Source: Mameliella sp. MMSF_3455 (GTDB lineage: Bacteria > Pseudomonadota > Alphaproteobacteria > Rhodobacterales > Rhodobacteraceae). From it: a stretch of DNA of 64,000 nucleotides. Below the pieces are notes generated by a model. It saw only the letters and a program-made list of their open reading frames with translations. It did no database searches and had not been told where the DNA came from. The position numbers were made by a program, and so were the translations under genes. Shown one piece after another: positions 1-64,000 of this stretch (the first letter of the stretch is position 1; the number at the start of each line of letters is the position of its first letter). The stretch covers positions 124,001-188,000 of the forward strand of contig NZ_JASHJL010000006.1 of assembly GCF_030733205.1 (NCBI RefSeq), read 5' to 3'.

Positions 1-290
1 CCGGCGTTGTTGATCAGGATGTCGGGCGCGACGCCATCCGCCTCCAACTGCGCAGCCAGCGCCGTGACCGCCGCGCGGTCGGAGAAATCGCACTGGTAGG
101 GCGTGAACTTGCGCCCCAGTGCCGTCACCGCCTGTTCCACATCCGATCCCGGCTGCAAGGACGCGCTGACGCCCACGATATCCGCGCCCGCCTGGGCCAG
201 CGCCTCGGCCATGCCGCGGCCGATGCCGCGCTTGGCGCCGGTGACGACGGCGGTCTTCCCGGAAAGGTCGAAACTGGAAAGGACGGTCAT
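1..290 (-). CDS. SDR-family oxidoreductase, KduD-like (3' part outside window)
   Basis: Only the first 96 or so residues are in the window. They carry the N-terminal Rossmann motif TGAKRGIG (residues 17-24) and reach the NNAG motif (94-97) exactly at the window edge. These are hallmarks of classical NAD(P)-dependent short-chain dehydrogenases. The opening resembles 2-deoxy-D-gluconate 3-dehydrogenases, so a sugar-acid oxidation is plausible but not proven. The ATG overlaps the stop of the upstream zinc dehydrogenase as ATGA (287-290), so it is the third gene of an operon starting at 2433 and is probably translationally coupled. Confidence 0.85.
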   Translation of the reverse strand, partial: MTVLSSFDLSGKTAVVTGAKRGIGRGMAEALAQAGADIVGVSASLQPGSDVEQAVTALGRKFTPYQCDFSDRAAVTALAAQLEADGVAPDILINNA

Positions 291-1321
291 GCAGGGTCTC
301 CCACCTTGATGAGGCTCTTCAGGGCTGTCGGGCTGGCGTCGAGCGATTCAAACGCCTGCTGGATCTCGGCCAGCGGGCTGACATCGGTGATCACCGTTTC
401 GGCGTCGATCTTGCCCTCGGCCACCAGCGCGATGGCCTTGTCATAGTCTTCGGCTTCGTACACCCGCGCGCCGATCAGGTTCAACTCGCGCCAGAAGAAC
501 TGGAACATGTCGACCTGCGGTTTCTTGGCATGGATCGCCACCATGACGATCCGCGCGCGTGTCGCCGCAACCGCCGTCATCGCATCCACGCCGGGCTGGC
601 TGCCCGAGACCTCGAACACCACGTCGGCGCCCTTGGTGCCGGTGCGCGCCTCGATCACCGCCTTCAGGTCTTCCTTGGCCGGGTTCACCGTGTCGAACCC
701 CAGCTTGCGCGCGATCTCCAGCCGGGTCTCGTTGACCTCGGACAGGACGACATTGCCGCCCGCCTCGCACGCGACCATGGCCACCAGCACACCGATGGGG
801 CCGCCGCCGATCACCACCACGTCCTCGCCCGGCTGAACCGCGGCCATGCGCACGTCATGGCAGGCCACGGCCACCGGCTCGATCAGCGCAGCGTGATCCA
901 GGCGCATCCCCTCTGGTAGAACGTGCAGCGTATGCGCGGGAGCATTCCACAGCTCCTGCATGGCGCCATCGGTATCCAGGCCCAGGAATTTCTGGTTATG
1001 GCAGATGTGACCATGCCCGCGCTTGCAGGCGGGGCAATCCCCGCAGGGATCCAGCGGGCGCACCACCACGTTCTGACCCGGCGAGACATTGGTCACGCCC
1101 TCGCCCACCGCCTCGACCACGGCCGACATTTCATGCCCGACGATCCGGTTCAGGCCCACGCGCGCGTCCATGTTGCCGTGAAACACATGCATGTCCGTAC
1201 CGCAGATGCCGCAATAGGCGATGCGCAACTGCACTTCGCCCGCGCCGGGGGCAGGCGCCTCGGCCTGCTCGACGGTAAAGGTGCGGTTGCCGCGGTAAAA
1301 GGCGGCGTCGATCTTGGTCAT
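287..1321 (-). CDS. zinc-dependent medium-chain alcohol/polyol dehydrogenase
   Basis: A 344-residue MDR-family NAD(P)-dependent dehydrogenase, cytoplasmic. Catalytic-zinc ligands are visible as C40 (in CGICGTD) and H62-E63. The structural zinc site is C93, C96, C99 and C107. The nucleotide-binding glycine motif GGGPIG lies at about 171-177. The family oxidises secondary alcohols, polyols or sugar acids (threonine, sorbitol and butanediol dehydrogenases are relatives), and the substrate cannot be chosen from sequence. Both ends overlap neighbours by 4 bp (ATGA), placing it between the enolase-superfamily gene and the SDR in one operon. It probably acts on the product of the dehydratase or on the same sugar. 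Confidence 0.9.
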
Positions 1322-2433
1322 TCGTGCATCTCCTCATGGGCTGCTTGCAATCTGTCCCAGTCGAAGATCACGCCGGTGCCCGGCGTATCCGGCGCCACCG
1401 CCATGTGATCCTCGACCACCAAGGGACGGGTCGTGTAGGTGTCGATGGGGAAGGAATGCACCTCGATCCAGCCCTGCCCCTGCCCGGACACAAGGCTGAC
1501 GTGCAGTTCCTGCATCCCGTGGCTGCACACGGTTATTCCGTGCTGCCGGCCAAGCGCGGCCACCTGCAACCAACCGGTGATCCCGCCGCAGTTCGAGGCA
1601 TCGGGTTGAAGATAACTCAGCCGGGAATCCTCGACCGCGTATTCGAATTCATGGAACGTGTGCAGGTTTTCCCCCATGGCCAGGGGCACCCCCGTCGCCT
1701 CGGCGATCCGGCCATAGCCCTTGTAGCTGTCGGGGATGATCGGTTCCTCGAACCAGGTGATGTCATGGGGCGCAAAGGCGCGCGCGGCCTCGATCGCCTG
1801 ATCCTCGGACATGGAATAATTCGCATCGACCATGAAGGTCACGTCAGGGCCGATCAACTCGCGCACCGCCTTCACCCGGGCCACGTCCTCGGCCAGCGTG
1901 GGCTGACCCACCTTGATCTTCACCGCGTCGAAGCCACGGTCCAGGTAACCGCGGATGCTGTCCAGCAGTTTCGGCAGCGGAAAGTTCAGGTCGATCCCCC
2001 CGGCGTAGGCCCGGCAGCGGTCGCCCGCCCCGCCCGCCATCTGCCACAGCGACTGGCCCGTACGCTTGCCGCGCAAATCCCACAGGGCGATATCCACCGC
2101 CGAAATCGCGAATGACGCCACGCCGCCCCGGGCCACGTAGTGCACGTGCCATTGCATCGCGTCGTACAGCGCCTCGACGTCCCCCGCCTCTTTGCCCAGC
2201 AAAAAGGGCGCAAGGTCATGTTCGATCATGGCGGCAATCGCGCGCCCGCCCTTGCCGCCGGTATAACTGTACCCGGTGCCCGTGCTGCCGTCCTCCAGCG
2301 TGACGGTCGCGGTGATCAGCTCGAAATGCGTATGGTCCCCGTGCTTGGCATCGGTCAGCACTTCGGCCAGCGGCACATCGAACAGACGTACGTCCACGCG
2401 GACGATACGAGAGGCAGGGTCAGGGTCGGACAT
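1318..2433 (-). CDS. mandelate racemase/muconate lactonizing enzyme family protein (probable sugar-acid dehydratase)
   Basis: A 371-residue enolase-superfamily enzyme. Visible active-site positions are the K-x-K motif at K172/K174 (VKIKVG), Mg2+ ligands D203 (MVDANYS), E229 (WFEEP) and E255 (MGENLHT), and the general base H305 (CSHGMQE). Members with this pattern mostly dehydrate aldonic or aldaric acids. The neighbouring dehydrogenases, AldA-like enzyme and ribose-type transporter fit a non-phosphorylative sugar-acid route. It is the first gene of the leftward operon (dehydratase, zinc dehydrogenase, SDR). Its promoter region carries two copies of the GntR operator. Confidence 0.88.
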
Positions 2434-2448
2434 CGGGGCGCCTTCTAT

Positions 2449-2463
2449 TTTGATCGTACCAGG
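2449..2463. promoter_or_regulatory. GntR operator copy 1 (near the start of the dehydratase operon)
   Basis: The sequence TTTGATCGTACCAGG is an imperfect 6-3-6 inverted repeat matching the FadR-subfamily consensus TNGTNNNACNA in its core apart from one base. It sits just downstream of a candidate leftward promoter, so binding would block initiation. The same core recurs at 2523 and 9347. Confidence 0.6.
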
Positions 2464-2471
2464 TTAAGGGC

Positions 2472-2500
2472 TTATGCTGGCAATCCGGCGGTTATGTCAA
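2472..2500 (-). promoter_or_regulatory. candidate sigma-70 promoter of the dehydratase operon
   Basis: On the minus strand a perfect -35 TTGACA (2495-2500) is followed by a 17-bp spacer and GCATAA (2472-2477). The two GntR operator copies lie on either side of it, with centres 74 bp apart (about seven helical turns). That spacing would permit looping repression. Confidence 0.5.
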
Positions 2501-2522
2501 TAATATATCGCCAAATTCCATT

Positions 2523-2537
2523 TTTAGTCGTACCAAA
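2523..2537. promoter_or_regulatory. GntR operator copy 2
   Basis: TTTAGTCGTACCAAA, a 6-3-6 inverted repeat with one mismatch, lies upstream of the leftward promoter and 79 bp before the GntR start codon. It could serve both divergent genes, with repression of one and autoregulation of the other. An additional inverted repeat, TTTGGTCC (2565-2572) with GGACCAAA (2594-2601), lies between this site and the regulator gene. Confidence 0.6.
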
Positions 2538-2615
2538 ATACTCGAAATTGACTTCTGCGCGCCCTTTGGTCCAATTGCACGGGCCAAAAGGCCGGACCAA
2601 AAGGCGGATCGCAAC

Positions 2616-3323
2616 ATGCCACGACAGGACGAAACAGGCCGCGCAGCGGACCAGGTGGTGCGCAGCATCGCCGATCAGATTCGCTCGGGCGAACTGGCCG
2701 ACGGCCAGCCGCTGCCGCCCGAACGCGACCTGATGGAGGCCTTCGGCATCTCGCGCACGGTGGTGCGCGAGGCGGTGCGCACCCTGTCCTCGCGCGGGCT
2801 GATCGAGGCGCTGCCGCGCCACCGCCCGGTGGTGCGCAAGCCGGGCTTCGACTCGGCCATCGACGCGGTGGGCAGCATCGTCACCCACCTGCTGGGCGAA
2901 CCCGGCGGGGTCAAGAACCTCTTCGACACCCGCATCATGGTCGAAGCGTCGCTGGTCCGGCAGGCCGCCAAGGAGGCCAGCAAGGAAGACATCGCCGCGC
3001 TGACCGAGGCGCTGGAGGCCAATGGCGCCTCGATCCTCGACAGCGAGGCCTTCTACCGCACCGACAACGCCTTTCACGGCGTGCTGTACCAGATCCCGCA
3101 AAACCCCGTCCTGCCCGCCATCCACCGCGCCTATACCACCTGGCTGGCGCCGCAATGGTCGCAGATGCCCCGCCTGCCCGACCGAAACCGCACCAACTTC
3201 GACGCCCACAAGGCCATCTACGACGCCATCCTCATGCGCGATCCCGACACCGCGGAAACCCACCTGCGCGACCATCTCGCCACCGCATGGGCACAGGTCC
3301 GCGAAACCTTCGGCGACGTCTGA
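2616..3323 (+). CDS. GntR-family transcriptional regulator, FadR (FCD) subfamily
   Basis: 235 residues. An N-terminal winged helix-turn-helix (about 10-75, including LPPERDLMEAFGISRTVVREAV) is followed by an all-helical FCD ligand-binding domain with spaced histidines (NAFHGVL, DAHKAIYDAI, THLRDHL) that in this family often bind a metal. It is divergent from the sugar-acid dehydratase operon and convergent with the aldehyde dehydrogenase gene (4 bp between stops). Operators of FadR consensus lie in its own promoter region and in front of the ABC transporter operon at 9.3 kb. It therefore probably represses both until a sugar acid or pathway intermediate binds. Confidence 0.9.
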   Translation: MPRQDETGRAADQVVRSIADQIRSGELADGQPLPPERDLMEAFGISRTVVREAVRTLSSRGLIEALPRHRPVVRKPGFDSAIDAVGSIVTHLLGEPGGVKNLFDTRIMVEASLVRQAAKEASKEDIAALTEALEANGASILDSEAFYRTDNAFHGVLYQIPQNPVLPAIHRAYTTWLAPQWSQMPRLPDRNRTNFDAHKAIYDAILMRDPDTAETHLRDHLATAWAQVRETFGDV

Positions 3324-3327
3324 ACCG

Positions 3328-4755
3328 TCAGAAGGCCTGGTACACCGTCCGCTTCTGCAGGTAGCCCTCGATCCCGTGCATCCCGTCCTCGCCGCCAAGG
3401 CCGGACAGCTTGTGGCCGTTGTGATAGCCCTGCACCAGCCCCGTGATCCCCGAGTTCAGAAAGATCGTCCCGGTCTCCAGCCGCTGGATCGCGTCCATGT
3501 AGACGCTTGGATTCTGCGTCCACAAATAGGCGGACAATCCGTCCGGGCGGGCATTGGCAACGGCAAGCGCCTCTTCATAGTCCGCCACGGGCACCACAGG
3601 CAGCACCGGGCCGAATATCTCTTCGCGCACCGCCGCCGTGTCGGGCGTGGCGCCGGTCAGCACGGTCGGTTCGTACCAGTTGCCGCCTTCCATCCCCTCG
3701 GGCCGCTTGCCGCCAAGCGCCACCTTGGCACCGCCTTCGACGGACTCGGCCACGATCCGTTCCACTCGCGCCAAGGCGTCGGCGGTGGTGATCGGCCCCA
3801 TGCCGCCATTGGTGGCCGGGTCACCGACCCGCACCTTGGCCGCGTGGTCCAGCAGCTTTACGGTAAAGGCATCGGCCACCGCCTCTTCGACCAGCACCGA
3901 TTCCGAACAGATGCAGACCTGTCCGGCGTTGGCGAAACGCGCCGTCGCACAGGCCGCCGCCGCCTTGTCGAGGTCGGCGTCCTTCAGCACGATGAAGGGC
4001 GCAGAGCCGCCCAGTTCCAGCGACAGCGCCGTGATGTTCTGCGCAGAGGCCCGCGCAATCGCCTGCCCCGCCCGGATCGATCCCGTCAGGGTGATCATCC
4101 GCACGATCGGGCTTTCGACCAGCGGCGCGCCGACCTCGGCGCCCGTGCCCGTGACCATGTTGATGACACCGGCAGGCACACCCGCCTCCTCGACGATGCG
4201 GCAGAAAACCGAGGCCGTGACCGGCGTCGCCTCATGCGGCTTGAGGATCATGGTGTTGCCGGTGACCAGCGCCGGGCCGACCTTGCGCCCGATCAGCGCC
4301 AGCGGATAGTTGTAGGCACACAGGCCCAGCGTCACGCCATAGGGCACCTTGTAGATGAACAGCCGCTCGCGCGGATTGTCAGATGGCAATATGTCCCCGC
4401 GCAGCCGGCGCGCCGCCTCGGCGGAATAGGTCATGTAGCGGATCGTGTCCGTGACCTCGCCCGCCGCTTCGGCGCGGGGCTTGCCCTGCTCCTTGACCAG
4501 CAGATCCTCGAACAGATCACGTTCCCGCTCGATCCCGTCTGCGATGCGGTAGAGGTAGGCGGCCCGTTCGACCGGGGGCAGCATCATCCAGGTCTTCTGC
4601 GCCCGCGCCGAAGACTCCAAAGCGCGCTCTACTTCGGCCCCGGTGCAGGCGGGCACCTCGGCCCAGGCCTCTCCGGTGGCGGGGTTTGTCACCTCCAGCC
4701 GCGCGCCATTCGACGCCTCGACCCATTCGTTGTCGATGAAGCATTTGTAGAACAT
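3328..4755 (-). CDS. aldehyde dehydrogenase, AldA-like (lactaldehyde/glycolaldehyde dehydrogenase type)
   Basis: A 475-residue NAD(P)-dependent aldehyde dehydrogenase. Active-site residues are N149 (AYNYP), K172, E247 (LELGG) and the nucleophile C281 (GQVCICSE). The overall sequence resembles E. coli AldA, which oxidises L-lactaldehyde to lactate and glycolaldehyde to glycolate. It is the last gene of the leftward transporter operon, 10 bp after the ATPase gene, so it probably removes an aldehyde released from the imported sugar. Substrate specificity is inferred from family similarity and context only. Confidence 0.88.
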
Positions 4756-4765
4756 GGGGGTTCCT

Positions 4766-6268
4766 TCAGGTCGTGTGACCGGCCCCGGCCATGTCGGCCA
4801 GCATCCGGTCCTTGTCGAAATGCGGATAGGCGTATTCCTGCACCTTGCGCCCCTCGAAGAGCGTCAGCACCCGGTCGCCCAGCATCAGCACCTCGTCGAT
4901 TTCATAGGACAGGATCAGGATGGCGACGCCGCGTTCGGCCAGATCCTCGATGATGCGATAGATGTCGGCCTTTGCGTGCACGTCGATGCCGCGCGTCGGC
5001 TCCAGCAGGATCAACAGCTTCAGATCCTCGTCCAGCCAGCGCGAGAAGCAGATCTTTTGCTTGTTGCCGCCCGACAGAAAGCGGATTTCCTGCTCAGGCG
5101 AGGATGTCTTGGTCGAGGTGTCGCGGATAGCCTTGGCCACGATCCCGTCCACCCGCGCGCCGTCGATCAGCCCGCCCTTCACGGATTTCTCCAGGAACGG
5201 CAGGGCGATGTTGTCGCGCACCGACAGCGGCGGCAGGATGCCGTTCTTGTCGCGGTTCTCGGTCACAAGGCCCATGCCCTCACGCACCGCCACGGCGGGC
5301 CCGCGCCCCGGTTTCAGCACCCGGTCAAGGTAACGCACCTGCCCGTTATACCCGGCATCCAGACCGAAAATCGCCTTGGCGAGTTCCGGCGCACCGCAGC
5401 CGCGCAGGCCCGTCAGCACGACGATTTCGCCTTCGTGCACGTCCAGCGTCACACCTTCGTAGTTGCCGGGGCTCGACAGCTCGTCCACCGACAGCACCAC
5501 CTTGCCGGTGATCTGCTTGTGGGGCTTCACGAACTGGTCCAGTTCGGCGCCGGTCATCGACTTGATGACCTTATCCTCTGTCGTGTCGGGGATGCGTTCG
5601 GACAGGACGATCACCCCGTCGCGCATCACCGTCACCTGCTCGGCGATGCCGAAAATCTCCGGCATGTGGTGCGAGATGTAGATGATCGCGATGCCCTCGG
5701 CCTTCATCCGGCGGATGAACTCGAACAGCATCTCCTTGTCCTCTTCGGACAGGGCCGAGGTCGGTTCGTCCATCACGATCAGCCAGGCATCGGACATCAG
5801 CGCCCGGATGATCTCGACGATCTGCTTTTCGCCGGAGTTCAACTCTCGCACGGGCTTGTTCGGGTCCAGCTTCAGTCCGAACCGGTCCAGCTGCGCCCGC
5901 ACCTGCCGCGCCATTTCGCCCTTGTTCAGGAAGGGCGTTCCTGCGTGGCGGATCTCGCTCCCCAGAAAGATGTTGGCGGCGACGTTCAGCTCGTTGATTA
6001 GCGACAGCTCCTGGTGGATCATGGCGATCCCGTGCCGCGCGGCATCGGCGGGGGCGGCAATCTCGACCGCCTGCCCGTCCATGCGGATCTCCCCCTCATC
6101 CTTCTGATAGACACCGCCGAGGATCTTCATCAGCGTCGATTTCCCGGCCCCGTTCAGACCGACCAGGGCGTGCACCTCGCCCGCGGTACAGGTGAAATCA
6201 ACGTTGTCCAGCGCGCGGGTGGCAAAGAAGGTCTTGCCGATGCCGGCCATTTCCAGACGTCTGGTCAT
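4766..6268 (-). CDS. sugar ABC transporter ATP-binding protein (RbsA/MglA type)
   Basis: A 500-residue ATPase of the ribose/galactose importer class, with two fused nucleotide-binding domains. Domain 1 has Walker [10 protein letters not shown] (37-45), signature LNSGEKQ and Walker [12 protein letters not shown]. Domain 2 has the degenerate P-loop [14 protein letters not shown], signature LSGGNKQK and [12 protein letters not shown] degenerate second P-loop is usual in the class. Its start overlaps the permease stop by 4 bp. It powers import with the permeases at 6265 and 8374 and the binding protein at 7303. Confidence 0.92.
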
Positions 6269-7245
6269 TGCGCCTTCCTCCGCTGCACGAGCGTATCCAG
6301 CAGCACCACGCCCAGAAGGATCAGGCCCTTGATGAGGTTCTGCAAATAGGGGTTGGTGCCGGTCAAAACGAGCCCGTTGATGATGATCCCGTAGAGCAGC
6401 ACGCCCAGGATCGTGCCCAGCAGACGACCCCGTCCGCCGAACAGAGATGTGCCGCCCAGGATCACCGCCGTGATCGCGTCGAATTCAAGGTACAGCCCCG
6501 TCCAGGGCTGCCCCGAGGACACGCGGCCCACGGTGATGATCGCCGACAGGCCCGCCAGCGCGCCGGACAGCACATAGACCCAGACCAGCGTGCGCTGCGG
6601 CATCCGGCCCAGCACGAAGGCGGTGTTGAAATTCGACCCGGCGGCATAGACGTCACGGCCAAAGGGCGACCGGTAGAGCAGCACCGACAAGGCGACAAAG
6701 ACCAGCGCAACAAAGGGGATCACGACCGGCATGTTGCCCCAGCTCTGCCCGCCCAGCCACAGGAAGGCGCCGTTGAACACGTTGATCGAATCCGCGTCGT
6801 AGATCACCAGCGCCAGACCGCGCGCCAACGCGAAGGTGGCCAGCGTCACCATGAAGGCCGACAATCGCAGCCGCCCGATGAAGACACCGTTGATCGCGCC
6901 GATGGCCATGCCCGCCAGGACGGCGGCGGCAAATCCCACCAGCGCGCTGTCGGTGGCGGTCAGGGCGATCACCCCCACCCCGCCGGCGAAGGCCACGTTC
7001 GACCCGACGCTGAGGTCGATGCCGCCGGTCAGCATGATGAAGGTCATGCCCATCGACACCAGGAACAGCACCGCGATCGAGCGCAGCAGGATGCCGATGT
7101 TGGCAAGCGAATAGAAGTTGTCGTTGGCGATGCCGAACCCGACCGAGGCGATCACGATCAGCCCGATCAGGACAAGGTAGCGCTGGGTCAGGCTGTCCAT
7201 CGCCTTGCCCCTGCGCGCAGGCGCTGCGGCCGTGGTTGTGGTCAT
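6265..7245 (-). CDS. sugar ABC transporter permease (RbsC type), first of two
   Basis: 326 residues, almost entirely hydrophobic membrane segments after a short basic N-terminus. It has the RbsC-family pattern FIMLTGGIDLSVGSNVAF and a C-terminal ILGGTSLFGGRGRLLGT. It lies downstream of the binding-protein gene and overlaps the ATPase gene by ATGA. A second, different permease precedes the binding protein (8374-9330), so the inner-membrane pore is probably a heterodimer. Most ribose-type systems instead use one permease as a homodimer. Confidence 0.9.
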   Translation of the reverse strand: MTTTTAAAPARRGKAMDSLTQRYLVLIGLIVIASVGFGIANDNFYSLANIGILLRSIAVLFLVSMGMTFIMLTGGIDLSVGSNVAFAGGVGVIALTATDSALVGFAAAVLAGMAIGAINGVFIGRLRLSAFMVTLATFALARGLALVIYDADSINVFNGAFLWLGGQSWGNMPVVIPFVALVFVALSVLLYRSPFGRDVYAAGSNFNTAFVLGRMPQRTLVWVYVLSGALAGLSAIITVGRVSSGQPWTGLYLEFDAITAVILGGTSLFGGRGRLLGTILGVLLYGIIINGLVLTGTNPYLQNLIKGLILLGVVLLDTLVQRRKAQ

Positions 7246-7266
7246 GGCTTTCTTTCCGGAAATTCG

Positions 7267-7295
7267 GGGCGGCAGCGGGACACCCGCCGCCGCCC
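7267..7295 (-). terminator. intercistronic GC hairpin after the binding-protein gene
   Basis: A strong stem (arms GGGCGGC/GCGGG paired with their complements, one mismatch, 3-nt loop) sits in the 57-bp gap between binding-protein stop and permease start. There is no T-run. Such hairpins usually stabilise the upstream mRNA or attenuate it, giving more binding protein than permease. Confidence 0.45.
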
Positions 7296-7302
7296 GCCTG
7301 TC

Positions 7303-8331
7303 TTACTTGACCGAGTCGGGGCCGAACTCGAGATAGCCCTTCGCGGCCACGTCCAGCGCCTCGTCGACGTAGTAGACCTCGACATCCTCGGGGAAGCCGT
7401 TGTCGAGCGCGGTCTTGTGGTTCTCCTCGGTCATCACCAGCGGCGTGAAGAAGTCATAGACCTTGTCCGGCGTCTCGCCCTCGTGGATGCGATAGGCCAT
7501 CTGGACAAAGTTCCAGCCCTCGCGCGTGCCCGACAGCAGGATGTCGGCCTTCACGGTGCCGTTCTGCATCTGCTGCAGGATCGGGATATCGCCGTCGTAG
7601 CCGTAGAAATCCAGGTCCTTGCCGCTGTTGGTGGCAATGGCGATCGACGGGTACATGTAGGCGTCGGTGACGCCGGAAATCGCGTCGAGGTCCTCGAACT
7701 GGGTCAGCCAGTTTTCCGCAATGGACTGCGCCTTGACCGTGTCCCAGTCGGCGGGCTGCTCGGCCACGACCTCGATGTTGTCGCAGGCGCCGATGCCCTT
7801 CAGGATGCCCTCGCGGCGCGCCTCGCCCGACGGGTTGCCCGCCTGCCCCAGCATGATCGCCACCTTGTAGGGCTCTCCGCCCGACAGGGCGCACATGGCC
7901 AGGCCCTGATTGGTGCCGTTCACCACGTCGCCGAGGGTAAAGCTGTAGTCGGCGCTGTCCATGGGCGAATGCACGGCGATCCAGGTGATGCCCGCCTCCT
8001 GCGCCTTGGCGACCAGCGGCTCGAAGGCATCGACGTTGATGGCGTTGACGAACATCACGTCGGGGCCTTCGTTGATCGTCACCTCGGTTTGCTGGATCAT
8101 CTTCTCCAGCGAGCCTTCGGCCGACAGCCAGCGGCCGGTGATCTTGGTATCCGGGAAGGCCTCGTCATAGGCGTCAATCGCATCCTCGAACCCCTTGAGC
8201 CAGGCAACGTGATAGGGCGCGACGTGGCCGTCGTTGATGAACACGATGTCCAGCGTGTCATCCTGCGCGACCGCCGGGGCGCCCATCAGGGTCAGCGCCG
8301 TCGCGGACATGAGTCCTGTCTTGAAGTTCAT
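7303..8331 (-). CDS. periplasmic sugar-binding protein of ribose-type ABC transporter
   Basis: 342 residues with a clear Sec signal peptide (MNFKTGLMSATALTLMGAPAVA, cleavage near residue 22). The mature part is a type I periplasmic-binding fold (Peripla_BP_4 like), with segments such as DIVFINDGHVAPYHVAWLKG and GPDVMFVNAINVDAF. It captures the substrate and delivers it to the two permeases. The gene lies between the two permease genes, an unusual order. The ligand is unknown, but context favours a sugar or sugar acid degraded by the flanking dehydratase and dehydrogenases. Confidence 0.88.
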   Translation of the reverse strand: MNFKTGLMSATALTLMGAPAVAQDDTLDIVFINDGHVAPYHVAWLKGFEDAIDAYDEAFPDTKITGRWLSAEGSLEKMIQQTEVTINEGPDVMFVNAINVDAFEPLVAKAQEAGITWIAVHSPMDSADYSFTLGDVVNGTNQGLAMCALSGGEPYKVAIMLGQAGNPSGEARREGILKGIGACDNIEVVAEQPADWDTVKAQSIAENWLTQFEDLDAISGVTDAYMYPSIAIATNSGKDLDFYGYDGDIPILQQMQNGTVKADILLSGTREGWNFVQMAYRIHEGETPDKVYDFFTPLVMTEENHKTALDNGFPEDVEVYYVDEALDVAAKGYLEFGPDSVK

Positions 8332-8373
8332 TGTCGTCTCCTCCGTGTTGAATTCTTCTGCGTCGTTCCTGCG

Positions 8374-9330
8374 TCAGTGAGCCTCGACCTGCCGCGACTG
8401 CCAGAGCACCCAGTTGGCCCCCAGCGCCGCCAGGATCACCGCGCCCTTGAACACCTGGTGCCAGACGTCCTCGACGTTCAGCAGGTTCAGCGCGTTGTTG
8501 ATGACTCCGATGAACAGCAGCCCCCAGAAGGCGCCGCCGATGGTGCCGCGCCCGCCCAGGATCAGCGTGCCGCCGATGATGATCGCCGCGATCCCGTCCA
8601 GCAGCAGCCCGTTGCCGTCCAGCCCCGGCTGAACGAACCCCATCCGCGACGACAGCATGATCCCGGCAAAACCGCTACACAGCGCCGAGAACATGAAGAC
8701 CCCGATCTTGACCCGGTCCACGTTCACGCCTGCCAGCCGGGCGTTTTCCTCGGAGTTGCCGACGGCGATCACCGCCGCGCCCCAGCGGGTGTGGTTGTAG
8801 ACCACCCAGGCCAGCACGAAGAGCGCGACGAGGAACAGGAAGGACCAGTAAAGCCCCATGAATTTCTCGGCCCCGATGAAGCGAAAGAAATCGCCCATGA
8901 GAAAGATCTGCTGCCCGCGCGGGATGATCAGGCCCGACAGGCCCTGCGCGCAGAACAGCATCGACAGGGTGACGATGAAGGCGGGCAGCCTCAGCTTGGT
9001 CACCAAGACCCCGTTGAAGAACCCCAACGCCAGGGAACAGGCGATCACCGCCACGATCCCCAGCGCCACGCCCCCGGTCATGCCGAAAAACACTCCCAGC
9101 ACGATGGCGAACAGCACCGATCCCATGCCCATCGACAGGTCGATGTTGCCGGACACGACGACAAAGAACTGCCCCAGCGCGATCAGCCCGATGGGCACGA
9201 TCTGGCGCGAGATGGCCGACATGTTGTCAAGGCTCAGGAACCGCGGGCTGATCAGGTAGAACACCAGACACAGCGCCAGCGTAACGAAGATGATGTTCTT
9301 TTCCCGCAACAGGCGCGACAAGTCAGGCAT
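8374..9330 (-). CDS. sugar ABC transporter permease (RbsC type), second
   Basis: 318 residues with about eight hydrophobic segments and RbsC-family patterns FVVVSGNIDLSMGMGSVLF and IIGGTLILGGRGTIGGA. It is the first gene of the five-gene leftward operon (permease, binding protein, permease, ATPase, aldehyde dehydrogenase). Its start lies only 16 bp downstream of the third GntR operator. It differs substantially from the permease at 6265, so it is not a recent duplicate. Confidence 0.9.
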   Translation of the reverse strand: MPDLSRLLREKNIIFVTLALCLVFYLISPRFLSLDNMSAISRQIVPIGLIALGQFFVVVSGNIDLSMGMGSVLFAIVLGVFFGMTGGVALGIVAVIACSLALGFFNGVLVTKLRLPAFIVTLSMLFCAQGLSGLIIPRGQQIFLMGDFFRFIGAEKFMGLYWSFLFLVALFVLAWVVYNHTRWGAAVIAVGNSEENARLAGVNVDRVKIGVFMFSALCSGFAGIMLSSRMGFVQPGLDGNGLLLDGIAAIIIGGTLILGGRGTIGGAFWGLLFIGVINNALNLLNVEDVWHQVFKGAVILAALGANWVLWQSRQVEAH

Positions 9331-9346
9331 GGTGTCCTCGGTTCAT

Positions 9347-9361
9347 TTTGGTCGTACCAAA
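9347..9361. promoter_or_regulatory. GntR operator copy 3 (transporter operon)
   Basis: TTTGGTCGTACCAAA, a perfect 6-3-6 inverted repeat matching the FadR-family core TGGTCGTACCA, lies 16 bp before the permease start. A TTGACA on the minus strand (9393-9398) is a possible -35, but I find no clean -10. It is the best of the three copies and ties the transporter operon to the regulator at 2616. Confidence 0.65.
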
Positions 9362-9457
9362 TTCTAGCCATACGGCAGAGATTCGGCGATATTGTCAAGT
9401 TTATCTGCGAATATTCTGCATTTTGTCTTATGATACTCTCAGTTTGGAATGCTCAAA

Positions 9458-11074
9458 CTACAGGTTTCCCAGCACCATCTCGGCACAGCGGTCGCCCAGC
9501 ACCATCGCGGGCGCATTGGTGTTGCCCGCCGGGATCTCTGGCACCGCGGACATGTCACAGACCCGCAAGCCGCTGATGCCACGCACCCGCATCCGCGCAT
9601 CCAGCACCGCCATCGGGTCGCCCTCGGCCCCCATCTTGGCGGTGCCCGCGGGGTGGAAATTGGTCTTCACCACCCTCCGACAGTGCTCTTCGAGCGCGGC
9701 ATCAGACCAATCCGTGGGCGCGACCACCTCTGCCACCCTGTCGGCCAGCGGTCGGGTCTGCATGGTCTGACCAAAATAGCGCAGCCCCTTGACCATCTCG
9801 GCCATGTCGTGCGGATCCGACAGGAAGTTGGGGTTCACCTCTGGCATGGCGTCGGGATCACTTGATGTCAGCCGCACGGTCCCGCGCGATTGCGGTTTCA
9901 GCAGCACCATCTGGATCGACACGCCGTAATCCTCGCGGATCGTCTTGGCCTGCTCGGGGTTCAGGTACATCACCGGGATGCAATAGGCCACATGCGTGGG
10001 CAGCGCGTCCGGGTCCGTCGGGTTGACGAAACAGGCGGCCTCTAGCCCCGTTGTCGTGATCCGCCCGCGCCCAAACAGTTTGAACTCCAGCCCGTTGCGC
10101 AGCATGTTCCAGCCGCGATCCTGCCCATAATAGCCATAAGGCCCGTTGGCCCGCGCCACGATGGACACGTCCGGGTGATCCTGCAGGTTCGCGCCCACGC
10201 CGGGCAGGTCGGCCACCACGTCCAGCCCGTGTTCGCGCAGATGATCCGCCGGGCCGATCCCCGACAGCATCAACAGCTTCGGCGTCACGAAGGCCCCCGC
10301 CGACAGCAGGATCTCACCGCTGGCGCGCGCCTCATGCTCCACGCCGCGCGCATCGCGCCAGACCACGCCTACCGCGCGGCCATCTTCGATCACCACGCGC
10401 CGCACGCGCGCTTGCAGCTTGATCGTCAGGTTCGAGTTGTCCTTCAGCGGATCGAGAAAGGCATAGGCCGCCGACACTCGCTGTCCCTGATTGTAGGTGA
10501 ACTGGAAAAAGCCCACCCCGCGCTGCCGATGCCCGTTGAAATCGGGATTGAACGGCTCGCCCTGCGCCTGCAGCGCCTGCACGAACCAGCGCGCCATATC
10601 GTCGATATGGCCGGGGTCCGATACCACCAGCGGCCCGTCGCAGCCGTGCAGATCGTCGTTGAACTTCCGGTTGCCTTCCAGCCGCTTGAAATGCGGCAGC
10701 ACGTCCTCCCAGGCCCAGCTGACCCCGTCATTGCCGCCGCGCAGAACCTCGTGCCAGGCGTCGTAATCCTGTGGCCGCCCACGCACATAGGCCTGCCCGT
10801 TCACGGTGGACCCGCCGCCCAGCACGTTGCCCTGCGGGATCTCCGTCTGGCGTCCGTTCAACTGCGGTTGCGGCGTGCTGCGATGGGTCTGAAAGAACTT
10901 GGACCCGTTCTTGAGCAGCTTGAACACCCCCGGCGGCATGTCCAACAGCGGGTGCCGGTGGTGGTGCCCGCCCTCCAGCAGCAGAACCCGCGCCCCGCCC
11001 TCGACCAGCCGCGCCGCCGCGACCGCCCCGGCAGAGCCGCCGCCGACAACGATATGATCATAAGCGGCGCTCAT
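9458..11074 (-). CDS. GMC-family flavin oxidoreductase (choline/alcohol dehydrogenase-like)
   Basis: 538 residues. The FAD-binding motif GGGSAG is at 11-16, the GMC signature is around YVRGRPQDYD, and a C-terminal HPAGTAKMG and an Asn near 518-520 supply the His/Asn catalytic pair. The family oxidises primary or secondary alcohols to carbonyls, with FAD passing electrons to the respiratory chain or oxygen. It is the last gene of the leftward operon from 13930, overlapping the zinc dehydrogenase by ATGA. Choline dehydrogenase is a relative, but no betaine genes are adjacent, so the substrate stays open. Confidence 0.9.
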   Translation of the reverse strand: MSAAYDHIVVGGGSAGAVAAARLVEGGARVLLLEGGHHHRHPLLDMPPGVFKLLKNGSKFFQTHRSTPQPQLNGRQTEIPQGNVLGGGSTVNGQAYVRGRPQDYDAWHEVLRGGNDGVSWAWEDVLPHFKRLEGNRKFNDDLHGCDGPLVVSDPGHIDDMARWFVQALQAQGEPFNPDFNGHRQRGVGFFQFTYNQGQRVSAAYAFLDPLKDNSNLTIKLQARVRRVVIEDGRAVGVVWRDARGVEHEARASGEILLSAGAFVTPKLLMLSGIGPADHLREHGLDVVADLPGVGANLQDHPDVSIVARANGPYGYYGQDRGWNMLRNGLEFKLFGRGRITTTGLEAACFVNPTDPDALPTHVAYCIPVMYLNPEQAKTIREDYGVSIQMVLLKPQSRGTVRLTSSDPDAMPEVNPNFLSDPHDMAEMVKGLRYFGQTMQTRPLADRVAEVVAPTDWSDAALEEHCRRVVKTNFHPAGTAKMGAEGDPMAVLDARMRVRGISGLRVCDMSAVPEIPAGNTNAPAMVLGDRCAEMVLGNL

Positions 11075-12099
11075 GCCCCCGGCCCCAGAAGCAGAATCTT
11101 GCCATAGGCCCCGCCCGCCGCCATCGCGGCCAGCGCCTCACCCGCCTGTTCCAACGGATAGGTGGCGGCGGTCAGCGCGTCGAAATTTACCGCCCCGGAT
11201 TCGACCAGTTGCACCGCCTCTTCGAATTCACGGTTGAACTGGAACGAGCCCACGATCTCGATCTCTTTCAGCATCACCAGATGCAGCATCACCTGCGCCT
11301 CGCGCGGCTGGATGTTGGACAGGATCGACACGCGCCCCTTGGGCCGCACCGCCTTGAGCGCGGTGTTGTAGGCCGGGATCGCGCCCGAGGCCTCGACCAC
11401 GACGTCGAACCGCTTTTCGATCTCGCCTTCGTCGAACTGCCCGCCGATCAGCCCGGTCTCTGCGCCCGCTTTCAGCGCGACCTCGACCGCCCCTGCCCGC
11501 AGGTCCAGCGCGGTCACATACGCACCCCGCGCCGCCGCGCCCGCAATCGCCAGCAGGCCCATCGGCCCGCAGCCCGTCACCAAGACTTGCTGACCCGCAG
11601 AAACGCCACCCTTGTTCAAGGAATGCAGCGCGCAGGCCATCGGCTCGGCAAAGGTCAGGTGGCGGGGATTGACCCCCTCGGCCACCGGGCGGCAGCAGCG
11701 TGCCGGATGGTCGATCACCTCGCGAAAGAATCCGTCCAGATGCGGCACGGTGGTGGCCGAGCCGGGGAACTTCTTCGTCGTACAGAGGTTTTTTTCCCCC
11801 CGCTGGCAGGCCGCACAGATCCCGCAATTCATGATCGGGTTCAACGCCACCAACTGCCCCGCGCGCAGGTCAAACCCGTTCGGATCCACCACATAGGCGC
11901 AGGCCTCGTGCCCCAGCGTCACGGCGTTCTGCAACTGAAAGCCCGCGTTCGCAAAATGCGCGTAGTAATGCAGGTCCGTCCCGCAAAGGCTCGCCACCGC
12001 AAGGCGCAGGCGCACATGGCCCTCAGGGATCGGGCCGTCCTCCTGCGCCACGGTCTCGACCCGTTCGGCGGCGGTCAGTTTCGTCTGAAGCATGGTCAT
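11071..12099 (-). CDS. zinc-dependent alcohol dehydrogenase (MDR family)
   Basis: 342 residues from the ATG at 12099. A start at 12120 is also open, but it would overlap the upstream SDR, whereas 12099 leaves a 4-bp gap and has GAAAGA just upstream. The catalytic zinc ligands are C39, H64 and E65. The structural zinc cysteines are C92, C95, C98 and C106. A Rossmann motif follows (VTGCGPMGLLA). It is NAD(P)-dependent oxidation of an alcohol, substrate unknown, and co-transcribed with an SDR and a GMC enzyme. Three successive alcohol-oxidising genes suggest a polyhydroxylated or branched substrate. Confidence 0.88.
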   Translation of the reverse strand: MTMLQTKLTAAERVETVAQEDGPIPEGHVRLRLAVASLCGTDLHYYAHFANAGFQLQNAVTLGHEACAYVVDPNGFDLRAGQLVALNPIMNCGICAACQRGEKNLCTTKKFPGSATTVPHLDGFFREVIDHPARCCRPVAEGVNPRHLTFAEPMACALHSLNKGGVSAGQQVLVTGCGPMGLLAIAGAAARGAYVTALDLRAGAVEVALKAGAETGLIGGQFDEGEIEKRFDVVVEASGAIPAYNTALKAVRPKGRVSILSNIQPREAQVMLHLVMLKEIEIVGSFQFNREFEEAVQLVESGAVNFDALTAATYPLEQAGEALAAMAAGGAYGKILLLGPGA

Positions 12100-12103
12100 T
12101 CTT

Positions 12104-12817
12104 TCAGAACCCCACCGCATAGCCGCCGTCGACCGGCAGGTTGACGCCGTTCACGTAAGACGCGCGGTCCGAGGCGAGGTAAAACACGGCATCCGCCACA
12201 TCCCGCGGGCTGCCAAAGGCATGAGACGGAATCCGCCCCTCGATCTTGTCCCGCCGCGCCGGATCCTTGGCCAGGATCGCGCGGGTCATGTCCGTTTCGA
12301 TAAAGCCCGGAGAGACGGCGTTGCAGCGGATGCCGAAGGGCGCCGCATCCACGGCGACAGAGCGCGTCAGCCCCACCACCGCCGTCTTGGCGGTGACATA
12401 GGCGGCGGCCGAGGGCAGCGCCATGATCCCGCCCATGGAGGCGATGTTGACGATGGCGCCGCCCGCCTCGCGGTGCAGCGCCACGTAGCGGCCGCAGGCG
12501 GCGAACATGGCGCGCACATTAATGTCGAGCACGCGGTCCAGCTCCTCCGGGGCGACGTCCCAGACCGGCTTCTTCAGGTGCACGCCCGCGTTGTTGACCA
12601 GCGCCGAGATGGGGCCGGCCTGCCCACGCAGATCCGCCAGCCAGTCCGCGGCACGGTCGGCGGCGATGTCGCATTCCACGAAGCGCGCGCCCTCCAGCGT
12701 GTCCACCTCGGCGCGGCTGCGGGCCACGACATAGACATCGAAGCCCGCCTCCAGGAAGCGTTGCGTCTGGGCGAGGCCAAGCCCCTTGTTTCCCCCGGTG
12801 ATGACGGCAGTGGGCAT
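12104..12817 (-). CDS. SDR-family oxidoreductase
   Basis: A 237-residue classical short-chain dehydrogenase with TGGNKGLG at 7-14, NNAG near residue 75, and the catalytic Ser-Tyr-Lys set (NIASMGG then AAAYVTAK). The C-terminal FYLASDRASYVNGVNLPVDGGY is typical of 3-oxoacyl-ACP-reductase/gluconate-dehydrogenase-like members. It is second in the operon, 3 bp after the binding-protein-like gene. It probably interconverts a hydroxyl and a keto group in the same pathway as the adjacent zinc dehydrogenase. Confidence 0.88.
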   Translation of the reverse strand: MPTAVITGGNKGLGLAQTQRFLEAGFDVYVVARSRAEVDTLEGARFVECDIAADRAADWLADLRGQAGPISALVNNAGVHLKKPVWDVAPEELDRVLDINVRAMFAACGRYVALHREAGGAIVNIASMGGIMALPSAAAYVTAKTAVVGLTRSVAVDAAPFGIRCNAVSPGFIETDMTRAILAKDPARRDKIEGRIPSHAFGSPRDVADAVFYLASDRASYVNGVNLPVDGGYAVGF

Positions 12818-12820
12818 GGC

Positions 12821-13930
12821 TCAGGCCTCCTTGTGATGGCGGTAAAGCGCGTCGATCCGGCGCAGGAACTGGTCCTCGGGGATCGCCTTGCGAAAGAACT
12901 CCGGCATGATCGCGCAGACCTCGTCGACGAAGCCCAGGAACCAGGGCGCGCGCGGCCGGGTCCAGGCGTTGTCGATGGTGTGAAACCCGCCCTGAAAGAA
13001 CCCGGCCACATCCGCGTTCCCCTGCTGCGCCAGCCAGGCATGGCGGTTCGCGGGCTGGCCATTGTTGTCCAGATAGACGCCCGATTGCACCGGCTCTGAC
13101 GTGATCCACCGTGCAAAGGCCACCGCCTCCTCGGGGGCGCGGGTGCGTGCGGACACGCCGATTCCCGCCCCGCCCAGGATCGCGCGGGGCCGGTCGTGAC
13201 CGGCGCAGAGCGGCAGATCGAAATAGCGGACGGGATGCGGACGAAAGCCGGGCCGCGCGTAGTTCACATAGCCAAACAGGCAGGGCGAACAGGCGAACTC
13301 GTCCGCGCAAGTCAGCGCCTCCAGCACCTTGATCGGGTTCATCTCGACCTGCTCGTCCGGGCCCAGCCGGTACAGCGCCCGCAGCACCCGCAGCGCGTAT
13401 TCCCCGTTTTCCGGCGATACGAAATGCCGCCCGTCGCGCGGCATGTCCACCTCACCCCGGCCCGCCACCAGCGTCATCAGCATGTCAAAGGCATCGACCG
13501 GCAACAGCGGCGTCAGCGGACGAAACCGCGCCGCGTCATCTTGCAGGAAATCCTCCCACAGCTTTGGCAGCGACGCGCCCAGATCAGGCCGATACGCCGC
13601 CATCTGGCAGGCCGCGTCCAGCGCATAGGCCCAGCACTTGCCCTGCCACAGATAGCTTTCCGCCGATCCCCCCAGCGACGCACTGGCATCCCCCGGCGCG
13701 GGCAGCGGCAACAGCGCCCCGGTCTCGGCGATCTGCCCGACGTGCGGGTGATCCAGCACGATGAAATCATACCGCTCGGCCAACTCGGCAATCGGCGCAT
13801 CGGCAAAGGCCTGCAAGGACCGCTTGTCCCAGGTGACCTCGACGCCCGTCTGCGCAGCATAGGCCGCAGAGGCCGCCACCACGGGGTCGAACCCACGCGG
13901 ATGGTCCCAGGTCATGCCTGTCAGCTTCAT
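12821..13930 (-). CDS. solute-binding-protein-like protein lacking a signal peptide
   Basis: 369 residues from the ATG at 13930, chosen because GGGAGGAGGG sits just upstream. A longer reading to 13999 has no such site. The sequence resembles family 1 extracellular solute-binding proteins (MKLTGMTWDHPRGFDP, FARWITSEPVQSGVYLDNNGQP). However, the N-terminus is not a Sec, Tat or lipoprotein signal and runs straight into the fold. No permease or ATPase gene accompanies it. It is divergent from the enoyl-CoA hydratase gene and heads an operon of dehydrogenases. A cytoplasmic ligand-binding or sensory role is an inference; its function is unknown. Confidence 0.7.
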   Translation of the reverse strand: MKLTGMTWDHPRGFDPVVAASAAYAAQTGVEVTWDKRSLQAFADAPIAELAERYDFIVLDHPHVGQIAETGALLPLPAPGDASASLGGSAESYLWQGKCWAYALDAACQMAAYRPDLGASLPKLWEDFLQDDAARFRPLTPLLPVDAFDMLMTLVAGRGEVDMPRDGRHFVSPENGEYALRVLRALYRLGPDEQVEMNPIKVLEALTCADEFACSPCLFGYVNYARPGFRPHPVRYFDLPLCAGHDRPRAILGGAGIGVSARTRAPEEAVAFARWITSEPVQSGVYLDNNGQPANRHAWLAQQGNADVAGFFQGGFHTIDNAWTRPRAPWFLGFVDEVCAIMPEFFRKAIPEDQFLRRIDALYRHHKEA

Positions 13931-13995
13931 GCGCCCTCCTCCCGATTCCGGCGATTGGCGGCCACCCTGCGCGCCGCCCGCCAAATTTTCAAGTA

Positions 13996-14010
13996 TCAAA
14001 ATTATTTTGA
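13996..14010. promoter_or_regulatory. candidate IclR operator in the divergent promoter region
   Basis: TCAAAATTATTTTGA is a perfect 6-3-6 inverted repeat in the 163-bp AT-rich gap between two divergent operons. A wider repeat GTATCA (13993-13998) with TGATAC (14026-14031) encloses it. It differs from the GTTCG-N5-CGAAC sites further right, so it more likely belongs to the IclR protein encoded at 14852. Confidence 0.45.
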
Positions 14011-14093
14011 CATATGGAAGTTACATGATACCCAAAAAGCCGCCATCCCGGCCCCGCGTGGCGCAGGGCGGCAGTCTGACCAAGGAGGGAACG

Positions 14094-14855
14094 ATGGGTG
14101 ACACCGATGGCGCCGTGCGCTTTGACCTGACCGGGAACATCGCGGAAATCACGCTGGACCGTCCCGCCAAGCACAACGCCCTGACCCCCACCATGTACCG
14201 CCAGATCGCCGCCTGCTGCGCAGAGGCGAACGACACCGCCGCCGCTCATGTGGTGATCTTTCGCGGCGCGGGCGAGCGCGCCTTTTGCGCAGGCTCCGAC
14301 ATCAAGGCTCTGGACGGGTACGAGGACTTCTGGGCCTGGCGGAACCGCTTCGATTACATCCCGCCGATCCTGTCCTTGCGCAAACCCGCCGTCGCGGCGG
14401 TCAAGGGCTGGGCGCTTGGCGGCGGTCTTGAAATCGCGCTGGCCTGCGATTTGCGCGTGGTGTCGCGCACGGCGGTCTTTGCCGCGCCAGAGGTACAACT
14501 TGGCTGGAACGGCGCGGGCGGCGCGGCGCAGCACATGACCCGCCTCTGCGGTCAGGGGCAGGCGCTGAAATACCTGCTGACCGGTGACCGCTTTGACGCC
14601 GAAGAGGCCGCGCGCATCGGCATGGTCGAATACCTCACCGAGCCCGGCGAGGAGCTGACCAAGGCCCGCGAAATCGCCCAGAAAATCGCCGGACACGCCC
14701 CCCACGCCACGCAGGCGGTCAAGGCGGCGGTGCGCGGCGCGATGGATTTGACGCTGGAACAGGGCCTTCGCAACGAAAACGAACTCATGTCCCTCTGTTT
14801 CGCCAAGGCGGAACAGGCCAGACTGCGCGCCAAGCAGTCAGGGGAAGAACTATGA
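14094..14855 (+). CDS. enoyl-CoA hydratase/isomerase family protein
   Basis: A 253-residue crotonase-fold enzyme. The oxyanion-hole segments are AFCAGSDIKAL (64-74) and GWALGGGLEIA. Glu113 and Glu133 match the two catalytic glutamates of true enoyl-CoA hydratases, so hydration of a 2-enoyl-CoA is likely. The start at 14094 is supported by AAGGAGGGA nine bases upstream. The gene heads a rightward operon with an IclR regulator (4-bp overlap) and two CoA-transferases, a coherent acyl-CoA activation and hydration module. Confidence 0.9.
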   Translation: MGDTDGAVRFDLTGNIAEITLDRPAKHNALTPTMYRQIAACCAEANDTAAAHVVIFRGAGERAFCAGSDIKALDGYEDFWAWRNRFDYIPPILSLRKPAVAAVKGWALGGGLEIALACDLRVVSRTAVFAAPEVQLGWNGAGGAAQHMTRLCGQGQALKYLLTGDRFDAEEAARIGMVEYLTEPGEELTKAREIAQKIAGHAPHATQAVKAAVRGAMDLTLEQGLRNENELMSLCFAKAEQARLRAKQSGEEL

Positions 14856-15640
14856 GCAAGACCGAAGAGAAAAAGAAATCCACCGTCCCGGCCGTGGAAA
14901 AAGCGCTGGACGTGCTGGAACTGCTGACCGATGCACCGAATGGCCTGACGATGAACGAGATCACCGACGCGCTCAACCGCACGATGGGAGAGCTGTATCG
15001 CATCGTCATCTACCTGACCGAACGCGGCTACCTGCAACAGGATCCGCAGACCAGCCGCTATTCCCTGACGCTGCGCCTGTTCGAACTCTCGCACCGGCAT
15101 GACCCGACCGAACGGCTGATCTATGCCGCCCTGCCCCGGCTGGAGCGCATCGCCGCACGCACCAATCAGTCCTGCCACCTTGGCGTGCTGAACCGGGAAA
15201 ACGTTATGGTCCTGACCTCGGTTCAAAGCCCCCTGCCCGCCGGCTATGCCGTGCGGACCGGCGCGCTCTTCCCGGTCAGCCAGACCAGTTCCGGCCATGT
15301 GATCCTTGCTTTCTCGGACGAGGACACGCAGGCCCGCCACATCGCCCGCCAGCCCAAGGCAGAGCGTGACGCCCTGCGCGCCCGCCTGACCCGCATCCGC
15401 GACACCGGCTATGAGGACGTGCCCAGCACGATGATCGCAGGCGTGCGCAACCTCTGCGCGCCTGTCTTTGACGCGCGCGGCGTGGTGGCGGCCATCACCT
15501 CCGGTTTCATCCAACAACTCGGTCAGGCCTCCACCGCAGAGGCCACCCTGGCCGAAATCCGCGCCACCGCGCTGGACCTGTCGCGCGAATTGGGCTTTTC
15601 GCCCCAGAACAGCCCCCATGAAAAAGCGTTAACCTATTGA
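14852..15640 (+). CDS. IclR-family transcriptional regulator
   Basis: 262 residues. The N-terminal winged HTH (about 12-75) contains VPAVEKALDVLELL and GLTMNEITDALNRTMGELYR. The C-terminal IclR effector-binding domain includes RTGALFPVSQTSSGHVILAF and IRDTGYEDVPSTM. IclR proteins bind small aromatic or short-chain acids or CoA-pathway metabolites and act as repressors or activators. Its ATG overlaps the hydratase stop (ATGA), so it is made from the operon it probably controls. The palindrome at 13996 is a candidate target. Confidence 0.9.
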   Translation: MSKTEEKKKSTVPAVEKALDVLELLTDAPNGLTMNEITDALNRTMGELYRIVIYLTERGYLQQDPQTSRYSLTLRLFELSHRHDPTERLIYAALPRLERIAARTNQSCHLGVLNRENVMVLTSVQSPLPAGYAVRTGALFPVSQTSSGHVILAFSDEDTQARHIARQPKAERDALRARLTRIRDTGYEDVPSTMIAGVRNLCAPVFDARGVVAAITSGFIQQLGQASTAEATLAEIRATALDLSRELGFSPQNSPHEKALTY

Positions 15641-15654
15641 TATAAGGCAACTAA

Positions 15655-16803
15655 ATGACCCTTAACGCCCCTGCCCTGCCCCTGACCGGCCTGCGTGTTC
15701 TGGATTTCGCGCAATTCCTTGCTGGCCCCGTCGCCGCGCTGCGCCTTTGCGATCTGGGGGCCGAGGTGATCAAGGTCGAACGCCCCGACGGCGGCGATCT
15801 CTGCCGTTCGATGGTGGTCAACGATCAGCGGCTGGAGGGTGACAGCCTTGTGTTTCACACCTTCAACCGGGGCAAGAAAAGCGTCACCGCCGACCTGAAA
15901 CAGCCCACCGATCTGGACCGCATCCGCGCGCTGATCGCAACCGCCGATGTCATGATCCACAACTTTCGCCCCGGCGTGATGGACCGCATCGGGCTGGGCT
16001 ATGACGCGGTGCGCGCGCTGAACCCGCGCCTCGTTTACGGCGCTGTGTCGGGCTATGGCAGTATCGGCCCCTGGCGCGACACACCCGGTCAGGATCTGCT
16101 GGTGCAGGCGCTGTCAGGCATCGCATGGCTGAACGGCAATGCCGATGACGGTCCCGTCCCCACCGGCTTTGCCATGTTGGACGTGGCCACCGCCGGGCAC
16201 CTGGTGCAGGGGATCCTGGCCTGCCTCGTTCGGCGCGGGATCACCGGCACGGGCGGACTGGTAGAGGTGGACCTGATGTCCGCCGCGCTGGACATGACCT
16301 TTGAACAGTTCACCTGTTTTCTCAACGACGACAACCAACAGCCCCGCCGCCACGCGCAGGGCAACGCCAACCCCTATCAGCCCGCCCCCTATGGCATCTA
16401 CCGCGCGACGGACGGCTGGATGGCTCTGGCAATGTGCCCGCTGGCAAAGCTGGGTGATCTGCTGGACGCCCCACAGATCGCCGCCTTCGCGCAAGAGGAC
16501 GCTTTCACCCGGCTGGATGAGGTCAAGGCCGTCGTCAGCAAGGTTCTGGAAACCCGCCCCCGGCAACATTGGCTGGAAATCCTAGGCGCGGCGGGTGTCT
16601 GGTGCGCGCCGGTTCTGGACTGGCCGGAATTTGCCGCGAGCGACGGCTTTGCCGCGCTCGATCCCCTGCAGACCATCCGCACGCCCGAAGGCGCCGAGGC
16701 CCGCACCACGCGCTGTCCCATCCGCATCGACGGTCAGACCCTGCGCAACCCAGCCGCAGCCCCTGCCCTTGGCGCCGACACCGCCGCGATCCTGACGCCA
16801 TGA
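15655..16803 (+). CDS. CaiB/BaiF (family III) CoA-transferase, copy 1
   Basis: 382 residues of the formyl-CoA-transferase class, with N-terminal LDFAQFLAGPVAALRL, the PDGGDLCR segment, HNFRPGVMDRIGLGYD, and a candidate catalytic aspartate D176 in FAMLDVATAG. The family moves CoA between carboxylates through an aspartyl anhydride. It follows the IclR gene by 14 bp and overlaps the second copy by 4 bp. The two are clearly paralogous (shared GQDLL and GNADDGPVP) but diverged, which suggests a heteromeric enzyme or two consecutive substrates. Confidence 0.9.
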   Translation: MTLNAPALPLTGLRVLDFAQFLAGPVAALRLCDLGAEVIKVERPDGGDLCRSMVVNDQRLEGDSLVFHTFNRGKKSVTADLKQPTDLDRIRALIATADVMIHNFRPGVMDRIGLGYDAVRALNPRLVYGAVSGYGSIGPWRDTPGQDLLVQALSGIAWLNGNADDGPVPTGFAMLDVATAGHLVQGILACLVRRGITGTGGLVEVDLMSAALDMTFEQFTCFLNDDNQQPRRHAQGNANPYQPAPYGIYRATDGWMALAMCPLAKLGDLLDAPQIAAFAQEDAFTRLDEVKAVVSKVLETRPRQHWLEILGAAGVWCAPVLDWPEFAASDGFAALDPLQTIRTPEGAEARTTRCPIRIDGQTLRNPAAAPALGADTAAILTP

Positions 16804-17906
16804 GCGCGCCACTGTCGGGCCTCACCGTTATCGATTTCAGCCAGTTTCTGGCCGGCCCCTATGCCTCTCTGCGGCTGCTGGATATGGGCGCGCGGGTCAT
16901 CAAGGTCGAAAACCCCGACGGCGGCGATCTCTGCCGCCGGCACTATGTTTCGGACACGAGGATCAAGGGCGCCTCGACGCTGTTTCACGCCATAAACCGG
17001 GGCAAGGAAAGCATCGCGCTGGACCTGAAGGCGCCTCAGGGGCTGGATGCCGCCCGCCGCCTCATCGCGCAGGCAGACATCGTGATCCAGAACTTTCGCC
17101 CCGGCGTGATTCAACGTCTTGGCCTTGCCTATGAAGACTTGCGCCCCCTCAAACCCGACCTGATCTATGGCAGCATCTCCGGCTATGGTGAGAGCGGCGC
17201 ATGGTCTTGCGAACCGGGACAGGATCTCTTGGCGCAGGCGCGGTCTGGCCTGATGTGGCTATCGGGCAATGCCGATGACGGCCCGGTGCCCGTTGGCCTG
17301 CCCATTGCCGATATTTCCGCCGGGGCCTGCCTTGCGCAGGGTCTGCTGGCGGCGCTGTTCCACCATGCCCGCACCGGCAAAGGCACTCATGTGCGGACCT
17401 CCCTGCTGGAGGCGCTGATGGACATGCAGTTCGAGTTCCTCAGCACCTGGCTCAGCAATGGAGAGGCGCCCCCTGCCCGCCGCAGCGAAGGCTCTGCCCA
17501 CGGCTACCTTGGGGCGCCCTATGGCGTCTATGCCTGTGCCACGGGCCATCTTGCGCTGGCCATGACCCCGCTGGACCGGCTTGGCCCCTTGCTGGACCTG
17601 CCCGATCTTGCCGGGGATCCCTTCAAGGACCGTGAGGCGCTGTGCCAGCGTATTACCCGGCGGCTGCGCGACAAGCCTGCCGAGGCTTGGGAAGCGGAAC
17701 TGGGGGCGCAAGGCGTCTGGTGCGCTCGGGTGCTGACCTGGGACGAGCTGCGCGCCAAGGGAGGCGATCCGGTCAGCCGCATGTTACCACCGTCCCTGCC
17801 TCTGCGCATGGGCGGTTCTGTCGGCTCTTCGGCCCGCGTCGGTCCGGGACTGGATGAGCACGGCAGCGCCTTGCGCGCGGAATTCGGGTTGTCGCCAAAA
17901 CGGTAA
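16800..17906 (+). CDS. CaiB/BaiF (family III) CoA-transferase, copy 2
   Basis: 368 residues. It is the same family as the preceding gene, with IDFSQFLAGPYASLRLLDMG, NPDGGDLCRR, QNFRPGVIQRLGL and a probable catalytic aspartate D171 (PIADISAG). The ATG overlaps the stop of copy 1 as ATGA, so the pair is probably translated in fixed ratio. The gene ends directly at the IS6-transposase remnant (17910 onward). Its last few codons may therefore have been altered by the insertion, although overall length is normal. Confidence 0.9.
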   Translation: MSAPLSGLTVIDFSQFLAGPYASLRLLDMGARVIKVENPDGGDLCRRHYVSDTRIKGASTLFHAINRGKESIALDLKAPQGLDAARRLIAQADIVIQNFRPGVIQRLGLAYEDLRPLKPDLIYGSISGYGESGAWSCEPGQDLLAQARSGLMWLSGNADDGPVPVGLPIADISAGACLAQGLLAALFHHARTGKGTHVRTSLLEALMDMQFEFLSTWLSNGEAPPARRSEGSAHGYLGAPYGVYACATGHLALAMTPLDRLGPLLDLPDLAGDPFKDREALCQRITRRLRDKPAEAWEAELGAQGVWCARVLTWDELRAKGGDPVSRMLPPSLPLRMGGSVGSSARVGPGLDEHGSALRAEFGLSPKR

Positions 17907-17909
17907 CAA

Positions 17910-18059
17910 GGTCTGGTCGTGGACTGACAACAACCGCTGTGCCTGGCCTGGCGATTTGAACCGGCTCATGATCTACTCACGCCGTCGCACATGCCAGTGT
18001 GCGGCCTCGGCCCGATCGTTCACCCCCTTGTGCTGACGATGTACGAGCCCGGTGGTTAT
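17910..18059 (-). pseudogene. remnant of an IS6-family transposase (C-terminal part)
   Basis: Read on the minus strand, this stretch encodes HRQHKGVNDRAEAAHWHVRR, then RE, an in-frame TAG, then MSRFKSPGQAQRLLSVHDQ. This matches the conserved end of IS6-family DDE transposases (pattern KGLNNRAENSHQ...RRRE..M.RFKS..QAQRFLS.H). The internal stop and the absence of the upstream DDE domain show it is dead. It abuts the CoA-transferase stop codon, which it may have helped create. The rest of the gap, 18060-18362, holds no recognisable gene. Confidence 0.75.
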
Positions 18060-18362
18060 CCCAGCTTTGGCCGTGCGTCGGATCCGGGCGGCCTGCAACC
18101 TGACAAAGCCCCTCGAAACCCATATGAGGGTGCCAGAGGCTATCCATGACCGCCCTTCGAGGCACCATCTGGGTAGAGACTTTGCACCTTGGTTTCGAGA
18201 TCACCCGCGCAGACCGACAGCGCAGGCGATCAACATTCGTCGATTCAATCCAACCCACCCGGTGCGACCGACGCCCGGCTGCCAAGGTCTTTTCCTTGCG
18301 TCACAGCCCTGATACGGGCGCCGCATAAACCTGCTCAAAACTTCATCATCAAGGAGAGCATC

Positions 18363-19670
18363 ATGCTCGGTTTTATTTCACGTCCCATGGTGCGGATCGT
18401 GGACCGTTACCTGCCGGATCCCTTTGTCTTTGTGCTTGTGCTGACGCTGGTGGCCGGGCTGGCCGCCGTGCTGACGCAGGGCACCGGCCCGATGGAGGTC
18501 GTCACCTACTGGGGTGACGGGTTCTGGTCGCTGCTGACCTTCTCGATGCAGATGCTGCTGGTGCTGGTCACCGGTTACATGATGGCCTCGACTCCGCTTG
18601 TGCGGCGCGGGCTGTCCGCGCTGGCCGGCATGGCCAGCAGCGCGGGCAGCGCGATCCTGCTGGTCAGCGTGGTGTCGCTGGCGGCGTCCTGGATCAACTG
18701 GGGTTTCGGCCTTGTGGTCGGGGCGCTGTTTGCGCGCGAACTGGCGCGCACGATCAAGGTGGACTACCGCCTGCTGGTCGCATCGGCCTATTCCGGCTTT
18801 ATCGTCTGGCACGGCGGCCTGGCCGGGTCCGTGCCGCTGTCCATCGCGACCGAGGGGCACCCCTTTGCCGAAATCGCCGGCGTGATCCCCACCTCCGACA
18901 CCATCTTTTCCACCTTCAACCTGATCATCGTGGCGGCGCTGTTCATCGCCGTGCCGCTGGTCAACCGGGCGATGATGCCGCGCGAGGATGAGGCCGTCTA
19001 CGTCGACCCCGCCCTGTTAGCCGAGGACGACCGCCCGAAACCCGAAAGCCCCACCCCGGCGGAGCGGCTGGAAAACAGCATGGCCCTTTCGATACTGGTG
19101 GGCGCGGCGGGCGCCGCCTGGCTGATCCAGTACTTCGCGACGGGCGGCGGGCTGTCGCTGAACGTCATCAACTTCCTGTTCCTGACACTGGCGATCCTGC
19201 TGCACGGCACGCCGAAAAACCTGCTGAACGCGCTGACCGACGCGGTCAAGGGCGGGGCGGGCATCGTGATCCAGTTCCCGTTCTATGCGGGCATCATGGC
19301 GATCATGGTGCAGTCCGGGCTGGCGGCCAGCATCTCTCAGCAGCTTGTCGGGCTGGCTTCGGCGACCACCCTGCCCTTCTGGTCCTTCATCTCTGCCGGG
19401 ATCGTGAACTTCTTCGTGCCCTCGGGCGGCGGCCAATGGGCGGTGCAGGCGCCGGTGATCCTTCCCGCGGCAGAGGCGCTTGGCGCGGACATCGCGCGCA
19501 TCTCGATGGCGGTGGCCTGGGGCGATGCCTGGACCAACATGGTACAGCCGTTCTGGGCGCTGCCGATCCTGGGCATCGCGGGCCTGCGCGCCAAGGACAT
19601 CATGGGATTCTGCGTGGTGCACCTGATCCTGTCGGGGATCATCATCGCGGTCGGACTGACCTTTTTCTGA
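18363..19670 (+). CDS. short-chain fatty acid transporter, AtoE family
   Basis: 435 residues with about ten or eleven hydrophobic segments. It matches the AtoE/TIGR00366 family: the start LGFISRPMVRIVDRYLPDPF, the middle SWINWGFGLVVGALFARELA, and NFFVPSGGGQWAVQAPVI near the C-terminus. It is an inner-membrane importer of butyrate- or acetoacetate-like short acids. The start at 18363 is set by AAGGAG just upstream. It lies 450 bp beyond the CoA-transferase genes with an IS remnant between, so co-transcription is uncertain. Even so, uptake of an acid followed by CoA transfer and hydration makes sense. Confidence 0.88.
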   Translation: MLGFISRPMVRIVDRYLPDPFVFVLVLTLVAGLAAVLTQGTGPMEVVTYWGDGFWSLLTFSMQMLLVLVTGYMMASTPLVRRGLSALAGMASSAGSAILLVSVVSLAASWINWGFGLVVGALFARELARTIKVDYRLLVASAYSGFIVWHGGLAGSVPLSIATEGHPFAEIAGVIPTSDTIFSTFNLIIVAALFIAVPLVNRAMMPREDEAVYVDPALLAEDDRPKPESPTPAERLENSMALSILVGAAGAAWLIQYFATGGGLSLNVINFLFLTLAILLHGTPKNLLNALTDAVKGGAGIVIQFPFYAGIMAIMVQSGLAASISQQLVGLASATTLPFWSFISAGIVNFFVPSGGGQWAVQAPVILPAAEALGADIARISMAVAWGDAWTNMVQPFWALPILGIAGLRAKDIMGFCVVHLILSGIIIAVGLTFF

Positions 19671-19703
19671 CCCACAGCCGGCCCATTGAACCGCCAAGAA
19701 ACA

Positions 19704-19740
19704 GCCGCCGATCCCTGCACGGGGTCGGCGGCTTTCCTTT
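19704..19740 (+). terminator. rho-independent terminator after atoE-like gene
   Basis: A 12-bp stem (19704-19715 with 19721-19732, one G-U wobble, 5-nt loop) is followed by TTTCCTTT. It lies 34 bp past the transporter stop. Confidence 0.75.
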
Positions 19741-19803
19741 GCACCTTGCGCGCTCATTTCCGTCGCAGGGCCGCACCGCTCTGCCCCGCCCCGATCACGC
19801 ACA

Positions 19804-22317
19804 TCAGGCCGCGTCGCTGGTTCCCGGCAACAGGCTGGATGGATCGACACCGCGCTTTTCCGCGCTTTCGCGGACCGCGGACCGAAGCGCCTCGCTGCGG
19901 TGCAACAGGCGGCGGAACCGCTCTTCGTCCAGCACCAGCAGTGTCGTCGGCGCGATGGCGCGCACGTCCGCCCGGCGCGCCTTGCTGCTCAGCAGGGCCA
20001 TCTGCCCGAACATCTCGCCCCGGCCAAGACGCCAGGTCTGTCCCGCGCTCTCAAGCTCGACGGCTCCGGAGGCGATGAAGTAGACGCTGCGGGCGGGGCT
20101 GTCCTTGCGGATGACATGGTCTCCGGCGTCGAAATATCGCGTCATCAGCGACCGGCCCAGACGCTTGAGGCTGCCGTCGTCCATTTCGGCAAAGAGGGGA
20201 AATTCGCGGATGAAGGCGGCGCGCTGGATCGCGACGTCAAGGCGCGGTCGCTCTTCCGCGGCACCTCGGCGCGCGGCAAGGTCCTGCATCAGCGCCATGT
20301 GAACCTCGGCGCCGATCAGCCCGTCCTCGCGCATCGCGGCGTATTCCCTCTCTTCCATCCGCAGCGCCGTCCGCCGGATGAAGCGGCGCTCAAGTTCTTC
20401 GGCATAGCCCGGATACTGCAGGCGCAGCCCCTCCAGCGCGGTTTCGACCGCTTCGATCCGCCGCGACAGCAGTTCGTGCAGCAGGTCCGCAACCCGCCGT
20501 CCGTGAATGCGCCGGATGCGGCCGTTGATAAAGGACCCGAGGTCGCGCATGATCAGCCGCTGGGACAACAACCGCTCAAAGCGGTCCGCGGTCATCCGGG
20601 CAAGAGGCCCCGACAGCCGCAAGCGCCCGTGCAACAACACCGCCGCGCGAAACGCGCGGCCATAGGCAAGGCTCTTTCGAGCCGCCCTCTGATAGCCGTT
20701 CCGCCCCTGCGAGCGGGCACCCTCGATCAGCCGGTCGGCATCCGAAAGCACGATTTCCGCCATCCGGGCCGAGATGGTCCTCTCTTTCATACGCGCGAGG
20801 ATGGTGTCGCGTTCGTGCCCCGCAAGCGCGATCAACCCTAGTGCGATCCGGTCGCGGTCCAGAATACCGGCGTTGTCCTCGGCCATCTTCACGGCGGTTT
20901 CGAGGCGTTCACCGAACCGCTTGGCCTCGGACCGGACGGTGTCACGGTTCAGGTCGTAGTTATCGGTGGTTCGGGCCACGTCTTCGCGCACGGTCTGCAA
21001 CGCAACAGCAACGACCTGCCGGGACAGGGCCTCGTCGATGGGCGACAGCCGGTCCAGCCCGAGCTTGCCGATGATCCAGCGCAGCGTCGTCCCCTGCACC
21101 AACAGGGTGAACAGGGTAAAGCCGGTGGCCAGGATGCCGACCACCCGCTGTATCTCGTCGGGCACGCGCACGCTCTCGGTGACGGCAAGTGCCAGTGCAA
21201 GGGTCACCGCGCCCCGCAGGCCACCCCAAAGGATCGCGGCGCGATAGGGTCTTTCCACGTTCGGAGACAGCTTGAGCGCCGTCAGCAGGGGCATCAACCC
21301 GAACAGGATCACGGTGCGCGCCGCCACGGCCGCGACAACCACCACGCCGACAAGGGCGAAATCCTCCAGCCGGACCTCTTGCAGCAGGCGCGGAATGAGC
21401 AGAGCGGCAAGGATAAAGATGAGGGCCCCCGCCCAGTGAGCCAGCACATCCCACAGGTCGCGCATGTTGCTCCACGCCTGGGGCGGCAGGCGGGCCGGCG
21501 CGGTCAGGTTCAGCGTCAGACCGGCGGCGACCACGGCAATGACGCCCGAGGCGCCGACACTCTGTTCCGCGATGATGTAGGTCAGGTACGGCAGCGCGAC
21601 CGAGATCGAGTGTTGCGCCAGTTCGTGACCGCTGAAGAGGGACATCACCCAGACTGCCACGCGCGCGGCCACCCAGCCCGTCAGCGCGCCGCCCGCGATC
21701 AGGACGGGGAACCGCGCAAGGGCCTCGCCCAGGTTGGGATCCGGCAGCCCGAGCATCACGAAGCCCATGAACAGCCCGAACAGCGCGATGGCGGCCGCGT
21801 CGTTCAACAGGCTTTCGCCCTCGATGATCCGGGCCAGCCGCCGCGGGGCCGAGATCGAGCGGAAGATCGAGACCACCGCCGACGGGTCGGTGGTCGAGAC
21901 GATGGACCCGATCAGGAAGCAGGCCGCCAGCGGCAGCGCGCTGGCCCAGGACAGCGCGTAGCCGATGCTGACGGTCGCCACCACGACGGCCACCACCGCC
22001 AGTACGAGGATCGGCACCCAGTCGTCCAGCATCCGGCGCAGGTTCATCCCGATCGTCGCCTGAAACAGCAGCGTCGGCAAGAAGACGTAGAGGAAGACGT
22101 TGGACCTGATCGGCAAGCCCAGGATCGCCTCCGCCACCGGGTTCAGCGCGTCCGTCAGCTCCGTTCTGAGGAAAAAGGTCGCCCCGGCGCCGATCAGGAT
22201 GCCAAGCAGCGCAAGGATCACGCTGTAGGGCAATCGGATGCGCGCGGCAAAGGGTTCGGCAAGGCCGATGACAAGGAACAGGGACGCAATAACAGTGGTT
22301 ACAAGTATGATGTCCAT
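19804..22317 (-). CDS. CPA1 Na+/H+ antiporter with C-terminal cyclic-nucleotide-binding domain
   Basis: 837 residues. Residues 1 to about 430 form a cation:proton antiporter (CPA1/NhaP type) of roughly 12 membrane segments, with the core motifs STTDPSAVVSIFR and EGESLLNDAAAIALFG. A long helical cytoplasmic stretch follows. A cNMP-binding domain occupies about 690-810 (VYFIASGAVELE, GRGEMFGQMALLS, RRADVRAIAPTTLLVLD). The layout parallels plant SOS1 and animal sperm NHE, where the tail gates transport. Here the ligand-binding signature PxRRADVR is close to canonical R-[AT], so cAMP or cGMP control is possible. It is a single-gene unit, convergent with the atoE-like gene. Confidence 0.88.
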   Translation of the reverse strand: MDIILVTTVIASLFLVIGLAEPFAARIRLPYSVILALLGILIGAGATFFLRTELTDALNPVAEAILGLPIRSNVFLYVFLPTLLFQATIGMNLRRMLDDWVPILVLAVVAVVVATVSIGYALSWASALPLAACFLIGSIVSTTDPSAVVSIFRSISAPRRLARIIEGESLLNDAAAIALFGLFMGFVMLGLPDPNLGEALARFPVLIAGGALTGWVAARVAVWVMSLFSGHELAQHSISVALPYLTYIIAEQSVGASGVIAVVAAGLTLNLTAPARLPPQAWSNMRDLWDVLAHWAGALIFILAALLIPRLLQEVRLEDFALVGVVVVAAVAARTVILFGLMPLLTALKLSPNVERPYRAAILWGGLRGAVTLALALAVTESVRVPDEIQRVVGILATGFTLFTLLVQGTTLRWIIGKLGLDRLSPIDEALSRQVVAVALQTVREDVARTTDNYDLNRDTVRSEAKRFGERLETAVKMAEDNAGILDRDRIALGLIALAGHERDTILARMKERTISARMAEIVLSDADRLIEGARSQGRNGYQRAARKSLAYGRAFRAAVLLHGRLRLSGPLARMTADRFERLLSQRLIMRDLGSFINGRIRRIHGRRVADLLHELLSRRIEAVETALEGLRLQYPGYAEELERRFIRRTALRMEEREYAAMREDGLIGAEVHMALMQDLAARRGAAEERPRLDVAIQRAAFIREFPLFAEMDDGSLKRLGRSLMTRYFDAGDHVIRKDSPARSVYFIASGAVELESAGQTWRLGRGEMFGQMALLSSKARRADVRAIAPTTLLVLDEERFRRLLHRSEALRSAVRESAEKRGVDPSSLLPGTSDAA

Positions 22318-22478
22318 GTAGAGGAATTATCAGAAAACCGTGGGGGCGCACGCGCGATTCGGCATGTAGTGCCGGAAACCGCCATTTTCAGCCCTGCCGC
22401 CTACAGGCCCGTCTGGATGACCGGCAAATCGGCTGCCGGACCGCATGGCATGCAGTGAACCTCAAGGCCAGCGGACCC

Positions 22479-22592
22479 GGCAAAATCTTCTACAGCCTGC
22501 GGGAAGCTCAAATCCTGATCGGGCAGCGGCGCGGTCACCATGACACCGTCAGGCCACACAGCGCACTGGGATACCGCGCACTGGCGCTCAAA
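22479..22592 (+). pseudogene. remnant of an IS3-family transposase (OrfB C-terminus)
   Basis: Translated on the plus strand it gives KIFYSLREAQILIG, then HHDTVRPHSALGYRA. This is the conserved tail of IS3-family integrases (pattern EIFYSLREAQI.IE.WR.HYNT.RPHS.LGYRPPAP). There is no catalytic core upstream. The remnant ends at the isochorismatase-like gene. The remaining gap, 22318-22478, shows nothing recognisable. Confidence 0.75.
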
Positions 22593-22594
22593 TG

Positions 22595-23266
22595 TCACGA
22601 TTGGGCGCGCAGCGCCTCGAATTCCGGCAAGAGTTGATCAAGCGTCATCTGGCGACAATACCCTTGGATCGCCCGCAGCGACGCGTCATGCCGTTCGTCG
22701 GTATAGGTCGCGCAGGCATCCGTGACCTGGGTCACCAGGTAGCCAAGATCACAGGCGTCGCGGATGGCGCTTTCCACGCATTGATCCGTGACCACGCCGG
22801 ACACCACCAGTTGCGCAACCCCAAGGTTGCGCAGGACGTAATCGATATGGGTCGACACAAAGACCGAGGATGAGGATTTCGGCAGCACGATCTCATCCTC
22901 ACCGGGCGCCAGTTCGTCGATCACCTTGGCGTCAAAGGACCCCTTCGGCACGTTGAATCCGGTGATCTTGTAGTCAAGGCTCCGGTCGCGCCCGTCCTTG
23001 GTCAGGCTTTCGATGGTCGTGTACATCACCTCCACCCCGGCCGCACGCGCCGCCTGCTGCAGCGCCTGCATCTGCGGCAAGGCCCGCGCGCGAAAACGGT
23101 CGATGAAGGGCAGCAGCTTGTCCCGCCGCTCGGCCTCTGTCGCGTCCCTGATTTCGCCACCCTCGGGGTGCAGGCAAAAGTTCTGAACATCCACGAACAG
23201 CACCGCCACCCGCCCCTTTTGCAAGGGAATGTCGCGGCTGGTTGTCGACAGGAAAGGCTGGGTCAA
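22595..23266 (-). CDS. isochorismatase-like cysteine hydrolase (amidohydrolase)
   Basis: 223 residues with the catalytic triad of the isochorismatase/nicotinamidase fold: D26 (FVDVQN), K130 (LPKSSSS) and C163 (VVTDQCVES), preceded by the usual cis-peptide region. Bacterial members with this pattern mostly hydrolyse small amides or carbamates (nicotinamide, biuret, ureidoacrylate). It overlaps the N-formylglutamate-amidohydrolase-like gene by ATGA and is divergent from the glutamine-synthetase-like gene. It therefore likely releases ammonia or an amine in the same nitrogen pathway. The substrate is not determinable. Confidence 0.88.
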   Translation of the reverse strand: MTQPFLSTTSRDIPLQKGRVAVLFVDVQNFCLHPEGGEIRDATEAERRDKLLPFIDRFRARALPQMQALQQAARAAGVEVMYTTIESLTKDGRDRSLDYKITGFNVPKGSFDAKVIDELAPGEDEIVLPKSSSSVFVSTHIDYVLRNLGVAQLVVSGVVTDQCVESAIRDACDLGYLVTQVTDACATYTDERHDASLRAIQGYCRQMTLDQLLPEFEALRAQS

Positions 23267-23997
23267 AACGGGTATCCTTTCAAGGCATTGAACAGGGCGT
23301 GACCGACGCGCGACACGCCCTCCGCGTCACTGATCAGATCATTGCGCACTTCCACCAGCACATGCGGCATCGCGCGCGCCTCGGCATGCACCGGGATCGT
23401 GTAGTCCGAGGCATCCTCGATCTCGTAGGGATCATTGGCCGCGACCTGCCCGGTCCAGACCCCCGGCAGCGCTGACATCAGATGCCGGAACAGCGGGTTC
23501 CCGTCCCGCGCCAACAGGCCGATTTCGGTGACCCGTGGCGCACCGTCCCGCTTGCGCGGCGTGAAACTGTGAACCGAGATCAGCGCCCGGTGCCGCCGCG
23601 CCGCATCCGCCACCTCGGCATGAAAAGGCTGGTGGATCTGGTCCCAACGCGCCGCGCGATCCGCATCACTCAGCCCGGCATTTCCGGGCACGGGCCGCCG
23701 GTCAGAGGTTTCGGGCATCAGGTCCGGCGCGCCTTGGGGGCGGTTGCAGTCGATCACCAGACGCGAATAGCGCTGCGCCACGCCGCGCGCGCCCAACATG
23801 TCCGCAAGGGCAAGCGTCAGGTTCAACGCGCCCGGATCCCAACCGATGTGATCCAGCAGGTCATCCCGCGCGATCCCCAGATCGCCCAACCGTTCCGGCA
23901 CCGCATGACCCGCGTGCTCACAGGTCAGCAGCCACGCCCCACCGGACGGACTGCCGAAAGAATGGACGGGGGATGGATCGTTTTCCGTCAGAACCAC
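23263..23997 (-). CDS. N-formylglutamate amidohydrolase family protein
   Basis: 244 residues of the FGase/HutG-like zinc hydrolase family, with conserved LLTCEHAGHAVPE near residue 25, SRLVIDCNRP and LISVHSFTP. The family cleaves N-formyl-L-glutamate or related N-acyl amino acids. There are no histidine-degradation (hut) genes here, so the substrate may be another N-acylated or gamma-glutamyl compound. It is the first gene of a two-gene leftward operon. Its start is 10 bp from the edge of a pair of 15-bp palindromes shared with the divergent ligase gene. Confidence 0.85.
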   Translation of the reverse strand: MVLTENDPSPVHSFGSPSGGAWLLTCEHAGHAVPERLGDLGIARDDLLDHIGWDPGALNLTLALADMLGARGVAQRYSRLVIDCNRPQGAPDLMPETSDRRPVPGNAGLSDADRAARWDQIHQPFHAEVADAARRHRALISVHSFTPRKRDGAPRVTEIGLLARDGNPLFRHLMSALPGVWTGQVAANDPYEIEDASDYTIPVHAEARAMPHVLVEVRNDLISDAEGVSRVGHALFNALKGYPF

Positions 23998-24007
23998 GGG
24001 GCACCTA

Positions 24008-24041
24008 TTGCATTATGCGAACACTTGTTCACATATTCGGA
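24008..24041. promoter_or_regulatory. paired IclR-type sites between FGase-like and GS-like genes
   Basis: Two half-degenerate copies of the GTTCGCATAACGAAC motif lie face to face: TTGCATTATGCGAAC (24008-24022, reads GTTCGCATAATGCAA on the other strand) and GTTCACATATTCGGA (24027-24041). Together they form a 22-bp near-perfect inverted repeat, TATGCGAACA-CT-TGTTCACATA (24014-24035). It could control both divergent operons. Confidence 0.6.
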
Positions 24042-24069
24042 AAAACGACAAGCCGAATTGCGAGACGAC

Positions 24070-25368
24070 ATGCCGACGCCCCTCATCATGGCCTGCACAA
24101 GCGACCTTTCCGGGCAGGTCCGGGGCAAGGGATTTGCACTTGGCGATCTGGACCGACGCATTCGGGGCGGCGTCGGCTGGACTCCGACCAATGCGCAGAT
24201 CACCTGCTTTGACGGCATCGCGCCCTCGCCTTTCGGCTCGCTTGGCGACGTGACCCTCTGGCCCGACGCGGACGCCCTGTTCGAGGCCCCCATTCCCGGC
24301 TCGCCTGCCCTGCGCATGGTGCTTGGCGATATTCGTGAACGGGACGGCACGCCCTGGATGGCCTGCACGCGCGGCCACCTTCGCGCGGCCATCGCCCGGC
24401 TGACCACCGCCGCCAATGCCGAGTTCCGCGTCAGTTTCGAACATGAGTTCACGCTTTCTGGGATCGACGGCGGCGCAGGCTTTTCCCTTGCCGGTTTCCA
24501 GGAGGCCCAACCCTTTGCCGAGGATCTGCTGGAGGCATTGACTACGGCGGGCATGGAGCCCGACAGTTTTCTGCGCGAATACGGCCCCGGCCAGTTCGAG
24601 GTCACATTGGCTCCGAAACCGGCCCTGCGCGCGGCGGATGAGGCCATCGCCCTGCGCGAAATCACCCGCGCCGTGGCGCGCGCGCACGGCCGAACGGCGA
24701 GCTTTGCGCCCCTGCCAGACGCGGAAAACGTCGGCAACGGCGTCCACATCCACCTCAGCCTTTGGGACGGTGACACGCCCGTGACCCATGACCCGGACGG
24801 CCCCGCCGGGCTGTCCCCGCGCGCCGCGCAGGCCGCCGCCGGCATCGTCCGCCACATGCCCGCGATCACCGCCCTGACGGCAAGTTCCGTCGCAAGCTAC
24901 CTCCGCCTGACCCCGCACCGGTGGAGCGCGGCCTACGCCAACCTTGCTGTTCAGGACCGCGAGGCCGGTTTGCGCATCTGCCCGGTCTCCGCCACCGAAC
25001 CAGACCGCATTGCGCGCCAATTTAATTATGAATACCGCGCGGCGGATGCGACGGCCTCGCCCTGGCTGGCGCTGGCCGCCCTGATCCACGCGGCCGCATC
25101 GGGGATCGAACAGGCACTGCCCTGCCCCACCCCGACGACGGGCGACCTGTCCGAATTGAATGACGCCACCCTGCGCGCCAAGGGCATCGCCCCCCTGCCC
25201 CGCGCCCTGCCCGACGCGCTGACGGCGATGCAGGCGGACGCCGCCCTGTCCGACTGGTTCGGCGCGGATTTCCTCGCTCTCTTCGCCGCGCACAAGACGC
25301 ATGAGCACGGGGAGCTGTCCGGACTGGACACGCAGCAAATGCTCAACCGCTACGCAAAAACATATTGA
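24070..25368 (+). CDS. glutamine-synthetase-like ligase (GlnT/gamma-glutamylamide synthetase type)
   Basis: 432 residues from the ATG at 24070. A short beta-grasp-like start (DLSGQVRGKGF) precedes the GS catalytic domain: FEHEFTL, YGPGQFEVTLAPKP, GNGVHIHLSLWDG and the Arg-containing YANLAVQDREAGLRICP. Divergent GS-like proteins of this size often ligate glutamate to amines (gamma-glutamyl-polyamine or -methylamide synthetases) rather than to ammonia. Position beside a polyamine-type transporter and two amide hydrolases supports a gamma-glutamylation route. No strong ribosome site is visible, so a start at 24091 (ATG of MACTSD) cannot be excluded. Confidence 0.82.
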   Translation: MPTPLIMACTSDLSGQVRGKGFALGDLDRRIRGGVGWTPTNAQITCFDGIAPSPFGSLGDVTLWPDADALFEAPIPGSPALRMVLGDIRERDGTPWMACTRGHLRAAIARLTTAANAEFRVSFEHEFTLSGIDGGAGFSLAGFQEAQPFAEDLLEALTTAGMEPDSFLREYGPGQFEVTLAPKPALRAADEAIALREITRAVARAHGRTASFAPLPDAENVGNGVHIHLSLWDGDTPVTHDPDGPAGLSPRAAQAAAGIVRHMPAITALTASSVASYLRLTPHRWSAAYANLAVQDREAGLRICPVSATEPDRIARQFNYEYRAADATASPWLALAALIHAAASGIEQALPCPTPTTGDLSELNDATLRAKGIAPLPRALPDALTAMQADAALSDWFGADFLALFAAHKTHEHGELSGLDTQQMLNRYAKTY

Positions 25369-25402
25369 AGACCGTTTCAGCGGCAGAAAATTTCTTGAAT
25401 TG

Positions 25403-25436
25403 GTTCGCATAGCGCGCAATAGTTCGCCATACGAAC
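25403..25436. promoter_or_regulatory. two IclR-type sites before the polyamine-type transporter operon
   Basis: GTTCGCATAGCGCGC (25403-25417) has one good arm. GTTCGCCATACGAAC (25422-25436) has both arms perfect. The second ends 15 bp before the ATG at 25451. They are 19 bp apart start to start. Confidence 0.65.
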
Positions 25437-25450
25437 AGGGAGACTCGACC

Positions 25451-26629
25451 ATGAAACGCCGACCCACCGTACCCTCATCCCTCCGCAACCCGATGTCCGG
25501 CGCCTTGAGCAGGCGTCAGATGATGGGCGGCATGGCCGCCGGGCTGGCCGCCGCCGGACTGCCGATGAGCGCCCGCGCCCAAGCGGATCAGATCGCCCTG
25601 CTGACATGGGACGCCTATGCCGATCCGCGCCTTCTGGACATGTGGCGCAAGGAAACCGGCAAGGACATCCGCTACGAGATCCACATCTCTGACCCGACTT
25701 CGGTCAACCGTCTGCGCGCGGGTGAAACCAACGTCTGGAACTTCATCAACCTCAACAACCCCTGGGCGCGTCAGGTCCTGTGGCCCGAGGGCCTGATCTA
25801 CGATCTGCCCCGTGACCGGTTTGAGCCGCTATACGCACAGATGTTCGAAAAATTCGCCATGCCCTACGACTGGGCCCTCTCCGAGGACGGCAACAACCTA
25901 CTGGGCGTCGTGCAGCGTTTCGAGACCTTCGATTTCGTCGTCAATTCCGACGTGATCGCGCCCGCCACCGCCAAGGACGAAGGCTGGGACCTGTTCAACA
26001 ACCCCGACTTCGCGGGCCGTTACGGCATCCTCGCCTACGAGGACTGGAACGTGATGGACATCTGCATGGGCGCGGGCATTCACCCCTACAAGCCCAAGAC
26101 AGAGGCAGATTACGCCAAGTTCGAGGAAACCGCGCGGCGCTGGATCAACAACGCCAAGATGATCACCACGGATTTCGTGCAGCTGAACCTGGCCATGCTG
26201 AACGGCGAGATCGACCTCTATTTTACCGGCGGCACCTACACGGCCAGCTCTGCACGGGCCGAGGGCGCGACGAACATCTACGCCATCACGCCCAACTCCG
26301 GCCCCGCCGATGGCAAGGGCGGCATCAACTGGATCGAACTGAACTCCGCCGTAGCCAACCCCACCGGCAAGGAGGCGACCTTCGACTTCCTCGAATGGAT
26401 CACCACCCCGGATGCGGCGGAAATCGTCGCGCGCGGCAACGGCAACCTGCAACCGGTCAGCCAGATGGCCCAGGACGAGGTCCTCAGCCGCTTCTCCGCG
26501 GACGAACTGGACGCGATCCAGTGGGATGAATTTGACGAACGCATCTCCAATGCCGTCGAATTCGACATCATCCCCGATTACGACCGTCTCTATGACATCT
26601 ACTCGGCGGCGATCCGTGATCGCGGCTGA
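25451..26629 (+). CDS. extracellular solute-binding protein, spermidine/putrescine (PotD-like) type
   Basis: 392 residues. The N-terminus looks like a Tat signal: SRRQMMGG followed by a hydrophobic stretch and an ARA-Q cleavage region near residue 45. The mature protein has family 1 binding-protein features (ALLTWDAYADPRLLDMW, RAGETNVWNFINLNN, FLEWITTPDAAEIV). It begins a four-gene transporter operon 83 bp after the GS-like gene and directly behind two 15-bp palindromes. The ligand is likely an amine, amino acid derivative or small carboxylate; polyamine type is family inference. Confidence 0.87.
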   Translation: MKRRPTVPSSLRNPMSGALSRRQMMGGMAAGLAAAGLPMSARAQADQIALLTWDAYADPRLLDMWRKETGKDIRYEIHISDPTSVNRLRAGETNVWNFINLNNPWARQVLWPEGLIYDLPRDRFEPLYAQMFEKFAMPYDWALSEDGNNLLGVVQRFETFDFVVNSDVIAPATAKDEGWDLFNNPDFAGRYGILAYEDWNVMDICMGAGIHPYKPKTEADYAKFEETARRWINNAKMITTDFVQLNLAMLNGEIDLYFTGGTYTASSARAEGATNIYAITPNSGPADGKGGINWIELNSAVANPTGKEATFDFLEWITTPDAAEIVARGNGNLQPVSQMAQDEVLSRFSADELDAIQWDEFDERISNAVEFDIIPDYDRLYDIYSAAIRDRG

Positions 26630-26636
26630 TCCGCAG

Positions 26637-27665
26637 ATGACCGGCACCCCTGCCGATACGCAACCCGCGCTCAGCCTCCAGGGGCTGAGCCGTCGTTTCG
26701 GCGACACCCACGCCCTGCGCGAGGTGTCGCTGGATATTGCCGAGGGCGAGTTTTTCACCATCGTCGGCCCCTCCGGCTCCGGCAAGACGACGCTCCTGCG
26801 CATCCTTGCCGGGCTGGACCAGCCGACCACCGGCACGCTGCTCTTGCGCGGCAAGGACGTGACGGGCCAACCGCCGAACAAACGTCCCACCGCGATGGTG
26901 TTTCAGTCGCTCGCCCTGTTCGATCACCGCAGCGTCGGGCAGAACGTGGAATTCGCGCTGAAGATGCGCGGCATCGACGCCGCCACCCGCAAGGCCCGCG
27001 CGCTGGAACTGCTGGATCTCGTCCGCCTTGGGCCTGACTACTACGGCAAGGCGGTCACCCAATGTTCCGGCGGCGAACGGCAGCGTGTGGCGCTGGCCCG
27101 CGCGCTGGCCTCGGACCCGGAAATCCTGTTCTTCGACGAACCGCTGTCCGCGCTGGATTATCGCCTGCGCAAGACGCTGGAAGTCGAACTGCGCAGCCTG
27201 CAACGCCGCACCGGGCGCACCTTTGTCTACATCACCCACAGCCTCGAAGAGGCGATGGTCATGTCCGACCGCATCGGCATCATGAAGGACGGCCAGCTGG
27301 TGCAGGTGGGCACACCTTCGGACATCTATGACCGCCCGCGCGACCGTTTCGTCGCCCGCTTCATGGGCGAGGTCAACATCCTGCAAATCCGCGATGAGCA
27401 CCTGCCAGAGCTGAACAGCCCCCTGCCCGGCTTTGCCGATGGCCACCTGATCCTGCGGCCGGAGGCCCTGCACACGGACGGCCAGGGCATCGGGATCAAA
27501 GTCACCGTGCAGGAACGCTTTCAGCTTGGCTCTCGTGTGCAGCTGCACCTTGACACCCCCGCCGGCCTGATGATCGCGGAACAGCCCGCCTCCTGCGCAC
27601 TGCAACCGGGGGATGAGGCGCAATTCCACTTTGATCCGGCGCAAGCGCATAGGGTCACGGAATGA
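26637..27665 (+). CDS. ABC transporter ATP-binding protein (PotA-like)
   Basis: 342 residues starting 7 bp after the binding-protein stop. Walker A is GPSGSGKTT (about residues 42-50), the Q-loop VFQSLALFDH, the signature CSGGERQR and Walker B ILFFDEPLSALD. A C-terminal TOBE-like region (residues about 270-342) is typical of the spermidine/putrescine and maltose subclasses. It energises the two permeases that follow and overlaps the first by ATGA. Confidence 0.9.
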   Translation: MTGTPADTQPALSLQGLSRRFGDTHALREVSLDIAEGEFFTIVGPSGSGKTTLLRILAGLDQPTTGTLLLRGKDVTGQPPNKRPTAMVFQSLALFDHRSVGQNVEFALKMRGIDAATRKARALELLDLVRLGPDYYGKAVTQCSGGERQRVALARALASDPEILFFDEPLSALDYRLRKTLEVELRSLQRRTGRTFVYITHSLEEAMVMSDRIGIMKDGQLVQVGTPSDIYDRPRDRFVARFMGEVNILQIRDEHLPELNSPLPGFADGHLILRPEALHTDGQGIGIKVTVQERFQLGSRVQLHLDTPAGLMIAEQPASCALQPGDEAQFHFDPAQAHRVTE

Positions 27666-28498
27666 AACCCGGTCCGCTCTTTGCCCTACCCGTCGCGCTG
27701 TTCCTGCTGGTCGGCTTTGCCGCGCCCATCGTCATCGTCGGCTGGTATTCCCTGATCGAGCCGCGCAGCTTTGATCTGACCTCGGACCTGACGCTGGCCA
27801 ACTACCGCGCCGCCTTTACCGAGGGCTATGGCGGCCCGTTCTACTGGTCGATCTTCGGCGCATTGCTGACCACGCTGACCTGCGCTCTGATCGCCTGGCC
27901 CACGGCCAAGATGCTGCACGCCCGCGCCGGGCGCGGCGCGGCCATCATCACCGGCCTGATCGCCGTGCCGATCTTTGTCAGCGAAAGCGTGCGCCTGTTC
28001 GGCCTGTCGCTGTTCATGATGCCCGGCGGCGGTATCCTTGCCGGATCGCTCAAGGCGCTGTTCGGGGTTTCCATCGGCACGGTGCTGAACACCAAGATCG
28101 CGGTCTACCTTGGCCTCGTCTACGTGCACTTTCCCTTCATGCTGTTTCCCCTGCTGCTGGGGGTCGCGCTGATCCCGCGCGACCGTATCGACGCAGCCCG
28201 CGACCTGGGCGCCTCGCGCTGGCAGGTGTTGCGTGAGGTTGAATTGCCACTGGCCCTGCCCGGCCTCGCCATCGGCGCGCTGTTGACTTTTGTTCTCTGC
28301 ATCGGCGCCAATGCAGAGGCGGCGATCCTTGGCGGGCAGGCAGTCACCGTCGTCACCCGCGCCATCGAACAGCGCTTTTCCTACGCGCAGGACTGGCCCA
28401 TGGGGGCGGCGCTGACCATGCTGGTGACGCTGGTCACGGCCATCGTCGTCTTTCCCGTGCTCGCACGCATCGACCTCAACCGACTGATCCGCCGATGA
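27662..28498 (+). CDS. ABC transporter permease (PotB-like)
   Basis: 278 residues, six predicted membrane helices, with the cytoplasmic EAA-loop DAARDLGASRWQVLREVELPLALPG that docks on the ATPase. 4-bp overlaps at both ends join it tightly to the ATPase and to the second permease. It forms the inner-membrane channel with the product at 28495. Confidence 0.9.
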   Translation: MKPGPLFALPVALFLLVGFAAPIVIVGWYSLIEPRSFDLTSDLTLANYRAAFTEGYGGPFYWSIFGALLTTLTCALIAWPTAKMLHARAGRGAAIITGLIAVPIFVSESVRLFGLSLFMMPGGGILAGSLKALFGVSIGTVLNTKIAVYLGLVYVHFPFMLFPLLLGVALIPRDRIDAARDLGASRWQVLREVELPLALPGLAIGALLTFVLCIGANAEAAILGGQAVTVVTRAIEQRFSYAQDWPMGAALTMLVTLVTAIVVFPVLARIDLNRLIRR

Positions 28499-29310
28499 GA
28501 AAACCGCTTCAGACCCTCTGGCTGACCGTCATCGTGGTGCTGCTCTACGTGCCGATCCTCTCGGTCATCCTCGCCAGTCTGGCCAACACGCGCTACATGC
28601 GCTTTCCACACCGGAACTGGTCCATCGGCGCCTACACGGACGCATTCTCGCAGCACGAAACACTGGTCCTGCACCTTGCCTCGCTCAAGGTGGCCGCGCT
28701 GGTCACGGTCTTCGCGTTGGTCCTCGCCACGCTGGGGGCGATGGCCTTTGCCCGCTACGACTGGCGCGGGCGGTCGATCTATCAAAAGGCCATCGTGCTG
28801 CCGATCTTCTTTCCGCAGCCGGTTCTTGGACTCGCCTTATTGCTGTTCTTTTCCGCGCTCGGCATCACGCCCAGCTGGAAAACCGCCGTTTTCGCGCATC
28901 TTGTCTGGATCCTGCCGATCGTGACGCTGGTCATCTCGATCCGCCTCTTCGGCTATGACCCGGCGCAAGAGGACGCCGCCCGCGACTTGGGCGCGACCCG
29001 CTGGCAGGTGCTGAAAGAGGTCACGCTGCCCCACCTCGCCCCCGGCCTGATCTCGGGCGGGCTGTTCGCCTTCCTGCTGTCCTGGTCCAACTTGCCCCTG
29101 TCGATCTTCACCACCGGCGCGGACACCACCCTGCCGGAATGGCTGTTCAGCCGGGTCGCGACGAACTACGCGCCGGTGGTCTCGGCGATTGCCGTCATCG
29201 GCACGCTGGCCTCTGTCGCCTTTGGCGTGGTGGTGCTGGCGGCGCTGTGGATACAGCGCCGCGCTTCGCGTCAGTCCAGTTCCGCCTCGGCCTCAATCTC
29301 GACCTCGTAA
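28495..29310 (+). CDS. ABC transporter permease (PotC-like)
   Basis: 271 residues with six membrane segments and the EAA loop EDAARDLGATRWQVLKEVTLPHLAPG. It is the final gene of the polyamine-type transporter operon. Its last 40 bp overlap, in antiparallel orientation, the 3' end of the aldo/keto reductase-RidA gene. Its serine-rich last residues are therefore read from DNA that also encodes the end of the other protein. Confidence 0.9.
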   Translation: MRKPLQTLWLTVIVVLLYVPILSVILASLANTRYMRFPHRNWSIGAYTDAFSQHETLVLHLASLKVAALVTVFALVLATLGAMAFARYDWRGRSIYQKAIVLPIFFPQPVLGLALLLFFSALGITPSWKTAVFAHLVWILPIVTLVISIRLFGYDPAQEDAARDLGATRWQVLKEVTLPHLAPGLISGGLFAFLLSWSNLPLSIFTTGADTTLPEWLFSRVATNYAPVVSAIAVIGTLASVAFGVVVLAALWIQRRASRQSSSASASISTS

Positions 29311-30725
29311 CCACCGATCAACTCCTTGACGACGATCAGCGTATTGGCCGGGCGGATCTCTCCGAAATAGCGCGCGTGCACTTCGGAGACCGCCTGCCAG
29401 TCCGCCTCGTTGGTCAGGAAGATCCGCGTCCGCAACACGTCTTCCAGCGTGCCGCCAAGTGACGACACCGCCCCGGCGATCTTGTCGAGAATATAGACCG
29501 CCTGCCCCGCTGCGTCGCCCTTGCAGACGGCACCGCCATGCGGATCGGTGGCCGTGGTGCCGCTGACAAGGATGCGCTTGCCCTTGCGCACCGCGCGGGC
29601 GAACCCGGCCTTTTCCTCCCAGATCGACCCGCTCTCGGCCCGCTGCCGCCCCGGTCGCGGTTCCGACACCACCATCACCGGCGGCAAAGCGTCCAGGTGG
29701 TGCGACAGGTCGCCGGACGCGGTCAGGAAGGGCGGCTTGCGGTATTCATCGCCGCAATCGCCGGGAATAGGCTGCATCGCCGCCTCGGCAATCGCCGCCT
29801 TGTCCGCATCATCCAAGGCAAAGCCCAGCATCCGCCGGTTGTCGTCGCGATGCGCGTTCTCTCCCAGCCGGACGCCAACGATCACCCCCGCCGTCGCGCC
29901 CTGCTCCAGCACCCAGCGGCTGGCCACGTTGGACACCGACACCCCGTGCCGTTCTGCGATCAGGGCCAGCGCGCCCAGCAGATGTTGAAAGCGATCCCAG
30001 CCGCCCGCCGTTTCGACAAAGCGCATGTATTTCATGCGGCTCCAGTCTTCGATCTGTGCCGGTTTTTCTACACCCAGCCATTTCTGCGACAGGAACCCGC
30101 CGCAGAGCGTGCCAAAGCCAAGGATGCCAACCCCATGTTCGGCCGCCACGCGGGTCAACTCTCCGGCCGCGCGCCGATCCACGACGGAGAAACAGACCTG
30201 GTTGGTGGCGATCTCGATCCCCTGTTTCAGCACCATGCGCAGATGCGCCGCGTCAAAATTGGTCAGGCCGATATGCCCCACCAACCCCTCTTCGCGCAGC
30301 TTCATCAGCTCGGACAGCGCGTCCAGGTATTCCGGCGACTGGTACTGCCACCAGTGAAACTGCATCACGTCCACGCGGTCCATCGCCAACCGTTCCAGCG
30401 CGGTTTCCACCCCGCGCCGCACCGTGGCCGCGTCCATCTCGCCCGGCTCCGGGCACCACTTGGTCAGGATCGTCGGACGCGGTCCGCCCTCTGCCGCAAG
30501 GATCTGCGCCGCCTTGCCCGCCACGATTTCGGCGCTGCCGTAATGGTCCGCCATGTCGAAGGTGGTGAACCCCTCGCGCGCGTAATCGGCCAGCGCCTCG
30601 GCCGCCGCGTCAAGGTCGAACGCCTTGCCGTCCCGCTCCTGGTCGGCCATCTGCCACAGCCCGGTGACCACGCGCGACAGGGACAGGCCCGAAGGCAGGG
30701 TGATCTGGTCGAGGGATTCTTTCAT
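29271..30725 (-). CDS. aldo/keto reductase fused to a C-terminal RidA-like domain
   Basis: 484 residues from the ATG at 30725, which is preceded by GGAGAG. Residues 1 to about 330 are an aldo/keto reductase with the full catalytic tetrad D57, Y62, K89 and H124 (FDMADHYG, LTKW, MQFHWWQ). Residues about 375-484 are a YjgF/RidA domain (KRILVSGTTATDPHG, LRTRIFLTN, YEVEIEAEAELD). In the RidA part the arginine essential for imine deamination is Asn (RPANTLIV instead of PARS/T). It may therefore bind rather than deaminate its ligand. It is transcribed leftward from a promoter region with IclR-type sites. Confidence 0.85.
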   Translation of the reverse strand: MKESLDQITLPSGLSLSRVVTGLWQMADQERDGKAFDLDAAAEALADYAREGFTTFDMADHYGSAEIVAGKAAQILAAEGGPRPTILTKWCPEPGEMDAATVRRGVETALERLAMDRVDVMQFHWWQYQSPEYLDALSELMKLREEGLVGHIGLTNFDAAHLRMVLKQGIEIATNQVCFSVVDRRAAGELTRVAAEHGVGILGFGTLCGGFLSQKWLGVEKPAQIEDWSRMKYMRFVETAGGWDRFQHLLGALALIAERHGVSVSNVASRWVLEQGATAGVIVGVRLGENAHRDDNRRMLGFALDDADKAAIAEAAMQPIPGDCGDEYRKPPFLTASGDLSHHLDALPPVMVVSEPRPGRQRAESGSIWEEKAGFARAVRKGKRILVSGTTATDPHGGAVCKGDAAGQAVYILDKIAGAVSSLGGTLEDVLRTRIFLTNEADWQAVSEVHARYFGEIRPANTLIVVKELIGGYEVEIEAEAELD

Positions 30726-30746
30726 CTTGTCGCTCTCCGCACAGGT

Positions 30747-30761
30747 GTTCGTATATTCTTT
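30747..30761. promoter_or_regulatory. IclR-type half site before the AKR-RidA gene
   Basis: GTTCGTATATTCTTT keeps one good arm of the GTTCG-N5-CGAAC palindrome and lies 21 bp before the ATG at 30725. Confidence 0.4.
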
Positions 30762-30957
30762 GGGCAGCATCCCGCGCCTGATCGCCAGACACAAGCGCGC
30801 GCAGCCCCTGAAAACCACCCGCAAAACGCTGTCAAAACTGACAAAAAAAGGCAAACGCACCTGCGTTTCGCAGTGCCATCCCGAAACCGGCGCAGCCCCG
30901 CCACGAAAAAACCATTGACCGAGCGAAAACCGTTCGTCAAACTATTTTCGGACATTT

Positions 30958-30972
30958 GTGCGCATAACGAAC
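30958..30972. promoter_or_regulatory. IclR-type site before the polar-amino-acid transporter operon
   Basis: GTGCGCATAACGAAC differs from the consensus palindrome at one base and ends 46 bp before the binding-protein ATG at 31019. Confidence 0.65.
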
Positions 30973-31018
30973 ACATCAAGCCAAAGAATCCAAAACCGAC
31001 CAACAGGAGAACCGAACC

Positions 31019-31825
31019 ATGAAGAACTGGATCATCGCAGGGGTCACCGCCCTTGGGCTGGCGCTGACCGCCGCCCCCGGGGCACAGGCCAAATCGCTTG
31101 AGGAGATCCTCTCCGACGGCACCATCCGCATCGGCATCAACCCCAACTTCCCCAACATGAGCACCCGTGACGACAACGGCGACTGGCAGGGGTTCGACAT
31201 CGAGATCGGCACCATGATCGCCGAGAAACTGGGCGTCGAGGTCGAATGGGTGCCCACCGAAACCGCGCAGCGCGTGCCCTTCCTCGTCTCTGACCGCATC
31301 GACATTTCCATGGGCGCGCTGACCCGCAATTCCGAACGCGCCAAGCTGATCGACTACACGGCCCCCCTGCACACCGAAGTGCTGGCCGTTCTGGCCACCG
31401 ACAAGATCGAGGGCGACGGCTGGCAGGACTTCAACAAGGACGGCGTCGTTCTGGCGAACATGCGCGGCAACTGGACCGTGGGCTGGATCGAGGAAAACAT
31501 GCCCGAGGTCGAGCTGGAGCTGGTCGACAGCATCGCTGACACCGTGCGCCTTGTGGCGCAGGGCCGCGCCGATGCCATCGTCGAGAACATCGACTTCTTC
31601 ATGGGCTTCACCGGCAACCACGAAGGCGTCAACTGGCGCGTCGTGCCGGAACCGATCTTTGTTGCCTACTGCGCGCTTGGCGTCAGCCAGGGCAACGACA
31701 ACCTGACCGAGGTGCTGAACATCATCCTCTATGACCTGCATTCGTCCGGCACCGTCAAGGAGGTCTGGGAAGCGAACTATGGCGCGCCGATGCTGCGCGA
31801 GGTGCCCGTCACCCCCTGGTTCTGA
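31019..31825 (+). CDS. periplasmic binding protein of polar amino acid ABC transporter (GlnH/ArtJ type)
   Basis: 268 residues with a Sec signal peptide (MKNWIIAGVTALGLALTAAPGAQA, cleavage about residue 24). It carries the family 3 binding-protein signature (IRIGINPNFPNMSTRDDNGDWQGFDIEIG, MGALTRNSERAKLIDY). The usual Arg contacting the ligand alpha-carboxylate is near SERAK. It starts a six-gene rightward operon. The ligand is probably an amino acid or related zwitterion. Confidence 0.9.
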   Translation: MKNWIIAGVTALGLALTAAPGAQAKSLEEILSDGTIRIGINPNFPNMSTRDDNGDWQGFDIEIGTMIAEKLGVEVEWVPTETAQRVPFLVSDRIDISMGALTRNSERAKLIDYTAPLHTEVLAVLATDKIEGDGWQDFNKDGVVLANMRGNWTVGWIEENMPEVELELVDSIADTVRLVAQGRADAIVENIDFFMGFTGNHEGVNWRVVPEPIFVAYCALGVSQGNDNLTEVLNIILYDLHSSGTVKEVWEANYGAPMLREVPVTPWF

Positions 31826-31834
31826 ATCCTGACC

Positions 31835-31857
31835 GGGGCGCGGCCCGCCCGCGCCCC
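31835..31857 (+). terminator. intercistronic GC hairpin after the binding-protein gene
   Basis: A perfect 8-bp stem GGGGCGCG/CGCGCCCC with 7-nt loop lies 10 bp past the stop and before the permease gene, with no T-run. It probably protects or attenuates mRNA so that binding protein is made in excess. Confidence 0.5.
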
Positions 31858-31890
31858 CTCCCCCATACGAAAGCCCGGCCATAAACCCGC

Positions 31891-32568
31891 ATGGACTACA
31901 ATTTTCAATTCAACGTCGTCTGGCGCAACTTCGACGAACTGCTGAGCGGTGCGTGGCTGACGCTGCAACTGGGCGTCTTCGCCTTCACCTGCGGGTGCCT
32001 GATCGGCCTTGTCGGTGCCGCCTGCCTCAGCTTTGCGCCGCGCCCGATCCGCTGGCTGGTTCAGGCCTTCGTGATCTTCATCACCAACACGCCTGCTCTG
32101 ATCCAGATCTATTTCCTGTATTTCGGCCTGCCGGAATTCGGCATCCGCTGGTCGAACGAGGCCTGCGTGTTGATCGGCCTGACGCTGAACGCGGGCGCCT
32201 ACCTGACGATGATCCTGCGCGCCGGCTTCCTGTCGGTCCGCGCCACGGAAATGGAGGCCGGAGAAACCATGGGCATGTCCCTGCCCCAGCGCATCCGCTA
32301 CATCGTCGTCCCCCACATCGCCAAGTCGATCTACCCGGCGCTGGCCAATTTCTTCATCGTGATCCTTGTCATGGGCACATCCGTCGGGGCCGTCATCGGC
32401 GTGGATGAGCTGACCGGGCAGGCGATCAACCTGTCGACCGTGAACTACCGCTGGCTGGAATATTTCACCGTGGTCGCCCTGATGTATGTGGTCCTGACCT
32501 TCATCGCCTCCATCGGGCTGGCGCTGCTGGGCCGCTGGGCCTTTCGCGTCAAGGCAAGGATCTTCTGA
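31891..32568 (+). CDS. amino acid ABC transporter permease (HisM/GlnP family), first
   Basis: 225 residues, with the start near FNVVWRNFDELLSGAWLTLQLGVFAF and a His/Glu/Gln/Arg/opine-type TM domain. The EAA loop is EMEAGETMGMSLPQRIRYIVVPH. The stop and the next ATG share one base (TGATG at 32566-32570), so the two permeases are coupled. It forms a heterodimeric channel with the product at 32568. Confidence 0.9.
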   Translation: MDYNFQFNVVWRNFDELLSGAWLTLQLGVFAFTCGCLIGLVGAACLSFAPRPIRWLVQAFVIFITNTPALIQIYFLYFGLPEFGIRWSNEACVLIGLTLNAGAYLTMILRAGFLSVRATEMEAGETMGMSLPQRIRYIVVPHIAKSIYPALANFFIVILVMGTSVGAVIGVDELTGQAINLSTVNYRWLEYFTVVALMYVVLTFIASIGLALLGRWAFRVKARIF

Positions 32569-33266
32569 TGGAGCGTATCCTTGCCCAATTCCCCGACTTC
32601 TTCACCTGGAAGAACATCGCCCTGCTGGCCGAAAGCGCCGGACTGACGCTGGCCATGACCCTGCTGGGCTGCCTGATCGGCTTCGGCCTTGCGCTGGTGC
32701 TGGTCTACCTGCGGACCACGCCCGGCCTCTGGGCGCTGCCGCTGCGGGTGGCATGCATCGCTTATGTCGAGGTGTTCCGGCGCATCCCCTTCCTGGTGGT
32801 CATCTACTTGGTGCTGTTCTTCATCCAGACGGTCGCCTCGGATGTCTCGCTGTTTTCCATCGCGGTGATCTCGATCTGCATCTACGCCATCGCCTACACC
32901 GCCGACATCATCCGCGGCGGCATCGAAAGCGTCCCGAAGACCCAGATCGAGGCGGCGCAGGCCATGAACCTGTCCCGCTTTCAAACCATGCGCCTGTGTG
33001 TCCTGCCGCAGGCCCTGCCGGTCATCATCCCGCCCGCCATCGCCTTTGCCGTCAGCTTCATCAAGGACACCGCGCTGGTCAGCCAGATCGGCGTCTTTGA
33101 ACTGACCTTTCGCGGCAAGGAACTGAACAACCAAGGATATTCCGGCGTGCTGGTCTTTGGCACCATCGCCTTCTGCTACTTCCTGATGTCCTTCCCGCTG
33201 AGCCTCCTCGGCCAATACCTGGAGAAACGACTTGCCACACCTCGCGGTCAACGACATTCACGCTAA
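32568..33266 (+). CDS. amino acid ABC transporter permease (HisM/GlnP family), second
   Basis: 232 residues with the same TM domain family: LAESAGLTLAMTLLGCLIG, PFLVVIYLVLFF and the coupling loop QIEAAQAMNLSRFQTMRLCVLPQ. Its 3' end overlaps the TTG-started ATPase gene by 35 bp. Confidence 0.9.
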   Translation: MERILAQFPDFFTWKNIALLAESAGLTLAMTLLGCLIGFGLALVLVYLRTTPGLWALPLRVACIAYVEVFRRIPFLVVIYLVLFFIQTVASDVSLFSIAVISICIYAIAYTADIIRGGIESVPKTQIEAAQAMNLSRFQTMRLCVLPQALPVIIPPAIAFAVSFIKDTALVSQIGVFELTFRGKELNNQGYSGVLVFGTIAFCYFLMSFPLSLLGQYLEKRLATPRGQRHSR

Positions 33267-33966
33267 CTACGGCAAGCTGGCCGTCCTACACGGGATAGAT
33301 TTCAAGGTCGACCGGGGCGAGGTCGTCTCGCTGGTGGGCCCCTCCGGCTCGGGCAAATCCACCGTCCTGCGGGCGCTGGTCGGGTTGACGCCTGTCACGG
33401 CGGGCAGCGTCGAGGTGGACGGCACCAGCATCGACTACGCAGCCCCCCGCGCGGTCAAGGCCGCCCGCGACCGCATGGCCATCGTGTTCCAGCAGTACAA
33501 CCTGTTCCAGAACATGACCGTGCTGCGCAACGTCTCGCTTGCTCCGACCAAGGTGAAGGGCCGCAAACGCGCCGAGGTCGAGGCCGAGGCGATGGACCTG
33601 CTCAAGCTCGTCGGCATGGATCACAAGGCCCACGCCTACCCCGATGAACTGTCGGGCGGCCAGCAACAGCGCGTCGCCATCGCCCGCGCGCTGGCGCTGA
33701 AGCCGGAAATCCTGCTGCTGGATGAGGTCACCTCGGCGCTGGACCCCGAACTGGTGAACGAGGTTCTGGATGCCATCCGCCGCCTCGCCTCCGAAGGGAT
33801 GACCATGCTGCTGGTCAGCCACGAAATGGCCTTCGTCCGAGAGGTCTCGTCCAAGGTCGTCTTCATGGACGCCGGCAAGGTGGTCGAGGCCGGCCCCCCG
33901 GCCGCCATTTTCGACACTCCCAAGAGCGACCGCGCCCGCGACTTTTTCGGCAAGGTCCTGCGATGA
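33232..33966 (+). CDS. amino acid ABC transporter ATP-binding protein (GlnQ/HisP family)
   Basis: 244 residues. Translation starts at a TTG (33232) with GGAG seven bases upstream; no ATG exists before the conserved first strand HLAVNDIHANYGK. Walker A is GPSGSGKST, the Q-loop FQQYNLFQNMTV, signature LSGGQQQR and Walker B ILLLDEVTSALDPE. The gene lies inside the 3' end of the permease gene and its own stop overlaps the deacetylase start by ATGA. Confidence 0.9.
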   Translation: MPHLAVNDIHANYGKLAVLHGIDFKVDRGEVVSLVGPSGSGKSTVLRALVGLTPVTAGSVEVDGTSIDYAAPRAVKAARDRMAIVFQQYNLFQNMTVLRNVSLAPTKVKGRKRAEVEAEAMDLLKLVGMDHKAHAYPDELSGGQQQRVAIARALALKPEILLLDEVTSALDPELVNEVLDAIRRLASEGMTMLLVSHEMAFVREVSSKVVFMDAGKVVEAGPPAAIFDTPKSDRARDFFGKVLR

Positions 33967-34847
33967 CCGAATACCCCTACCACTGGCCCGAAAGCCACTG
34001 GCGCGAACGTGTGAACACCGTCCGCGCCGGGCGCCGCCTCTGCCCGCCCTGGCCCAACGGGGCCAAGGCCGCGCTGGCCCTGTCCTTCGACTGCGACCAC
34101 GAGACCTTTGAGATGGGTGGCGGACGCAGCGCCGTGGGTCGCCTCGCCTGGGGCGAATACGGCCGCCGCAAAGGCGTGCCGCGCATCCTGGACACGCTGG
34201 CGCGCCACGATGCGCAGGCCAGCTTTTTCATCCCCGCCGTTTCCGCCCTGATCGACCCGGATGAGCCCCGCCGCATCGTGGCCGAGGGCCACGAGATCGG
34301 CGTGCACGGCTGGATCCACGAGGTCAACGGCACGTTGACCCCCGAGGAAGAGGCCGAGTCCCTCGCCCGGTCCTGCAACACGCTGGAGCAGATCACCGGC
34401 CAGCGCCCCATAGGCCACCGCGCCGCCCATTGGGACCTGTCAGACGACACCATCCGCCTCGTGGCAGAGGCCGGGTTCCTCTACGATTCCAGCATGATGG
34501 CCGATGACGACCCTTATGAACTGATCACCCAAGGCACCCCCACCGGCCTGATCGAACTGCCCGTGGACTGGAACCGCGACGATGCGGTCTACCTGCTCTA
34601 CAACCGCACCCCGCCGACGCGCCCCACCCTGACGCCGGACCAGGTGACAGAGGTCTTCCTCGCCGAACTTGACGGCGCCCGCGCCGAGGGCGGGTTGTGC
34701 CAACTGGTCATGCATCCCTTTGTCATCGGCTACCGGTCGCGCATCGCCATTCTCGACCGGCTTCTGACCCATGCCCGCGAAACCGGCGACGTCTGGATCG
34801 CCACCCATGCCGACATCGCCCGCCACTGCGCCCAAGGACTGACATGA
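33963..34847 (+). CDS. polysaccharide-deacetylase (NodB-fold) family hydrolase
   Basis: 294 residues. The NodB metal triad is visible as D45 (SFDCDHE, with D43 as general base) and H115/H119 (HGWIHE). There is no signal peptide. Cytoplasmic relatives include PuuE-type allantoinases and cyclic-imide or amide hydrolases, so its substrate is probably a small amide or ring compound rather than a polysaccharide. It overlaps the ATPase and GAF genes by 4 bp each. An enzyme encoded inside an amino-acid-type import operon probably acts on the imported compound. Confidence 0.85.
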   Translation: MTEYPYHWPESHWRERVNTVRAGRRLCPPWPNGAKAALALSFDCDHETFEMGGGRSAVGRLAWGEYGRRKGVPRILDTLARHDAQASFFIPAVSALIDPDEPRRIVAEGHEIGVHGWIHEVNGTLTPEEEAESLARSCNTLEQITGQRPIGHRAAHWDLSDDTIRLVAEAGFLYDSSMMADDDPYELITQGTPTGLIELPVDWNRDDAVYLLYNRTPPTRPTLTPDQVTEVFLAELDGARAEGGLCQLVMHPFVIGYRSRIAILDRLLTHARETGDVWIATHADIARHCAQGLT

Positions 34848-35326
34848 CATTCAACACCGACCTCGCCGCCGCCACCACGCAGGACGCCGCGTGGAAAGCC
34901 CTGCAAGACCTCGTGCAATCCACCGTCGGCGCAAAACTCTTCACCATCATGACCGTCGACATGGACGCCATGCTGGCCCGCCGCGCCTATAGCTCGGACC
35001 CGGTCAACTACCCCGCCGCCGGAACCAAGGAGATCACGCCAAACCGCTGGCTGGATCATGTCCACGGGCAGGGAAAGACCTTTGTCGCCAACACCCTGGC
35101 AGAGATCGACACGGTCTTTCCCGATGCGGACCTGATCGGGAAACTGGGCTGCGGGTCCGTCATCAACCTGCCGATCTGGCAGGACGGGCAACTGGTGGCG
35201 ACCATGAACATCCTGCACGCCGAACAGCATTACACGCCCGATCGCGTCACCCTGACCGAAGAAACGCTCACCAGTCCCGCCCATGCCGCCTATGACAAGG
35301 CGCGCTCACTCGGCCCGCTGCTCTGA
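34844..35326 (+). CDS. small GAF-domain protein
   Basis: 160 residues, essentially one GAF domain (about 15-155): AWKALQDLVQSTVGAKLFTIMTVD, GQGKTFVANTLAEIDTVFPDA, GCGSVINLPIWQDGQLVATMNIL. There is no output domain, so it is a stand-alone ligand-binding protein. It is the last gene of the transporter/deacetylase operon, starting inside the deacetylase stop (ATGA), and converges with the XRE gene (21-bp tail overlap). Its role is unknown; it may sense the imported metabolite or assist the hydrolase. Confidence 0.8.
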   Translation: MTFNTDLAAATTQDAAWKALQDLVQSTVGAKLFTIMTVDMDAMLARRAYSSDPVNYPAAGTKEITPNRWLDHVHGQGKTFVANTLAEIDTVFPDADLIGKLGCGSVINLPIWQDGQLVATMNILHAEQHYTPDRVTLTEETLTSPAHAAYDKARSLGPLL

Positions 35327-35902
35327 TCCGCCCCGGTCCCCGAACAGGTCTATCGTTCCCGTCCACAGCACCTGCGCGGTTTCCTCGTAGGGGTTGGCCC
35401 AGGCGTGATCGCGGGTGGAGTCGTAATGCGCGCTGTCCCCGGCGGACAGTTCCATCCGCAGGCCGTCCAGCGTGAATTCCAGCCGACCGGACAGCACGTA
35501 AAAGGTTTCCTCGCCGCCGTGCCCGGTCGATTCAGACCGATAGCCGGGGTCGATGGTCATGACGAAACAGGACAGTTCGGACCCCGGAAACACCGCGCCC
35601 AGCCGTTCATAGCGCACCAGCGTCGAGCCCAGCAGGAACTGCGGCCGCTCGCCCGCCCGCGTGATGCAATCGGCGGGTTGCGGCTTGCCGACAAAGGCGT
35701 CGATCCCCACCCCCAGCGCCGCCGCGATCCGCGACAGCGTGGTCAGCGTGGGCGTCGCCTTGTCCCGCTCGATCAGGCTCAGGTAGCCGGTCGAAATCCC
35801 CGCCGCCTCCGACACTTCCTGCAAGGTCAGGTCCAGCTTCTGTCGCCGCGCACGGATCATGTTGCCGATCCACATCTCAGTGCCTTCGGTCCATGCGTCC
35901 AA
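35306..35902 (-). CDS. XRE-cupin transcriptional regulator (PuuR-like)
   Basis: 198 residues. The N-terminal HTH_XRE domain (about 15-72) contains LDLTLQEVSEAAGISTGYLSLIERDKATPTL. The C-terminal cupin (about 105-185) contains GYRSESTGHGGEETFYVLSGRLEFTL. The start is taken as TTG at 35902 because AGGAGG lies at correct spacing. An ATG nine codons in lacks one. XRE-cupin proteins such as PuuR repress amine and amino acid catabolic genes. It lies 60 bp downstream of the Opp-type operon in the same direction and could be its last gene. Confidence 0.85.
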   Translation of the reverse strand: MDAWTEGTEMWIGNMIRARRQKLDLTLQEVSEAAGISTGYLSLIERDKATPTLTTLSRIAAALGVGIDAFVGKPQPADCITRAGERPQFLLGSTLVRYERLGAVFPGSELSCFVMTIDPGYRSESTGHGGEETFYVLSGRLEFTLDGLRMELSAGDSAHYDSTRDHAWANPYEETAQVLWTGTIDLFGDRGGSEQRAE

Positions 35903-35962
35903 CCTTGTCCCTCCTGTCCTGCCCGCAACATGGCATGACCGAACATCCGCCGAAAGAAAGAC

Positions 35963-36721
35963 TTACCCGGCACGGCGTGTCCGGTCCCCGGCGCCCAGGC
36001 TCGCGGCATAAAGGTCACGCGCATAGGGCTGTTGAAAGGCCCCGCTGCGCAGCACCGACACATCCGCCTCTTCGACAAGCCCGCCCTTGTGCAGCACGCC
36101 CAGCCGGTCGCACAGGAAGCTGACCACCGGCAAGGCGTGGGTCACCAAGACATAGGTCAGTCCGCGGTCCTCGCGCAGCCGCACCAACAGGTTCAGGATC
36201 TCGGCCTGCACGCTGACATCCAGCGCGCTGGTCGGTTCGTCCAGCAACAGCAGCTTGGGGTCCAGCATCAGCGCCCGCGCAATCGCCACCCGCTGTCGTT
36301 GTCCGCCGGACAACTGGTGCGGAAAACGGAACCGGTAGCGCGGGTCCAACCCGACCGACCGCATCATCTCGACCACCCTGTCGGCATGATCGCCAATGCC
36401 GTGGATGCGCAGCGGTTCGGACAGGGTGGCATCCACCGTCCGGCGCGGATGTAGAGAGGCGAAAGGATCCTGAAACACCATCTGGCAATGACGGGCAAAG
36501 GCCCCCTGCCCCATCGCGCTGCGCGGTTGGCCGTCCACCTGGATCGTCCCTCGCCAGTCGCTGGCCATGCCCACGACCGCACGCAGGATCGTGGATTTCC
36601 CCGATCCGCTTTCCCCCACAAGGGCATAGCTTTCGCCCTGCCCCACCCGGATCGACACGTCCTGCACCACGTCCTTGGTGCCGTAGCGGACAAAGAGGTT
36701 CTCGATGTTCAGCGCGCTCAT
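35963..36721 (-). CDS. dipeptide/oligopeptide ABC transporter ATP-binding protein (OppF/DppF-like)
   Basis: 252 residues from the ATG at 36721, which overlaps the preceding ATPase stop by ATGA. Walker A is GESGSGKST, then VFQDPFASLHPR (the DP pair typical of Opp/Dpp), signature LSGGQRQR and Walker B LLLLDEPTSALDVS. The C-terminus is shorter than in E. coli OppF. It pairs with the OppD-like ATPase. Confidence 0.9.
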   Translation of the reverse strand: MSALNIENLFVRYGTKDVVQDVSIRVGQGESYALVGESGSGKSTILRAVVGMASDWRGTIQVDGQPRSAMGQGAFARHCQMVFQDPFASLHPRRTVDATLSEPLRIHGIGDHADRVVEMMRSVGLDPRYRFRFPHQLSGGQRQRVAIARALMLDPKLLLLDEPTSALDVSVQAEILNLLVRLREDRGLTYVLVTHALPVVSFLCDRLGVLHKGGLVEEADVSVLRSGAFQQPYARDLYAASLGAGDRTRRAG

Positions 36722-37551
36722 GTGCCCATCCCCGCTACCCGGTCCATGACCGGCAGAAAGCGCCGCGTCTCGTTCATGCGCGGCACCGACTCCAGCAGCC
36801 CGCGCGTATAGGGATGCTGCGCCGAATGCAGCGCGCCTGCCTGCAATTCCTCGACCACCTCGCCCCGGTTCATCACCAGAACCCGGTCGCAATAGCGCGC
36901 CACAAGGTCCAGGTCGTGGCTGATCAGGATCAGCCCCATACCATTCTCGGCGATCATTTCCTCGATCAGGTCCAGAACCTGCGCCTGCACGCTGACGTCC
37001 AGCGCGCTGGTCGGTTCATCGGCGATCAGGATGTCCGGCTTCGGGATCAGCATCATCGCGATCATCACCCGCTGCCCCATCCCGCCCGACACCTCGTGCG
37101 GATACAGGCGCATGACGTGTTCAGGATCGTGGATGCGCACTTTCTCCAGCATGTCCAGCACCCGCGCCCGCACCGCGCGACGCGGGATGCGTTCGTGCAC
37201 CCGCAGCGCCTCGGCGATCTGGGCGCCCACGGTCATCACCGGGTTCAGCGAATAGCGCGGGTCCTGCATCACCATGCTGATCCGCGCGCCCCGGACTGCC
37301 CGCATCTGCCGGTCGCTCATCGCCATCAGGTCCTGCCCGTCAAACCGCAGGTGATCCACACTGACCTTGGCCGGCGGGCGCAGCAGCCGCAGGATCGACC
37401 GCCCTGTCAGCGACTTGCCCGACCCGCTTTCGCCCACGATGCCCAGCCGTTCGCGCCCAAGGTCAAAGGACACGCCCCGCACCACCTCGACCGGACCGCG
37501 CGGACCGGGAAAACTCACCCGAAGGTTCTTCAACTCCAGCAGCGGCGGCAT
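36718..37551 (-). CDS. dipeptide/oligopeptide ABC transporter ATP-binding protein (OppD/DppD-like)
   Basis: 277 residues from the ATG at 37551, which shares one base with the permease stop (TGATG). Walker A is GESGSGKSL, then VMQDPRYSLNPVMTVG, signature VSGGMGQRVMIAMML and Walker B ILIADEPTSALDVS. The C-terminal oligopeptide-transporter extension (SAQHPYTRGLLESVP) is present but short. It forms the heterodimeric ATPase of the importer with the product at 35963. Confidence 0.9.
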   Translation of the reverse strand: MPPLLELKNLRVSFPGPRGPVEVVRGVSFDLGRERLGIVGESGSGKSLTGRSILRLLRPPAKVSVDHLRFDGQDLMAMSDRQMRAVRGARISMVMQDPRYSLNPVMTVGAQIAEALRVHERIPRRAVRARVLDMLEKVRIHDPEHVMRLYPHEVSGGMGQRVMIAMMLIPKPDILIADEPTSALDVSVQAQVLDLIEEMIAENGMGLILISHDLDLVARYCDRVLVMNRGEVVEELQAGALHSAQHPYTRGLLESVPRMNETRRFLPVMDRVAGMGT

Positions 37552-38453
37552 CAGCGGCCCTCCCTCTGTTTCGGGTCCAGCACGTCGCGCAGCCCGTCGC
37601 CCAGGAAACAGAAACCCAGCGACACGATGATGATGGCAAAGCCCGGCATCGTCGCCACCCACCATTGATCCAGGATGAACGACCGCCCGCGAGAGATCAT
37701 TGCCCCCCACTCCGGCAAGGGCGGCTGCGCGCCAAGGCCCAGAAAGCCCAATCCGGCGGCGGTCAGAATGATCCCCGCCATGTCGAGCGTCACCCGGATG
37801 ATCGTCGACGACAGGCACAGCGGCACCACGTGCAGCCCGATCACCCGCAGATGTGACGCGCCTTGCAGGCGCACCGCGGCGATGAACTCGGCATTCCGGA
37901 ACGTCAGCGTCTCGGCCCGGGCGATCCGCGCATAGGCGGGCCAGGCCGTCACCGCGATGGCGATGATCGCATTCTGCAACCCCGCGCCCAAGGCCGCGAC
38001 AAAGGCCAGCGCCATGATCAGTTTCGGCAAAGACAGGAACACATCCGTCAGCGCCATCAGCACCCGGTCCACCCAGCCGCCGAAATAGCCCGCCACAGCC
38101 CCGATCAACAGCCCCAAGGGGGCAGAGATCAGCGCCACCATGACCACGATCACCAGCGTGATCCGCGCGCCATACAGGATACGGCTGTAGATATCGCGGC
38201 CCAGCTCATCCGTGCCCAGCCAATGCTCCGCCGAAGGCGGCAACAGCCGCGACCCAAGGTCCTGCCCCACCGGCGAATAAGGTGCCAGCCACGGCGCGAA
38301 CACCGCGACAAAGACCAGCGCCCCGATGATCACCGCCCCCAGCATTGCCAAGGGGTTCCGGGCAAAGGCCCGCGCGATGGACCATGCCTGCCCCGCCTGC
38401 GCCTGAAGCCGCGACGCCGGCGCATCATCCGTCAACCAATCCAGCACAGACAT
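37551..38453 (-). CDS. dipeptide/oligopeptide ABC transporter permease (DppC-like)
   Basis: 300 residues. The N-terminal OppC segment (ARNPLAMLGAVIIGALVFVAVFAPWLAPY) is followed by HWLGTDELGRDIYSRILYGAR, a hallmark of DppC/OppC. Five more membrane helices follow, with the coupling loop FIAAVRLQGASHLRVIGLHVVP. Its start abuts the stop of the DppB-like gene (1-bp overlap at 38453). Confidence 0.92.
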   Translation of the reverse strand: MSVLDWLTDDAPASRLQAQAGQAWSIARAFARNPLAMLGAVIIGALVFVAVFAPWLAPYSPVGQDLGSRLLPPSAEHWLGTDELGRDIYSRILYGARITLVIVVMVALISAPLGLLIGAVAGYFGGWVDRVLMALTDVFLSLPKLIMALAFVAALGAGLQNAIIAIAVTAWPAYARIARAETLTFRNAEFIAAVRLQGASHLRVIGLHVVPLCLSSTIIRVTLDMAGIILTAAGLGFLGLGAQPPLPEWGAMISRGRSFILDQWWVATMPGFAIIIVSLGFCFLGDGLRDVLDPKQREGR

Positions 38454-39478
38454 CAGCGGCTCCTCGGGTCAAAGACGCGGTAAAGCAGGTCCGACAGCCG
38501 GTTGATCACGATGAACACCGTCCCGATCAGGATCGTCGCCCCCAGCACCGCCGCCATGTCCGCCCGCAACAGCGCGGTGGTCAGGTAGTTGCCGATCCCG
38601 GGCCAGCTGAACACGATCTCGACCATGACCGACCCTTCCAGCAGCACCGCATAGCTGAGGCCGATCACCGTCACCAGCTGCACCCGGATCGGGTAAAACG
38701 CGTGCTTCCAGATCACCGCCCATTCGCTGACGCCCTTGACGCGCGCCGTGGTCACGAACTCCTGCGCTAGTTGATCCAGCATGAAACTGCGCGTCATCCG
38801 CGCGATATAGGCAAGGCTGAAAAACCCGAGGATCGCGGCCGGCAGGATCAGATGCGACACCGCGTTGCCGAAGATCGTCCAATCCCCGGCCAGCAGCGCA
38901 TCCACCGTCAACAGCCCCGTCACCGTCGGCACCAGGCCGTCATAGAAAATGTCGATCCGCCCCGGCCCCGCGACCCAGCCGAGGCCCGCATAGAACACCG
39001 CCAGCCCGACAAGCCCCATCCAGAAGGCCGGCACCGAATAGCCAAGCAGTCCCAGCACCCGGATCACCTGATCCAGCCAGCTGCCCGCCCGCGCGGCGGC
39101 GATCACCCCCATCGGCACGCCCAGCAGCACGCCGATCAGGATGCCCGCAGTCGCCATTTCCACCGTCGCCGGAAAGAACCGCGCCAGGTCCTCGACCACC
39201 GGCCGCCCGGTGGTCAGCGACACGCCCAGGTCCCCGGTCAGCACGTCGCGCACATAGATGCCGAACTGCACCAGCAACGGCCTGTCCAGCCCCAGCGCCT
39301 GCCGCGTCGCCTCGTAGACCTCCTGCGTGGCGCGGTCGCCCACAACGGCCACCACCGGGTCAATCGGGACGACTCGCCCGATGAAAAACGTGATCGCCAA
39401 GAGCCCGAGAAAGGTCAGCGCCGTGACCGCCGCGAAACGCAGCACGCCGGCGGCCAGATCCATACCTCTTTCGGTCAT
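38453..39478 (-). CDS. dipeptide/oligopeptide ABC transporter permease (DppB-like)
   Basis: 341 residues from the ATG at 39478; a second ATG at 39463 is also possible. DppB/OppB features are TALTFLGLLAITFFIGRVVPIDP, RQALGLDRPLLVQFGIYVRDVLTGDLG and the C-terminal MVEIVFSWPGIGNYLTTALL. It is the first gene of the leftward operon (B, C, D, F, possibly the XRE gene). Its binding protein is encoded divergently at 39691. Confidence 0.9.
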   Translation of the reverse strand: MTERGMDLAAGVLRFAAVTALTFLGLLAITFFIGRVVPIDPVVAVVGDRATQEVYEATRQALGLDRPLLVQFGIYVRDVLTGDLGVSLTTGRPVVEDLARFFPATVEMATAGILIGVLLGVPMGVIAAARAGSWLDQVIRVLGLLGYSVPAFWMGLVGLAVFYAGLGWVAGPGRIDIFYDGLVPTVTGLLTVDALLAGDWTIFGNAVSHLILPAAILGFFSLAYIARMTRSFMLDQLAQEFVTTARVKGVSEWAVIWKHAFYPIRVQLVTVIGLSYAVLLEGSVMVEIVFSWPGIGNYLTTALLRADMAAVLGATILIGTVFIVINRLSDLLYRVFDPRSR

Positions 39479-39544
39479 GGAATGGGCAGGTTCGGACAGA
39501 TTTCCCGACAAAACCGCGCTCTCCCTCTGTTTAGATGCCAGAAT

Positions 39545-39559
39545 GTACGCATTACGAAC
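39545..39559. promoter_or_regulatory. IclR-type site in the divergent Opp promoter region
   Basis: GTACGCATTACGAAC has one perfect arm and one mismatch in the other. It lies between the divergent permease operon (start 39478) and binding-protein gene (39691), in an otherwise AT-rich gap. Confidence 0.6.
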
Positions 39560-39690
39560 AAAAGTTCTTTTAATGTAAAGATCAATCTGCTTACAGTAAA
39601 AATATTTTACGAGCACCGGACAAACCGGCGCCCGTGAAAACAGCAGCCGCATCAAAAGCGCGGCCCATTCGTTCAACAGGAGGTCACCTC

Positions 39691-41280
39691 ATGAAATCCC
39701 CAATACGGCACGTCACTGCCGCCCTGACCGCGCTGGCCTTGCTGGGCGCCCCGGCCCTTGCCGATACGCCGCCCAATGTCCTTGTCGTGGCGCAGAACAT
39801 CGACGACATCGTCGCGCTGGATCCGGCGCAGGCCTATGAATTCACCTCGTCGGAATACATGGCCAATGTCTATGACCGTCTCGTGCAATACGATGCCGAG
39901 GATACCACGGAACTGGTCGGCGGTCTGGCCGAGTCGTGGGAGATCGACGCCGAAAACCGCACCATCACCTTTACCCTGCGCGATGGCGTCAGCTTTCACT
40001 CCGGCAATCCGGTCACCGCGGCCGATGTGGTCTACAGCTTCAAGCGCGTCGTCGCGCTGAACAAGAACCCCGCCTTCATCCTGACACAGCTTGGCTGGAC
40101 CGCCGAGAATGTCGAAGAGATGGTTTCCGGCGAAGGCAACACCGTCACCTTGAAATACGCGGGCGACTTCTCACCGGCCTTCGTGATGAACGTGCTGGCC
40201 GCCCGCCCCGCCTCGATTGTCGACAGTCAACTTGTCATGGCTAACGAGGTCGACGGTGACATGGGCAACGCCTGGCTGAACACAAATTCGGCGGGCTCCG
40301 GTGCCTTCTCGATGCAGATGTACCGCCCGGCGGAAATGCTGCGGCTGGTGGCGAACCCCGACTACTACAAGGGCGCGCCGAAGATGCAGCAGATCATCAT
40401 CCGCCACGTGGCAGAGGCCGCGACCCAGCAGCTCTTGCTGGAACAGGGCGATGTGGACATCGCGCGCAACATGACCCCGGAACAGATCGCCGCCCTGCCC
40501 GAGGACGGGTTCAAGGTTGGCGTCTATCCGCAGGCCGCGATCCACTTCATCTCTTTCAACCAGAAGGTCCCTGCCCTTCAACATGAGGCCCTCTGGGAAG
40601 CCTCGCGTTACCTGATCGACTACGAAGGTCTGACCAGCACCCTGCTCAAGGGTCAGATGGACGTGCACCAGGCGTTCTGGCCCAAGGGTTTCCCCGGCGC
40701 GCTGGAAGACACGCCGTTCTCTTATGATCCGGAAAAGGCCAAGCAGATCCTGGCGGATGCCGGTGTAGACCTGCCGATCAACGTGGAAATGGACGTCTTC
40801 AATTTTGCGCCCTTCACTGATGTGGCGCAGTCGATCCAGGCCAGCTTTGCCGAGGCAGATATCAATTTCGATATCGTTCCCGGTACGACCGCTGCGATCA
40901 TCACCAAGTACCGCGCCCGCGAACATGAGGCGATCATGCTGTACTGGGGGCCGGACTTCAACGATCCCCATTCGAATGCCAAGGCATTCGCCTATAACAA
41001 GGACAATTCGGACGACGGTTATGCCTCGACCACCACTTGGCGCAACGCATGGGCTGTCAGCAAAGAGATGAACGAACGGACCATGGCCGCGCTGACCGAA
41101 AGCGATCCGGCAAAGCGCGAAGAGATGTACCTGAGCCTGCAAAAGGACGTTCAGGTCAAGGCGCCCTTCGTCATCATGTTCCAGGCCACGTTGCAGGTCG
41201 GCATGGATGATGATGTCGACGGCTATGTCCATGGCGCCAGCTCAGACCTCGTGTTCTATCGTCTCGTCGAAAAGAACTGA
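39691..41280 (+). CDS. periplasmic peptide/solute-binding protein (family 5, DppA/OppA-like)
   Basis: 529 residues with a Sec signal peptide (MKSPIRHVTAALTALALLGAPALA, cleavage about 24). It has the SBP_bac_5 pattern (LAESWEIDAENRTITFTLRDGVSFHSGNPVTAADVVYSF). AGGAGGT seven bases before the ATG fixes the start. It is transcribed away from its four transport partners, which allows separate, stronger expression. A strong terminator follows. The ligand may be a peptide, opine or other compound, as the family is broad. Confidence 0.9.
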   Translation: MKSPIRHVTAALTALALLGAPALADTPPNVLVVAQNIDDIVALDPAQAYEFTSSEYMANVYDRLVQYDAEDTTELVGGLAESWEIDAENRTITFTLRDGVSFHSGNPVTAADVVYSFKRVVALNKNPAFILTQLGWTAENVEEMVSGEGNTVTLKYAGDFSPAFVMNVLAARPASIVDSQLVMANEVDGDMGNAWLNTNSAGSGAFSMQMYRPAEMLRLVANPDYYKGAPKMQQIIIRHVAEAATQQLLLEQGDVDIARNMTPEQIAALPEDGFKVGVYPQAAIHFISFNQKVPALQHEALWEASRYLIDYEGLTSTLLKGQMDVHQAFWPKGFPGALEDTPFSYDPEKAKQILADAGVDLPINVEMDVFNFAPFTDVAQSIQASFAEADINFDIVPGTTAAIITKYRAREHEAIMLYWGPDFNDPHSNAKAFAYNKDNSDDGYASTTTWRNAWAVSKEMNERTMAALTESDPAKREEMYLSLQKDVQVKAPFVIMFQATLQVGMDDDVDGYVHGASSDLVFYRLVEKN

Positions 41281-41305
41281 TCCTTAACGTAGCGAACGCC
41301 TTGTT

Positions 41306-41333
41306 AACCGCGGTCCTCGGGCCGCGGTTTTTT
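41306..41333 (+). terminator. rho-independent terminator of the binding-protein gene
   Basis: A perfect 8-bp stem AACCGCGG/CCGCGGTT (41306-41313 with 41322-41329), 8-nt loop, then six Ts. The last T is the first base of the repC stop region on the other strand, so the replicon starts immediately beyond. Confidence 0.85.
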
Positions 41334-42508
41334 CATCCGGCCTTGGCATCGTGTTGGTTGACAGCTGTCAACAGGGCCAGAACCATCGGCAACGGCGTGA
41401 ACAGATGCGCCCGCGCTTTCATGGACAGGTGCCTCAGATACGCCCCCGGCGATCGGATCCTGTCAAAGCGTTGCAGGATACAGGCAACCGTCGTTGCCGC
41501 CTGTTCCGGACCCATGCTTTCACAGGCTTCAGCCCAGGTTTCCGTTGAAATCCCCATCATCTTTGCGGCCAGCTGTGCAGCTCTGGTCAACCCATGCCAT
41601 GATCTGAACACCTCCGGCTCATAGACTTCGATTTCTGGGCAGGCATCCGCAATCAGGTCGAGGCTCAGCGCCGGGCCAACCGGTTTTGCGGCAACCGGCC
41701 TTTCAGAAATATCGGTATCTTTTTTTGAACTATATTGGTGCCGCTCATTTTCGGGGTCTGTGCCGCTCACTTCTTCTGTTTGTTCGGTCGTGTTCTGGTC
41801 TTCGATGGGCTCTTCACGCGGCAAAAGTTGTTGCAGATGCGCTTTCAGTTCACCGAGCTCCTGCAAAAGATCCATCAGGACGTCGCGCTGCGGCTTCCGG
41901 CGCAACACGCGTTGCGCAAGGATCAGGCGGTCTGCAATTTCATCCCCTTGGGTGCGCACTAGGGCTGACAGGCCCGCAACGTCGCGCAACATCAGCACGC
42001 AGGTTTCGCGCAAGAGCTTCAACTGTTCGGCGGCTTCCTCGGCTTCCCGGGCGGCCGAGGCGATCTCCTGTGCCTTGGCCAGCAAGGGCGACAGGTCAAA
42101 CCCGAACGCCCGCCGGATCGTGCCGCTGCGGTCCCGCCGTGCGTAGCGCTTGCCGTTGGGGCTGTCGTGCCGGTGGATCACGCCGGATTGCACCAGCTTG
42201 GCCACATGCCGCCGCAGGGTGCTTTCCGGCATTCCGTGGGCGCGGGACGATAGCGTGGCGTTCGACGGAAAGACGATAAGCCCATTGTCCGGGTCAAGCT
42301 CATCCGAGGGCAGGAAGGTCAGCATGGCATTCAGCACGACCAGATCCCGATCCGACAAGCCATAGGCATGGCGGGCGGTGGTGAGATGGCGAAAGACCTG
42401 CCATTTGGGCACAGGTGTCTGTTCCGTGGCGGTGCGATCAAGCGCCTCCAGCAGTTGGCCAGCAGAAACCGGCCCACGCCCAAAGGGCGTCAGTGTGACT
42501 CGTTCCAT
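41333..42508 (-). CDS. repC: plasmid replication initiator RepC
   Basis: 391 residues from the ATG at 42508. A TTG further upstream (42571) lies inside a parS palindrome and is an unlikely start. RepC-family features are TPFGRGPVSAGQLLEAL, the winged-helix DNA-binding region (SRAHGMPESTLRRHVAKLVQSGVIHRHDSPNGKRYARR) and the C-terminal ETWAEACESMGPEQAATTVACILQR. RepC initiates replication of repABC replicons, usually at an AT-rich site inside its own gene. It is the third gene of the leftward repABC operon. Confidence 0.95.
   Translation of the reverse strand: MERVTLTPFGRGPVSAGQLLEALDRTATEQTPVPKWQVFRHLTTARHAYGLSDRDLVVLNAMLTFLPSDELDPDNGLIVFPSNATLSSRAHGMPESTLRRHVAKLVQSGVIHRHDSPNGKRYARRDRSGTIRRAFGFDLSPLLAKAQEIASAAREAEEAAEQLKLLRETCVLMLRDVAGLSALVRTQGDEIADRLILAQRVLRRKPQRDVLMDLLQELGELKAHLQQLLPREEPIEDQNTTEQTEEVSGTDPENERHQYSSKKDTDISERPVAAKPVGPALSLDLIADACPEIEVYEPEVFRSWHGLTRAAQLAAKMMGISTETWAEACESMGPEQAATTVACILQRFDRIRSPGAYLRHLSMKARAHLFTPLPMVLALLTAVNQHDAKAG
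41357..41372. other. parS centromere-like palindrome, copy 1 (inside the repC 3' end)
   Basis: GTTGACAGCTGTCAAC is a perfect 16-bp palindrome that fits the repABC parS pattern GTT-N4-GC-N4-AAC bound by RepB. It lies 25 bp inside the repC stop. Confidence 0.8.
41702..41737. other. AT-rich stretch in repC, candidate origin of replication
   Basis: A clearly AT-rich segment (ATATCGGTATCTTTTTTTGA and onward) interrupts the GC-rich repC coding sequence. In characterised repABC plasmids the origin lies in an AT-rich part of repC; here that is inference from position and composition. Confidence 0.4.
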
Positions 42509-42556
42509 TAAATTTTCACGGGGCAAAGATTTCCCGCCCGGTTTCACGAAACCGCC

Positions 42557-42572
42557 GTTGACAGCTGTCAAC
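42557..42572. other. parS centromere-like palindrome, copy 2 (repB-repC gap)
   Basis: A second identical GTTGACAGCTGTCAAC, about 48 bp upstream of the repC ATG and 1,200 bp from copy 1. The two sites bracket repC and are exactly alike. Confidence 0.8.
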
Positions 42573-42607
42573 TGTTGGGGCTACCTTGAGATTGCTACAT
42601 AACAGGG

Positions 42608-42650
42608 AAGCCTTCCGGAATGCGTTCTGGGGGGCTTTTCTTTTTTGTCC
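42608..42650 (+). ncRNA. candidate antisense (counter-transcribed) RNA of the repABC cassette
   Basis: The plus strand, antisense to the repB-repC leader, contains a stem AAGCC-TT-CCGGAA with TTCTGG-GG-GGCTT (42608-42637), then TTTTCTTTTTT. This is an intrinsic terminator. A weak -10 (TACATA, 42596-42601) lies just upstream. repABC plasmids carry a short RNA at this place that represses repC and sets incompatibility. The transcript start is not certain. Confidence 0.55.
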
Positions 42651-42701
42651 TTGCCGGGTCGTGCCTCCTGTATTCTTGCTCGTTTTCTGCTCGTCGGACG
42701 C

Positions 42702-43706
42702 TTAGCTGCGGCCGTCTTCGTCGCGATTGGCAAGCCAGTCGCGGTGAAGCCTTTCAATGTTGTCCTCAAGCCATGTGTCGAAGCCCTGCGCCGATTTCCC
42801 GGTCAGGTCGATCCGCAGCTTGTCGCCCTTGCGGGTGATCTGTCCCAGGCGTTTGCCATCCGGCCGGGTCAACGCGCGCTTTTCGGCGGCCGGGGCAGGG
42901 GGGCTGTCGGCCAGCGGAACCGGCTTGCCGCCCTTGAGCTGCTTTTCCCGCTTTTCCAGCCAGGCAAAGAGCGCATCGAAACGATCGTCGGACTTGTCGC
43001 AGGCGTAGACGTCCAGCATCTCGATCCCCTGGTCGGGCTGGATCTCCTGCTCGGTCCACCGGGTGGCGAAGCTGAGCCAGCGATCACGACCGACGGAGGG
43101 GGCTGCACCGATGTGTTCGATGATCTCGACTGGGACGGATTCTGCCACCTGCAAGAGGCGTGAGATCAGTGTCTTGTCGGTGGTCAGCGCGTCGGCGATG
43201 ATCTTGCGGTCATAGCCGGCCTCGACCATTTGCCGGGCAAAGTTCGCCTTTTCGATAAAGGACAGATCGCGCCGGGCCGAGTTCTCCTGGCCCTGCGCGA
43301 GAATCGCCTCGCGGTCGTCCAGATCGCGGATCATCGCCTTGACCGGCAGGCCAAGGTCGCGCAGCGCCAATACCCGGCGGCGGCCGTAAACGATGCGGTA
43401 GCGCTCGGAATCCTGCGGATCGGGGCGGACCAGCACCGGGACCTGCTGGCCATAGGTGCGGATCGATTCCATCAACGTGGCGTGTTCTGCCTCGTCATGT
43501 TCGACGCGGTCGCTCAAGCCGCCTTCGATAATGGTGTTGGGATCCAGTTCCACCACCGAACGGCTTTTGAGATCGGCGATGGATTGCGATACGGCGCCGA
43601 TCGCGCCCTTGGCATAGCGGGGCGCGCGCTGCTGTGGCTCTTCCGGGGCAGGGGGCTCGGACTTGGCCTGATCCATCAGACCTTGCAACAGGTTCTTGCG
43701 TGCCAT
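42702..43706 (-). CDS. repB: plasmid partitioning protein RepB (ParB family)
   Basis: 334 residues from the ATG at 43706, which shares its first base with the repA stop (TGATG). The ParB N-terminal domain (about 50-140: RTYGQQVPVLVRPDPQDSERYRIVYGRRRVLALRDLG, GQENSARRDLSFIEKANFA) is followed by an HTH region (IIADALTTDKTLISRLLQVAE). RepB binds the parS palindromes seen at 41357 and 42557 and works with RepA in segregation. Confidence 0.95.
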   Translation of the reverse strand: MARKNLLQGLMDQAKSEPPAPEEPQQRAPRYAKGAIGAVSQSIADLKSRSVVELDPNTIIEGGLSDRVEHDEAEHATLMESIRTYGQQVPVLVRPDPQDSERYRIVYGRRRVLALRDLGLPVKAMIRDLDDREAILAQGQENSARRDLSFIEKANFARQMVEAGYDRKIIADALTTDKTLISRLLQVAESVPVEIIEHIGAAPSVGRDRWLSFATRWTEQEIQPDQGIEMLDVYACDKSDDRFDALFAWLEKREKQLKGGKPVPLADSPPAPAAEKRALTRPDGKRLGQITRKGDKLRIDLTGKSAQGFDTWLEDNIERLHRDWLANRDEDGRS

Positions 43707-44881
43707 CAGCGCCCCCATGCTTTCTGGATGAGCTCCTGGATTTCACCGTTCACCGCATCAAGGCTTTCGCGGGCCCGGTCATAGGTGGAGCGGGTGAACT
43801 GGCTGCGCTCGACCTCGTATAGCGTCTGCTTGGTGATGCCGGCGTCGGAAATCGCGGTGGATTTCAGCACCGGGTGGTTCAGGACATGTTCGCCGAACAT
43901 CGATCGCATGAAGCTGACCATCTGGTTCTGCGGGCCGTCGCCGGGCTCGTAGCGTGTTATAACATAACGTAGCCAGTCATAGGACATGTCGCCGCCCGCC
44001 TCTGCCACCACCGACAGCAGGTTCGAGGTCATCAGCAGGAACTGGCACATGGACATGACGTCCAGCATCTGCGGATGGACCGTGACCAGAACGGCGGTCG
44101 CCGCCGACAGGGCCGACATGGTCAGAAAGCCCAGTTGTGGCGGGCAGTCCATGACCACGATGTCATAATCGTCGGCCACCTGCGCCAAGACCGCGCCGAT
44201 GCGGGTAAAGAAGGTGTCTCCGTCGCGGTTCAGGATCGCGCGGGGGGTGTCATGCTCGAACTCCATGAGGTCGAGGTTGCCGGGCACGATGTCGAGCGAG
44301 GGGTAATAGCTGCGCTGGATCACGTCGCGCAGGGGCACCGGATCGTCATAGCGGATCGCGTCATAGAGCGTGCCGCCGTCCATCAGGTCGAATTCCGGCT
44401 GATAGCCGTGCAAGGCAGAGAGCGAGGCCTGCGGGTCAAGGTCCACCGCCAGCACGCGATAGCCGTCCAGCGCACATTTCTGCGCAAGGTGGGCCGAGGT
44501 CGTGGTCTTGCCCGAGCCGCCCTTGAAGTTGATGACGGTGATGACCTGAAGGTGATCGCCTTCGCGCCGGCCGGGCAGGTAGGTGCCAGGGGCCTTGGCG
44601 CCCTGTTCGAGGTACTGGCGCAGGCCGACGATATCCTCTGCCGTGTAGAGCCGGCGGCCCCCCGGTCCGGTTTCCGGCTTGGGCCCCTTGTCGTCGAGGC
44701 TGAGCTTGCGCAGGTAGGCGTCCTTGACCCCCAGAAGGGCGGCGACCTCGCCACTGGTGAACTTGCGCAGCTGCTTGCGCGCGTGCGGGGGGAACAGCTG
44801 GGCGCGATGCGCCTGCAACCGTTCGGAAAGTTTCTCGGCATGGATGCCGACAAGCGTATCGATTCTGTCCTGACTGCCCAT
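43706..44881 (-). CDS. repA: plasmid partitioning protein RepA (ParA ATPase)
   Basis: 391 residues. An N-terminal MerR-like HTH (about 42-92: FTSGEVAALLGVKDAYLRKL) precedes a ParA ATPase with deviant Walker A KGGSGKTT (120-127), LAVDLDPQASLS and Walker B VVMDCPPQLGF. In repABC systems RepA drives plasmid partition and, with RepB, represses the operon through its N-terminal domain. It is the first gene of repABC. The upstream gap holds its promoter and a DnaA box. Confidence 0.95.
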   Translation of the reverse strand: MGSQDRIDTLVGIHAEKLSERLQAHRAQLFPPHARKQLRKFTSGEVAALLGVKDAYLRKLSLDDKGPKPETGPGGRRLYTAEDIVGLRQYLEQGAKAPGTYLPGRREGDHLQVITVINFKGGSGKTTTSAHLAQKCALDGYRVLAVDLDPQASLSALHGYQPEFDLMDGGTLYDAIRYDDPVPLRDVIQRSYYPSLDIVPGNLDLMEFEHDTPRAILNRDGDTFFTRIGAVLAQVADDYDIVVMDCPPQLGFLTMSALSAATAVLVTVHPQMLDVMSMCQFLLMTSNLLSVVAEAGGDMSYDWLRYVITRYEPGDGPQNQMVSFMRSMFGEHVLNHPVLKSTAISDAGITKQTLYEVERSQFTRSTYDRARESLDAVNGEIQELIQKAWGR

Positions 44882-45188
44882 AACCGCCGTTAGCCTTGTT
44901 ATTCGCCGCCTGTTGTTACGCTTCGCGGCGTGTTTTTCGGTTTATGGCGTAATTAGATGCCGACATTCTGGGATTCGAGCAAGCCCTTTTATCCCCATCT
45001 TGTGGATAACTGCGCGCTTTCCACAAGAAACACGGGGTCGCAGCAGGATCGTGAGGCGGATTCCGGGTCGAGTCCAGAGCGCCGGGGGTCTTGGCACGGG
45101 GCGGCCGGATTTTTCCGCTTGCGCGAGTCGGAGGGATTCGGCAGTGTTTCATTATGCGAACAAAAGTGCGTAGATTGGGCAAAGCGGC
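44882..45188. promoter_or_regulatory. divergent control region between repA and the AcoX-like gene, with a DnaA box
   Basis: This 307-bp gap holds no gene. Near repA there is an inverted repeat (CGCCGC at about 44904 with GCGGCG at 44925-44930), a possible RepA operator. TGTGGATAA (45001-45009) is a perfect DnaA box in reverse orientation. TTTCATTATGCGAAC (45147-45161) reads GTTCGCATAATGAAA on the minus strand. It is a one-armed copy of the IclR-type motif, 27 bp before the AcoX-like start. Confidence 0.55.
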
Positions 45189-46265
45189 ATGGCGCGACTG
45201 GGATTGGTGATCAACCCGGTGGCGGGATTGGGCGGCGCGATGGCCCGAAAGGGCAGCGATGAGCCCGATATTGCCGCGCGCGCCCGCGCGGAAGGCCGCG
45301 CACCGCTGGCTCCGCTGCGGGCCGACCGGGCGCTGACCGCCTTTCGCCAGGCCTGCACCGCCGAGGTGCTGGCCGGGCCGCAGGTGCCCGAGGGCACACG
45401 GCCCGTGGGGCCGGGTGACCTGACCCAAACGGCCGAGGATACGCACGCGGCGGTCGCCGCCATGCAGGGCGAGGTGGACCTGATCCTGTTCGCCGGGGGC
45501 GATGGCACGGCGCGGGACATCTGCGCGGCGAACGACGGTGGCATCCCGATCCTTGGCATTCCCTGCGGGGTGAAAATGCACTCGGGCGTCTTTGCGCGCT
45601 CGCCCGAGCGGGCGGGGCAGCTTGCCGCCGGGTTCCTGAATGACGCCCGCAGGCGGACCGAAATGGTCGAGATCCTGGACCTGGACGAAGCGGCGCGGCG
45701 GGCGGGGCGGCTGTCGGCGCGCCTGTACACCGTGGCGCGGACGCCGCTGGACGGGCAGGGGGCGCGACAGAACCCGAAGGCGGGAAACACCGACATGGTC
45801 GGAGAGGTGGACGCGGCCCTGGCCGCCTATGTCGCCGGAATGCGCGAGGACACGGTCTATGTGCTGGGCCCGGGGGCGACGATGATGGCGCTGAAGGACC
45901 GTCTGGGCGGCGGCAGCCTGCTGGGCGTGGACCTCGCCGAAGGCGGGCTCATCACGGCGCGGGATCTGGATGAAACGGCACTTATGACAAGGATGGTCGG
46001 GCGTCCGGTGCGGATCGTGCTGACGGTGGTCGGCGGGCAGGGCTTTGTCCTGGGCCGCGGCAACCAGCAGATCTCGGCCCGGGTGCTGCGGGCGGCGGGC
46101 CTGCCGCCCATCGACGTGATCTGCGGGCCGGACAAGCTGGCCGCGCTGACCCCGAGTGAATTGACCATCGACACCGGCGATCCCGGTCTGGACGCGGAAC
46201 TGGCCGGGTATTGGCCGGTGATGACCGGGCCGGGACGCAAGCAGGTGATGCGCGTGGTCGCATAG
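45189..46265 (+). CDS. ATP-NAD kinase family protein (AcoX-like)
   Basis: 358 residues. The N-terminus GLVINPVAGLGGAMARKGSD and the GGDGTARD motif near residue 100 place it with the NAD-kinase/diacylglycerol-kinase fold. The longer AcoX subgroup is often found beside oxidoreductase or glycine-cleavage genes. The C-terminal half includes GNQQISARVLRAAG. Its true substrate is not established; ATP-dependent phosphorylation of NAD or another polyol is family inference. It is 22 bp upstream of gcvPA and shares its operon. Confidence 0.82.
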   Translation: MARLGLVINPVAGLGGAMARKGSDEPDIAARARAEGRAPLAPLRADRALTAFRQACTAEVLAGPQVPEGTRPVGPGDLTQTAEDTHAAVAAMQGEVDLILFAGGDGTARDICAANDGGIPILGIPCGVKMHSGVFARSPERAGQLAAGFLNDARRRTEMVEILDLDEAARRAGRLSARLYTVARTPLDGQGARQNPKAGNTDMVGEVDAALAAYVAGMREDTVYVLGPGATMMALKDRLGGGSLLGVDLAEGGLITARDLDETALMTRMVGRPVRIVLTVVGGQGFVLGRGNQQISARVLRAAGLPPIDVICGPDKLAALTPSELTIDTGDPGLDAELAGYWPVMTGPGRKQVMRVVA

Positions 46266-46287
46266 CAACGAAGAACAGGAGAGGACG

Positions 46288-47667
46288 ATGAAAGCGCATC
46301 CATGGATGGCGAATTCCGGCGGATCGGCCAAGCAGGAAATGCTGGCCGCGCTGGGGGAGAACGATGTCGAGTCGCTGTTTGCGCAGATCCCCGAGGATCA
46401 CCGCATGACGCGGCCTTTGGAACTGCCGCCGCAATTGTCGTCGGAGGTGGCGCTTTCGCGGCATCTGGACGATCTGATGGCCAAGAACACGGTCTTTGCC
46501 GAGGGGTCCTGTTTCCGCGGCGCGGGGGCCTGGCCGCATTACGTGCCGGCGATCTGCGACGAGGTGGTGGGGCGCTATGAATGGCAGACGTCCGTGTTCG
46601 GCTCGCCGACCTCGGACCACGGGCGCAACCAGGCTTGGTTCGAGTTCACCAGCCAGATCGGCGCGCTGGTGGAAATGGATTTCGTCGGCCTGCCGGTCTA
46701 CTCGTGGGGCTGCGCCGTGGGTCACGCGGTGCGCATGGCCAGCCGGATGACCGGGCGGCGCAAGGTGGTTGTGCCTGCGGTCATGGACCCCGAGCGCCGG
46801 ATGGTGCTGGAAACCTATTGCGAACCCACGGAAATGGCGCGGCATATCGAGATCGTGACCGTCGCCGTAGGTGCGGATGGCTGCATCGACCGCACGAATC
46901 TGAAGGCCAAGCTGGAGGGTGCGGCGGCGCTGTATTTCGAGACGCCCGGCTACCTTGGTGTGATCGACGCCGATCCGGGTGAGTTGTGTACGCTGGCGCG
47001 CGAGGCGGGGGCCGAGGCGATTGTCGGGGTTGATCCGCTGTCGCTGGGCCTTCTGGAGGCGCCGGGCGCCTATGGGGCGACGATTGCCGTCGGCCCGACG
47101 CAGCCCCTGGGAGTGCATATGTACGCGGGCGGCGGGGTAGGGGGCTTTATCGCCTCGCCCGATGATGAGCGTTACGCGCGCGAATACAACACGTTGAACA
47201 TCTCGATTTCCGAGACGCGGGAGCCGGGGGAGTTCGGCTTTGGCCTGACGCTGTTCCATCAGTCGTCCTACGGGATGCGGGACGAGGGCAAGGACTGGAC
47301 CGGCAATTCCACCTACCTGTGGTCGCTGGCCAATGCCGCCTACATGGCCGCGATGGGGCCGGAGGGCTTTGCCGAGGTGGGCCGGTTGATCATGGCGCGC
47401 GCCAAGGCTGCGGCGGAGGCGCTGAATGCGCTGGAGGGCGTGGCGGTCGACCTGTCGCGCCCGGTGTTCAAGGAATTCGTCGCCACGTTCGACAAGCCGG
47501 TGGCAGAGGTCAACGCGGCGCAGCGCGCGGCGGGCATCCTTGGCGGCAAGGATCTGACCGGAGAGCCGGGGATCGCGGGCAATGCCATGCTGCTTTGCGT
47601 GACCGAAGTACATACCCAGGAAGATATCGACCGGCTGGTCGCAGCCGTGAAGGAGGCCATTCAATGA
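46288..47667 (+). CDS. gcvPA: glycine dehydrogenase (decarboxylating) subunit 1, GcvPA-like
   Basis: 459 residues, the N-terminal half of a split P-protein. Typical segments are IPEDHRMTRPLELPPQLS, GSCFRGAGAWPHYVPA and FETPGYLGVIDADPGEL. This subunit carries no PLP lysine and must pair with GcvPB, whose gene overlaps by ATGA. The complex decarboxylates glycine and normally loads the aminomethyl group on lipoyl-GcvH. No gcvH or gcvT is present in this window, so the reaction may be partial or use chromosomal partners. The GcvPA-like sequence is fairly divergent. Confidence 0.85.
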   Translation: MKAHPWMANSGGSAKQEMLAALGENDVESLFAQIPEDHRMTRPLELPPQLSSEVALSRHLDDLMAKNTVFAEGSCFRGAGAWPHYVPAICDEVVGRYEWQTSVFGSPTSDHGRNQAWFEFTSQIGALVEMDFVGLPVYSWGCAVGHAVRMASRMTGRRKVVVPAVMDPERRMVLETYCEPTEMARHIEIVTVAVGADGCIDRTNLKAKLEGAAALYFETPGYLGVIDADPGELCTLAREAGAEAIVGVDPLSLGLLEAPGAYGATIAVGPTQPLGVHMYAGGGVGGFIASPDDERYAREYNTLNISISETREPGEFGFGLTLFHQSSYGMRDEGKDWTGNSTYLWSLANAAYMAAMGPEGFAEVGRLIMARAKAAAEALNALEGVAVDLSRPVFKEFVATFDKPVAEVNAAQRAAGILGGKDLTGEPGIAGNAMLLCVTEVHTQEDIDRLVAAVKEAIQ

Positions 47668-49208
47668 CCGCTCCGATCAAGGATTATCTCAAGCAATCCA
47701 AGGGTTTTCATTCGGCCAAGTGGTCGGAGCCCGTGGTGATGGAAATGACCGGGACGGGGCGTCGCGGCGTGGTCTTCGAAGACGCGCCCGCGCCCGCGCT
47801 GCCGGGCAAGGCCGCGCGCAAGACGGCCCCGGCGCTGCCGGAGGTGACAGAGCACGACGCGCTGCGTCACTACCTGCACCTGTCGCAGATGTGCCTGGGC
47901 ATGATGGGCGTGTCACTGTTCGGCACCTGCACGATGAAATACAACCCGCGCATCGGTGAACGCGCGACGCTGGAGCATCTGAAGAACCTGCACCCGCTGC
48001 AGGAGGCGGAGACGCTGCAGGGTGTGCTGGAGCTGTATGACAACTTCAGCGATTTCCTGTGCGAAGTCAGCGGCATGGACCAGTTTGTCTTTCAGGCGGG
48101 CGGCGGCGCGGACGCGGCCTATACCCATGCCTGCGTGACGCGGGCCTATCACGCCAGCCGCGGTGAATTGCAGCAGCGTGACCAGATCATCACCACGATC
48201 CAGACGCACCCCTGTTCGCCCGCCACGGCAAACACGGCGGGGTTCGAGGTGATCACGCTGTCTCTGGAAGAGAACGGCTATCCCTCGATCGATCAGCTGA
48301 AGTCCGTCGTCGGCCCGCGCACGGCGGCCTTGATGGTCAACAACCCCGACGACATGGGGATCTACAACCCGGACATAAAGGAATGGGTGCGGATCGTGCA
48401 TGAGGCCGGGGGACTGTGTTTCTACGATCATGCCAATTTCAACGGTGTGATGAGCCGATTGCGGGCGCGGGAACTGGGTTTTGATGCCTGCATGTACATG
48501 CTGCACAAGACATTCGGCGCGCCCAAGGGCGGCGGCGGGCCGGCCGTGGGGGCCTATGGCTGTGCCGAACACCTTGTGCCGTTTTTGCCCGCGCCCGTGG
48601 TGGTGAAGGAGGGCGACAGCTACAAGCTGGACGAGGATCGCCCGCAGAGCATCGGCCGCGTGCGCGAGTTCTGGGGCAATGCCCCGCAGGTGATGAAAGC
48701 CTATGCCTGGGCCCGCGCGATGGGGGCCGAGGGGCTGCGCGAGGCGGCGGATATTTCGGTGCTGTCCAACAATTACATGGACTGGCGCCTGGGTCAGGCC
48801 AAGGGCGTGAGGCGGTCGAACCCTGGGATCGACGCGCCCCGCATGGAGATGACGCGCCATTCGGTGGAACAGGTGACGGCGGACACCGGTTGTACCGTTT
48901 TCGAGATCTCCAACCGGATGACGGATTTCGGCATCGACGCGCTGTGGCTGAGCCATGAACCCTGGCTGGTGGCGGAACCGTTCACGCCGGAGGCGGGCGA
49001 GCTGTGGTCGAAAGAGGACATCGACTACTGGATCGACGTGCTGGAACATGTGATCGGCGAGGCCTACGCGGATGCGGAGCTGGTCAAGACCGCGCCGCAT
49101 AACGGGCCGATCAAGGCGCTGACCTCGGCACTGGACGATCCGGCGGTCTGGGCGACGACCTGGCGTGCCTATGAGCGCAAGCATCTGAAGAAGATGGCGG
49201 CGGAGTAG
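47664..49208 (+). CDS. gcvPB: glycine dehydrogenase (decarboxylating) subunit 2, GcvPB-like
   Basis: 514 residues. The PLP-binding lysine lies in MLHKTFGAPKGGGGPAVG, recognisable against the usual NLHKTF-x-PHGGGGPG but with altered surroundings (Lys for His after the Pro). Other family segments are LSQMCLGMMGVSLFGTCTMKYNPR, NNPDDMGIYNPDIKEWV and FYDHANFNGVMSR. It forms the active P-protein with GcvPA. It is the end of the AcoX-gcvPA-gcvPB operon. The altered motif and absence of H and T genes leave room for another amino acid or acceptor. Confidence 0.85.
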   Translation: MTAPIKDYLKQSKGFHSAKWSEPVVMEMTGTGRRGVVFEDAPAPALPGKAARKTAPALPEVTEHDALRHYLHLSQMCLGMMGVSLFGTCTMKYNPRIGERATLEHLKNLHPLQEAETLQGVLELYDNFSDFLCEVSGMDQFVFQAGGGADAAYTHACVTRAYHASRGELQQRDQIITTIQTHPCSPATANTAGFEVITLSLEENGYPSIDQLKSVVGPRTAALMVNNPDDMGIYNPDIKEWVRIVHEAGGLCFYDHANFNGVMSRLRARELGFDACMYMLHKTFGAPKGGGGPAVGAYGCAEHLVPFLPAPVVVKEGDSYKLDEDRPQSIGRVREFWGNAPQVMKAYAWARAMGAEGLREAADISVLSNNYMDWRLGQAKGVRRSNPGIDAPRMEMTRHSVEQVTADTGCTVFEISNRMTDFGIDALWLSHEPWLVAEPFTPEAGELWSKEDIDYWIDVLEHVIGEAYADAELVKTAPHNGPIKALTSALDDPAVWATTWRAYERKHLKKMAAE

Positions 49209-49603
49209 GCGTTTCGACGCCGGTGCGCCTGTCGGCGCGCTGGTCGGTTTGCGTTCAGGCCACGCGGGCCTTCAAGGGGCGCTGCCCCTTGAAAATCCCC
49301 GGAGTATTTTCGGAGAAAAGAAGACCGGGGCAGCGCGTCCCGATGCGCGCCTGCCATGCCATCAGGTGGGTGAGTACCGTATGCGTTCGTCATTCACGGT
49401 GACGCAGATCACACCGCGGCGTCCCGAGGGAATGGCGCGGCAGTCCTGGGCCACCTTTGGGTGAAGCGAATGCGTAAGTTGACGCTTTCCTCTGACCGCT
49501 GAAGGCGGCGTCGAAGGGCGGCAAAGCTGAGCGTGGTCTTGACGGTCGTGACGTTCCGCTTCGGTATGAAAACAACTTACCGAAGCGGAGATCTGCAAGA
49601 AGG
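49209..49603. other. gene-free gap with two strong hairpins
   Basis: No convincing gene. A perfect 10-bp inverted repeat TTCAAGGGGC/GCCCCTTGAA (49271-49293, 3-nt loop) lies 62 bp after gcvPB, followed by AATCCCCGGAGTATTTTCGG; this could be its terminator or an intergenic repeat. A second perfect 11-bp stem, CCGCTTCGGTA/TACCGAAGCGG (49556-49588, 11-nt loop), lies near the end of the convergent SDR gene. Neither has a long T-run. I see no recognisable transposase. Confidence 0.6.
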
Positions 49604-50314
49604 TCAGATGAAGGCTTCGAGCCTGGTGTTGACGACGATTTCCGGCAGGCTGGCCTGGTTGGGCAGCGACAGGACCATCGAGACGATCTCAGCCACGTCC
49701 GCCGGTTTCAGGCGCTTGTCCTTGGGGGTGACGCCGGGGATGTCGGCGATCATCTCTGTGTCGATGGCGCCGGGGCAGACGGCGGTGCCGCGCAGGCCCT
49801 CGTCCCAGCCCTGGAAGCGGACCGCCTGTGTCATCGACAGGAGCGCGCCCTTGGTCATCACGTAGCCGAGTGAGGCGGTCGGGTCGCGGTAGCGTTTGGC
49901 ATCGGTCGAGGCGATCGACACGACGCGGCCCCGGCCTGACGCCTTGAGGTGGGGCAGGGCGGCGCGGATCAGGCGGAAGGGGGCCTTGACGTTGACCGTC
50001 CAGAGATCGTCGAGGTCGGCCTCTGTGCCGCGGGTGAAATCGACCATTTTCAGGATGCCGGCGTTGTTGATCAGCGCGTCGGGCGCGCCCATCTGCGCCA
50101 CTGTGGCATCGACCCAGGCTTGCGCGGTGTCGGGCGCGTCGGCGTCGAAGGGGTGCGCGTGCAACTGGTCGGGGTCGGCGTCGGGGAAGGCGGCGGCCAG
50201 CTTTTCGGGCTGGCGCAGACCGACCGAGACGCGGTGTCCGTCCGCAAGGCAGCGGGCGGTGATGGCGGCGCCGAGGCCCCGCGCACCGCCAGAGATCATG
50301 ACGATCCGGCTCAT
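49604..50314 (-). CDS. SDR-family oxidoreductase
   Basis: 236 residues with SGGARGLG near the N-terminus, NNAG, and the catalytic set SIAS...LGYVMTKGALL. The C-terminal CPGAIDTEMIADIPGV is typical of classical SDRs. It is the last gene of an eight-gene leftward operon. Its ATG overlaps the stop of the preceding atypical SDR as ATGA. It is probably the active reductase or dehydrogenase of the pair, substrate unknown. Confidence 0.88.
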   Translation of the reverse strand: MSRIVMISGGARGLGAAITARCLADGHRVSVGLRQPEKLAAAFPDADPDQLHAHPFDADAPDTAQAWVDATVAQMGAPDALINNAGILKMVDFTRGTEADLDDLWTVNVKAPFRLIRAALPHLKASGRGRVVSIASTDAKRYRDPTASLGYVMTKGALLSMTQAVRFQGWDEGLRGTAVCPGAIDTEMIADIPGVTPKDKRLKPADVAEIVSMVLSLPNQASLPEIVVNTRLEAFI

Positions 50315-51096
50315 CAGAACAGGCCCTGGTAGACGCCGCCGTCGTTGATGATGTTCTGACCGACGATGAAGCCCGCCTGTGCCGAGCAGAGGAAGGCCAC
50401 GAGATCCCCGCATTCGCTGGGATCGGCAAAGCGGCCTGCCGGGACGCTCTGGATGCGGTTTTCGACGATCGCCTCGTAGGTGGTGTTGCCGCGCCGGGCG
50501 TGGTTGTGGAGATTGGTGTGCAGCGCGTCGGTGTCGAAGAAGCCCGGGCAGACGGTGTTGATCGTCACGTTGTCGCGCACGGTTTCCTTGACCAGCGAGG
50601 CGATGGCCCCGGACAGCGCAAGGCGGGCGCTGTGGCTGTGGGCGAAATGCGGCTGCGGAAACTTGATGAAGCTGACCGAGATGTTGACGATGCGGCCGAA
50701 CTTGCGTTCGCGCATGCCGGGCAGGACGCCGGTGATCATCTCCAGCGAGGAGAAGAAATGCGCGTTGAACCATTCGTCCCAGTCGGCGCGGGTCCAGTCC
50801 TCGTATTCTCCGGGGATCTGGCGGATGCCGGGGTTGGTCACGAGGATGTCGGCGCCGTCGCCCTTGGCCAGCAGTTCGGCGCGGCCCTCGGCCGAGTTGA
50901 AATCTGCGGCGACGGTGGTGACGTTCACGCCATGCGCGCTGCGGATTTCCTCTGCCGTGGCTTCCAGCGCATCGGCGCTGCGGGCGTTCAGCACGAGGTC
51001 AACGCCCTCGGCGGCGAGCGAAAAGGCGCAGGCGCGGCCCAGTCCCTTGCTGGCGGCGCTGAGGATGGCGCGGCGGCCCTTCAAACCCAGATCCAT
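50314..51096 (-). CDS. atypical SDR-fold protein lacking the YxxxK motif
   Basis: 260 residues from the ATG at 51096, preceded by AAGGAAGGAA. The Rossmann start is unusual (LSAASKGLG in place of TGxxxGxG), NNAG is replaced by TNPG, and the expected Y-x3-K is HSHSARLAL. It therefore lacks the classical Tyr and Lys. Such non-canonical SDR-like members (cd05344 type) exist but their reactions are poorly known. The C-terminus (CSAQAGFIVGQNIINDGGVYQG) is normal. Tight coupling to the following true SDR suggests a heteromeric enzyme. Confidence 0.82.
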   Translation of the reverse strand: MDLGLKGRRAILSAASKGLGRACAFSLAAEGVDLVLNARSADALEATAEEIRSAHGVNVTTVAADFNSAEGRAELLAKGDGADILVTNPGIRQIPGEYEDWTRADWDEWFNAHFFSSLEMITGVLPGMRERKFGRIVNISVSFIKFPQPHFAHSHSARLALSGAIASLVKETVRDNVTINTVCPGFFDTDALHTNLHNHARRGNTTYEAIVENRIQSVPAGRFADPSECGDLVAFLCSAQAGFIVGQNIINDGGVYQGLF

Positions 51097-51159
51097 GGGT
51101 GTTCCTTCCTTGGTCTTTTTTGTCTTGTGGCGCGAGTTTCGCGCCGGGATCAATGCGGT

Positions 51160-52077
51160 TCAGGCGGCGTCGTCCGTCACGTCGAGGATGCGGTCCAGCC
51201 CGCGGTGCAGACCGGCCAGCGCCTCTCCGGTGAGCGGTTGCAGGGGCGCGCGCGGGGCACCGCCGCCGGGCAAGCCCAGGTAGTCCATCGCGGCCTTGGT
51301 CGCGGGATAAAGCGTGCGGCCCTCGGTGATGAAGAGGTTGGTCAGGTCTTGCGCGCGGCTTTGCAGCAACCACGCCTGTTCGTATTCGCCGCGCTGGATC
51401 ATCGGCCAGACATCCAGCAGCGCGGTCCAGACGTTGGGGAAACAATCCACCAGCCCGTCGCATTGCGCCAGCATGGCAGGCACGCCGATGGTCGAGGACG
51501 GACCGCAGAAGACCTTAATCCGGTCGCCGACGCGGGCCAGCGTCTTGTGGAAATTGAGCCAGTCGCCCGAGCTTTCCTTGATCGCCACGACGTTTTCCAG
51601 GTCGGCCAGTTCATCGACGATCTCCGGCGTCAGCGCGTTGCCGGCGTTTCCGGGGATGTTGTACAGCATGACCGGCAGGGGGGCGGCGTCCGAGATTGTG
51701 CGGAAATGCGCGACGATCTCTGCCCGGCTGAGATGGGCGAAGAAAGGCGGCATGACCAGGGCGGCGTCGGCGCCTTCGGTGGCGGCGTCCTGCATGGCGG
51801 CGATCACGTCGCGCGGAGTGATGCCCGCAGCGCCGACGATGGCGGTGCCCTTCTTGCCGACCGCGGTGCGCGCGGTGGCATAGACGGCGCGCCGCTCTTC
51901 GGGGCGCAGGGCCCAGAATTCGCCGGTACAGCCTGCGGCGACGACGCCGGTTGCACCCTGCTGCATGAGGCGGCGGATGTTGGCGGCCAGCGAGTCGTGA
52001 TCGACCTCATCCCCCTTGGTGAAGGGGGTGGTGATGGCGGGCATGGCGCCGGACCAGGTGATGGAGTTTCTGTCCAC
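51160..52077 (-). CDS. dihydrodipicolinate synthase (DapA) family aldolase/lyase
   Basis: 305 residues with the (beta/alpha)8 class I aldolase features of the DHDPS/NAL family: the Schiff-base lysine in VVAIKESSGD, the tyrosine in VMLYNIPGN, and the carboxylate-binding GCTGEFWAL. In catabolic operons such proteins are usually 2-keto-3-deoxy acid aldolases, 4-hydroxy-2-oxoglutarate aldolases or dehydratases rather than lysine-synthesis enzymes. It sits between the class III aminotransferase and the SDR pair, so it could cleave or dehydrate the keto acid formed by transamination. Confidence 0.88.
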   Translation of the reverse strand: MDRNSITWSGAMPAITTPFTKGDEVDHDSLAANIRRLMQQGATGVVAAGCTGEFWALRPEERRAVYATARTAVGKKGTAIVGAAGITPRDVIAAMQDAATEGADAALVMPPFFAHLSRAEIVAHFRTISDAAPLPVMLYNIPGNAGNALTPEIVDELADLENVVAIKESSGDWLNFHKTLARVGDRIKVFCGPSSTIGVPAMLAQCDGLVDCFPNVWTALLDVWPMIQRGEYEQAWLLQSRAQDLTNLFITEGRTLYPATKAAMDYLGLPGGGAPRAPLQPLTGEALAGLHRGLDRILDVTDDAA

Positions 52078-52098
52078 TGGAACAATCCTCGAAAAATA

Positions 52099-53496
52099 TT
52101 AAAGGGGCGCCAGCGCGTCTTCGGCGCGCAGCGCGTCGCAGACCGATTGGGCGGCCTTGCGGACGGTCGAGACGGCAAGGTCGATCTCTTCCGGCGTGAT
52201 GGTGAAGGGCGGCGAAAAGCTGATCGCGTCGCCGTTGGGCAGGGCGCGTGAGATGACCCCGTCCTGAAGGGCGGCGCGGATGATGCGCGGGCCGACCTGA
52301 AGCGCGGGATCGAATTTCTGCCAGCCCTCACGAGTGGGGCGGGCAAATTCGACGGCAGCCATCAGGCCCTTGCCGCGCACCTCGGCGACGATGGGCAGGT
52401 CGCCAAAGGCCTTGGCCAGCGCTTCGTTCATGTAGGTGCCCATGCGGCCCGCGCGGTCGACAAGGTTTTCCTCTTCGAGGATGTCGAGATTGGCCAGCGC
52501 GGCGGCGGCCATGACGGGATGCGCGGTATAGGTGTAGCCGTGGCCGAAGGCGCCGTATTTGGCGGCGGCCTCGCCCGAGATCACTTGCCAGACCTTGTCG
52601 CCGACAAGGACGCCGGACAGCGGGGCATAGCCAGAGCTGATGCCCTTGGCGACGGACATCAGGTCAGGCGTCATCTCCATCGCTTCGCTGCCAAACCATG
52701 TGCCGAGACGGCCAAAGCCGCAGATCACCTCGTCGGCGATCAGCAGGACATCGTGACGGTCCAGCACCTCGCGGATGGCTGGGAAATAGCCCTGTGGCGG
52801 GACGATCACGCCGCCCGCGCCCATGACCGGTTCGGCGATGAAGGCGCCGACGGTGTCGGGGCCTTCGGCGACGATCAGATCGTCCAGTTCCTGTGCCAGC
52901 CGGGCGGAGAAGGCCGCGTCATCCTCGTCGGCCAGGCGGGTCCAGATGTTATGCGGGGCCGAGACGTGGCGGATCATCGGCAGCGGCAGGTCAAAGCCCG
53001 CGTGCAGCCCCGGCAGGCCGGTCAGGCCGCCGGACAGGACGGTGACGCCGTGATAGCCGCGGTCACGGGCGATGATCTTTTTCTTTTTCGGCAGGCCGCG
53101 GGCGTTGTTGTAGTACCAGACCAGCTTGGCCTGCGTGTCATTGGCGTCCGAGCCGGAGGCGCCGAAGAAGACCTTGGAAAAGCCCTTGGGCGCCTTTTCG
53201 ATCACCCGTTCGGCAAGGATCGCGGCGGGTTCGGTCGCCATCGAGCTGAAGCCGTGGAAATAGGACAGCTTGCGCGCCTGATCGGCCATGGCATCGGCGA
53301 TACGGTCGCGGCCGTAGCCCAGGTTGACGCACCACAGGCCCGCCATCGCATCCAGGTAGCGCTTGCCGCTGTCGTCGGTGATCCAGCAGCCCTCGGCGCT
53401 TTGCGCCATCATCTGCGCGCCGCTCTGTTCGTGCGTTTGCGCCATGCTGAAGGGGTGAAAGACAAAGCGTCTGTCCTGATCGCGGGTGTCGCTCAT
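52099..53496 (-). CDS. class III aminotransferase (omega-amino acid:pyruvate type)
   Basis: 465 residues of the omega-aminotransferase group. The PLP lysine is in MSVAKGISSGYAPLSG, with conserved FFGASGSDANDTQAKL, YHGVTVLSGG, LLIADEVICGFGRLG and HGYTYTAHPV. It transfers an amino group from a terminal amine or beta/omega-amino acid to pyruvate or a keto acid. It follows the MalK-type ATPase gene by 25 bp in the same operon. The imported compound is thus likely an amine or amino acid, not a plain sugar, despite the sugar-type transporter. Confidence 0.9.
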   Translation of the reverse strand: MSDTRDQDRRFVFHPFSMAQTHEQSGAQMMAQSAEGCWITDDSGKRYLDAMAGLWCVNLGYGRDRIADAMADQARKLSYFHGFSSMATEPAAILAERVIEKAPKGFSKVFFGASGSDANDTQAKLVWYYNNARGLPKKKKIIARDRGYHGVTVLSGGLTGLPGLHAGFDLPLPMIRHVSAPHNIWTRLADEDDAAFSARLAQELDDLIVAEGPDTVGAFIAEPVMGAGGVIVPPQGYFPAIREVLDRHDVLLIADEVICGFGRLGTWFGSEAMEMTPDLMSVAKGISSGYAPLSGVLVGDKVWQVISGEAAAKYGAFGHGYTYTAHPVMAAAALANLDILEEENLVDRAGRMGTYMNEALAKAFGDLPIVAEVRGKGLMAAVEFARPTREGWQKFDPALQVGPRIIRAALQDGVISRALPNGDAISFSPPFTITPEEIDLAVSTVRKAAQSVCDALRAEDALAPL

Positions 53497-53521
53497 GCCC
53501 GGCCTCCTTTCCTGTTCTTGT

Positions 53522-54631
53522 TCACTTGGACCGCATCGGGATCACCGACGCGGGGGTTTCGTCGCGGTTGAGGCGGGCGCCGTTCTCGGTGGCCTCGAAA
53601 AGGTGGATGGCCGCCGGATCAAAGCGCAGCGCCACGTTATGGCCGACGTCCAAGCGGCGCGCCGCCTCGACCCGCGCGGCGATGCGGCTGTGATCGGGCA
53701 GTTCCAGCGTGACGATGGTTTCATGGCCGGTGTTTTCGGCCAGCCGCACGGTGGCGGGCAGGCCCTCGCCGGTGGCGATGGTGATGGCCTCTGGGCGGAC
53801 GCCCAGAACGGCGGGGCCGTCGCGCAGGCTGTCGACGAATGCGGTGCGGTCGATGGGGATGCGGTGGCCCGCAACAACGAAATCGCCGCCGTCCACCGCG
53901 CCTTCGATCTGGTTCATCGGCGGGGTGCCGATAAAGCCCGCGACAAAGCGGTTGGCGGGGCGGTTGTAGATCGCGTCGGGGGTGTCGAATTGCTGGACAA
54001 GGCCCGCGTGCATCACCGCGATGCGGCTGGCCATGGTCATGGCCTCGAGCTGATCGTGGGTGACGTAGACCATGGTCTTGCCCAGCCTGCGGTGCAGCTC
54101 GATCAGCTCGGCCCGCATGTAGCTGCGAAGCTTGGCGTCGAGGTTGGACAGGGGTTCGTCCAGCAGGAACACCTGCGGTTCCCGCACCAGGGCCCGGCCA
54201 AGCGCGACGCGCTGTTGCTGGCCGCCGGACAGCTGTTTCGGCTTGCGGTCCAGGAGCGGTTCCAGTTGCAGAAGCGCGGCGGCCTTTTGCACGGCCTCTT
54301 CGCGCGCACGGCCCTTGATGCCGCGTTTCTTCAGCGGGTAGCCGATGTTTTCGCCCACGGTCATATGCGGGTAGAGCGCGTAGCTTTGGAACACCATGGC
54401 GATGTCGCGCTTGCCCGGGGCAAGGTCGTTGACCACGCGATCGCCGATCAGGATCTCGCCGCGTGTCGGGAAATCGAGGCCCGCCAGCATCCGCAGGGTG
54501 GTGGACTTGCCACATCCCGACGGACCCAGGAGGGCGACGAATTCGCCGTCGCGGATATCGAGGTCCAGGTTTTCCAGCGCGACATAGGTGCCGAAGGCTT
54601 TGTGGACGTTTCGGAAGGTTACGTTGGCCAA
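53522..54631 (-). CDS. ABC transporter ATP-binding protein (MalK/UgpC type)
   Basis: 369 residues, started at a TTG (54631) because AAGGAG lies six bases upstream and the conserved first strand ANVTFRNVHKAFG follows at once. Walker A is GPSGCGKST, then VFQSYALYPHMTV, signature LSGGQQQRVALGRAL and Walker B VFLLDEPLSNLDAK. A C-terminal TOBE/MalK regulatory region includes GVRPEAITI. It energises the permeases at 54649 and 55473. Confidence 0.92.
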   Translation of the reverse strand: MANVTFRNVHKAFGTYVALENLDLDIRDGEFVALLGPSGCGKSTTLRMLAGLDFPTRGEILIGDRVVNDLAPGKRDIAMVFQSYALYPHMTVGENIGYPLKKRGIKGRAREEAVQKAAALLQLEPLLDRKPKQLSGGQQQRVALGRALVREPQVFLLDEPLSNLDAKLRSYMRAELIELHRRLGKTMVYVTHDQLEAMTMASRIAVMHAGLVQQFDTPDAIYNRPANRFVAGFIGTPPMNQIEGAVDGGDFVVAGHRIPIDRTAFVDSLRDGPAVLGVRPEAITIATGEGLPATVRLAENTGHETIVTLELPDHSRIAARVEAARRLDVGHNVALRFDPAAIHLFEATENGARLNRDETPASVIPMRSK

Positions 54632-54648
54632 TTCAGGCTCCTTTTTCT

Positions 54649-55476
54649 TCAGCCCTTGACGCCGCCGGCACCAAAGCCGCTGGTCAGGTAACTTTGCAGG
54701 AAGGCGAAGACGACGATCAGGGGGATGCTCATCATCACCGAGGCCGCCATCAGCAGGGACCATTCGATGTTGAAGGCCGAGATCAGCATGGACATGACGC
54801 CGGTTGTCAGGGGGGCAACCGCCTCGGAGTTCACCAGCACCAGGGCGTAGAGGTATTCGTTCCACGACAGGATGAAGGTGAAAAGCGCGGTCGAGATGAT
54901 GCCCGGCAGAAGCTGGGGAAAGATCACGTCACGGAAGGCGCCCATCCGGCTGGCCCCATCGACGAGGGCCGCGTTTTCGAGGTCCTCGGGGATGCCCTCC
55001 ATGAAGCTGCGCAACAGCCACAGCGCGTAGGGCAGGGCAAAGGTGGTGTGCGCGAGGATCAGACTGAACAGCGTGTTCGACAGACCCAGCGAGACCATCA
55101 TCAGGTAGAGCGGGATGATCAGCACGACGGAGGGCAGCAGGTAGGTGAACAGCACCAGCATGGCCAGCGTTTCGCGCCCGCGATAGGTAAAGCGCACGAG
55201 GCTGTAGGCGCCCAGCGTCCCCAGTGCGACCACAAACAGCGTGGTCGTCGTGGCCAGCACCACCGAGTTGCGGAAGTAGAGCAGGAAGGAGGTTTCCGAC
55301 AGCAGCCGCCAGTAGTGTTCGAAGGTGACGGTTTCGGGCAGCCAGGTGGGCGGGATGCGGAACAGTTCCGTCTGCGGCTTGATCGAGGTGACGATCATCC
55401 AGATCAGCGGGAAGGAGATCAGCAGGACCAGCGCCCATGTGATGACGTTCAGAAGGACGGGGCGGAGCAGCTTCAT
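54649..55476 (-). CDS. ABC transporter permease (MalG/CUT1 type)
   Basis: 275 residues, six membrane segments, N-terminal VITWALVLLISFPLIWMIVTSIKP and the EAA loop ENAALVDGASRMGAFRDVIFPQLLPG. ATGA overlap with the preceding permease. It ends 17 bp before the TTG start of the ATPase gene. Confidence 0.92.
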   Translation of the reverse strand: MKLLRPVLLNVITWALVLLISFPLIWMIVTSIKPQTELFRIPPTWLPETVTFEHYWRLLSETSFLLYFRNSVVLATTTTLFVVALGTLGAYSLVRFTYRGRETLAMLVLFTYLLPSVVLIIPLYLMMVSLGLSNTLFSLILAHTTFALPYALWLLRSFMEGIPEDLENAALVDGASRMGAFRDVIFPQLLPGIISTALFTFILSWNEYLYALVLVNSEAVAPLTTGVMSMLISAFNIEWSLLMAASVMMSIPLIVVFAFLQSYLTSGFGAGGVKG

Positions 55477-56390
55477 GCGTTTTTCTCCTTCGTCTGGCGG
55501 ATGTAGAGCACCATGAAGACCAGCATCACCAGCATCATGCCCACCGAATAGGCCGCTGCTTGGCCCATCTGGTTCAGGCCGAACGCCTCCTGGTAGACCA
55601 GCAGCGACAGGGTCTGGGTCGAGGTCACGGGACCGCCGCCCGTCAGCAGGTACAGCAGGTCGAATTCCTTGAAGTCCCAGATCGCGCGCAAGAGGATGAT
55701 GACCGTCAGGACGGAGCGTAGCTGCGGCAGGGTCACGTCAAAGAAGCGCGCGATGGGGCCGGCGCCGTCGATGCGGGCGGCCTCGTAGAGGTTTTCCGGG
55801 ATCGTTTGCAGCCGCGCCAGCACGGCGATCACGACGAAGGGAAAGAACTTCCACGCGCCCACGAGGATCACGCCGATCATGGCATTGGGCATCGAGCCCA
55901 GCCAGTCCAGCGGCATGTCGATGATGCCCAGCTGCATCAACCCTTGGTTCAGGGCGCCGTAGAGGTCGTTGAACAGCCATTTCCAGACCAGCACCGCAAC
56001 CACGGTGGAGAGGAAATAGGGAAACAGGACAAGGCTGCGCGCCAGCGAACGGAACCAGATGTTCTGGTGCAAGAGCAGCGCAAGGCCGACTCCGGCGACG
56101 ATCTGCAGGGTCAGCGTGCCGACCGTCCAGATCAGCGTGACCTTGAGCGAGTTCCAGAAGGCCTTGCCCGTCAGCAGCTCTATGTAGTTGTCCGCACCGA
56201 CAAAGCCGCCCTGAAGCGTGGGCGTGTAGATCGAGAAGACCGACAGGTAGATCGCCGCCAAGAGCGGATAGACGATCACCAGGCTGAAGACGAGGATGGT
56301 GGGCGCGATCAGCAGCACACCGAGCCGCGCATAGGCACGTTCGAGCGGCGGTGTCGCGCTTTTGGGGATGTTGGTTGCGATGGCTGTCAT
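55473..56390 (-). CDS. ABC transporter permease (MalF/CUT1 type)
   Basis: 305 residues from the ATG at 56390, with AGGA just upstream. It has six membrane segments (LLIAPTILVFSLVIVYPLLAAIYLS and onward). The coupling loop is NLYEAARIDGAGPIARFFDVTLPQL. It forms the heterodimeric pore with the product at 54649. Confidence 0.9.
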   Translation of the reverse strand: MTAIATNIPKSATPPLERAYARLGVLLIAPTILVFSLVIVYPLLAAIYLSVFSIYTPTLQGGFVGADNYIELLTGKAFWNSLKVTLIWTVGTLTLQIVAGVGLALLLHQNIWFRSLARSLVLFPYFLSTVVAVLVWKWLFNDLYGALNQGLMQLGIIDMPLDWLGSMPNAMIGVILVGAWKFFPFVVIAVLARLQTIPENLYEAARIDGAGPIARFFDVTLPQLRSVLTVIILLRAIWDFKEFDLLYLLTGGGPVTSTQTLSLLVYQEAFGLNQMGQAAAYSVGMMLVMLVFMVLYIRQTKEKNA

Positions 56391-56465
56391 GAAGCGTCCT
56401 GGCAAAATCGCCCGGCGGCACAGGGTGAAAGCCGCCGGGCCGGAGTATGGCGAGTTGGGGAGGGA

Positions 56466-57803
56466 TCAGCCCGCCATGATCTCTTCGATGCGCTTGGCGG
56501 TTTCGCCAAGAACCGTATCGACGTTTTCATCGTTCAGCACGACGCGCTGCACCATCTCGGCGATGACGCCGGAGTTGACGATTTCACCGGCCTTGACGTT
56601 GGGCTTGTGCGCGGTGCTTTCCCAGCCAAGGTTGAAGCCGTTGGCCGCGGCGGCCGCCATCTTGTCGACCTCTGCCGAGTATTTCTCGATGATCGGGTTG
56701 TTCTGGTATTCGGGCATCTCGGCGATGGTCGAGAGCACCGGAAGAACGTGGCCCGGAGCCGCGTGCAACTGCTGAATGTAGCCTTCGGGATCATACAGGA
56801 AGGCGGCGAACTGCTTGGTCGCCTCCATGTTGCCCGCCGCCTTGGGGATGAAGACCGAGGGGAAGTCGTTGAAGGTCCAGGGCGCGATATCGGCGGATTT
56901 TGTCGGGTAGGTGTCGCAGGTGACGTGATCCGCGATGCCCGGGTTCTGGTTGTTGACGTTGATCAGGACGCGCCCGGTGTAGATGCCGGTGGCGCAGGCC
57001 CCCGAGACGAAGGCCGTCAGGCTGTCACCCCAGCTGTAGTTGGTGGCACCCGGCGGGCAGTACTGGCGCATCGCCTTGTAGAATTCCAGCGCGTCGCGGG
57101 TTTCCTGGCTGTCGATGGCGACCTCCAGGTCGGGGCTGAAGACCATGCCGCCGGCCTGATGGATCACGCCGATGAAGATCAGCGTCGTCATCGAGTTGCG
57201 GCCATAGGGCAGGGGGGCGCCGTAGATTCCGCCGCCCTGCATGGCCGCACAGGCGGACAGAAGTTCGTCCCACGTACGCGGGTTCTTGTCGATGCCGGCC
57301 CTTTCCATCAGGTCCTTGCGCAGCCAGATCACGTTGGCGGCAGAGTTGCCGATCGAGGTGCCGGCATATTGGCCCTTGTCGATCTCGTAGATGCGGTTCA
57401 CACCGTCATAGAATTTTTCCGGCCCGATCATTTCGATCACGTCGTTGAACGGCTCCAAAAGGCCGTTGCGCCAGTAGTTGGAGACCGCGAAGCTGGGCAG
57501 GTGCGTGACGATGTTGGGGACGTCGCCGCTTGCAAAAGCGGCAGCAAGTTGAGGGGCATAGCCTTCGTCCGAGGTTTTCTCGAACACGACTTTGACATTC
57601 TGGTGCAGCGCTTCGAAATTCGCGATCTGCGTCTTGTAGGCGGCAAGCTGTTCCGGCGAGGATTGCGGGGACCACCAGCGCAGGGTGATCTGCTCTTGCG
57701 CCTGGATGCGGCGCGGCATCAGAGCGGCAGCGCCAGCCGCGGCCATCCCGGTCAGAACTGTGCGACGCGGCAGGCCCGCGTTCATCCGTTTGTTGGTGGT
57801 CAT
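56466..57803 (-). CDS. extracellular solute-binding protein (family 1, CUT1 type)
   Basis: 445 residues from the ATG at 57803 (GTGGAG upstream). A Tat-type signal is visible: PRRTVLTGMAAAGAAALMPRRIQAQ, with cleavage near residue 30. The mature protein has the family 1 pattern (LRWWSPQSSPEQLAAYKTQIANFEALHQNVKV, TWDELLSACAAMQGGG, FSPDLEVAIDSQETRDALEFYK). It is the first gene of the eight-gene operon that runs to 49604, directly behind the best 15-bp IclR-type palindrome of the window. Confidence 0.9.
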   Translation of the reverse strand: MTTNKRMNAGLPRRTVLTGMAAAGAAALMPRRIQAQEQITLRWWSPQSSPEQLAAYKTQIANFEALHQNVKVVFEKTSDEGYAPQLAAAFASGDVPNIVTHLPSFAVSNYWRNGLLEPFNDVIEMIGPEKFYDGVNRIYEIDKGQYAGTSIGNSAANVIWLRKDLMERAGIDKNPRTWDELLSACAAMQGGGIYGAPLPYGRNSMTTLIFIGVIHQAGGMVFSPDLEVAIDSQETRDALEFYKAMRQYCPPGATNYSWGDSLTAFVSGACATGIYTGRVLINVNNQNPGIADHVTCDTYPTKSADIAPWTFNDFPSVFIPKAAGNMEATKQFAAFLYDPEGYIQQLHAAPGHVLPVLSTIAEMPEYQNNPIIEKYSAEVDKMAAAAANGFNLGWESTAHKPNVKAGEIVNSGVIAEMVQRVVLNDENVDTVLGETAKRIEEIMAG

Positions 57804-57825
57804 TTGACACTCCACTGTTGGCAAT

Positions 57826-57859
57826 GTTCGCATATCGAACATATGTTCGTATCATTGCC
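57826..57859. promoter_or_regulatory. IclR-type operator before the eight-gene operon (best copy)
   Basis: GTTCGCATATCGAAC (57826-57840) has both 5-bp arms perfect. It is followed by a partial copy GTTCGTATCATTGCC (57845-57859). It lies 22 bp before the binding-protein ATG on the minus strand. Confidence 0.7.
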
Positions 57860-57940
57860 GCTGCGAAACTCGAATCGCAAGTGTTTTTTGACTCGGCCCC
57901 CCGGTTCAAGGTGGGTTTCGCTTCGAGTTTTGCGGTGATA

Positions 57941-57955
57941 GTTCGTATTGCGCAC
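57941..57955. promoter_or_regulatory. IclR-type site before the IclR gene (autoregulation)
   Basis: GTTCGTATTGCGCAC has one perfect arm and one mismatch in the other. It ends 17 bp before the regulator ATG, so the regulator may block its own transcription. Confidence 0.6.
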
Positions 57956-57972
57956 AATAAGTGAGACGTCAG

Positions 57973-58824
57973 ATGGCGAAGCCCGTAAAGACCAAACCCG
58001 TTCAGGCCAAAAGCGAAACCCGGCTTGGCACCGTGACTCCTGACGGAGGAGAAGAGCAGGAAAAGCTGTCCAGCCGCGATTTTGTCAGCTCGCTGTCGCG
58101 CGGGTTGGAAATCCTGTCCAGTTTCAGCCGCACATCGCGCAAGATGACCCTGTCAGAGGTGGCCGCCGAAACCGGAATGAGCCGGGCGACGGCGCGAAGG
58201 TTCCTGCTGACGCTGGTCAAGGAGGGCTATGTCATCACCGATGGCAAGCTGTTCGACCTGACGCCCAAGGTGCTGGACCTCGGCTTTTCCGTGCTGTCCA
58301 AGATCGGTATCTGGGACCGCGCCCGTCCTTTCATGGAGCGGCTGTCGGAACAGACCGGCGAAAGCTGCACGGCGGCGATCCTCGACGGGCTGGACGTGGT
58401 CTATGTGGCCGGTGTGCAGGCGCATAACATCATCAGCGTCGGCATCACCGTGGGCAGCCGCCAGTCGGCCTTCTACACCGCGAACGGGCGGGTCCTGCTG
58501 GCCGCGCAGCCGGAGGAAAACTGGGACGGGATCATCGCCAATGCGCGTCTTGTCCCCCGCACGCGACACAGCGTGACCAACAAGACCGAGCTGCGCAACA
58601 TCCTTGAACAGGTGCGCAAGCAGGGCTGGGCGCTGGTCGATCAGGAACTGGAAGAGGGGCTGCTGTCCATCGCCATTCCACTGAAATACCGGTCCGGTAT
58701 CCTCGCCGGGTCGATCAACATCGCCGTGCCGTCGATCCGGGCCACGCCCGAGACGATGATCGAAACCTACCTGCCCAAGCTTCAGGCCACGGCGGACGAC
58801 ATCCAGCAGTCACTGGCGCATTAA
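57973..58824 (+). CDS. IclR-family transcriptional regulator, PcaR/PobR type
   Basis: 283 residues from the ATG at 57973; a GTG at 57961 is also possible. The winged HTH (about 37-97) contains FVSSLSRGLEILSSFS and MTLSEVAAETGMSRATARRFLLTLVKEGYV. The effector domain has VVYVAGVQAHNIISVGITVGSRQSAFYTANGRVLLA and GWALVDQELEEGLLSIAIPL, the layout of PcaR/PcaU/PobR regulators. It is the strongest candidate for the protein that binds the GTTCGCATAACGAAC motif. One copy lies in its own promoter and others precede most operons from 24 to 62.5 kb. Confidence 0.9.
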   Translation: MAKPVKTKPVQAKSETRLGTVTPDGGEEQEKLSSRDFVSSLSRGLEILSSFSRTSRKMTLSEVAAETGMSRATARRFLLTLVKEGYVITDGKLFDLTPKVLDLGFSVLSKIGIWDRARPFMERLSEQTGESCTAAILDGLDVVYVAGVQAHNIISVGITVGSRQSAFYTANGRVLLAAQPEENWDGIIANARLVPRTRHSVTNKTELRNILEQVRKQGWALVDQELEEGLLSIAIPLKYRSGILAGSINIAVPSIRATPETMIETYLPKLQATADDIQQSLAH

Positions 58825-59939
58825 GCGCGCCAACGCGCCGGGGCATAAGGCGCGGGGTCGATCGGCGGCTCAAGCCCCATCGCCAGCGCCGCGGCGGTCC
58901 GGCCTGTCACCGGCCCCAGCGTATAGCCCGCGTCCCCCGGCAGGGCGAGGAACACGCGGTTTTGCGGATGGGCGGGGCCGATGGTGGCCTTGCCATCGAC
59001 CGGCGTGTTGTAGCCCGCCCAGGTGCGCAGCACGCGCAGCCCGCCGATGCCCGGCGCAATCTGCGCCGCCAGCGCGACATTGCCCAAGAGGCTGGTCTTG
59101 CGGATGGTGGGCGCGTGGCGCGCGTCGCTGGCAAGGTTCGCGTCCCAGCCGCCGCCGATCACCACTTGCCCGGATCGAAACTGTTTGAGCGTGATCGGTC
59201 GTTCGGCGTGCTGGACAAGATGGTGGATTTGGTACTCCCCGGCCTCGGTGATGTTCATGTGCAGTGGTTCGGGCGGGGTGCGCAGCGACAGGCCCAGAGG
59301 GGCGGTCAGCGCCTCGGCCCCCCATGCGGCAGCGATCAGGATGGTATCGGCGCGGTAGTCGGTGGCGCCGTGGGCGACGGGGCGGGGGCCGTCCTCTACC
59401 CTGGTGATGCGGTCGTGGACGTGGCGCACGCCAAGCGCGTCCAGCGTGGCGCGCATCTTGCGATTGGCAACCAGCGGGTTCAGCTTGCCTTCGTTGCGGC
59501 AGAGCTCTGCCCCGACGATCCGGGAGGACAGCCAGGGCGCAATGGCGTGCAGTGGGTCGCGGTTCAGGATCTCGACGTCCAGCCCCTTGCGCCGCTCGCG
59601 CTCGGCCTTTTCGTGCAGAAAGGCCAGTTGCGCGTCATTCTCGGCCAGCATCAACCCGCCCTCGCGGGTCAGTTCGACCCCGCCAAGCCGGGCGTCCAGC
59701 GCCTCCCACTCTGTCACGGCAGACAGGTACAGCGGCAGCGAGCTTTCGAGGTTTTCGGCCAGATGCGGGTTCAGCCGCAGAAAGCGGCTTTGCATCTGGA
59801 CGTGCAGGCTGCCTGCGTTGGCATGGGAGCCGGCGTTGCGCTGCGAGTCGACGATGGTCACACGCGCGCCGGCCTCGGCGGCGGTCAGGGCGGCCACCTG
59901 CCCGGTGATGCCGCCACCGATGATCAGCAGATCCGTCAT
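58821..59939 (-). CDS. FAD-dependent amine/amino acid oxidoreductase (HcnC/OoxB/DadA-like)
   Basis: 372 residues. The N-terminal dinucleotide-binding motif LLIIGGGITGQVAALTAAEAG is followed by DAO-fold segments (HANAGSLHVQMQSRF, VVIGGGWDANL, RTWAGYNTPVDGKATIG). It resembles the smaller subunits of opine oxidase, hydrogen cyanide synthase and related dehydrogenases that oxidise a C-N bond. It overlaps its partner at 59936 by ATGA. Its stop codon shares the TTAA at 58821-58824 with the convergent IclR gene. Confidence 0.87.
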   Translation of the reverse strand: MTDLLIIGGGITGQVAALTAAEAGARVTIVDSQRNAGSHANAGSLHVQMQSRFLRLNPHLAENLESSLPLYLSAVTEWEALDARLGGVELTREGGLMLAENDAQLAFLHEKAERERRKGLDVEILNRDPLHAIAPWLSSRIVGAELCRNEGKLNPLVANRKMRATLDALGVRHVHDRITRVEDGPRPVAHGATDYRADTILIAAAWGAEALTAPLGLSLRTPPEPLHMNITEAGEYQIHHLVQHAERPITLKQFRSGQVVIGGGWDANLASDARHAPTIRKTSLLGNVALAAQIAPGIGGLRVLRTWAGYNTPVDGKATIGPAHPQNRVFLALPGDAGYTLGPVTGRTAAALAMGLEPPIDPAPYAPARWRA

Positions 59940-61573
59940 TCCTCGGGGTCCAGCAGCGCTTCGGCGGCGGTGATGGCGGCAATGTCCACGGGTTTGATCG
60001 GCACACGGGGCGCGAAGTAGGACAGATCCTCCAGCGGGCGGCATTGGCGGCGGGCCATGATCCCGGCGACGGCGGGCGCGCAATAGCGGCCCTGGCAGCG
60101 GCCCATGCCGACGCGGGTGGCACGTTTCAGCGCGCCGATGTCGGTGGGATCATCGGCCAGTGCGGCGTCCAGTTGTGCCTTGGTCACCTCTTCGCAACGG
60201 CAGATGTGGGTGTCCGGCGGGGCATCTTCGGGCAGCGGCAGGTCGGCGGAATAGACCCGCCAGAGCGCGTCCTGAAAGGCGCGATGGCGGGCCAGTTCCT
60301 CCTGATCCTCGGGCAGTGGGGCGCTGCCGGTGGCGGCGCGGCCTGCGATACGGCCTTCGGTCACGGCAGCGGGGGCGCCGCCAAGACCGCAGCAATCGCC
60401 GATGGCATAGACGTTCGGGACGGAGGTTTCGCAGGTTTCCGCACGGGTCACGCGGAGGTGGTCGAAACCCGCGTCGTAGGACATGTCGCAGCCCAAAAGG
60501 CGCAGCACCTCGTTCGAGGGTTGAAAGCCGTAGTTCAGGCAGACCGCATCGGCGGTGACGGTGCGGGTCTGGCCGCCCACGGTATAGGTGACCTCCAGCC
60601 CGTCGTCTGTCTGGCGAATGGCGCGGGGCAGGGCGTCATGGGTCGGGCGCACCTTGTGAGACCGCAGCCGGGCCAGCATCCGCAACCCCTTGACCGCCAG
60701 CGCCCGGTCACGGCGCAGCATGTCGGCCCCGGCCAGCGGACGACGCAGCGGGTGCGGCGCGGCTTCGGCCAGCAGGGCGACATCGACCCCGCCGTCAGCC
60801 AGTTCCAGCGCGACCTGCGTCACAAGGGGGCCGTTGCCGAACAGCGCGACACGCTTGCCCGGAAGCGTCCGGTAGCTGCGCCAGAGCGTTTGCGCCGCGC
60901 CCACGGTCATCACGCCGGGCAGGGTCCAGCCGGGGATCATGGTGGGCCGTTCGTAGGCGCCCGTGGCGACGATGAGTTTCTTCGGCGCGATGGCATAGAC
61001 GGCGTCGGGCGCGGTGGCCATGATCTCTGGCCCGTCGAAAGCGCCCCAGACTTCTGTCTGAGGAAGGATCGTGACGCCCGCATCGCGTGCGGCCTGCACC
61101 AACGCGCGGCCCTCTGCCTGCTGATCGTCCAGCGGATCGCCCTGCGCGGCCTGCTTGTAATACTGCCCGCCGGGCACCTTGCGTTCGTCCAGCAGCACCA
61201 CCTCGGCGCCGGACTCTCGCGCGGCGATGGCGGCGGACAGGCCGCCTGCGCCACCGCCGATCACCAGTACCGTGGGCCTCATGCGGTGCGGGGTCAGGTC
61301 GCGCGGGGCAGGGGGCGTCAGCGAGGGTCGCGCGGTTTGGGTTTCGACCGTCATGCCGTCGCGCGCCGGGGTCATGCAGGCGCGTTGGTTCGGGCGCCCG
61401 TCGACGGTGACAAGGCAGTCCTGGCAGACACCCATGCCGCAAAAGATGCCGCGCTGCGCGCCTTGCTCGGTGTCGCGAAAGGCACGGTGCCCGGCGGCGG
61501 TCAGCGCGGCGGCCAGGGACGAGGTGTCGGGGCAGGTGATTTCCTGGCCGTCAAAGGTGAAGCGAAGCGTCAT
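59936..61573 (-). CDS. [2Fe-2S]/FAD oxidoreductase, fused HcnA-HcnB (OoxA/NoxA-like) subunit
   Basis: 545 residues with three parts. Residues 1-85 are a ferredoxin-like [2Fe-2S] domain (C45, C50, C53, C66). Residues about 97-420 are an FAD/NAD(P)-disulfide-reductase-like domain (VLVIGGGAGGLSAAIAARESG, YAIGDCCGLGG). Residues about 465-520 are a BFD-like [2Fe-2S] domain (ICRCEEVT, GMGRCQGRYCAP). HcnA and HcnB are separate in Pseudomonas cyanide synthase but fused here. With the DadA-like subunit it should form a heteromeric amine or opine dehydrogenase feeding electrons to the respiratory chain. Confidence 0.87.
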   Translation of the reverse strand: MTLRFTFDGQEITCPDTSSLAAALTAAGHRAFRDTEQGAQRGIFCGMGVCQDCLVTVDGRPNQRACMTPARDGMTVETQTARPSLTPPAPRDLTPHRMRPTVLVIGGGAGGLSAAIAARESGAEVVLLDERKVPGGQYYKQAAQGDPLDDQQAEGRALVQAARDAGVTILPQTEVWGAFDGPEIMATAPDAVYAIAPKKLIVATGAYERPTMIPGWTLPGVMTVGAAQTLWRSYRTLPGKRVALFGNGPLVTQVALELADGGVDVALLAEAAPHPLRRPLAGADMLRRDRALAVKGLRMLARLRSHKVRPTHDALPRAIRQTDDGLEVTYTVGGQTRTVTADAVCLNYGFQPSNEVLRLLGCDMSYDAGFDHLRVTRAETCETSVPNVYAIGDCCGLGGAPAAVTEGRIAGRAATGSAPLPEDQEELARHRAFQDALWRVYSADLPLPEDAPPDTHICRCEEVTKAQLDAALADDPTDIGALKRATRVGMGRCQGRYCAPAVAGIMARRQCRPLEDLSYFAPRVPIKPVDIAAITAAEALLDPEE

Positions 61574-62505
61574 TTGCCGGCACTTTCAAGGATTTCACGG
61601 CGGGCGTCCAGCAGACGCGCCAGCGCCTGTTCGCGCCATGCGCGGCGGGCGGGCAGGGCCTCCTCTGGCAGGGCCGCGCGCCGTTCGGCCTCGACCCGGT
61701 CGACCAGTTCTGGCGGCCAATCGGGCGCATGTTCGCCACGGTCGCGGCCGATGGCGGCATAGGCGGGGCCAAGCCGTTCGGCATGGCCGCGAATGCCGCC
61801 TGCGGTGTTCAGATCGGCGGTCTCGAACGGACCCGACAGCGCCCAGCGGGGGCCCAGTCCGTCGCGCACCAGCGCATCCAGCGCGGCAACGCCGATCACG
61901 CCTTCGTCGACCAGCCGGTAGGCTTCGCGCAGGAGGGCGCTTTGCAACCGGTTGAAGACAAAGGCGGGGACCTCGTGGCCCAGGCGTGCGGGATCAAAGC
62001 CGCCTTGCCGGAACAGGGCGTCGGCCTGGTCCATCGTGTCGGTCGTTGTGCCGGGCGCGGGCACCAGTTCCAGCACGCGCAGCAGGCTGGGCGGGTTGGC
62101 GGGATGCGCCACGAGACAGCGGGCTTGGTGGGCGGGATCGGGGAGGATTTGCGAAATCATCAGCGCCGAAGAGGCGGTGGCGAGGATCGCGGTGTCGCTG
62201 CGGGCCAGAAGATCCTGGAACAGCGCCTGTTTCAGCTCCAGCCGTTCCGGCCCGGCCTCGATCACCAGCGGGGCGGTGACGTGGTCGGGCAGGGTGGTGA
62301 TGATTTGCGCATTCCCCGCAGGGGTGGGCAGACCGGCCAGGTCCATCGCGGCGCCATGCCGCGCGATCAGGTCGGGCGCATTGCTGCGCGCCTCTTCGGA
62401 GGGGTCACAGAGGGTGACCGCAAAACCCGCGCTGAGAAAGGCGGCGGCAAAGCCGCATCCGATGGGGCCGGCGCCCAGGATGAGGACCGATTGCGCGTCA
62501 TTCAT
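61570..62505 (-). CDS. 3-hydroxyacyl-CoA dehydrogenase family protein (lambda-crystallin/carnitine dehydrogenase-like)
   Basis: 311 residues. The NAD-binding motif GAGPIGCGFA is at 11-20, and a catalytic His lies in LVAHPANPPSLLRVLELVP. The PP and ELVP context resembles L-gulonate 3-dehydrogenase and L-carnitine dehydrogenase more than true fatty-acid enzymes. It would oxidise a 3-hydroxy group on a small acid or betaine. GAGGAG precedes the ATG. It is the first gene of the three-gene leftward operon and overlaps the fused flavoprotein gene by 4 bp. Confidence 0.87.
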   Translation of the reverse strand: MNDAQSVLILGAGPIGCGFAAAFLSAGFAVTLCDPSEEARSNAPDLIARHGAAMDLAGLPTPAGNAQIITTLPDHVTAPLVIEAGPERLELKQALFQDLLARSDTAILATASSALMISQILPDPAHQARCLVAHPANPPSLLRVLELVPAPGTTTDTMDQADALFRQGGFDPARLGHEVPAFVFNRLQSALLREAYRLVDEGVIGVAALDALVRDGLGPRWALSGPFETADLNTAGGIRGHAERLGPAYAAIGRDRGEHAPDWPPELVDRVEAERRAALPEEALPARRAWREQALARLLDARREILESAGK

Positions 62506-62523
62506 GTTGCCCGACTCCTCGTT

Positions 62524-62538
62524 GTTCGTTATGTGAAC
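62524..62538. promoter_or_regulatory. IclR-type site in the divergent promoter of the flavoenzyme operon and SDR gene
   Basis: GTTCGTTATGTGAAC reads GTTCACATAACGAAC on the other strand and differs from the consensus palindrome at one base. It lies between starts at 62505 and 62590 and could control both. Confidence 0.65.
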
Positions 62539-62589
62539 ATTTGTGCGAAAATGGCAAAGGCGTCAAGGGCGCCATGAAGGAGAGGGCCG

Positions 62590-63351
62590 ATGTTGGACGG
62601 CAAGACGATAATGGTGACCGGCGCGTCGAAAGGCATCGGACAGGAAATCGCCCGCGAGGTTGCGGCGCAGGGCGCGCGGGTCGTGGCGCATTACGGGCGC
62701 GACCGGGCCGGGGCAGAGGCGGCGTTGCAGGGCGTGCCCGCAGATCGCGCCATCCTGTTGCAGGGCGACCTTGCGACAAAGGGCGGGGCCGAGGCGATGT
62801 TCGCCGAGGCGGTCGCGCTGACCGGGGGGCTGGACGGGATCGTGAACAATGCCGCCGTGATGCATTTCGCCGGCGGTATCGACGACCCCGAGGACGAATG
62901 GGACCGGGTCTGGGCCGAGACCTTTCAGGTCAACGTGTTTTCTGCCTCTGCGCTGTTGCGCGCCGCCGTCAGACATTTCCGCGAAAGGGGCGGCGGAGAG
63001 ATCGTGGGCATCTCCAGCTGGGCGGCGCAGAAGGGGGTCACCAACCCGCAGACGATCGGCTATGCCGCGTCCAAGGCCGCGTTCAAGGCTGCGCTCCAGA
63101 CCGTTGCCACGGGCTATGCGCGCGACGGCATCCGCACCTACATCATCGCGCCGGGCGTGGTGGACACCAAGATGAGCCGCGATTTCGCCGAGAGCCAGGG
63201 CGGGCGGCAGGTGGTCGAAAACCGCCTGACAATGGGAGAGTTCGTACCGCCGTCGGACATCGCGGCGCTGACGGCCTTTTGCCTGTCGGGGCGGTGCCGC
63301 CACCTTTCCGGGGCGACGCTGGACGTGAACGGGGCAAGCTATATCCGCTAA
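62590..63351 (+). CDS. SDR-family oxidoreductase (FabG-like)
   Basis: 253 residues with VTGASKGIGQEIA (8-20), NNAAVMHF, catalytic ISSWAAQ and YAASKAAFK, and the C-terminal LSGRCRHLSGATLDVNGASY. AAGGAGAGGG upstream fixes the start. It is a single gene, divergent from the flavoenzyme operon and sharing its regulatory site. It probably handles a hydroxy or keto intermediate of the same pathway. Confidence 0.9.
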   Translation: MLDGKTIMVTGASKGIGQEIAREVAAQGARVVAHYGRDRAGAEAALQGVPADRAILLQGDLATKGGAEAMFAEAVALTGGLDGIVNNAAVMHFAGGIDDPEDEWDRVWAETFQVNVFSASALLRAAVRHFRERGGGEIVGISSWAAQKGVTNPQTIGYAASKAAFKAALQTVATGYARDGIRTYIIAPGVVDTKMSRDFAESQGGRQVVENRLTMGEFVPPSDIAALTAFCLSGRCRHLSGATLDVNGASYIR

Positions 63352-63377
63352 TCCGCGCTTGGCGCGTGGCCGGCAGG

Positions 63378-64000
63378 TCAGGCGCCGGAGGTGAGCGGCA
63401 AGCGGATCTCGAAGGCCGTGGTCCCGTCGCGGCAAGACACGCCGATGCTGCCATCATGCGCCTCCGCAATGGAAGAGGCGATATAGAGGCCCAGGCCCAG
63501 CCCAAGGCTTTTGCCTTCGGCATTCGAACCGCGCCGGAAGGGTTTGAACAGGTCCTCGTGCAGATCTCCGGGTATCGGGGCGCCGCTGTTGGCGACCGCG
63601 ATGATGACGTGATCGCCATCGGTTCTGCCGCGAACCTCGATCGGATGCCCCTCGGCGCCATGCCGGACCGCGTTTGACAACAGGTTGGACACGGCCTGCG
63701 CGACCCGGTCCGGGTCGCATCGGACGGGTCTGTCCAGCGCAAGGTCCAGCACGATGTCCCGATCCGGGGCCGTGACGCGGACTTCATCGACCACATGGGC
63801 CAGCGCCTCGGCCAGGGGCGCGTCGGACACGGGCGAGATATGGATGCCGCGTCCAAGCCGGGACCGGGCGTGCAGCATGATGTTGTCGATCAGCTCATTC
63901 ATCCGGTGCAGCGATGCCTTCATCAGCGGGATGACGACCTGCGCGCGCTCTGACTGGGCTTCGCGTTCAAGCTGTCGCAAACCCGCGCCGAAGGCGGCCA
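63378..64000 (-). CDS. sensor histidine kinase, C-terminal part (5' end outside window)
   Basis: The reading frame runs off the right edge. The visible 207 residues contain the end of the dimerisation domain (LRQLEREAQSERAQVVIPLMKASLHRMNELIDNIMLHARSRLG, read in segments) and a full HATPase_c domain with N box VSNLLSNAVRHG, G1 box around IAVANSGAPI and G2 box SLGLGLGLYIASSIAEAHDG. The phospho-accepting His lies outside. It converges with the SDR gene (26-bp gap). The ligand and partner regulator are not visible. Confidence 0.88.
   Translation of the reverse strand, partial: AAFGAGLRQLEREAQSERAQVVIPLMKASLHRMNELIDNIMLHARSRLGRGIHISPVSDAPLAEALAHVVDEVRVTAPDRDIVLDLALDRPVRCDPDRVAQAVSNLLSNAVRHGAEGHPIEVRGRTDGDHVIIAVANSGAPIPGDLHEDLFKPFRRGSNAEGKSLGLGLGLYIASSIAEAHDGSIGVSCRDGTTAFEIRLPLTSGA

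Follow-up and report, generated by a model that had tools for sequence, protein, structure and literature searches.

Our analyses suggest that a repeat found in the window (the whole stretch of 64,000 nucleotides from Mameliella sp. MMSF_3455 that was analysed, whose numbering is used unless another molecule is named) very probably represents the operators of an IclR-family protein whose gene starts at 57973 and whose likeliest mode of action would be repression relieved by a pathway ligand, in one programme for nitrogen-containing compounds. Put more generally, the repeat, which stands before some dozen operons on a marine-type bacterial plasmid, most likely belongs to one regulator of the uptake and breakdown of a nitrogen-containing food compound. 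We infer the binding, the repression, the ligand, the operon extents and the single catabolic programme for such compounds from sequence; the assignment to an IclR regulon, with binding as a prediction, is well supported. That assignment, proposed in an earlier note on this DNA, draws its support from the restriction of the sites to one block, a sole regulator above the subfamily cut-off, the arginine set of its recognition helix, the operators at its orthologues, and the co-occurrence of regulator and motif. In this way ~40 genes (35 in the window; Table 1), which belong to a cluster of patchy distribution and have so far been annotated separately and generically, would gain a regulator and a common control site.

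Table 1. Operators, regulator and block genes. Scores are from the pSMS3-1-trained matrix unless stated; conservation is identity with the pSMS3-1 counterpart.
Feature	Position	Strand	Context or basis	Score (bits)	Conserved
Isochorismatase-family hydrolase and N-formylglutamate-amidohydrolase-family gene	22595..23901	-			
Operator 1	24008..24041	+	between divergent FGase-isochorismatase operon (-) and GS-like gene (+)	23.6	27/34 (pSMS3-1 99333)
Glutamine-synthetase-family ligase	24070..25368	+	Gln-synt_C		
Operator 2	25403..25436	-	two palindromes 19 bp apart	31.3	31/34
PotD/PotF-type ABC transporter, 4 genes	25451..29310	+	pSMS3-1 annotation; PotD model weak		
Aldo/keto reductase fused to RidA domain	29271..30770	-			
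Weak operator-like site	30728..30761	+	at AKR-RidA start	13.2; 16.8 (18-site matrix)	
Operator 3	30939..30972	-	before amino-acid ABC operon	36.6	30/34
Amino-acid ABC transporter, deacetylase-like enzyme, GAF protein	31019..35326	+			
Opp/Dpp-type transporter 1	35963..41280	divergent			
Operator 4	39545..39578	+	between divergent Opp permease/ATPase operon and Opp binding protein	36.3	33/34
Operator 5	45147..45180	+	before NAD-kinase-like/GcvPA/GcvPB operon	32.8	26/34
NAD-kinase-fold protein, GcvPA, GcvPB	45189..49208	+	ATG at 45189		
CUT1 ABC transporter, class III aminotransferase, DapA-family enzyme, two SDRs	49604..57803	-			
Operator 6	57826..57859	+	between CUT1 ABC operon (-) and iclR (+)	35.2	31/34
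Weak second site	57922..57955	-	beside iclR start	15.3	
IclR-family regulator, PcaR/PcaU/PobR subfamily, proposed binder	57973..58824	+	TIGR02431, Pfam		
DAO-family oxidoreductase, 2Fe-2S/FAD SoxA-like subunit, lambda-crystallin-like dehydrogenase	58821..62505	-			
Operator 7	62524..62557	+	between HADH-FeS/FAD-DAO operon (-) and SDR (+)	38.2	28/34
SDR dehydrogenase	62590..63351	+			

The repeated unit is a 34-bp array of alternating boxes

The earlier note had described a 15-bp palindrome before nearly every operon, in 12 copies. Searching the window for GTTCGCATAACGAAC with three or fewer mismatches gave 10 matches at nine places, one being matched on both strands, compared with 1.13 +/- 0.99 matches (largest 5) in 100 shuffles. 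The repeat is real and confined to the block, but its true unit is a 34-bp array of alternating boxes, GTTCG-N5-CGAAC-N4-GTTCG(-N5-CGAAC), with a period of 19 bp. Nine of the 12 copies (24008, 25403, 25422, 30958, 39545, 45147, 57826, 57941 and 62524) were recovered at this threshold; those at 24027, 30747 and 57845 were not within three mismatches. The copies at 24027 and 57845 lie 19 bp into the operators that begin at 24008 and 57826 and are later boxes of these arrays, the one at 30747 falls inside the weak site at 30728, and three of the earlier reader's pairs are boxes of single operators. The 12 separate copies reduce, then, to seven strong operators in the window, together with weak sites.

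The arms alone (GTTCG-N5-CGAAC, two or fewer mismatches) were not enriched, with 33 found and 42.3 expected, and for that reason the arms-only palindrome was dropped as a descriptor. It is the centre, together with the third box and the 19-bp periodicity, that carries the signal. Genome-wide, the 15-mer with up to three mismatches did not outnumber its reversed control (51 versus 55 matches), and longer models were therefore used. At two or fewer mismatches, six of the seven genomic matches lie in the block. The two-mismatch match at C35:10623 was rejected as a candidate; it is absent among the matches of the 34-bp model.

Strong operators are confined to the block

The note had named a matrix scan of replicon and genome as a check, with a motif equally frequent outside the block counting against a regulon. 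Strong sites were found only in the block, both on the contig and in the genome (150 of 393 genomic candidates scored), while the block itself outruns the window. A matrix trained on the Antarctobacter plasmid pSMS3-1 found nine strong operators on the 202-kb contig C79 (23.6-39.6 bits; best of five shuffles, 15.3 bits), all in the block and spanning 24.0-69.7 kb in window numbering, in a scan that is not independent of shared ancestry, since the blocks are ~83% identical and the training sites were chosen with the earlier reader's 15-mer. Of the 11 training sites, one falls within a coding region (138345), and two overlap and represent a single operator. Two of the strong operators, at 68385 and 69611, lie beyond the window. 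The weak site at 30728 scores below the shuffle maximum, and the palindrome of the site at 57922 also occurs at pSMS3-1 147293, in the opposite reading direction, at 18.2 bits, below the shuffle maximum of that scan. One high-scoring position lies inside the PotD coding region (25824; 20.8 bits with the pSMS3-1 matrix and 21.9 bits with an 18-site matrix).

A 34-bp model run against the 5.7-Mb genome, with 150 of 393 first-look candidates scored, gave 18 matches at E<=10, all at C79:148009-193641, several of which are one site read on both strands. At a threshold of at least 18 bits, the 18-site matrix found 10 positions on C79 within the block and none outside it, and no chance position in 4 Mb of Markov-2 sequence. 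Between the two plasmids the operators are 85.6% identical, as against 71.4% for their flanks.

The regulator encoded at 57973 is the probable binder

The 57973 protein matches PF09339 (HTH_IclR, N-terminal; 60.6 bits) and PF01614 (IclR_C; 134.1 bits), both above cut-off, and narrowly passes TIGR02431 (285.8 bits, cut-off 284.75), being the sole one of eight TIGR02431 matches in the genome to exceed this PcaR/PcaU cut-off. It is also the only one of the eight whose recognition helix carries Arg-x3-Arg-Arg; the third arginine is present in all seven paralogues, the first in four and the second in none. The three residues, positions common to the Pca-regulon protein 8eju, would correspond to PobR Arg56, Arg60 and Arg61 when matched via Table 5 of PMC8222616.

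The genome encodes at least seven further IclR proteins, and motifs resemble one another throughout the IclR family, as described in PMC8222616, so that the binder might instead be one of these paralogues or else the XRE-cupin regulator (35306-35875). We regard this as improbable: none of the seven paralogues has the full arginine set and all fall under the subfamily cut-off, the model matches in the genome are confined to the block (150 of 393 candidates scored), and orthologues of the 57973 protein carry the operator in every readable genome. The likely binder remains, by our reading, the 57973 protein, and the claim that this PcaR-type IclR has a site in its own promoter fits the operator at 57826, which lies upstream of the gene and has its like upstream of the orthologues.

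Operators accompany the regulator in other genomes

Orthologues of the 57973 protein occur in 15 of 394 family genomes, and the operator is upstream of all 14 with readable upstream DNA, its own included; one orthologue (G118), with 26 bp upstream on its contig, was left out of this count. Among the 394 genomes the regulator is present in 15, the motif in 15 and both in 13 (hypergeometric 1.5e-20, phylogeny ignored). In 15 other genomes, at loci picked around regulator or motif matches, 67 sites reach 18 bits or more, and for 51 of these an orthologue of a block gene begins no more than 350 bp downstream; operators are kept at target genes in other genera. The other 16 sites have no recognised target, some being at locus ends or mis-called starts and others unexplained. 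Two motif genomes (G113 and G220) have no close orthologue of the regulator; the G113 site precedes another, sub-cut-off IclR gene, which suggests that similar sites are read by related IclR proteins.

Orthologues of the regulator cluster with their targets, and the co-occurrence is thus partly that of one linked cluster.

The plasmids pSMS3-1, pRA01 (Roseicitreum) and pAMI4 (Paracoccus aminophilus) carry the same regulator, share many transporter and enzyme genes with the Mameliella block, and have operators, in clusters that differ from the Mameliella block in arrangement and extent; pSMS3-1 has two TRAP transporter operons with operators as well. These comparisons also bear on a plasmid-maintenance (parS/iteron-type) or dispersed mobile origin of the repeats. 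The parS sites of RepABC systems are palindromes, and the repeats here enclose repABC (41.3-44.9 kb), around which the earlier note had placed the regulon. Sites do flank repABC in the window, but repABC itself has no strong site, and the Antarctobacter halves of the block lie apart, with no rep gene between them in an incomplete gene table. Sites precede orthologous block genes in 13 other regulator-holding genomes and on pSMS3-1, tracking these genes and not repABC, and the arrays fit the published three-box design of IclR operators (PMC8222616); a maintenance or mobile origin is accordingly hardly credible.

Operator position and the likely mode of control

Strong operators consist of three or four boxes that alternate and would lie on one face of the DNA, such that two dimers (a tetramer) could bind side by side. 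The seven window operators face eleven predicted transcription units in ~38 kb, including four ABC transporters, amine/amino-acid-type oxidoreductases and the regulator itself, and two more lie just beyond the window. Most lie a few to ~45 bp upstream of start codons, which would place them around the promoter -10 or transcript start, and it is for this reason that repression relieved by a pathway ligand is the likeliest mode. Overlap between operator and predicted -10 element was seen in 11 of 14 cases, where shuffled flanks gave an expectation of 9.2; operators are AT-rich, and the overlap was not used as proof of repression. With overlap near expectation, the case for a repressor is based on how near the operators lie to start codons.

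The same regulator and operators could instead serve mainly ligand-dependent activation, as for PcaU and PobR, which Kok 1998 (cited in PMC8222616) names as transcriptional activators in its title. Such a role, which we consider possible though rather unlikely, would suit the operators well upstream of the Opp1 starts (81-112 bp) and of the iclR start (main operator, 113 bp). However, operator ends lie 6-46 bp from the start codons of PotD (14 bp for operator 2), CUT1, HADH, SDR and the isomerase, and likewise of SSADH, DAO2, GS and the amino-acid ABC operon, in both plasmids, and 8 bp from that of NADK, distances too short for a classical upstream activator site. Repression thus seems likelier than activation. 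The true start of AKR-RidA is probably downstream of the called one, the pSMS3-1 counterpart being annotated 11 aa shorter.

Relationship to known IclR systems and possible substrates

This kind of control, through a PcaU/PobR-type IclR operator, is already known, and we found no description of the regulon in the portions of the literature covered; it is not named in the abstract and Results of PMC8222616 and may stand in its supplementary tables. Likeness to PcaU, PobR and PcaR (published PcaU motif, TTTGTTCGATWATCGMACAMA) extends to TIGR02431, to GTTCG-N5-CGAAC with an extra direct half-site, and to the helix arginines (PMC8222616); the subfamily trait of such an operator with its extra half-site near the gene is present here at the level of the DNA. 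In the same paper, Suvorova & Gelfand 2021 describe IclR operators built of three alternating boxes, palindromes in tandem at a spacing of 18-22 nt, and sites whose centres mostly fall 20-80 nt ahead of the gene start (PMC8222616), and the block operators share this three-box or tandem design and the proximity to gene starts.

The regulator differs from PcaR/PcaU/PobR in exceeding the subfamily cut-off by only 1 bit and in its targets. Whereas PcaU, PobR and PcaR act on protocatechuate or 4-hydroxybenzoate genes, the targets recognised here are transporters, amine/amino-acid-type oxidoreductases, an aminotransferase, GcvPA/B and GS-like enzymes; no pca or pob genes occur among the annotated or HMM-tested targets, where no aromatic-pathway genes were recognised, and control of pca/pob genes, the functional mark of PcaR/PcaU/PobR, was thus not found. 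Among the NCBIfam matches listed, the enzymes fall under curated cut-offs except for GcvPA, GcvPB and one aminotransferase subfamily model (RepC and TIGR02431 also pass). The ligase at 24070 scores 262.7 bits with the gamma-glutamylputrescine synthetase model (cut-off 650), and the best model of the OYE gene, also sub-cut-off, is salicylyl-CoA 5-hydroxylase/oxidoreductase. PDB matches of the four metabolic block proteins searched were generic, and the NAD-kinase-like protein had none.

It is conceivable, though doubtful, that on Rhodobacterales plasmids and other replicons a PcaU-type regulator recruited from aromatic catabolism governs a large multi-transporter programme for the breakdown of a class of nitrogen compound without a described bacterial pathway. 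Speculative examples of a substrate are natural products based on N-substituted glycine, mycosporines among them, and glycated amino compounds, suggested by the SoxA/DAO-type oxidases, old-yellow-enzyme, polyol-type dehydrogenases and TIM-barrel isomerase, and by GcvPA/B without GcvT/H in the listed clusters. None of the literature listed for homarine, GcvPA/AcoX clusters, opines and hydroxyproline betaine, mycosporine degradation or the Antarctobacter IclR pointed to a matching pathway; the co-regulated transporters, oxidases, GcvPA/B and aminotransferase offer a concrete start for finding the substrate. TIGR02431 matches named PcaR/PcaU need not control aromatic catabolism. The same operator, at 40.0 bits, also stands directly upstream of a PcaR/PcaU-like HTH gene located within a pca cluster.

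A probable multi-box operator confined to one block of contig C79

The 15-bp palindrome that the earlier note described is enriched in the window (10 matches, 1.13 expected), but no enrichment was found there for its GTTCG and CGAAC arms alone. Lining up the sites of C79, the contig that holds the window (C79:124001-188000), with those of the related plasmid pSMS3-1 showed that the real unit is a longer 34-bp array, in which the palindrome is followed by 4 bp, a third box and at times a fourth, with a 19-bp period; tandem double palindromes also occur (Table). When C79 (202,260 bases, from a 111-contig genome of 5.71 Mb) was scanned with a 34-bp matrix trained on the pSMS3-1 sites, nine places scored 23.6-39.6 bits, all at positions 24008-69644 (window numbering, continued past its end), whereas five shuffled versions of C79 (first-order Markov) reached 15.3 at most. 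Four more positions in this block exceeded that value: 25824 (20.8), 69573 (17.1) and second views of 57826 (18.5) and 25403 (17.0). With an 18-site matrix, ten positions on C79 reached 18 bits in the block and none outside it; in 4 Mb of Markov-2 sequence none did, and three reached 15. Genome-wide, the motif was likewise concentrated in this block: a sequence-only model built from 18 sites returned 18 rows with E of 10 or less, every one of them at C79:148009-193641 (150 of 393 first-look candidates scored).

pSMS3-1, from Antarctobacter heliothermus (Roseobacteraceae), was the window's top match in a plasmid collection search, aligning over two blocks with a DNA identity of about 83% and 75-77% of each query covered. 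A RepABC replicon stands between these blocks in the window, and the incomplete gene table of pSMS3-1 shows no rep gene between them. The reverse test, with a C79-trained matrix and 372 kb of pSMS3-1 scanned, regained the orthologous operators (shuffle maximum, 20.4); since the plasmids are related, its outcome is not free of the effect of common descent. Two TRAP-transporter operons of pSMS3-1 have candidate operators, which suggests that they may be further regulon members in Antarctobacter.

Features of the block and related loci
Feature	Window position	Other location	Remarks
Block 1	22.6-41.3 kb	pSMS3-1 82.0-100.8 kb
Block 2	45.1-64 kb	pSMS3-1 141.3-160.6 kb
RepABC	41.3-44.9 kb		RepC 376 bits; repA/repB by name
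Regulator gene, IclR	57973-58824 (+)		TIGR02431, 285.8 bits (cut-off 284.75)
Second IclR gene	14852-15640	C79:138879-139583	TIGR02431, 87 bits, below cut-off
NAD-kinase-fold gene, GcvPA, GcvPB	45189-49208
AKR-RidA	29271-30770
Inverted repeat	39596-39610		GTAAAAATATTTTAC
Operator-like sequence in PotD coding region	25824-25857	pSMS3-1 97515	20.8 bits (21.9 with the 18-site matrix); weaker counterpart 14.4
Tandem double palindrome	25403
Tandem double palindrome	68385	pSMS3-1 136813
Weak Opp2 site	71085		10.2 bits
TRAP operon		L040:642 = pSMS3-1 72642	operator 72583, 22.0 bits
TRAP operon		L040:7087 = pSMS3-1 79087	operator 79125, 25.6 bits
IclR gene in a relative		L109:1401-2206 (G113:C28)	operator 40.4 bits

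Predicted targets and mode of control

Eleven target units lie in the window (twelve if AKR-RidA, which has a weak site, is counted): FGase/isochorismatase; the GS-like gene; a PotD-type ABC transporter; an amino-acid ABC transporter with a deacetylase and a GAF protein; two units of Opp1; NADK-like/GcvPA/GcvPB; a CUT1 ABC transporter with an aminotransferase, a DapA-family enzyme and two SDRs; the regulator gene itself; HADH/FeS-FAD/DAO; and an SDR in its own unit. A regulon of several ABC transporters and many enzymes, as first proposed, is retained among these predictions, but its predicted targets run past the window, to isomerase/DapA/OYE/GST, DAO2, SSADH and perhaps Opp2 plus a peptidase, whose weak site scores below the shuffle maximum. 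With operon extents drawn from strand and spacing, the gene list holds 41 targets, or 47 with the Opp2 group (35 in the window). Neither repABC nor the XRE-cupin gene nor the GAF-kinase has a strong site in front of it, and no aromatic ring-cleavage gene was recognised among the targets.

For most targets on both plasmids the operator ends 6-46 bp from the start codon (8 bp for NADK on each, taking the ATG at 45189). This placement favours repression, in which the regulator would occupy the promoter or transcript start, over the main rival, activation by the same regulator. Predicted -35/-10 pairs agree with repression, as in TTGAAC-16-TATACT, whose -10 lies within the operator in both plasmids. 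Because predicted -10 elements overlap operators in 11 of 14 cases, near the 9.2 expected, repression is something we infer, and we consider it probable.

The NAD-kinase-fold/GcvPA/GcvPB trio recurs at loci L038, L039, L070 and L082, with no GcvT or GcvH near it in annotated stretches; GcvPA has its own operator in six relatives. AKR-RidA is an aldo/keto reductase with a fused C-terminal RidA domain, and its called start, overlying the weak site, is probably too far upstream.

The proposed regulator and its likeness to PcaU

The proposed binder is the only one of eight hits in the genome to TIGR02431 (the PcaR/PcaU/PobR HMM) above cut-off. Its recognition helix reads SRATARR, whose arginines we equated with Arg56, Arg60 and Arg61 of PobR through Table 5 of PMC8222616 rather than a PobR alignment; that article reports that Arg56 has an important part in binding DNA, and that growth on the inducer fails when Arg60 or Arg61 is mutated. 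All three also occur in the Pca-regulon protein 8eju, and among seven paralogues in the genome the third is present in all, the first in four and the second in none. Near the second IclR gene there is no strong 34-bp operator, just a 13.2-bit position at 13987.

The control system is of a known type. As described in PMC8222616, the PcaU motif is TTTGTTCGATWATCGMACAMA, PcaU cannot bind without the third box, and IclR tandem sites lie 18-22 nt apart, typically 20-80 nt before genes. Given this likeness in motif, third box and tandem arrangement, and a betaproteobacterial pca cluster whose PcaR/PcaU-like HTH gene has a 40.0-bit operator just upstream, the mode of DNA reading appears common to the subfamily, whereas the targets differ. 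No earlier description of the regulon was found in titles, abstract openings or the Results and further passages of PMC8222616.

Conservation in relatives

Between C79 and pSMS3-1, 291 of 340 operator columns are identical (ten aligned regions, including the weak iclR-proximal site), as are 1344 of 1883 flanking columns, coding parts counted. Orthologues of the regulator (E up to 1e-60) occur in 15 of 394 family genomes, Mameliella included, and the operator is present upstream of the regulator gene in all 14 where enough of that DNA can be read (24.4-40.0 bits). The motif model (E up to 0.01) matches 15 of the 394, 13 of which hold the regulator (hypergeometric 1.5e-20, phylogeny ignored). 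G118 and G162 have the regulator without a model match, yet in G162 a 28.1-bit matrix site lies upstream of it; G113 and G220 have the motif without an orthologue, and in G113 the site immediately precedes a different IclR gene, which at 167.7 bits falls short of the TIGR02431 cut-off.

Across 30 loci (544 kb, 15 other genomes) picked around regulator or motif hits, 51 of 67 sites of at least 18 bits lie within 350 bp before a block-gene orthologue: IclR (11 genomes, in G113 a different IclR), isomerase (nine), CUT1-SBP, HADH and GcvPA (six each), NADK-like and OYE (four each), DAO2, AKR-RidA and amino-acid SBP (three each), and SSADH, Opp1 and Opp2A (two each). In the draft assemblies G040, G142 and G211, sites also occur on contigs without the regulator. 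The Opp1 intergenic region holds an AT-rich inverted repeat whose 6-bp arms match perfectly, identical on pSMS3-1, which is possibly a second regulator's site.
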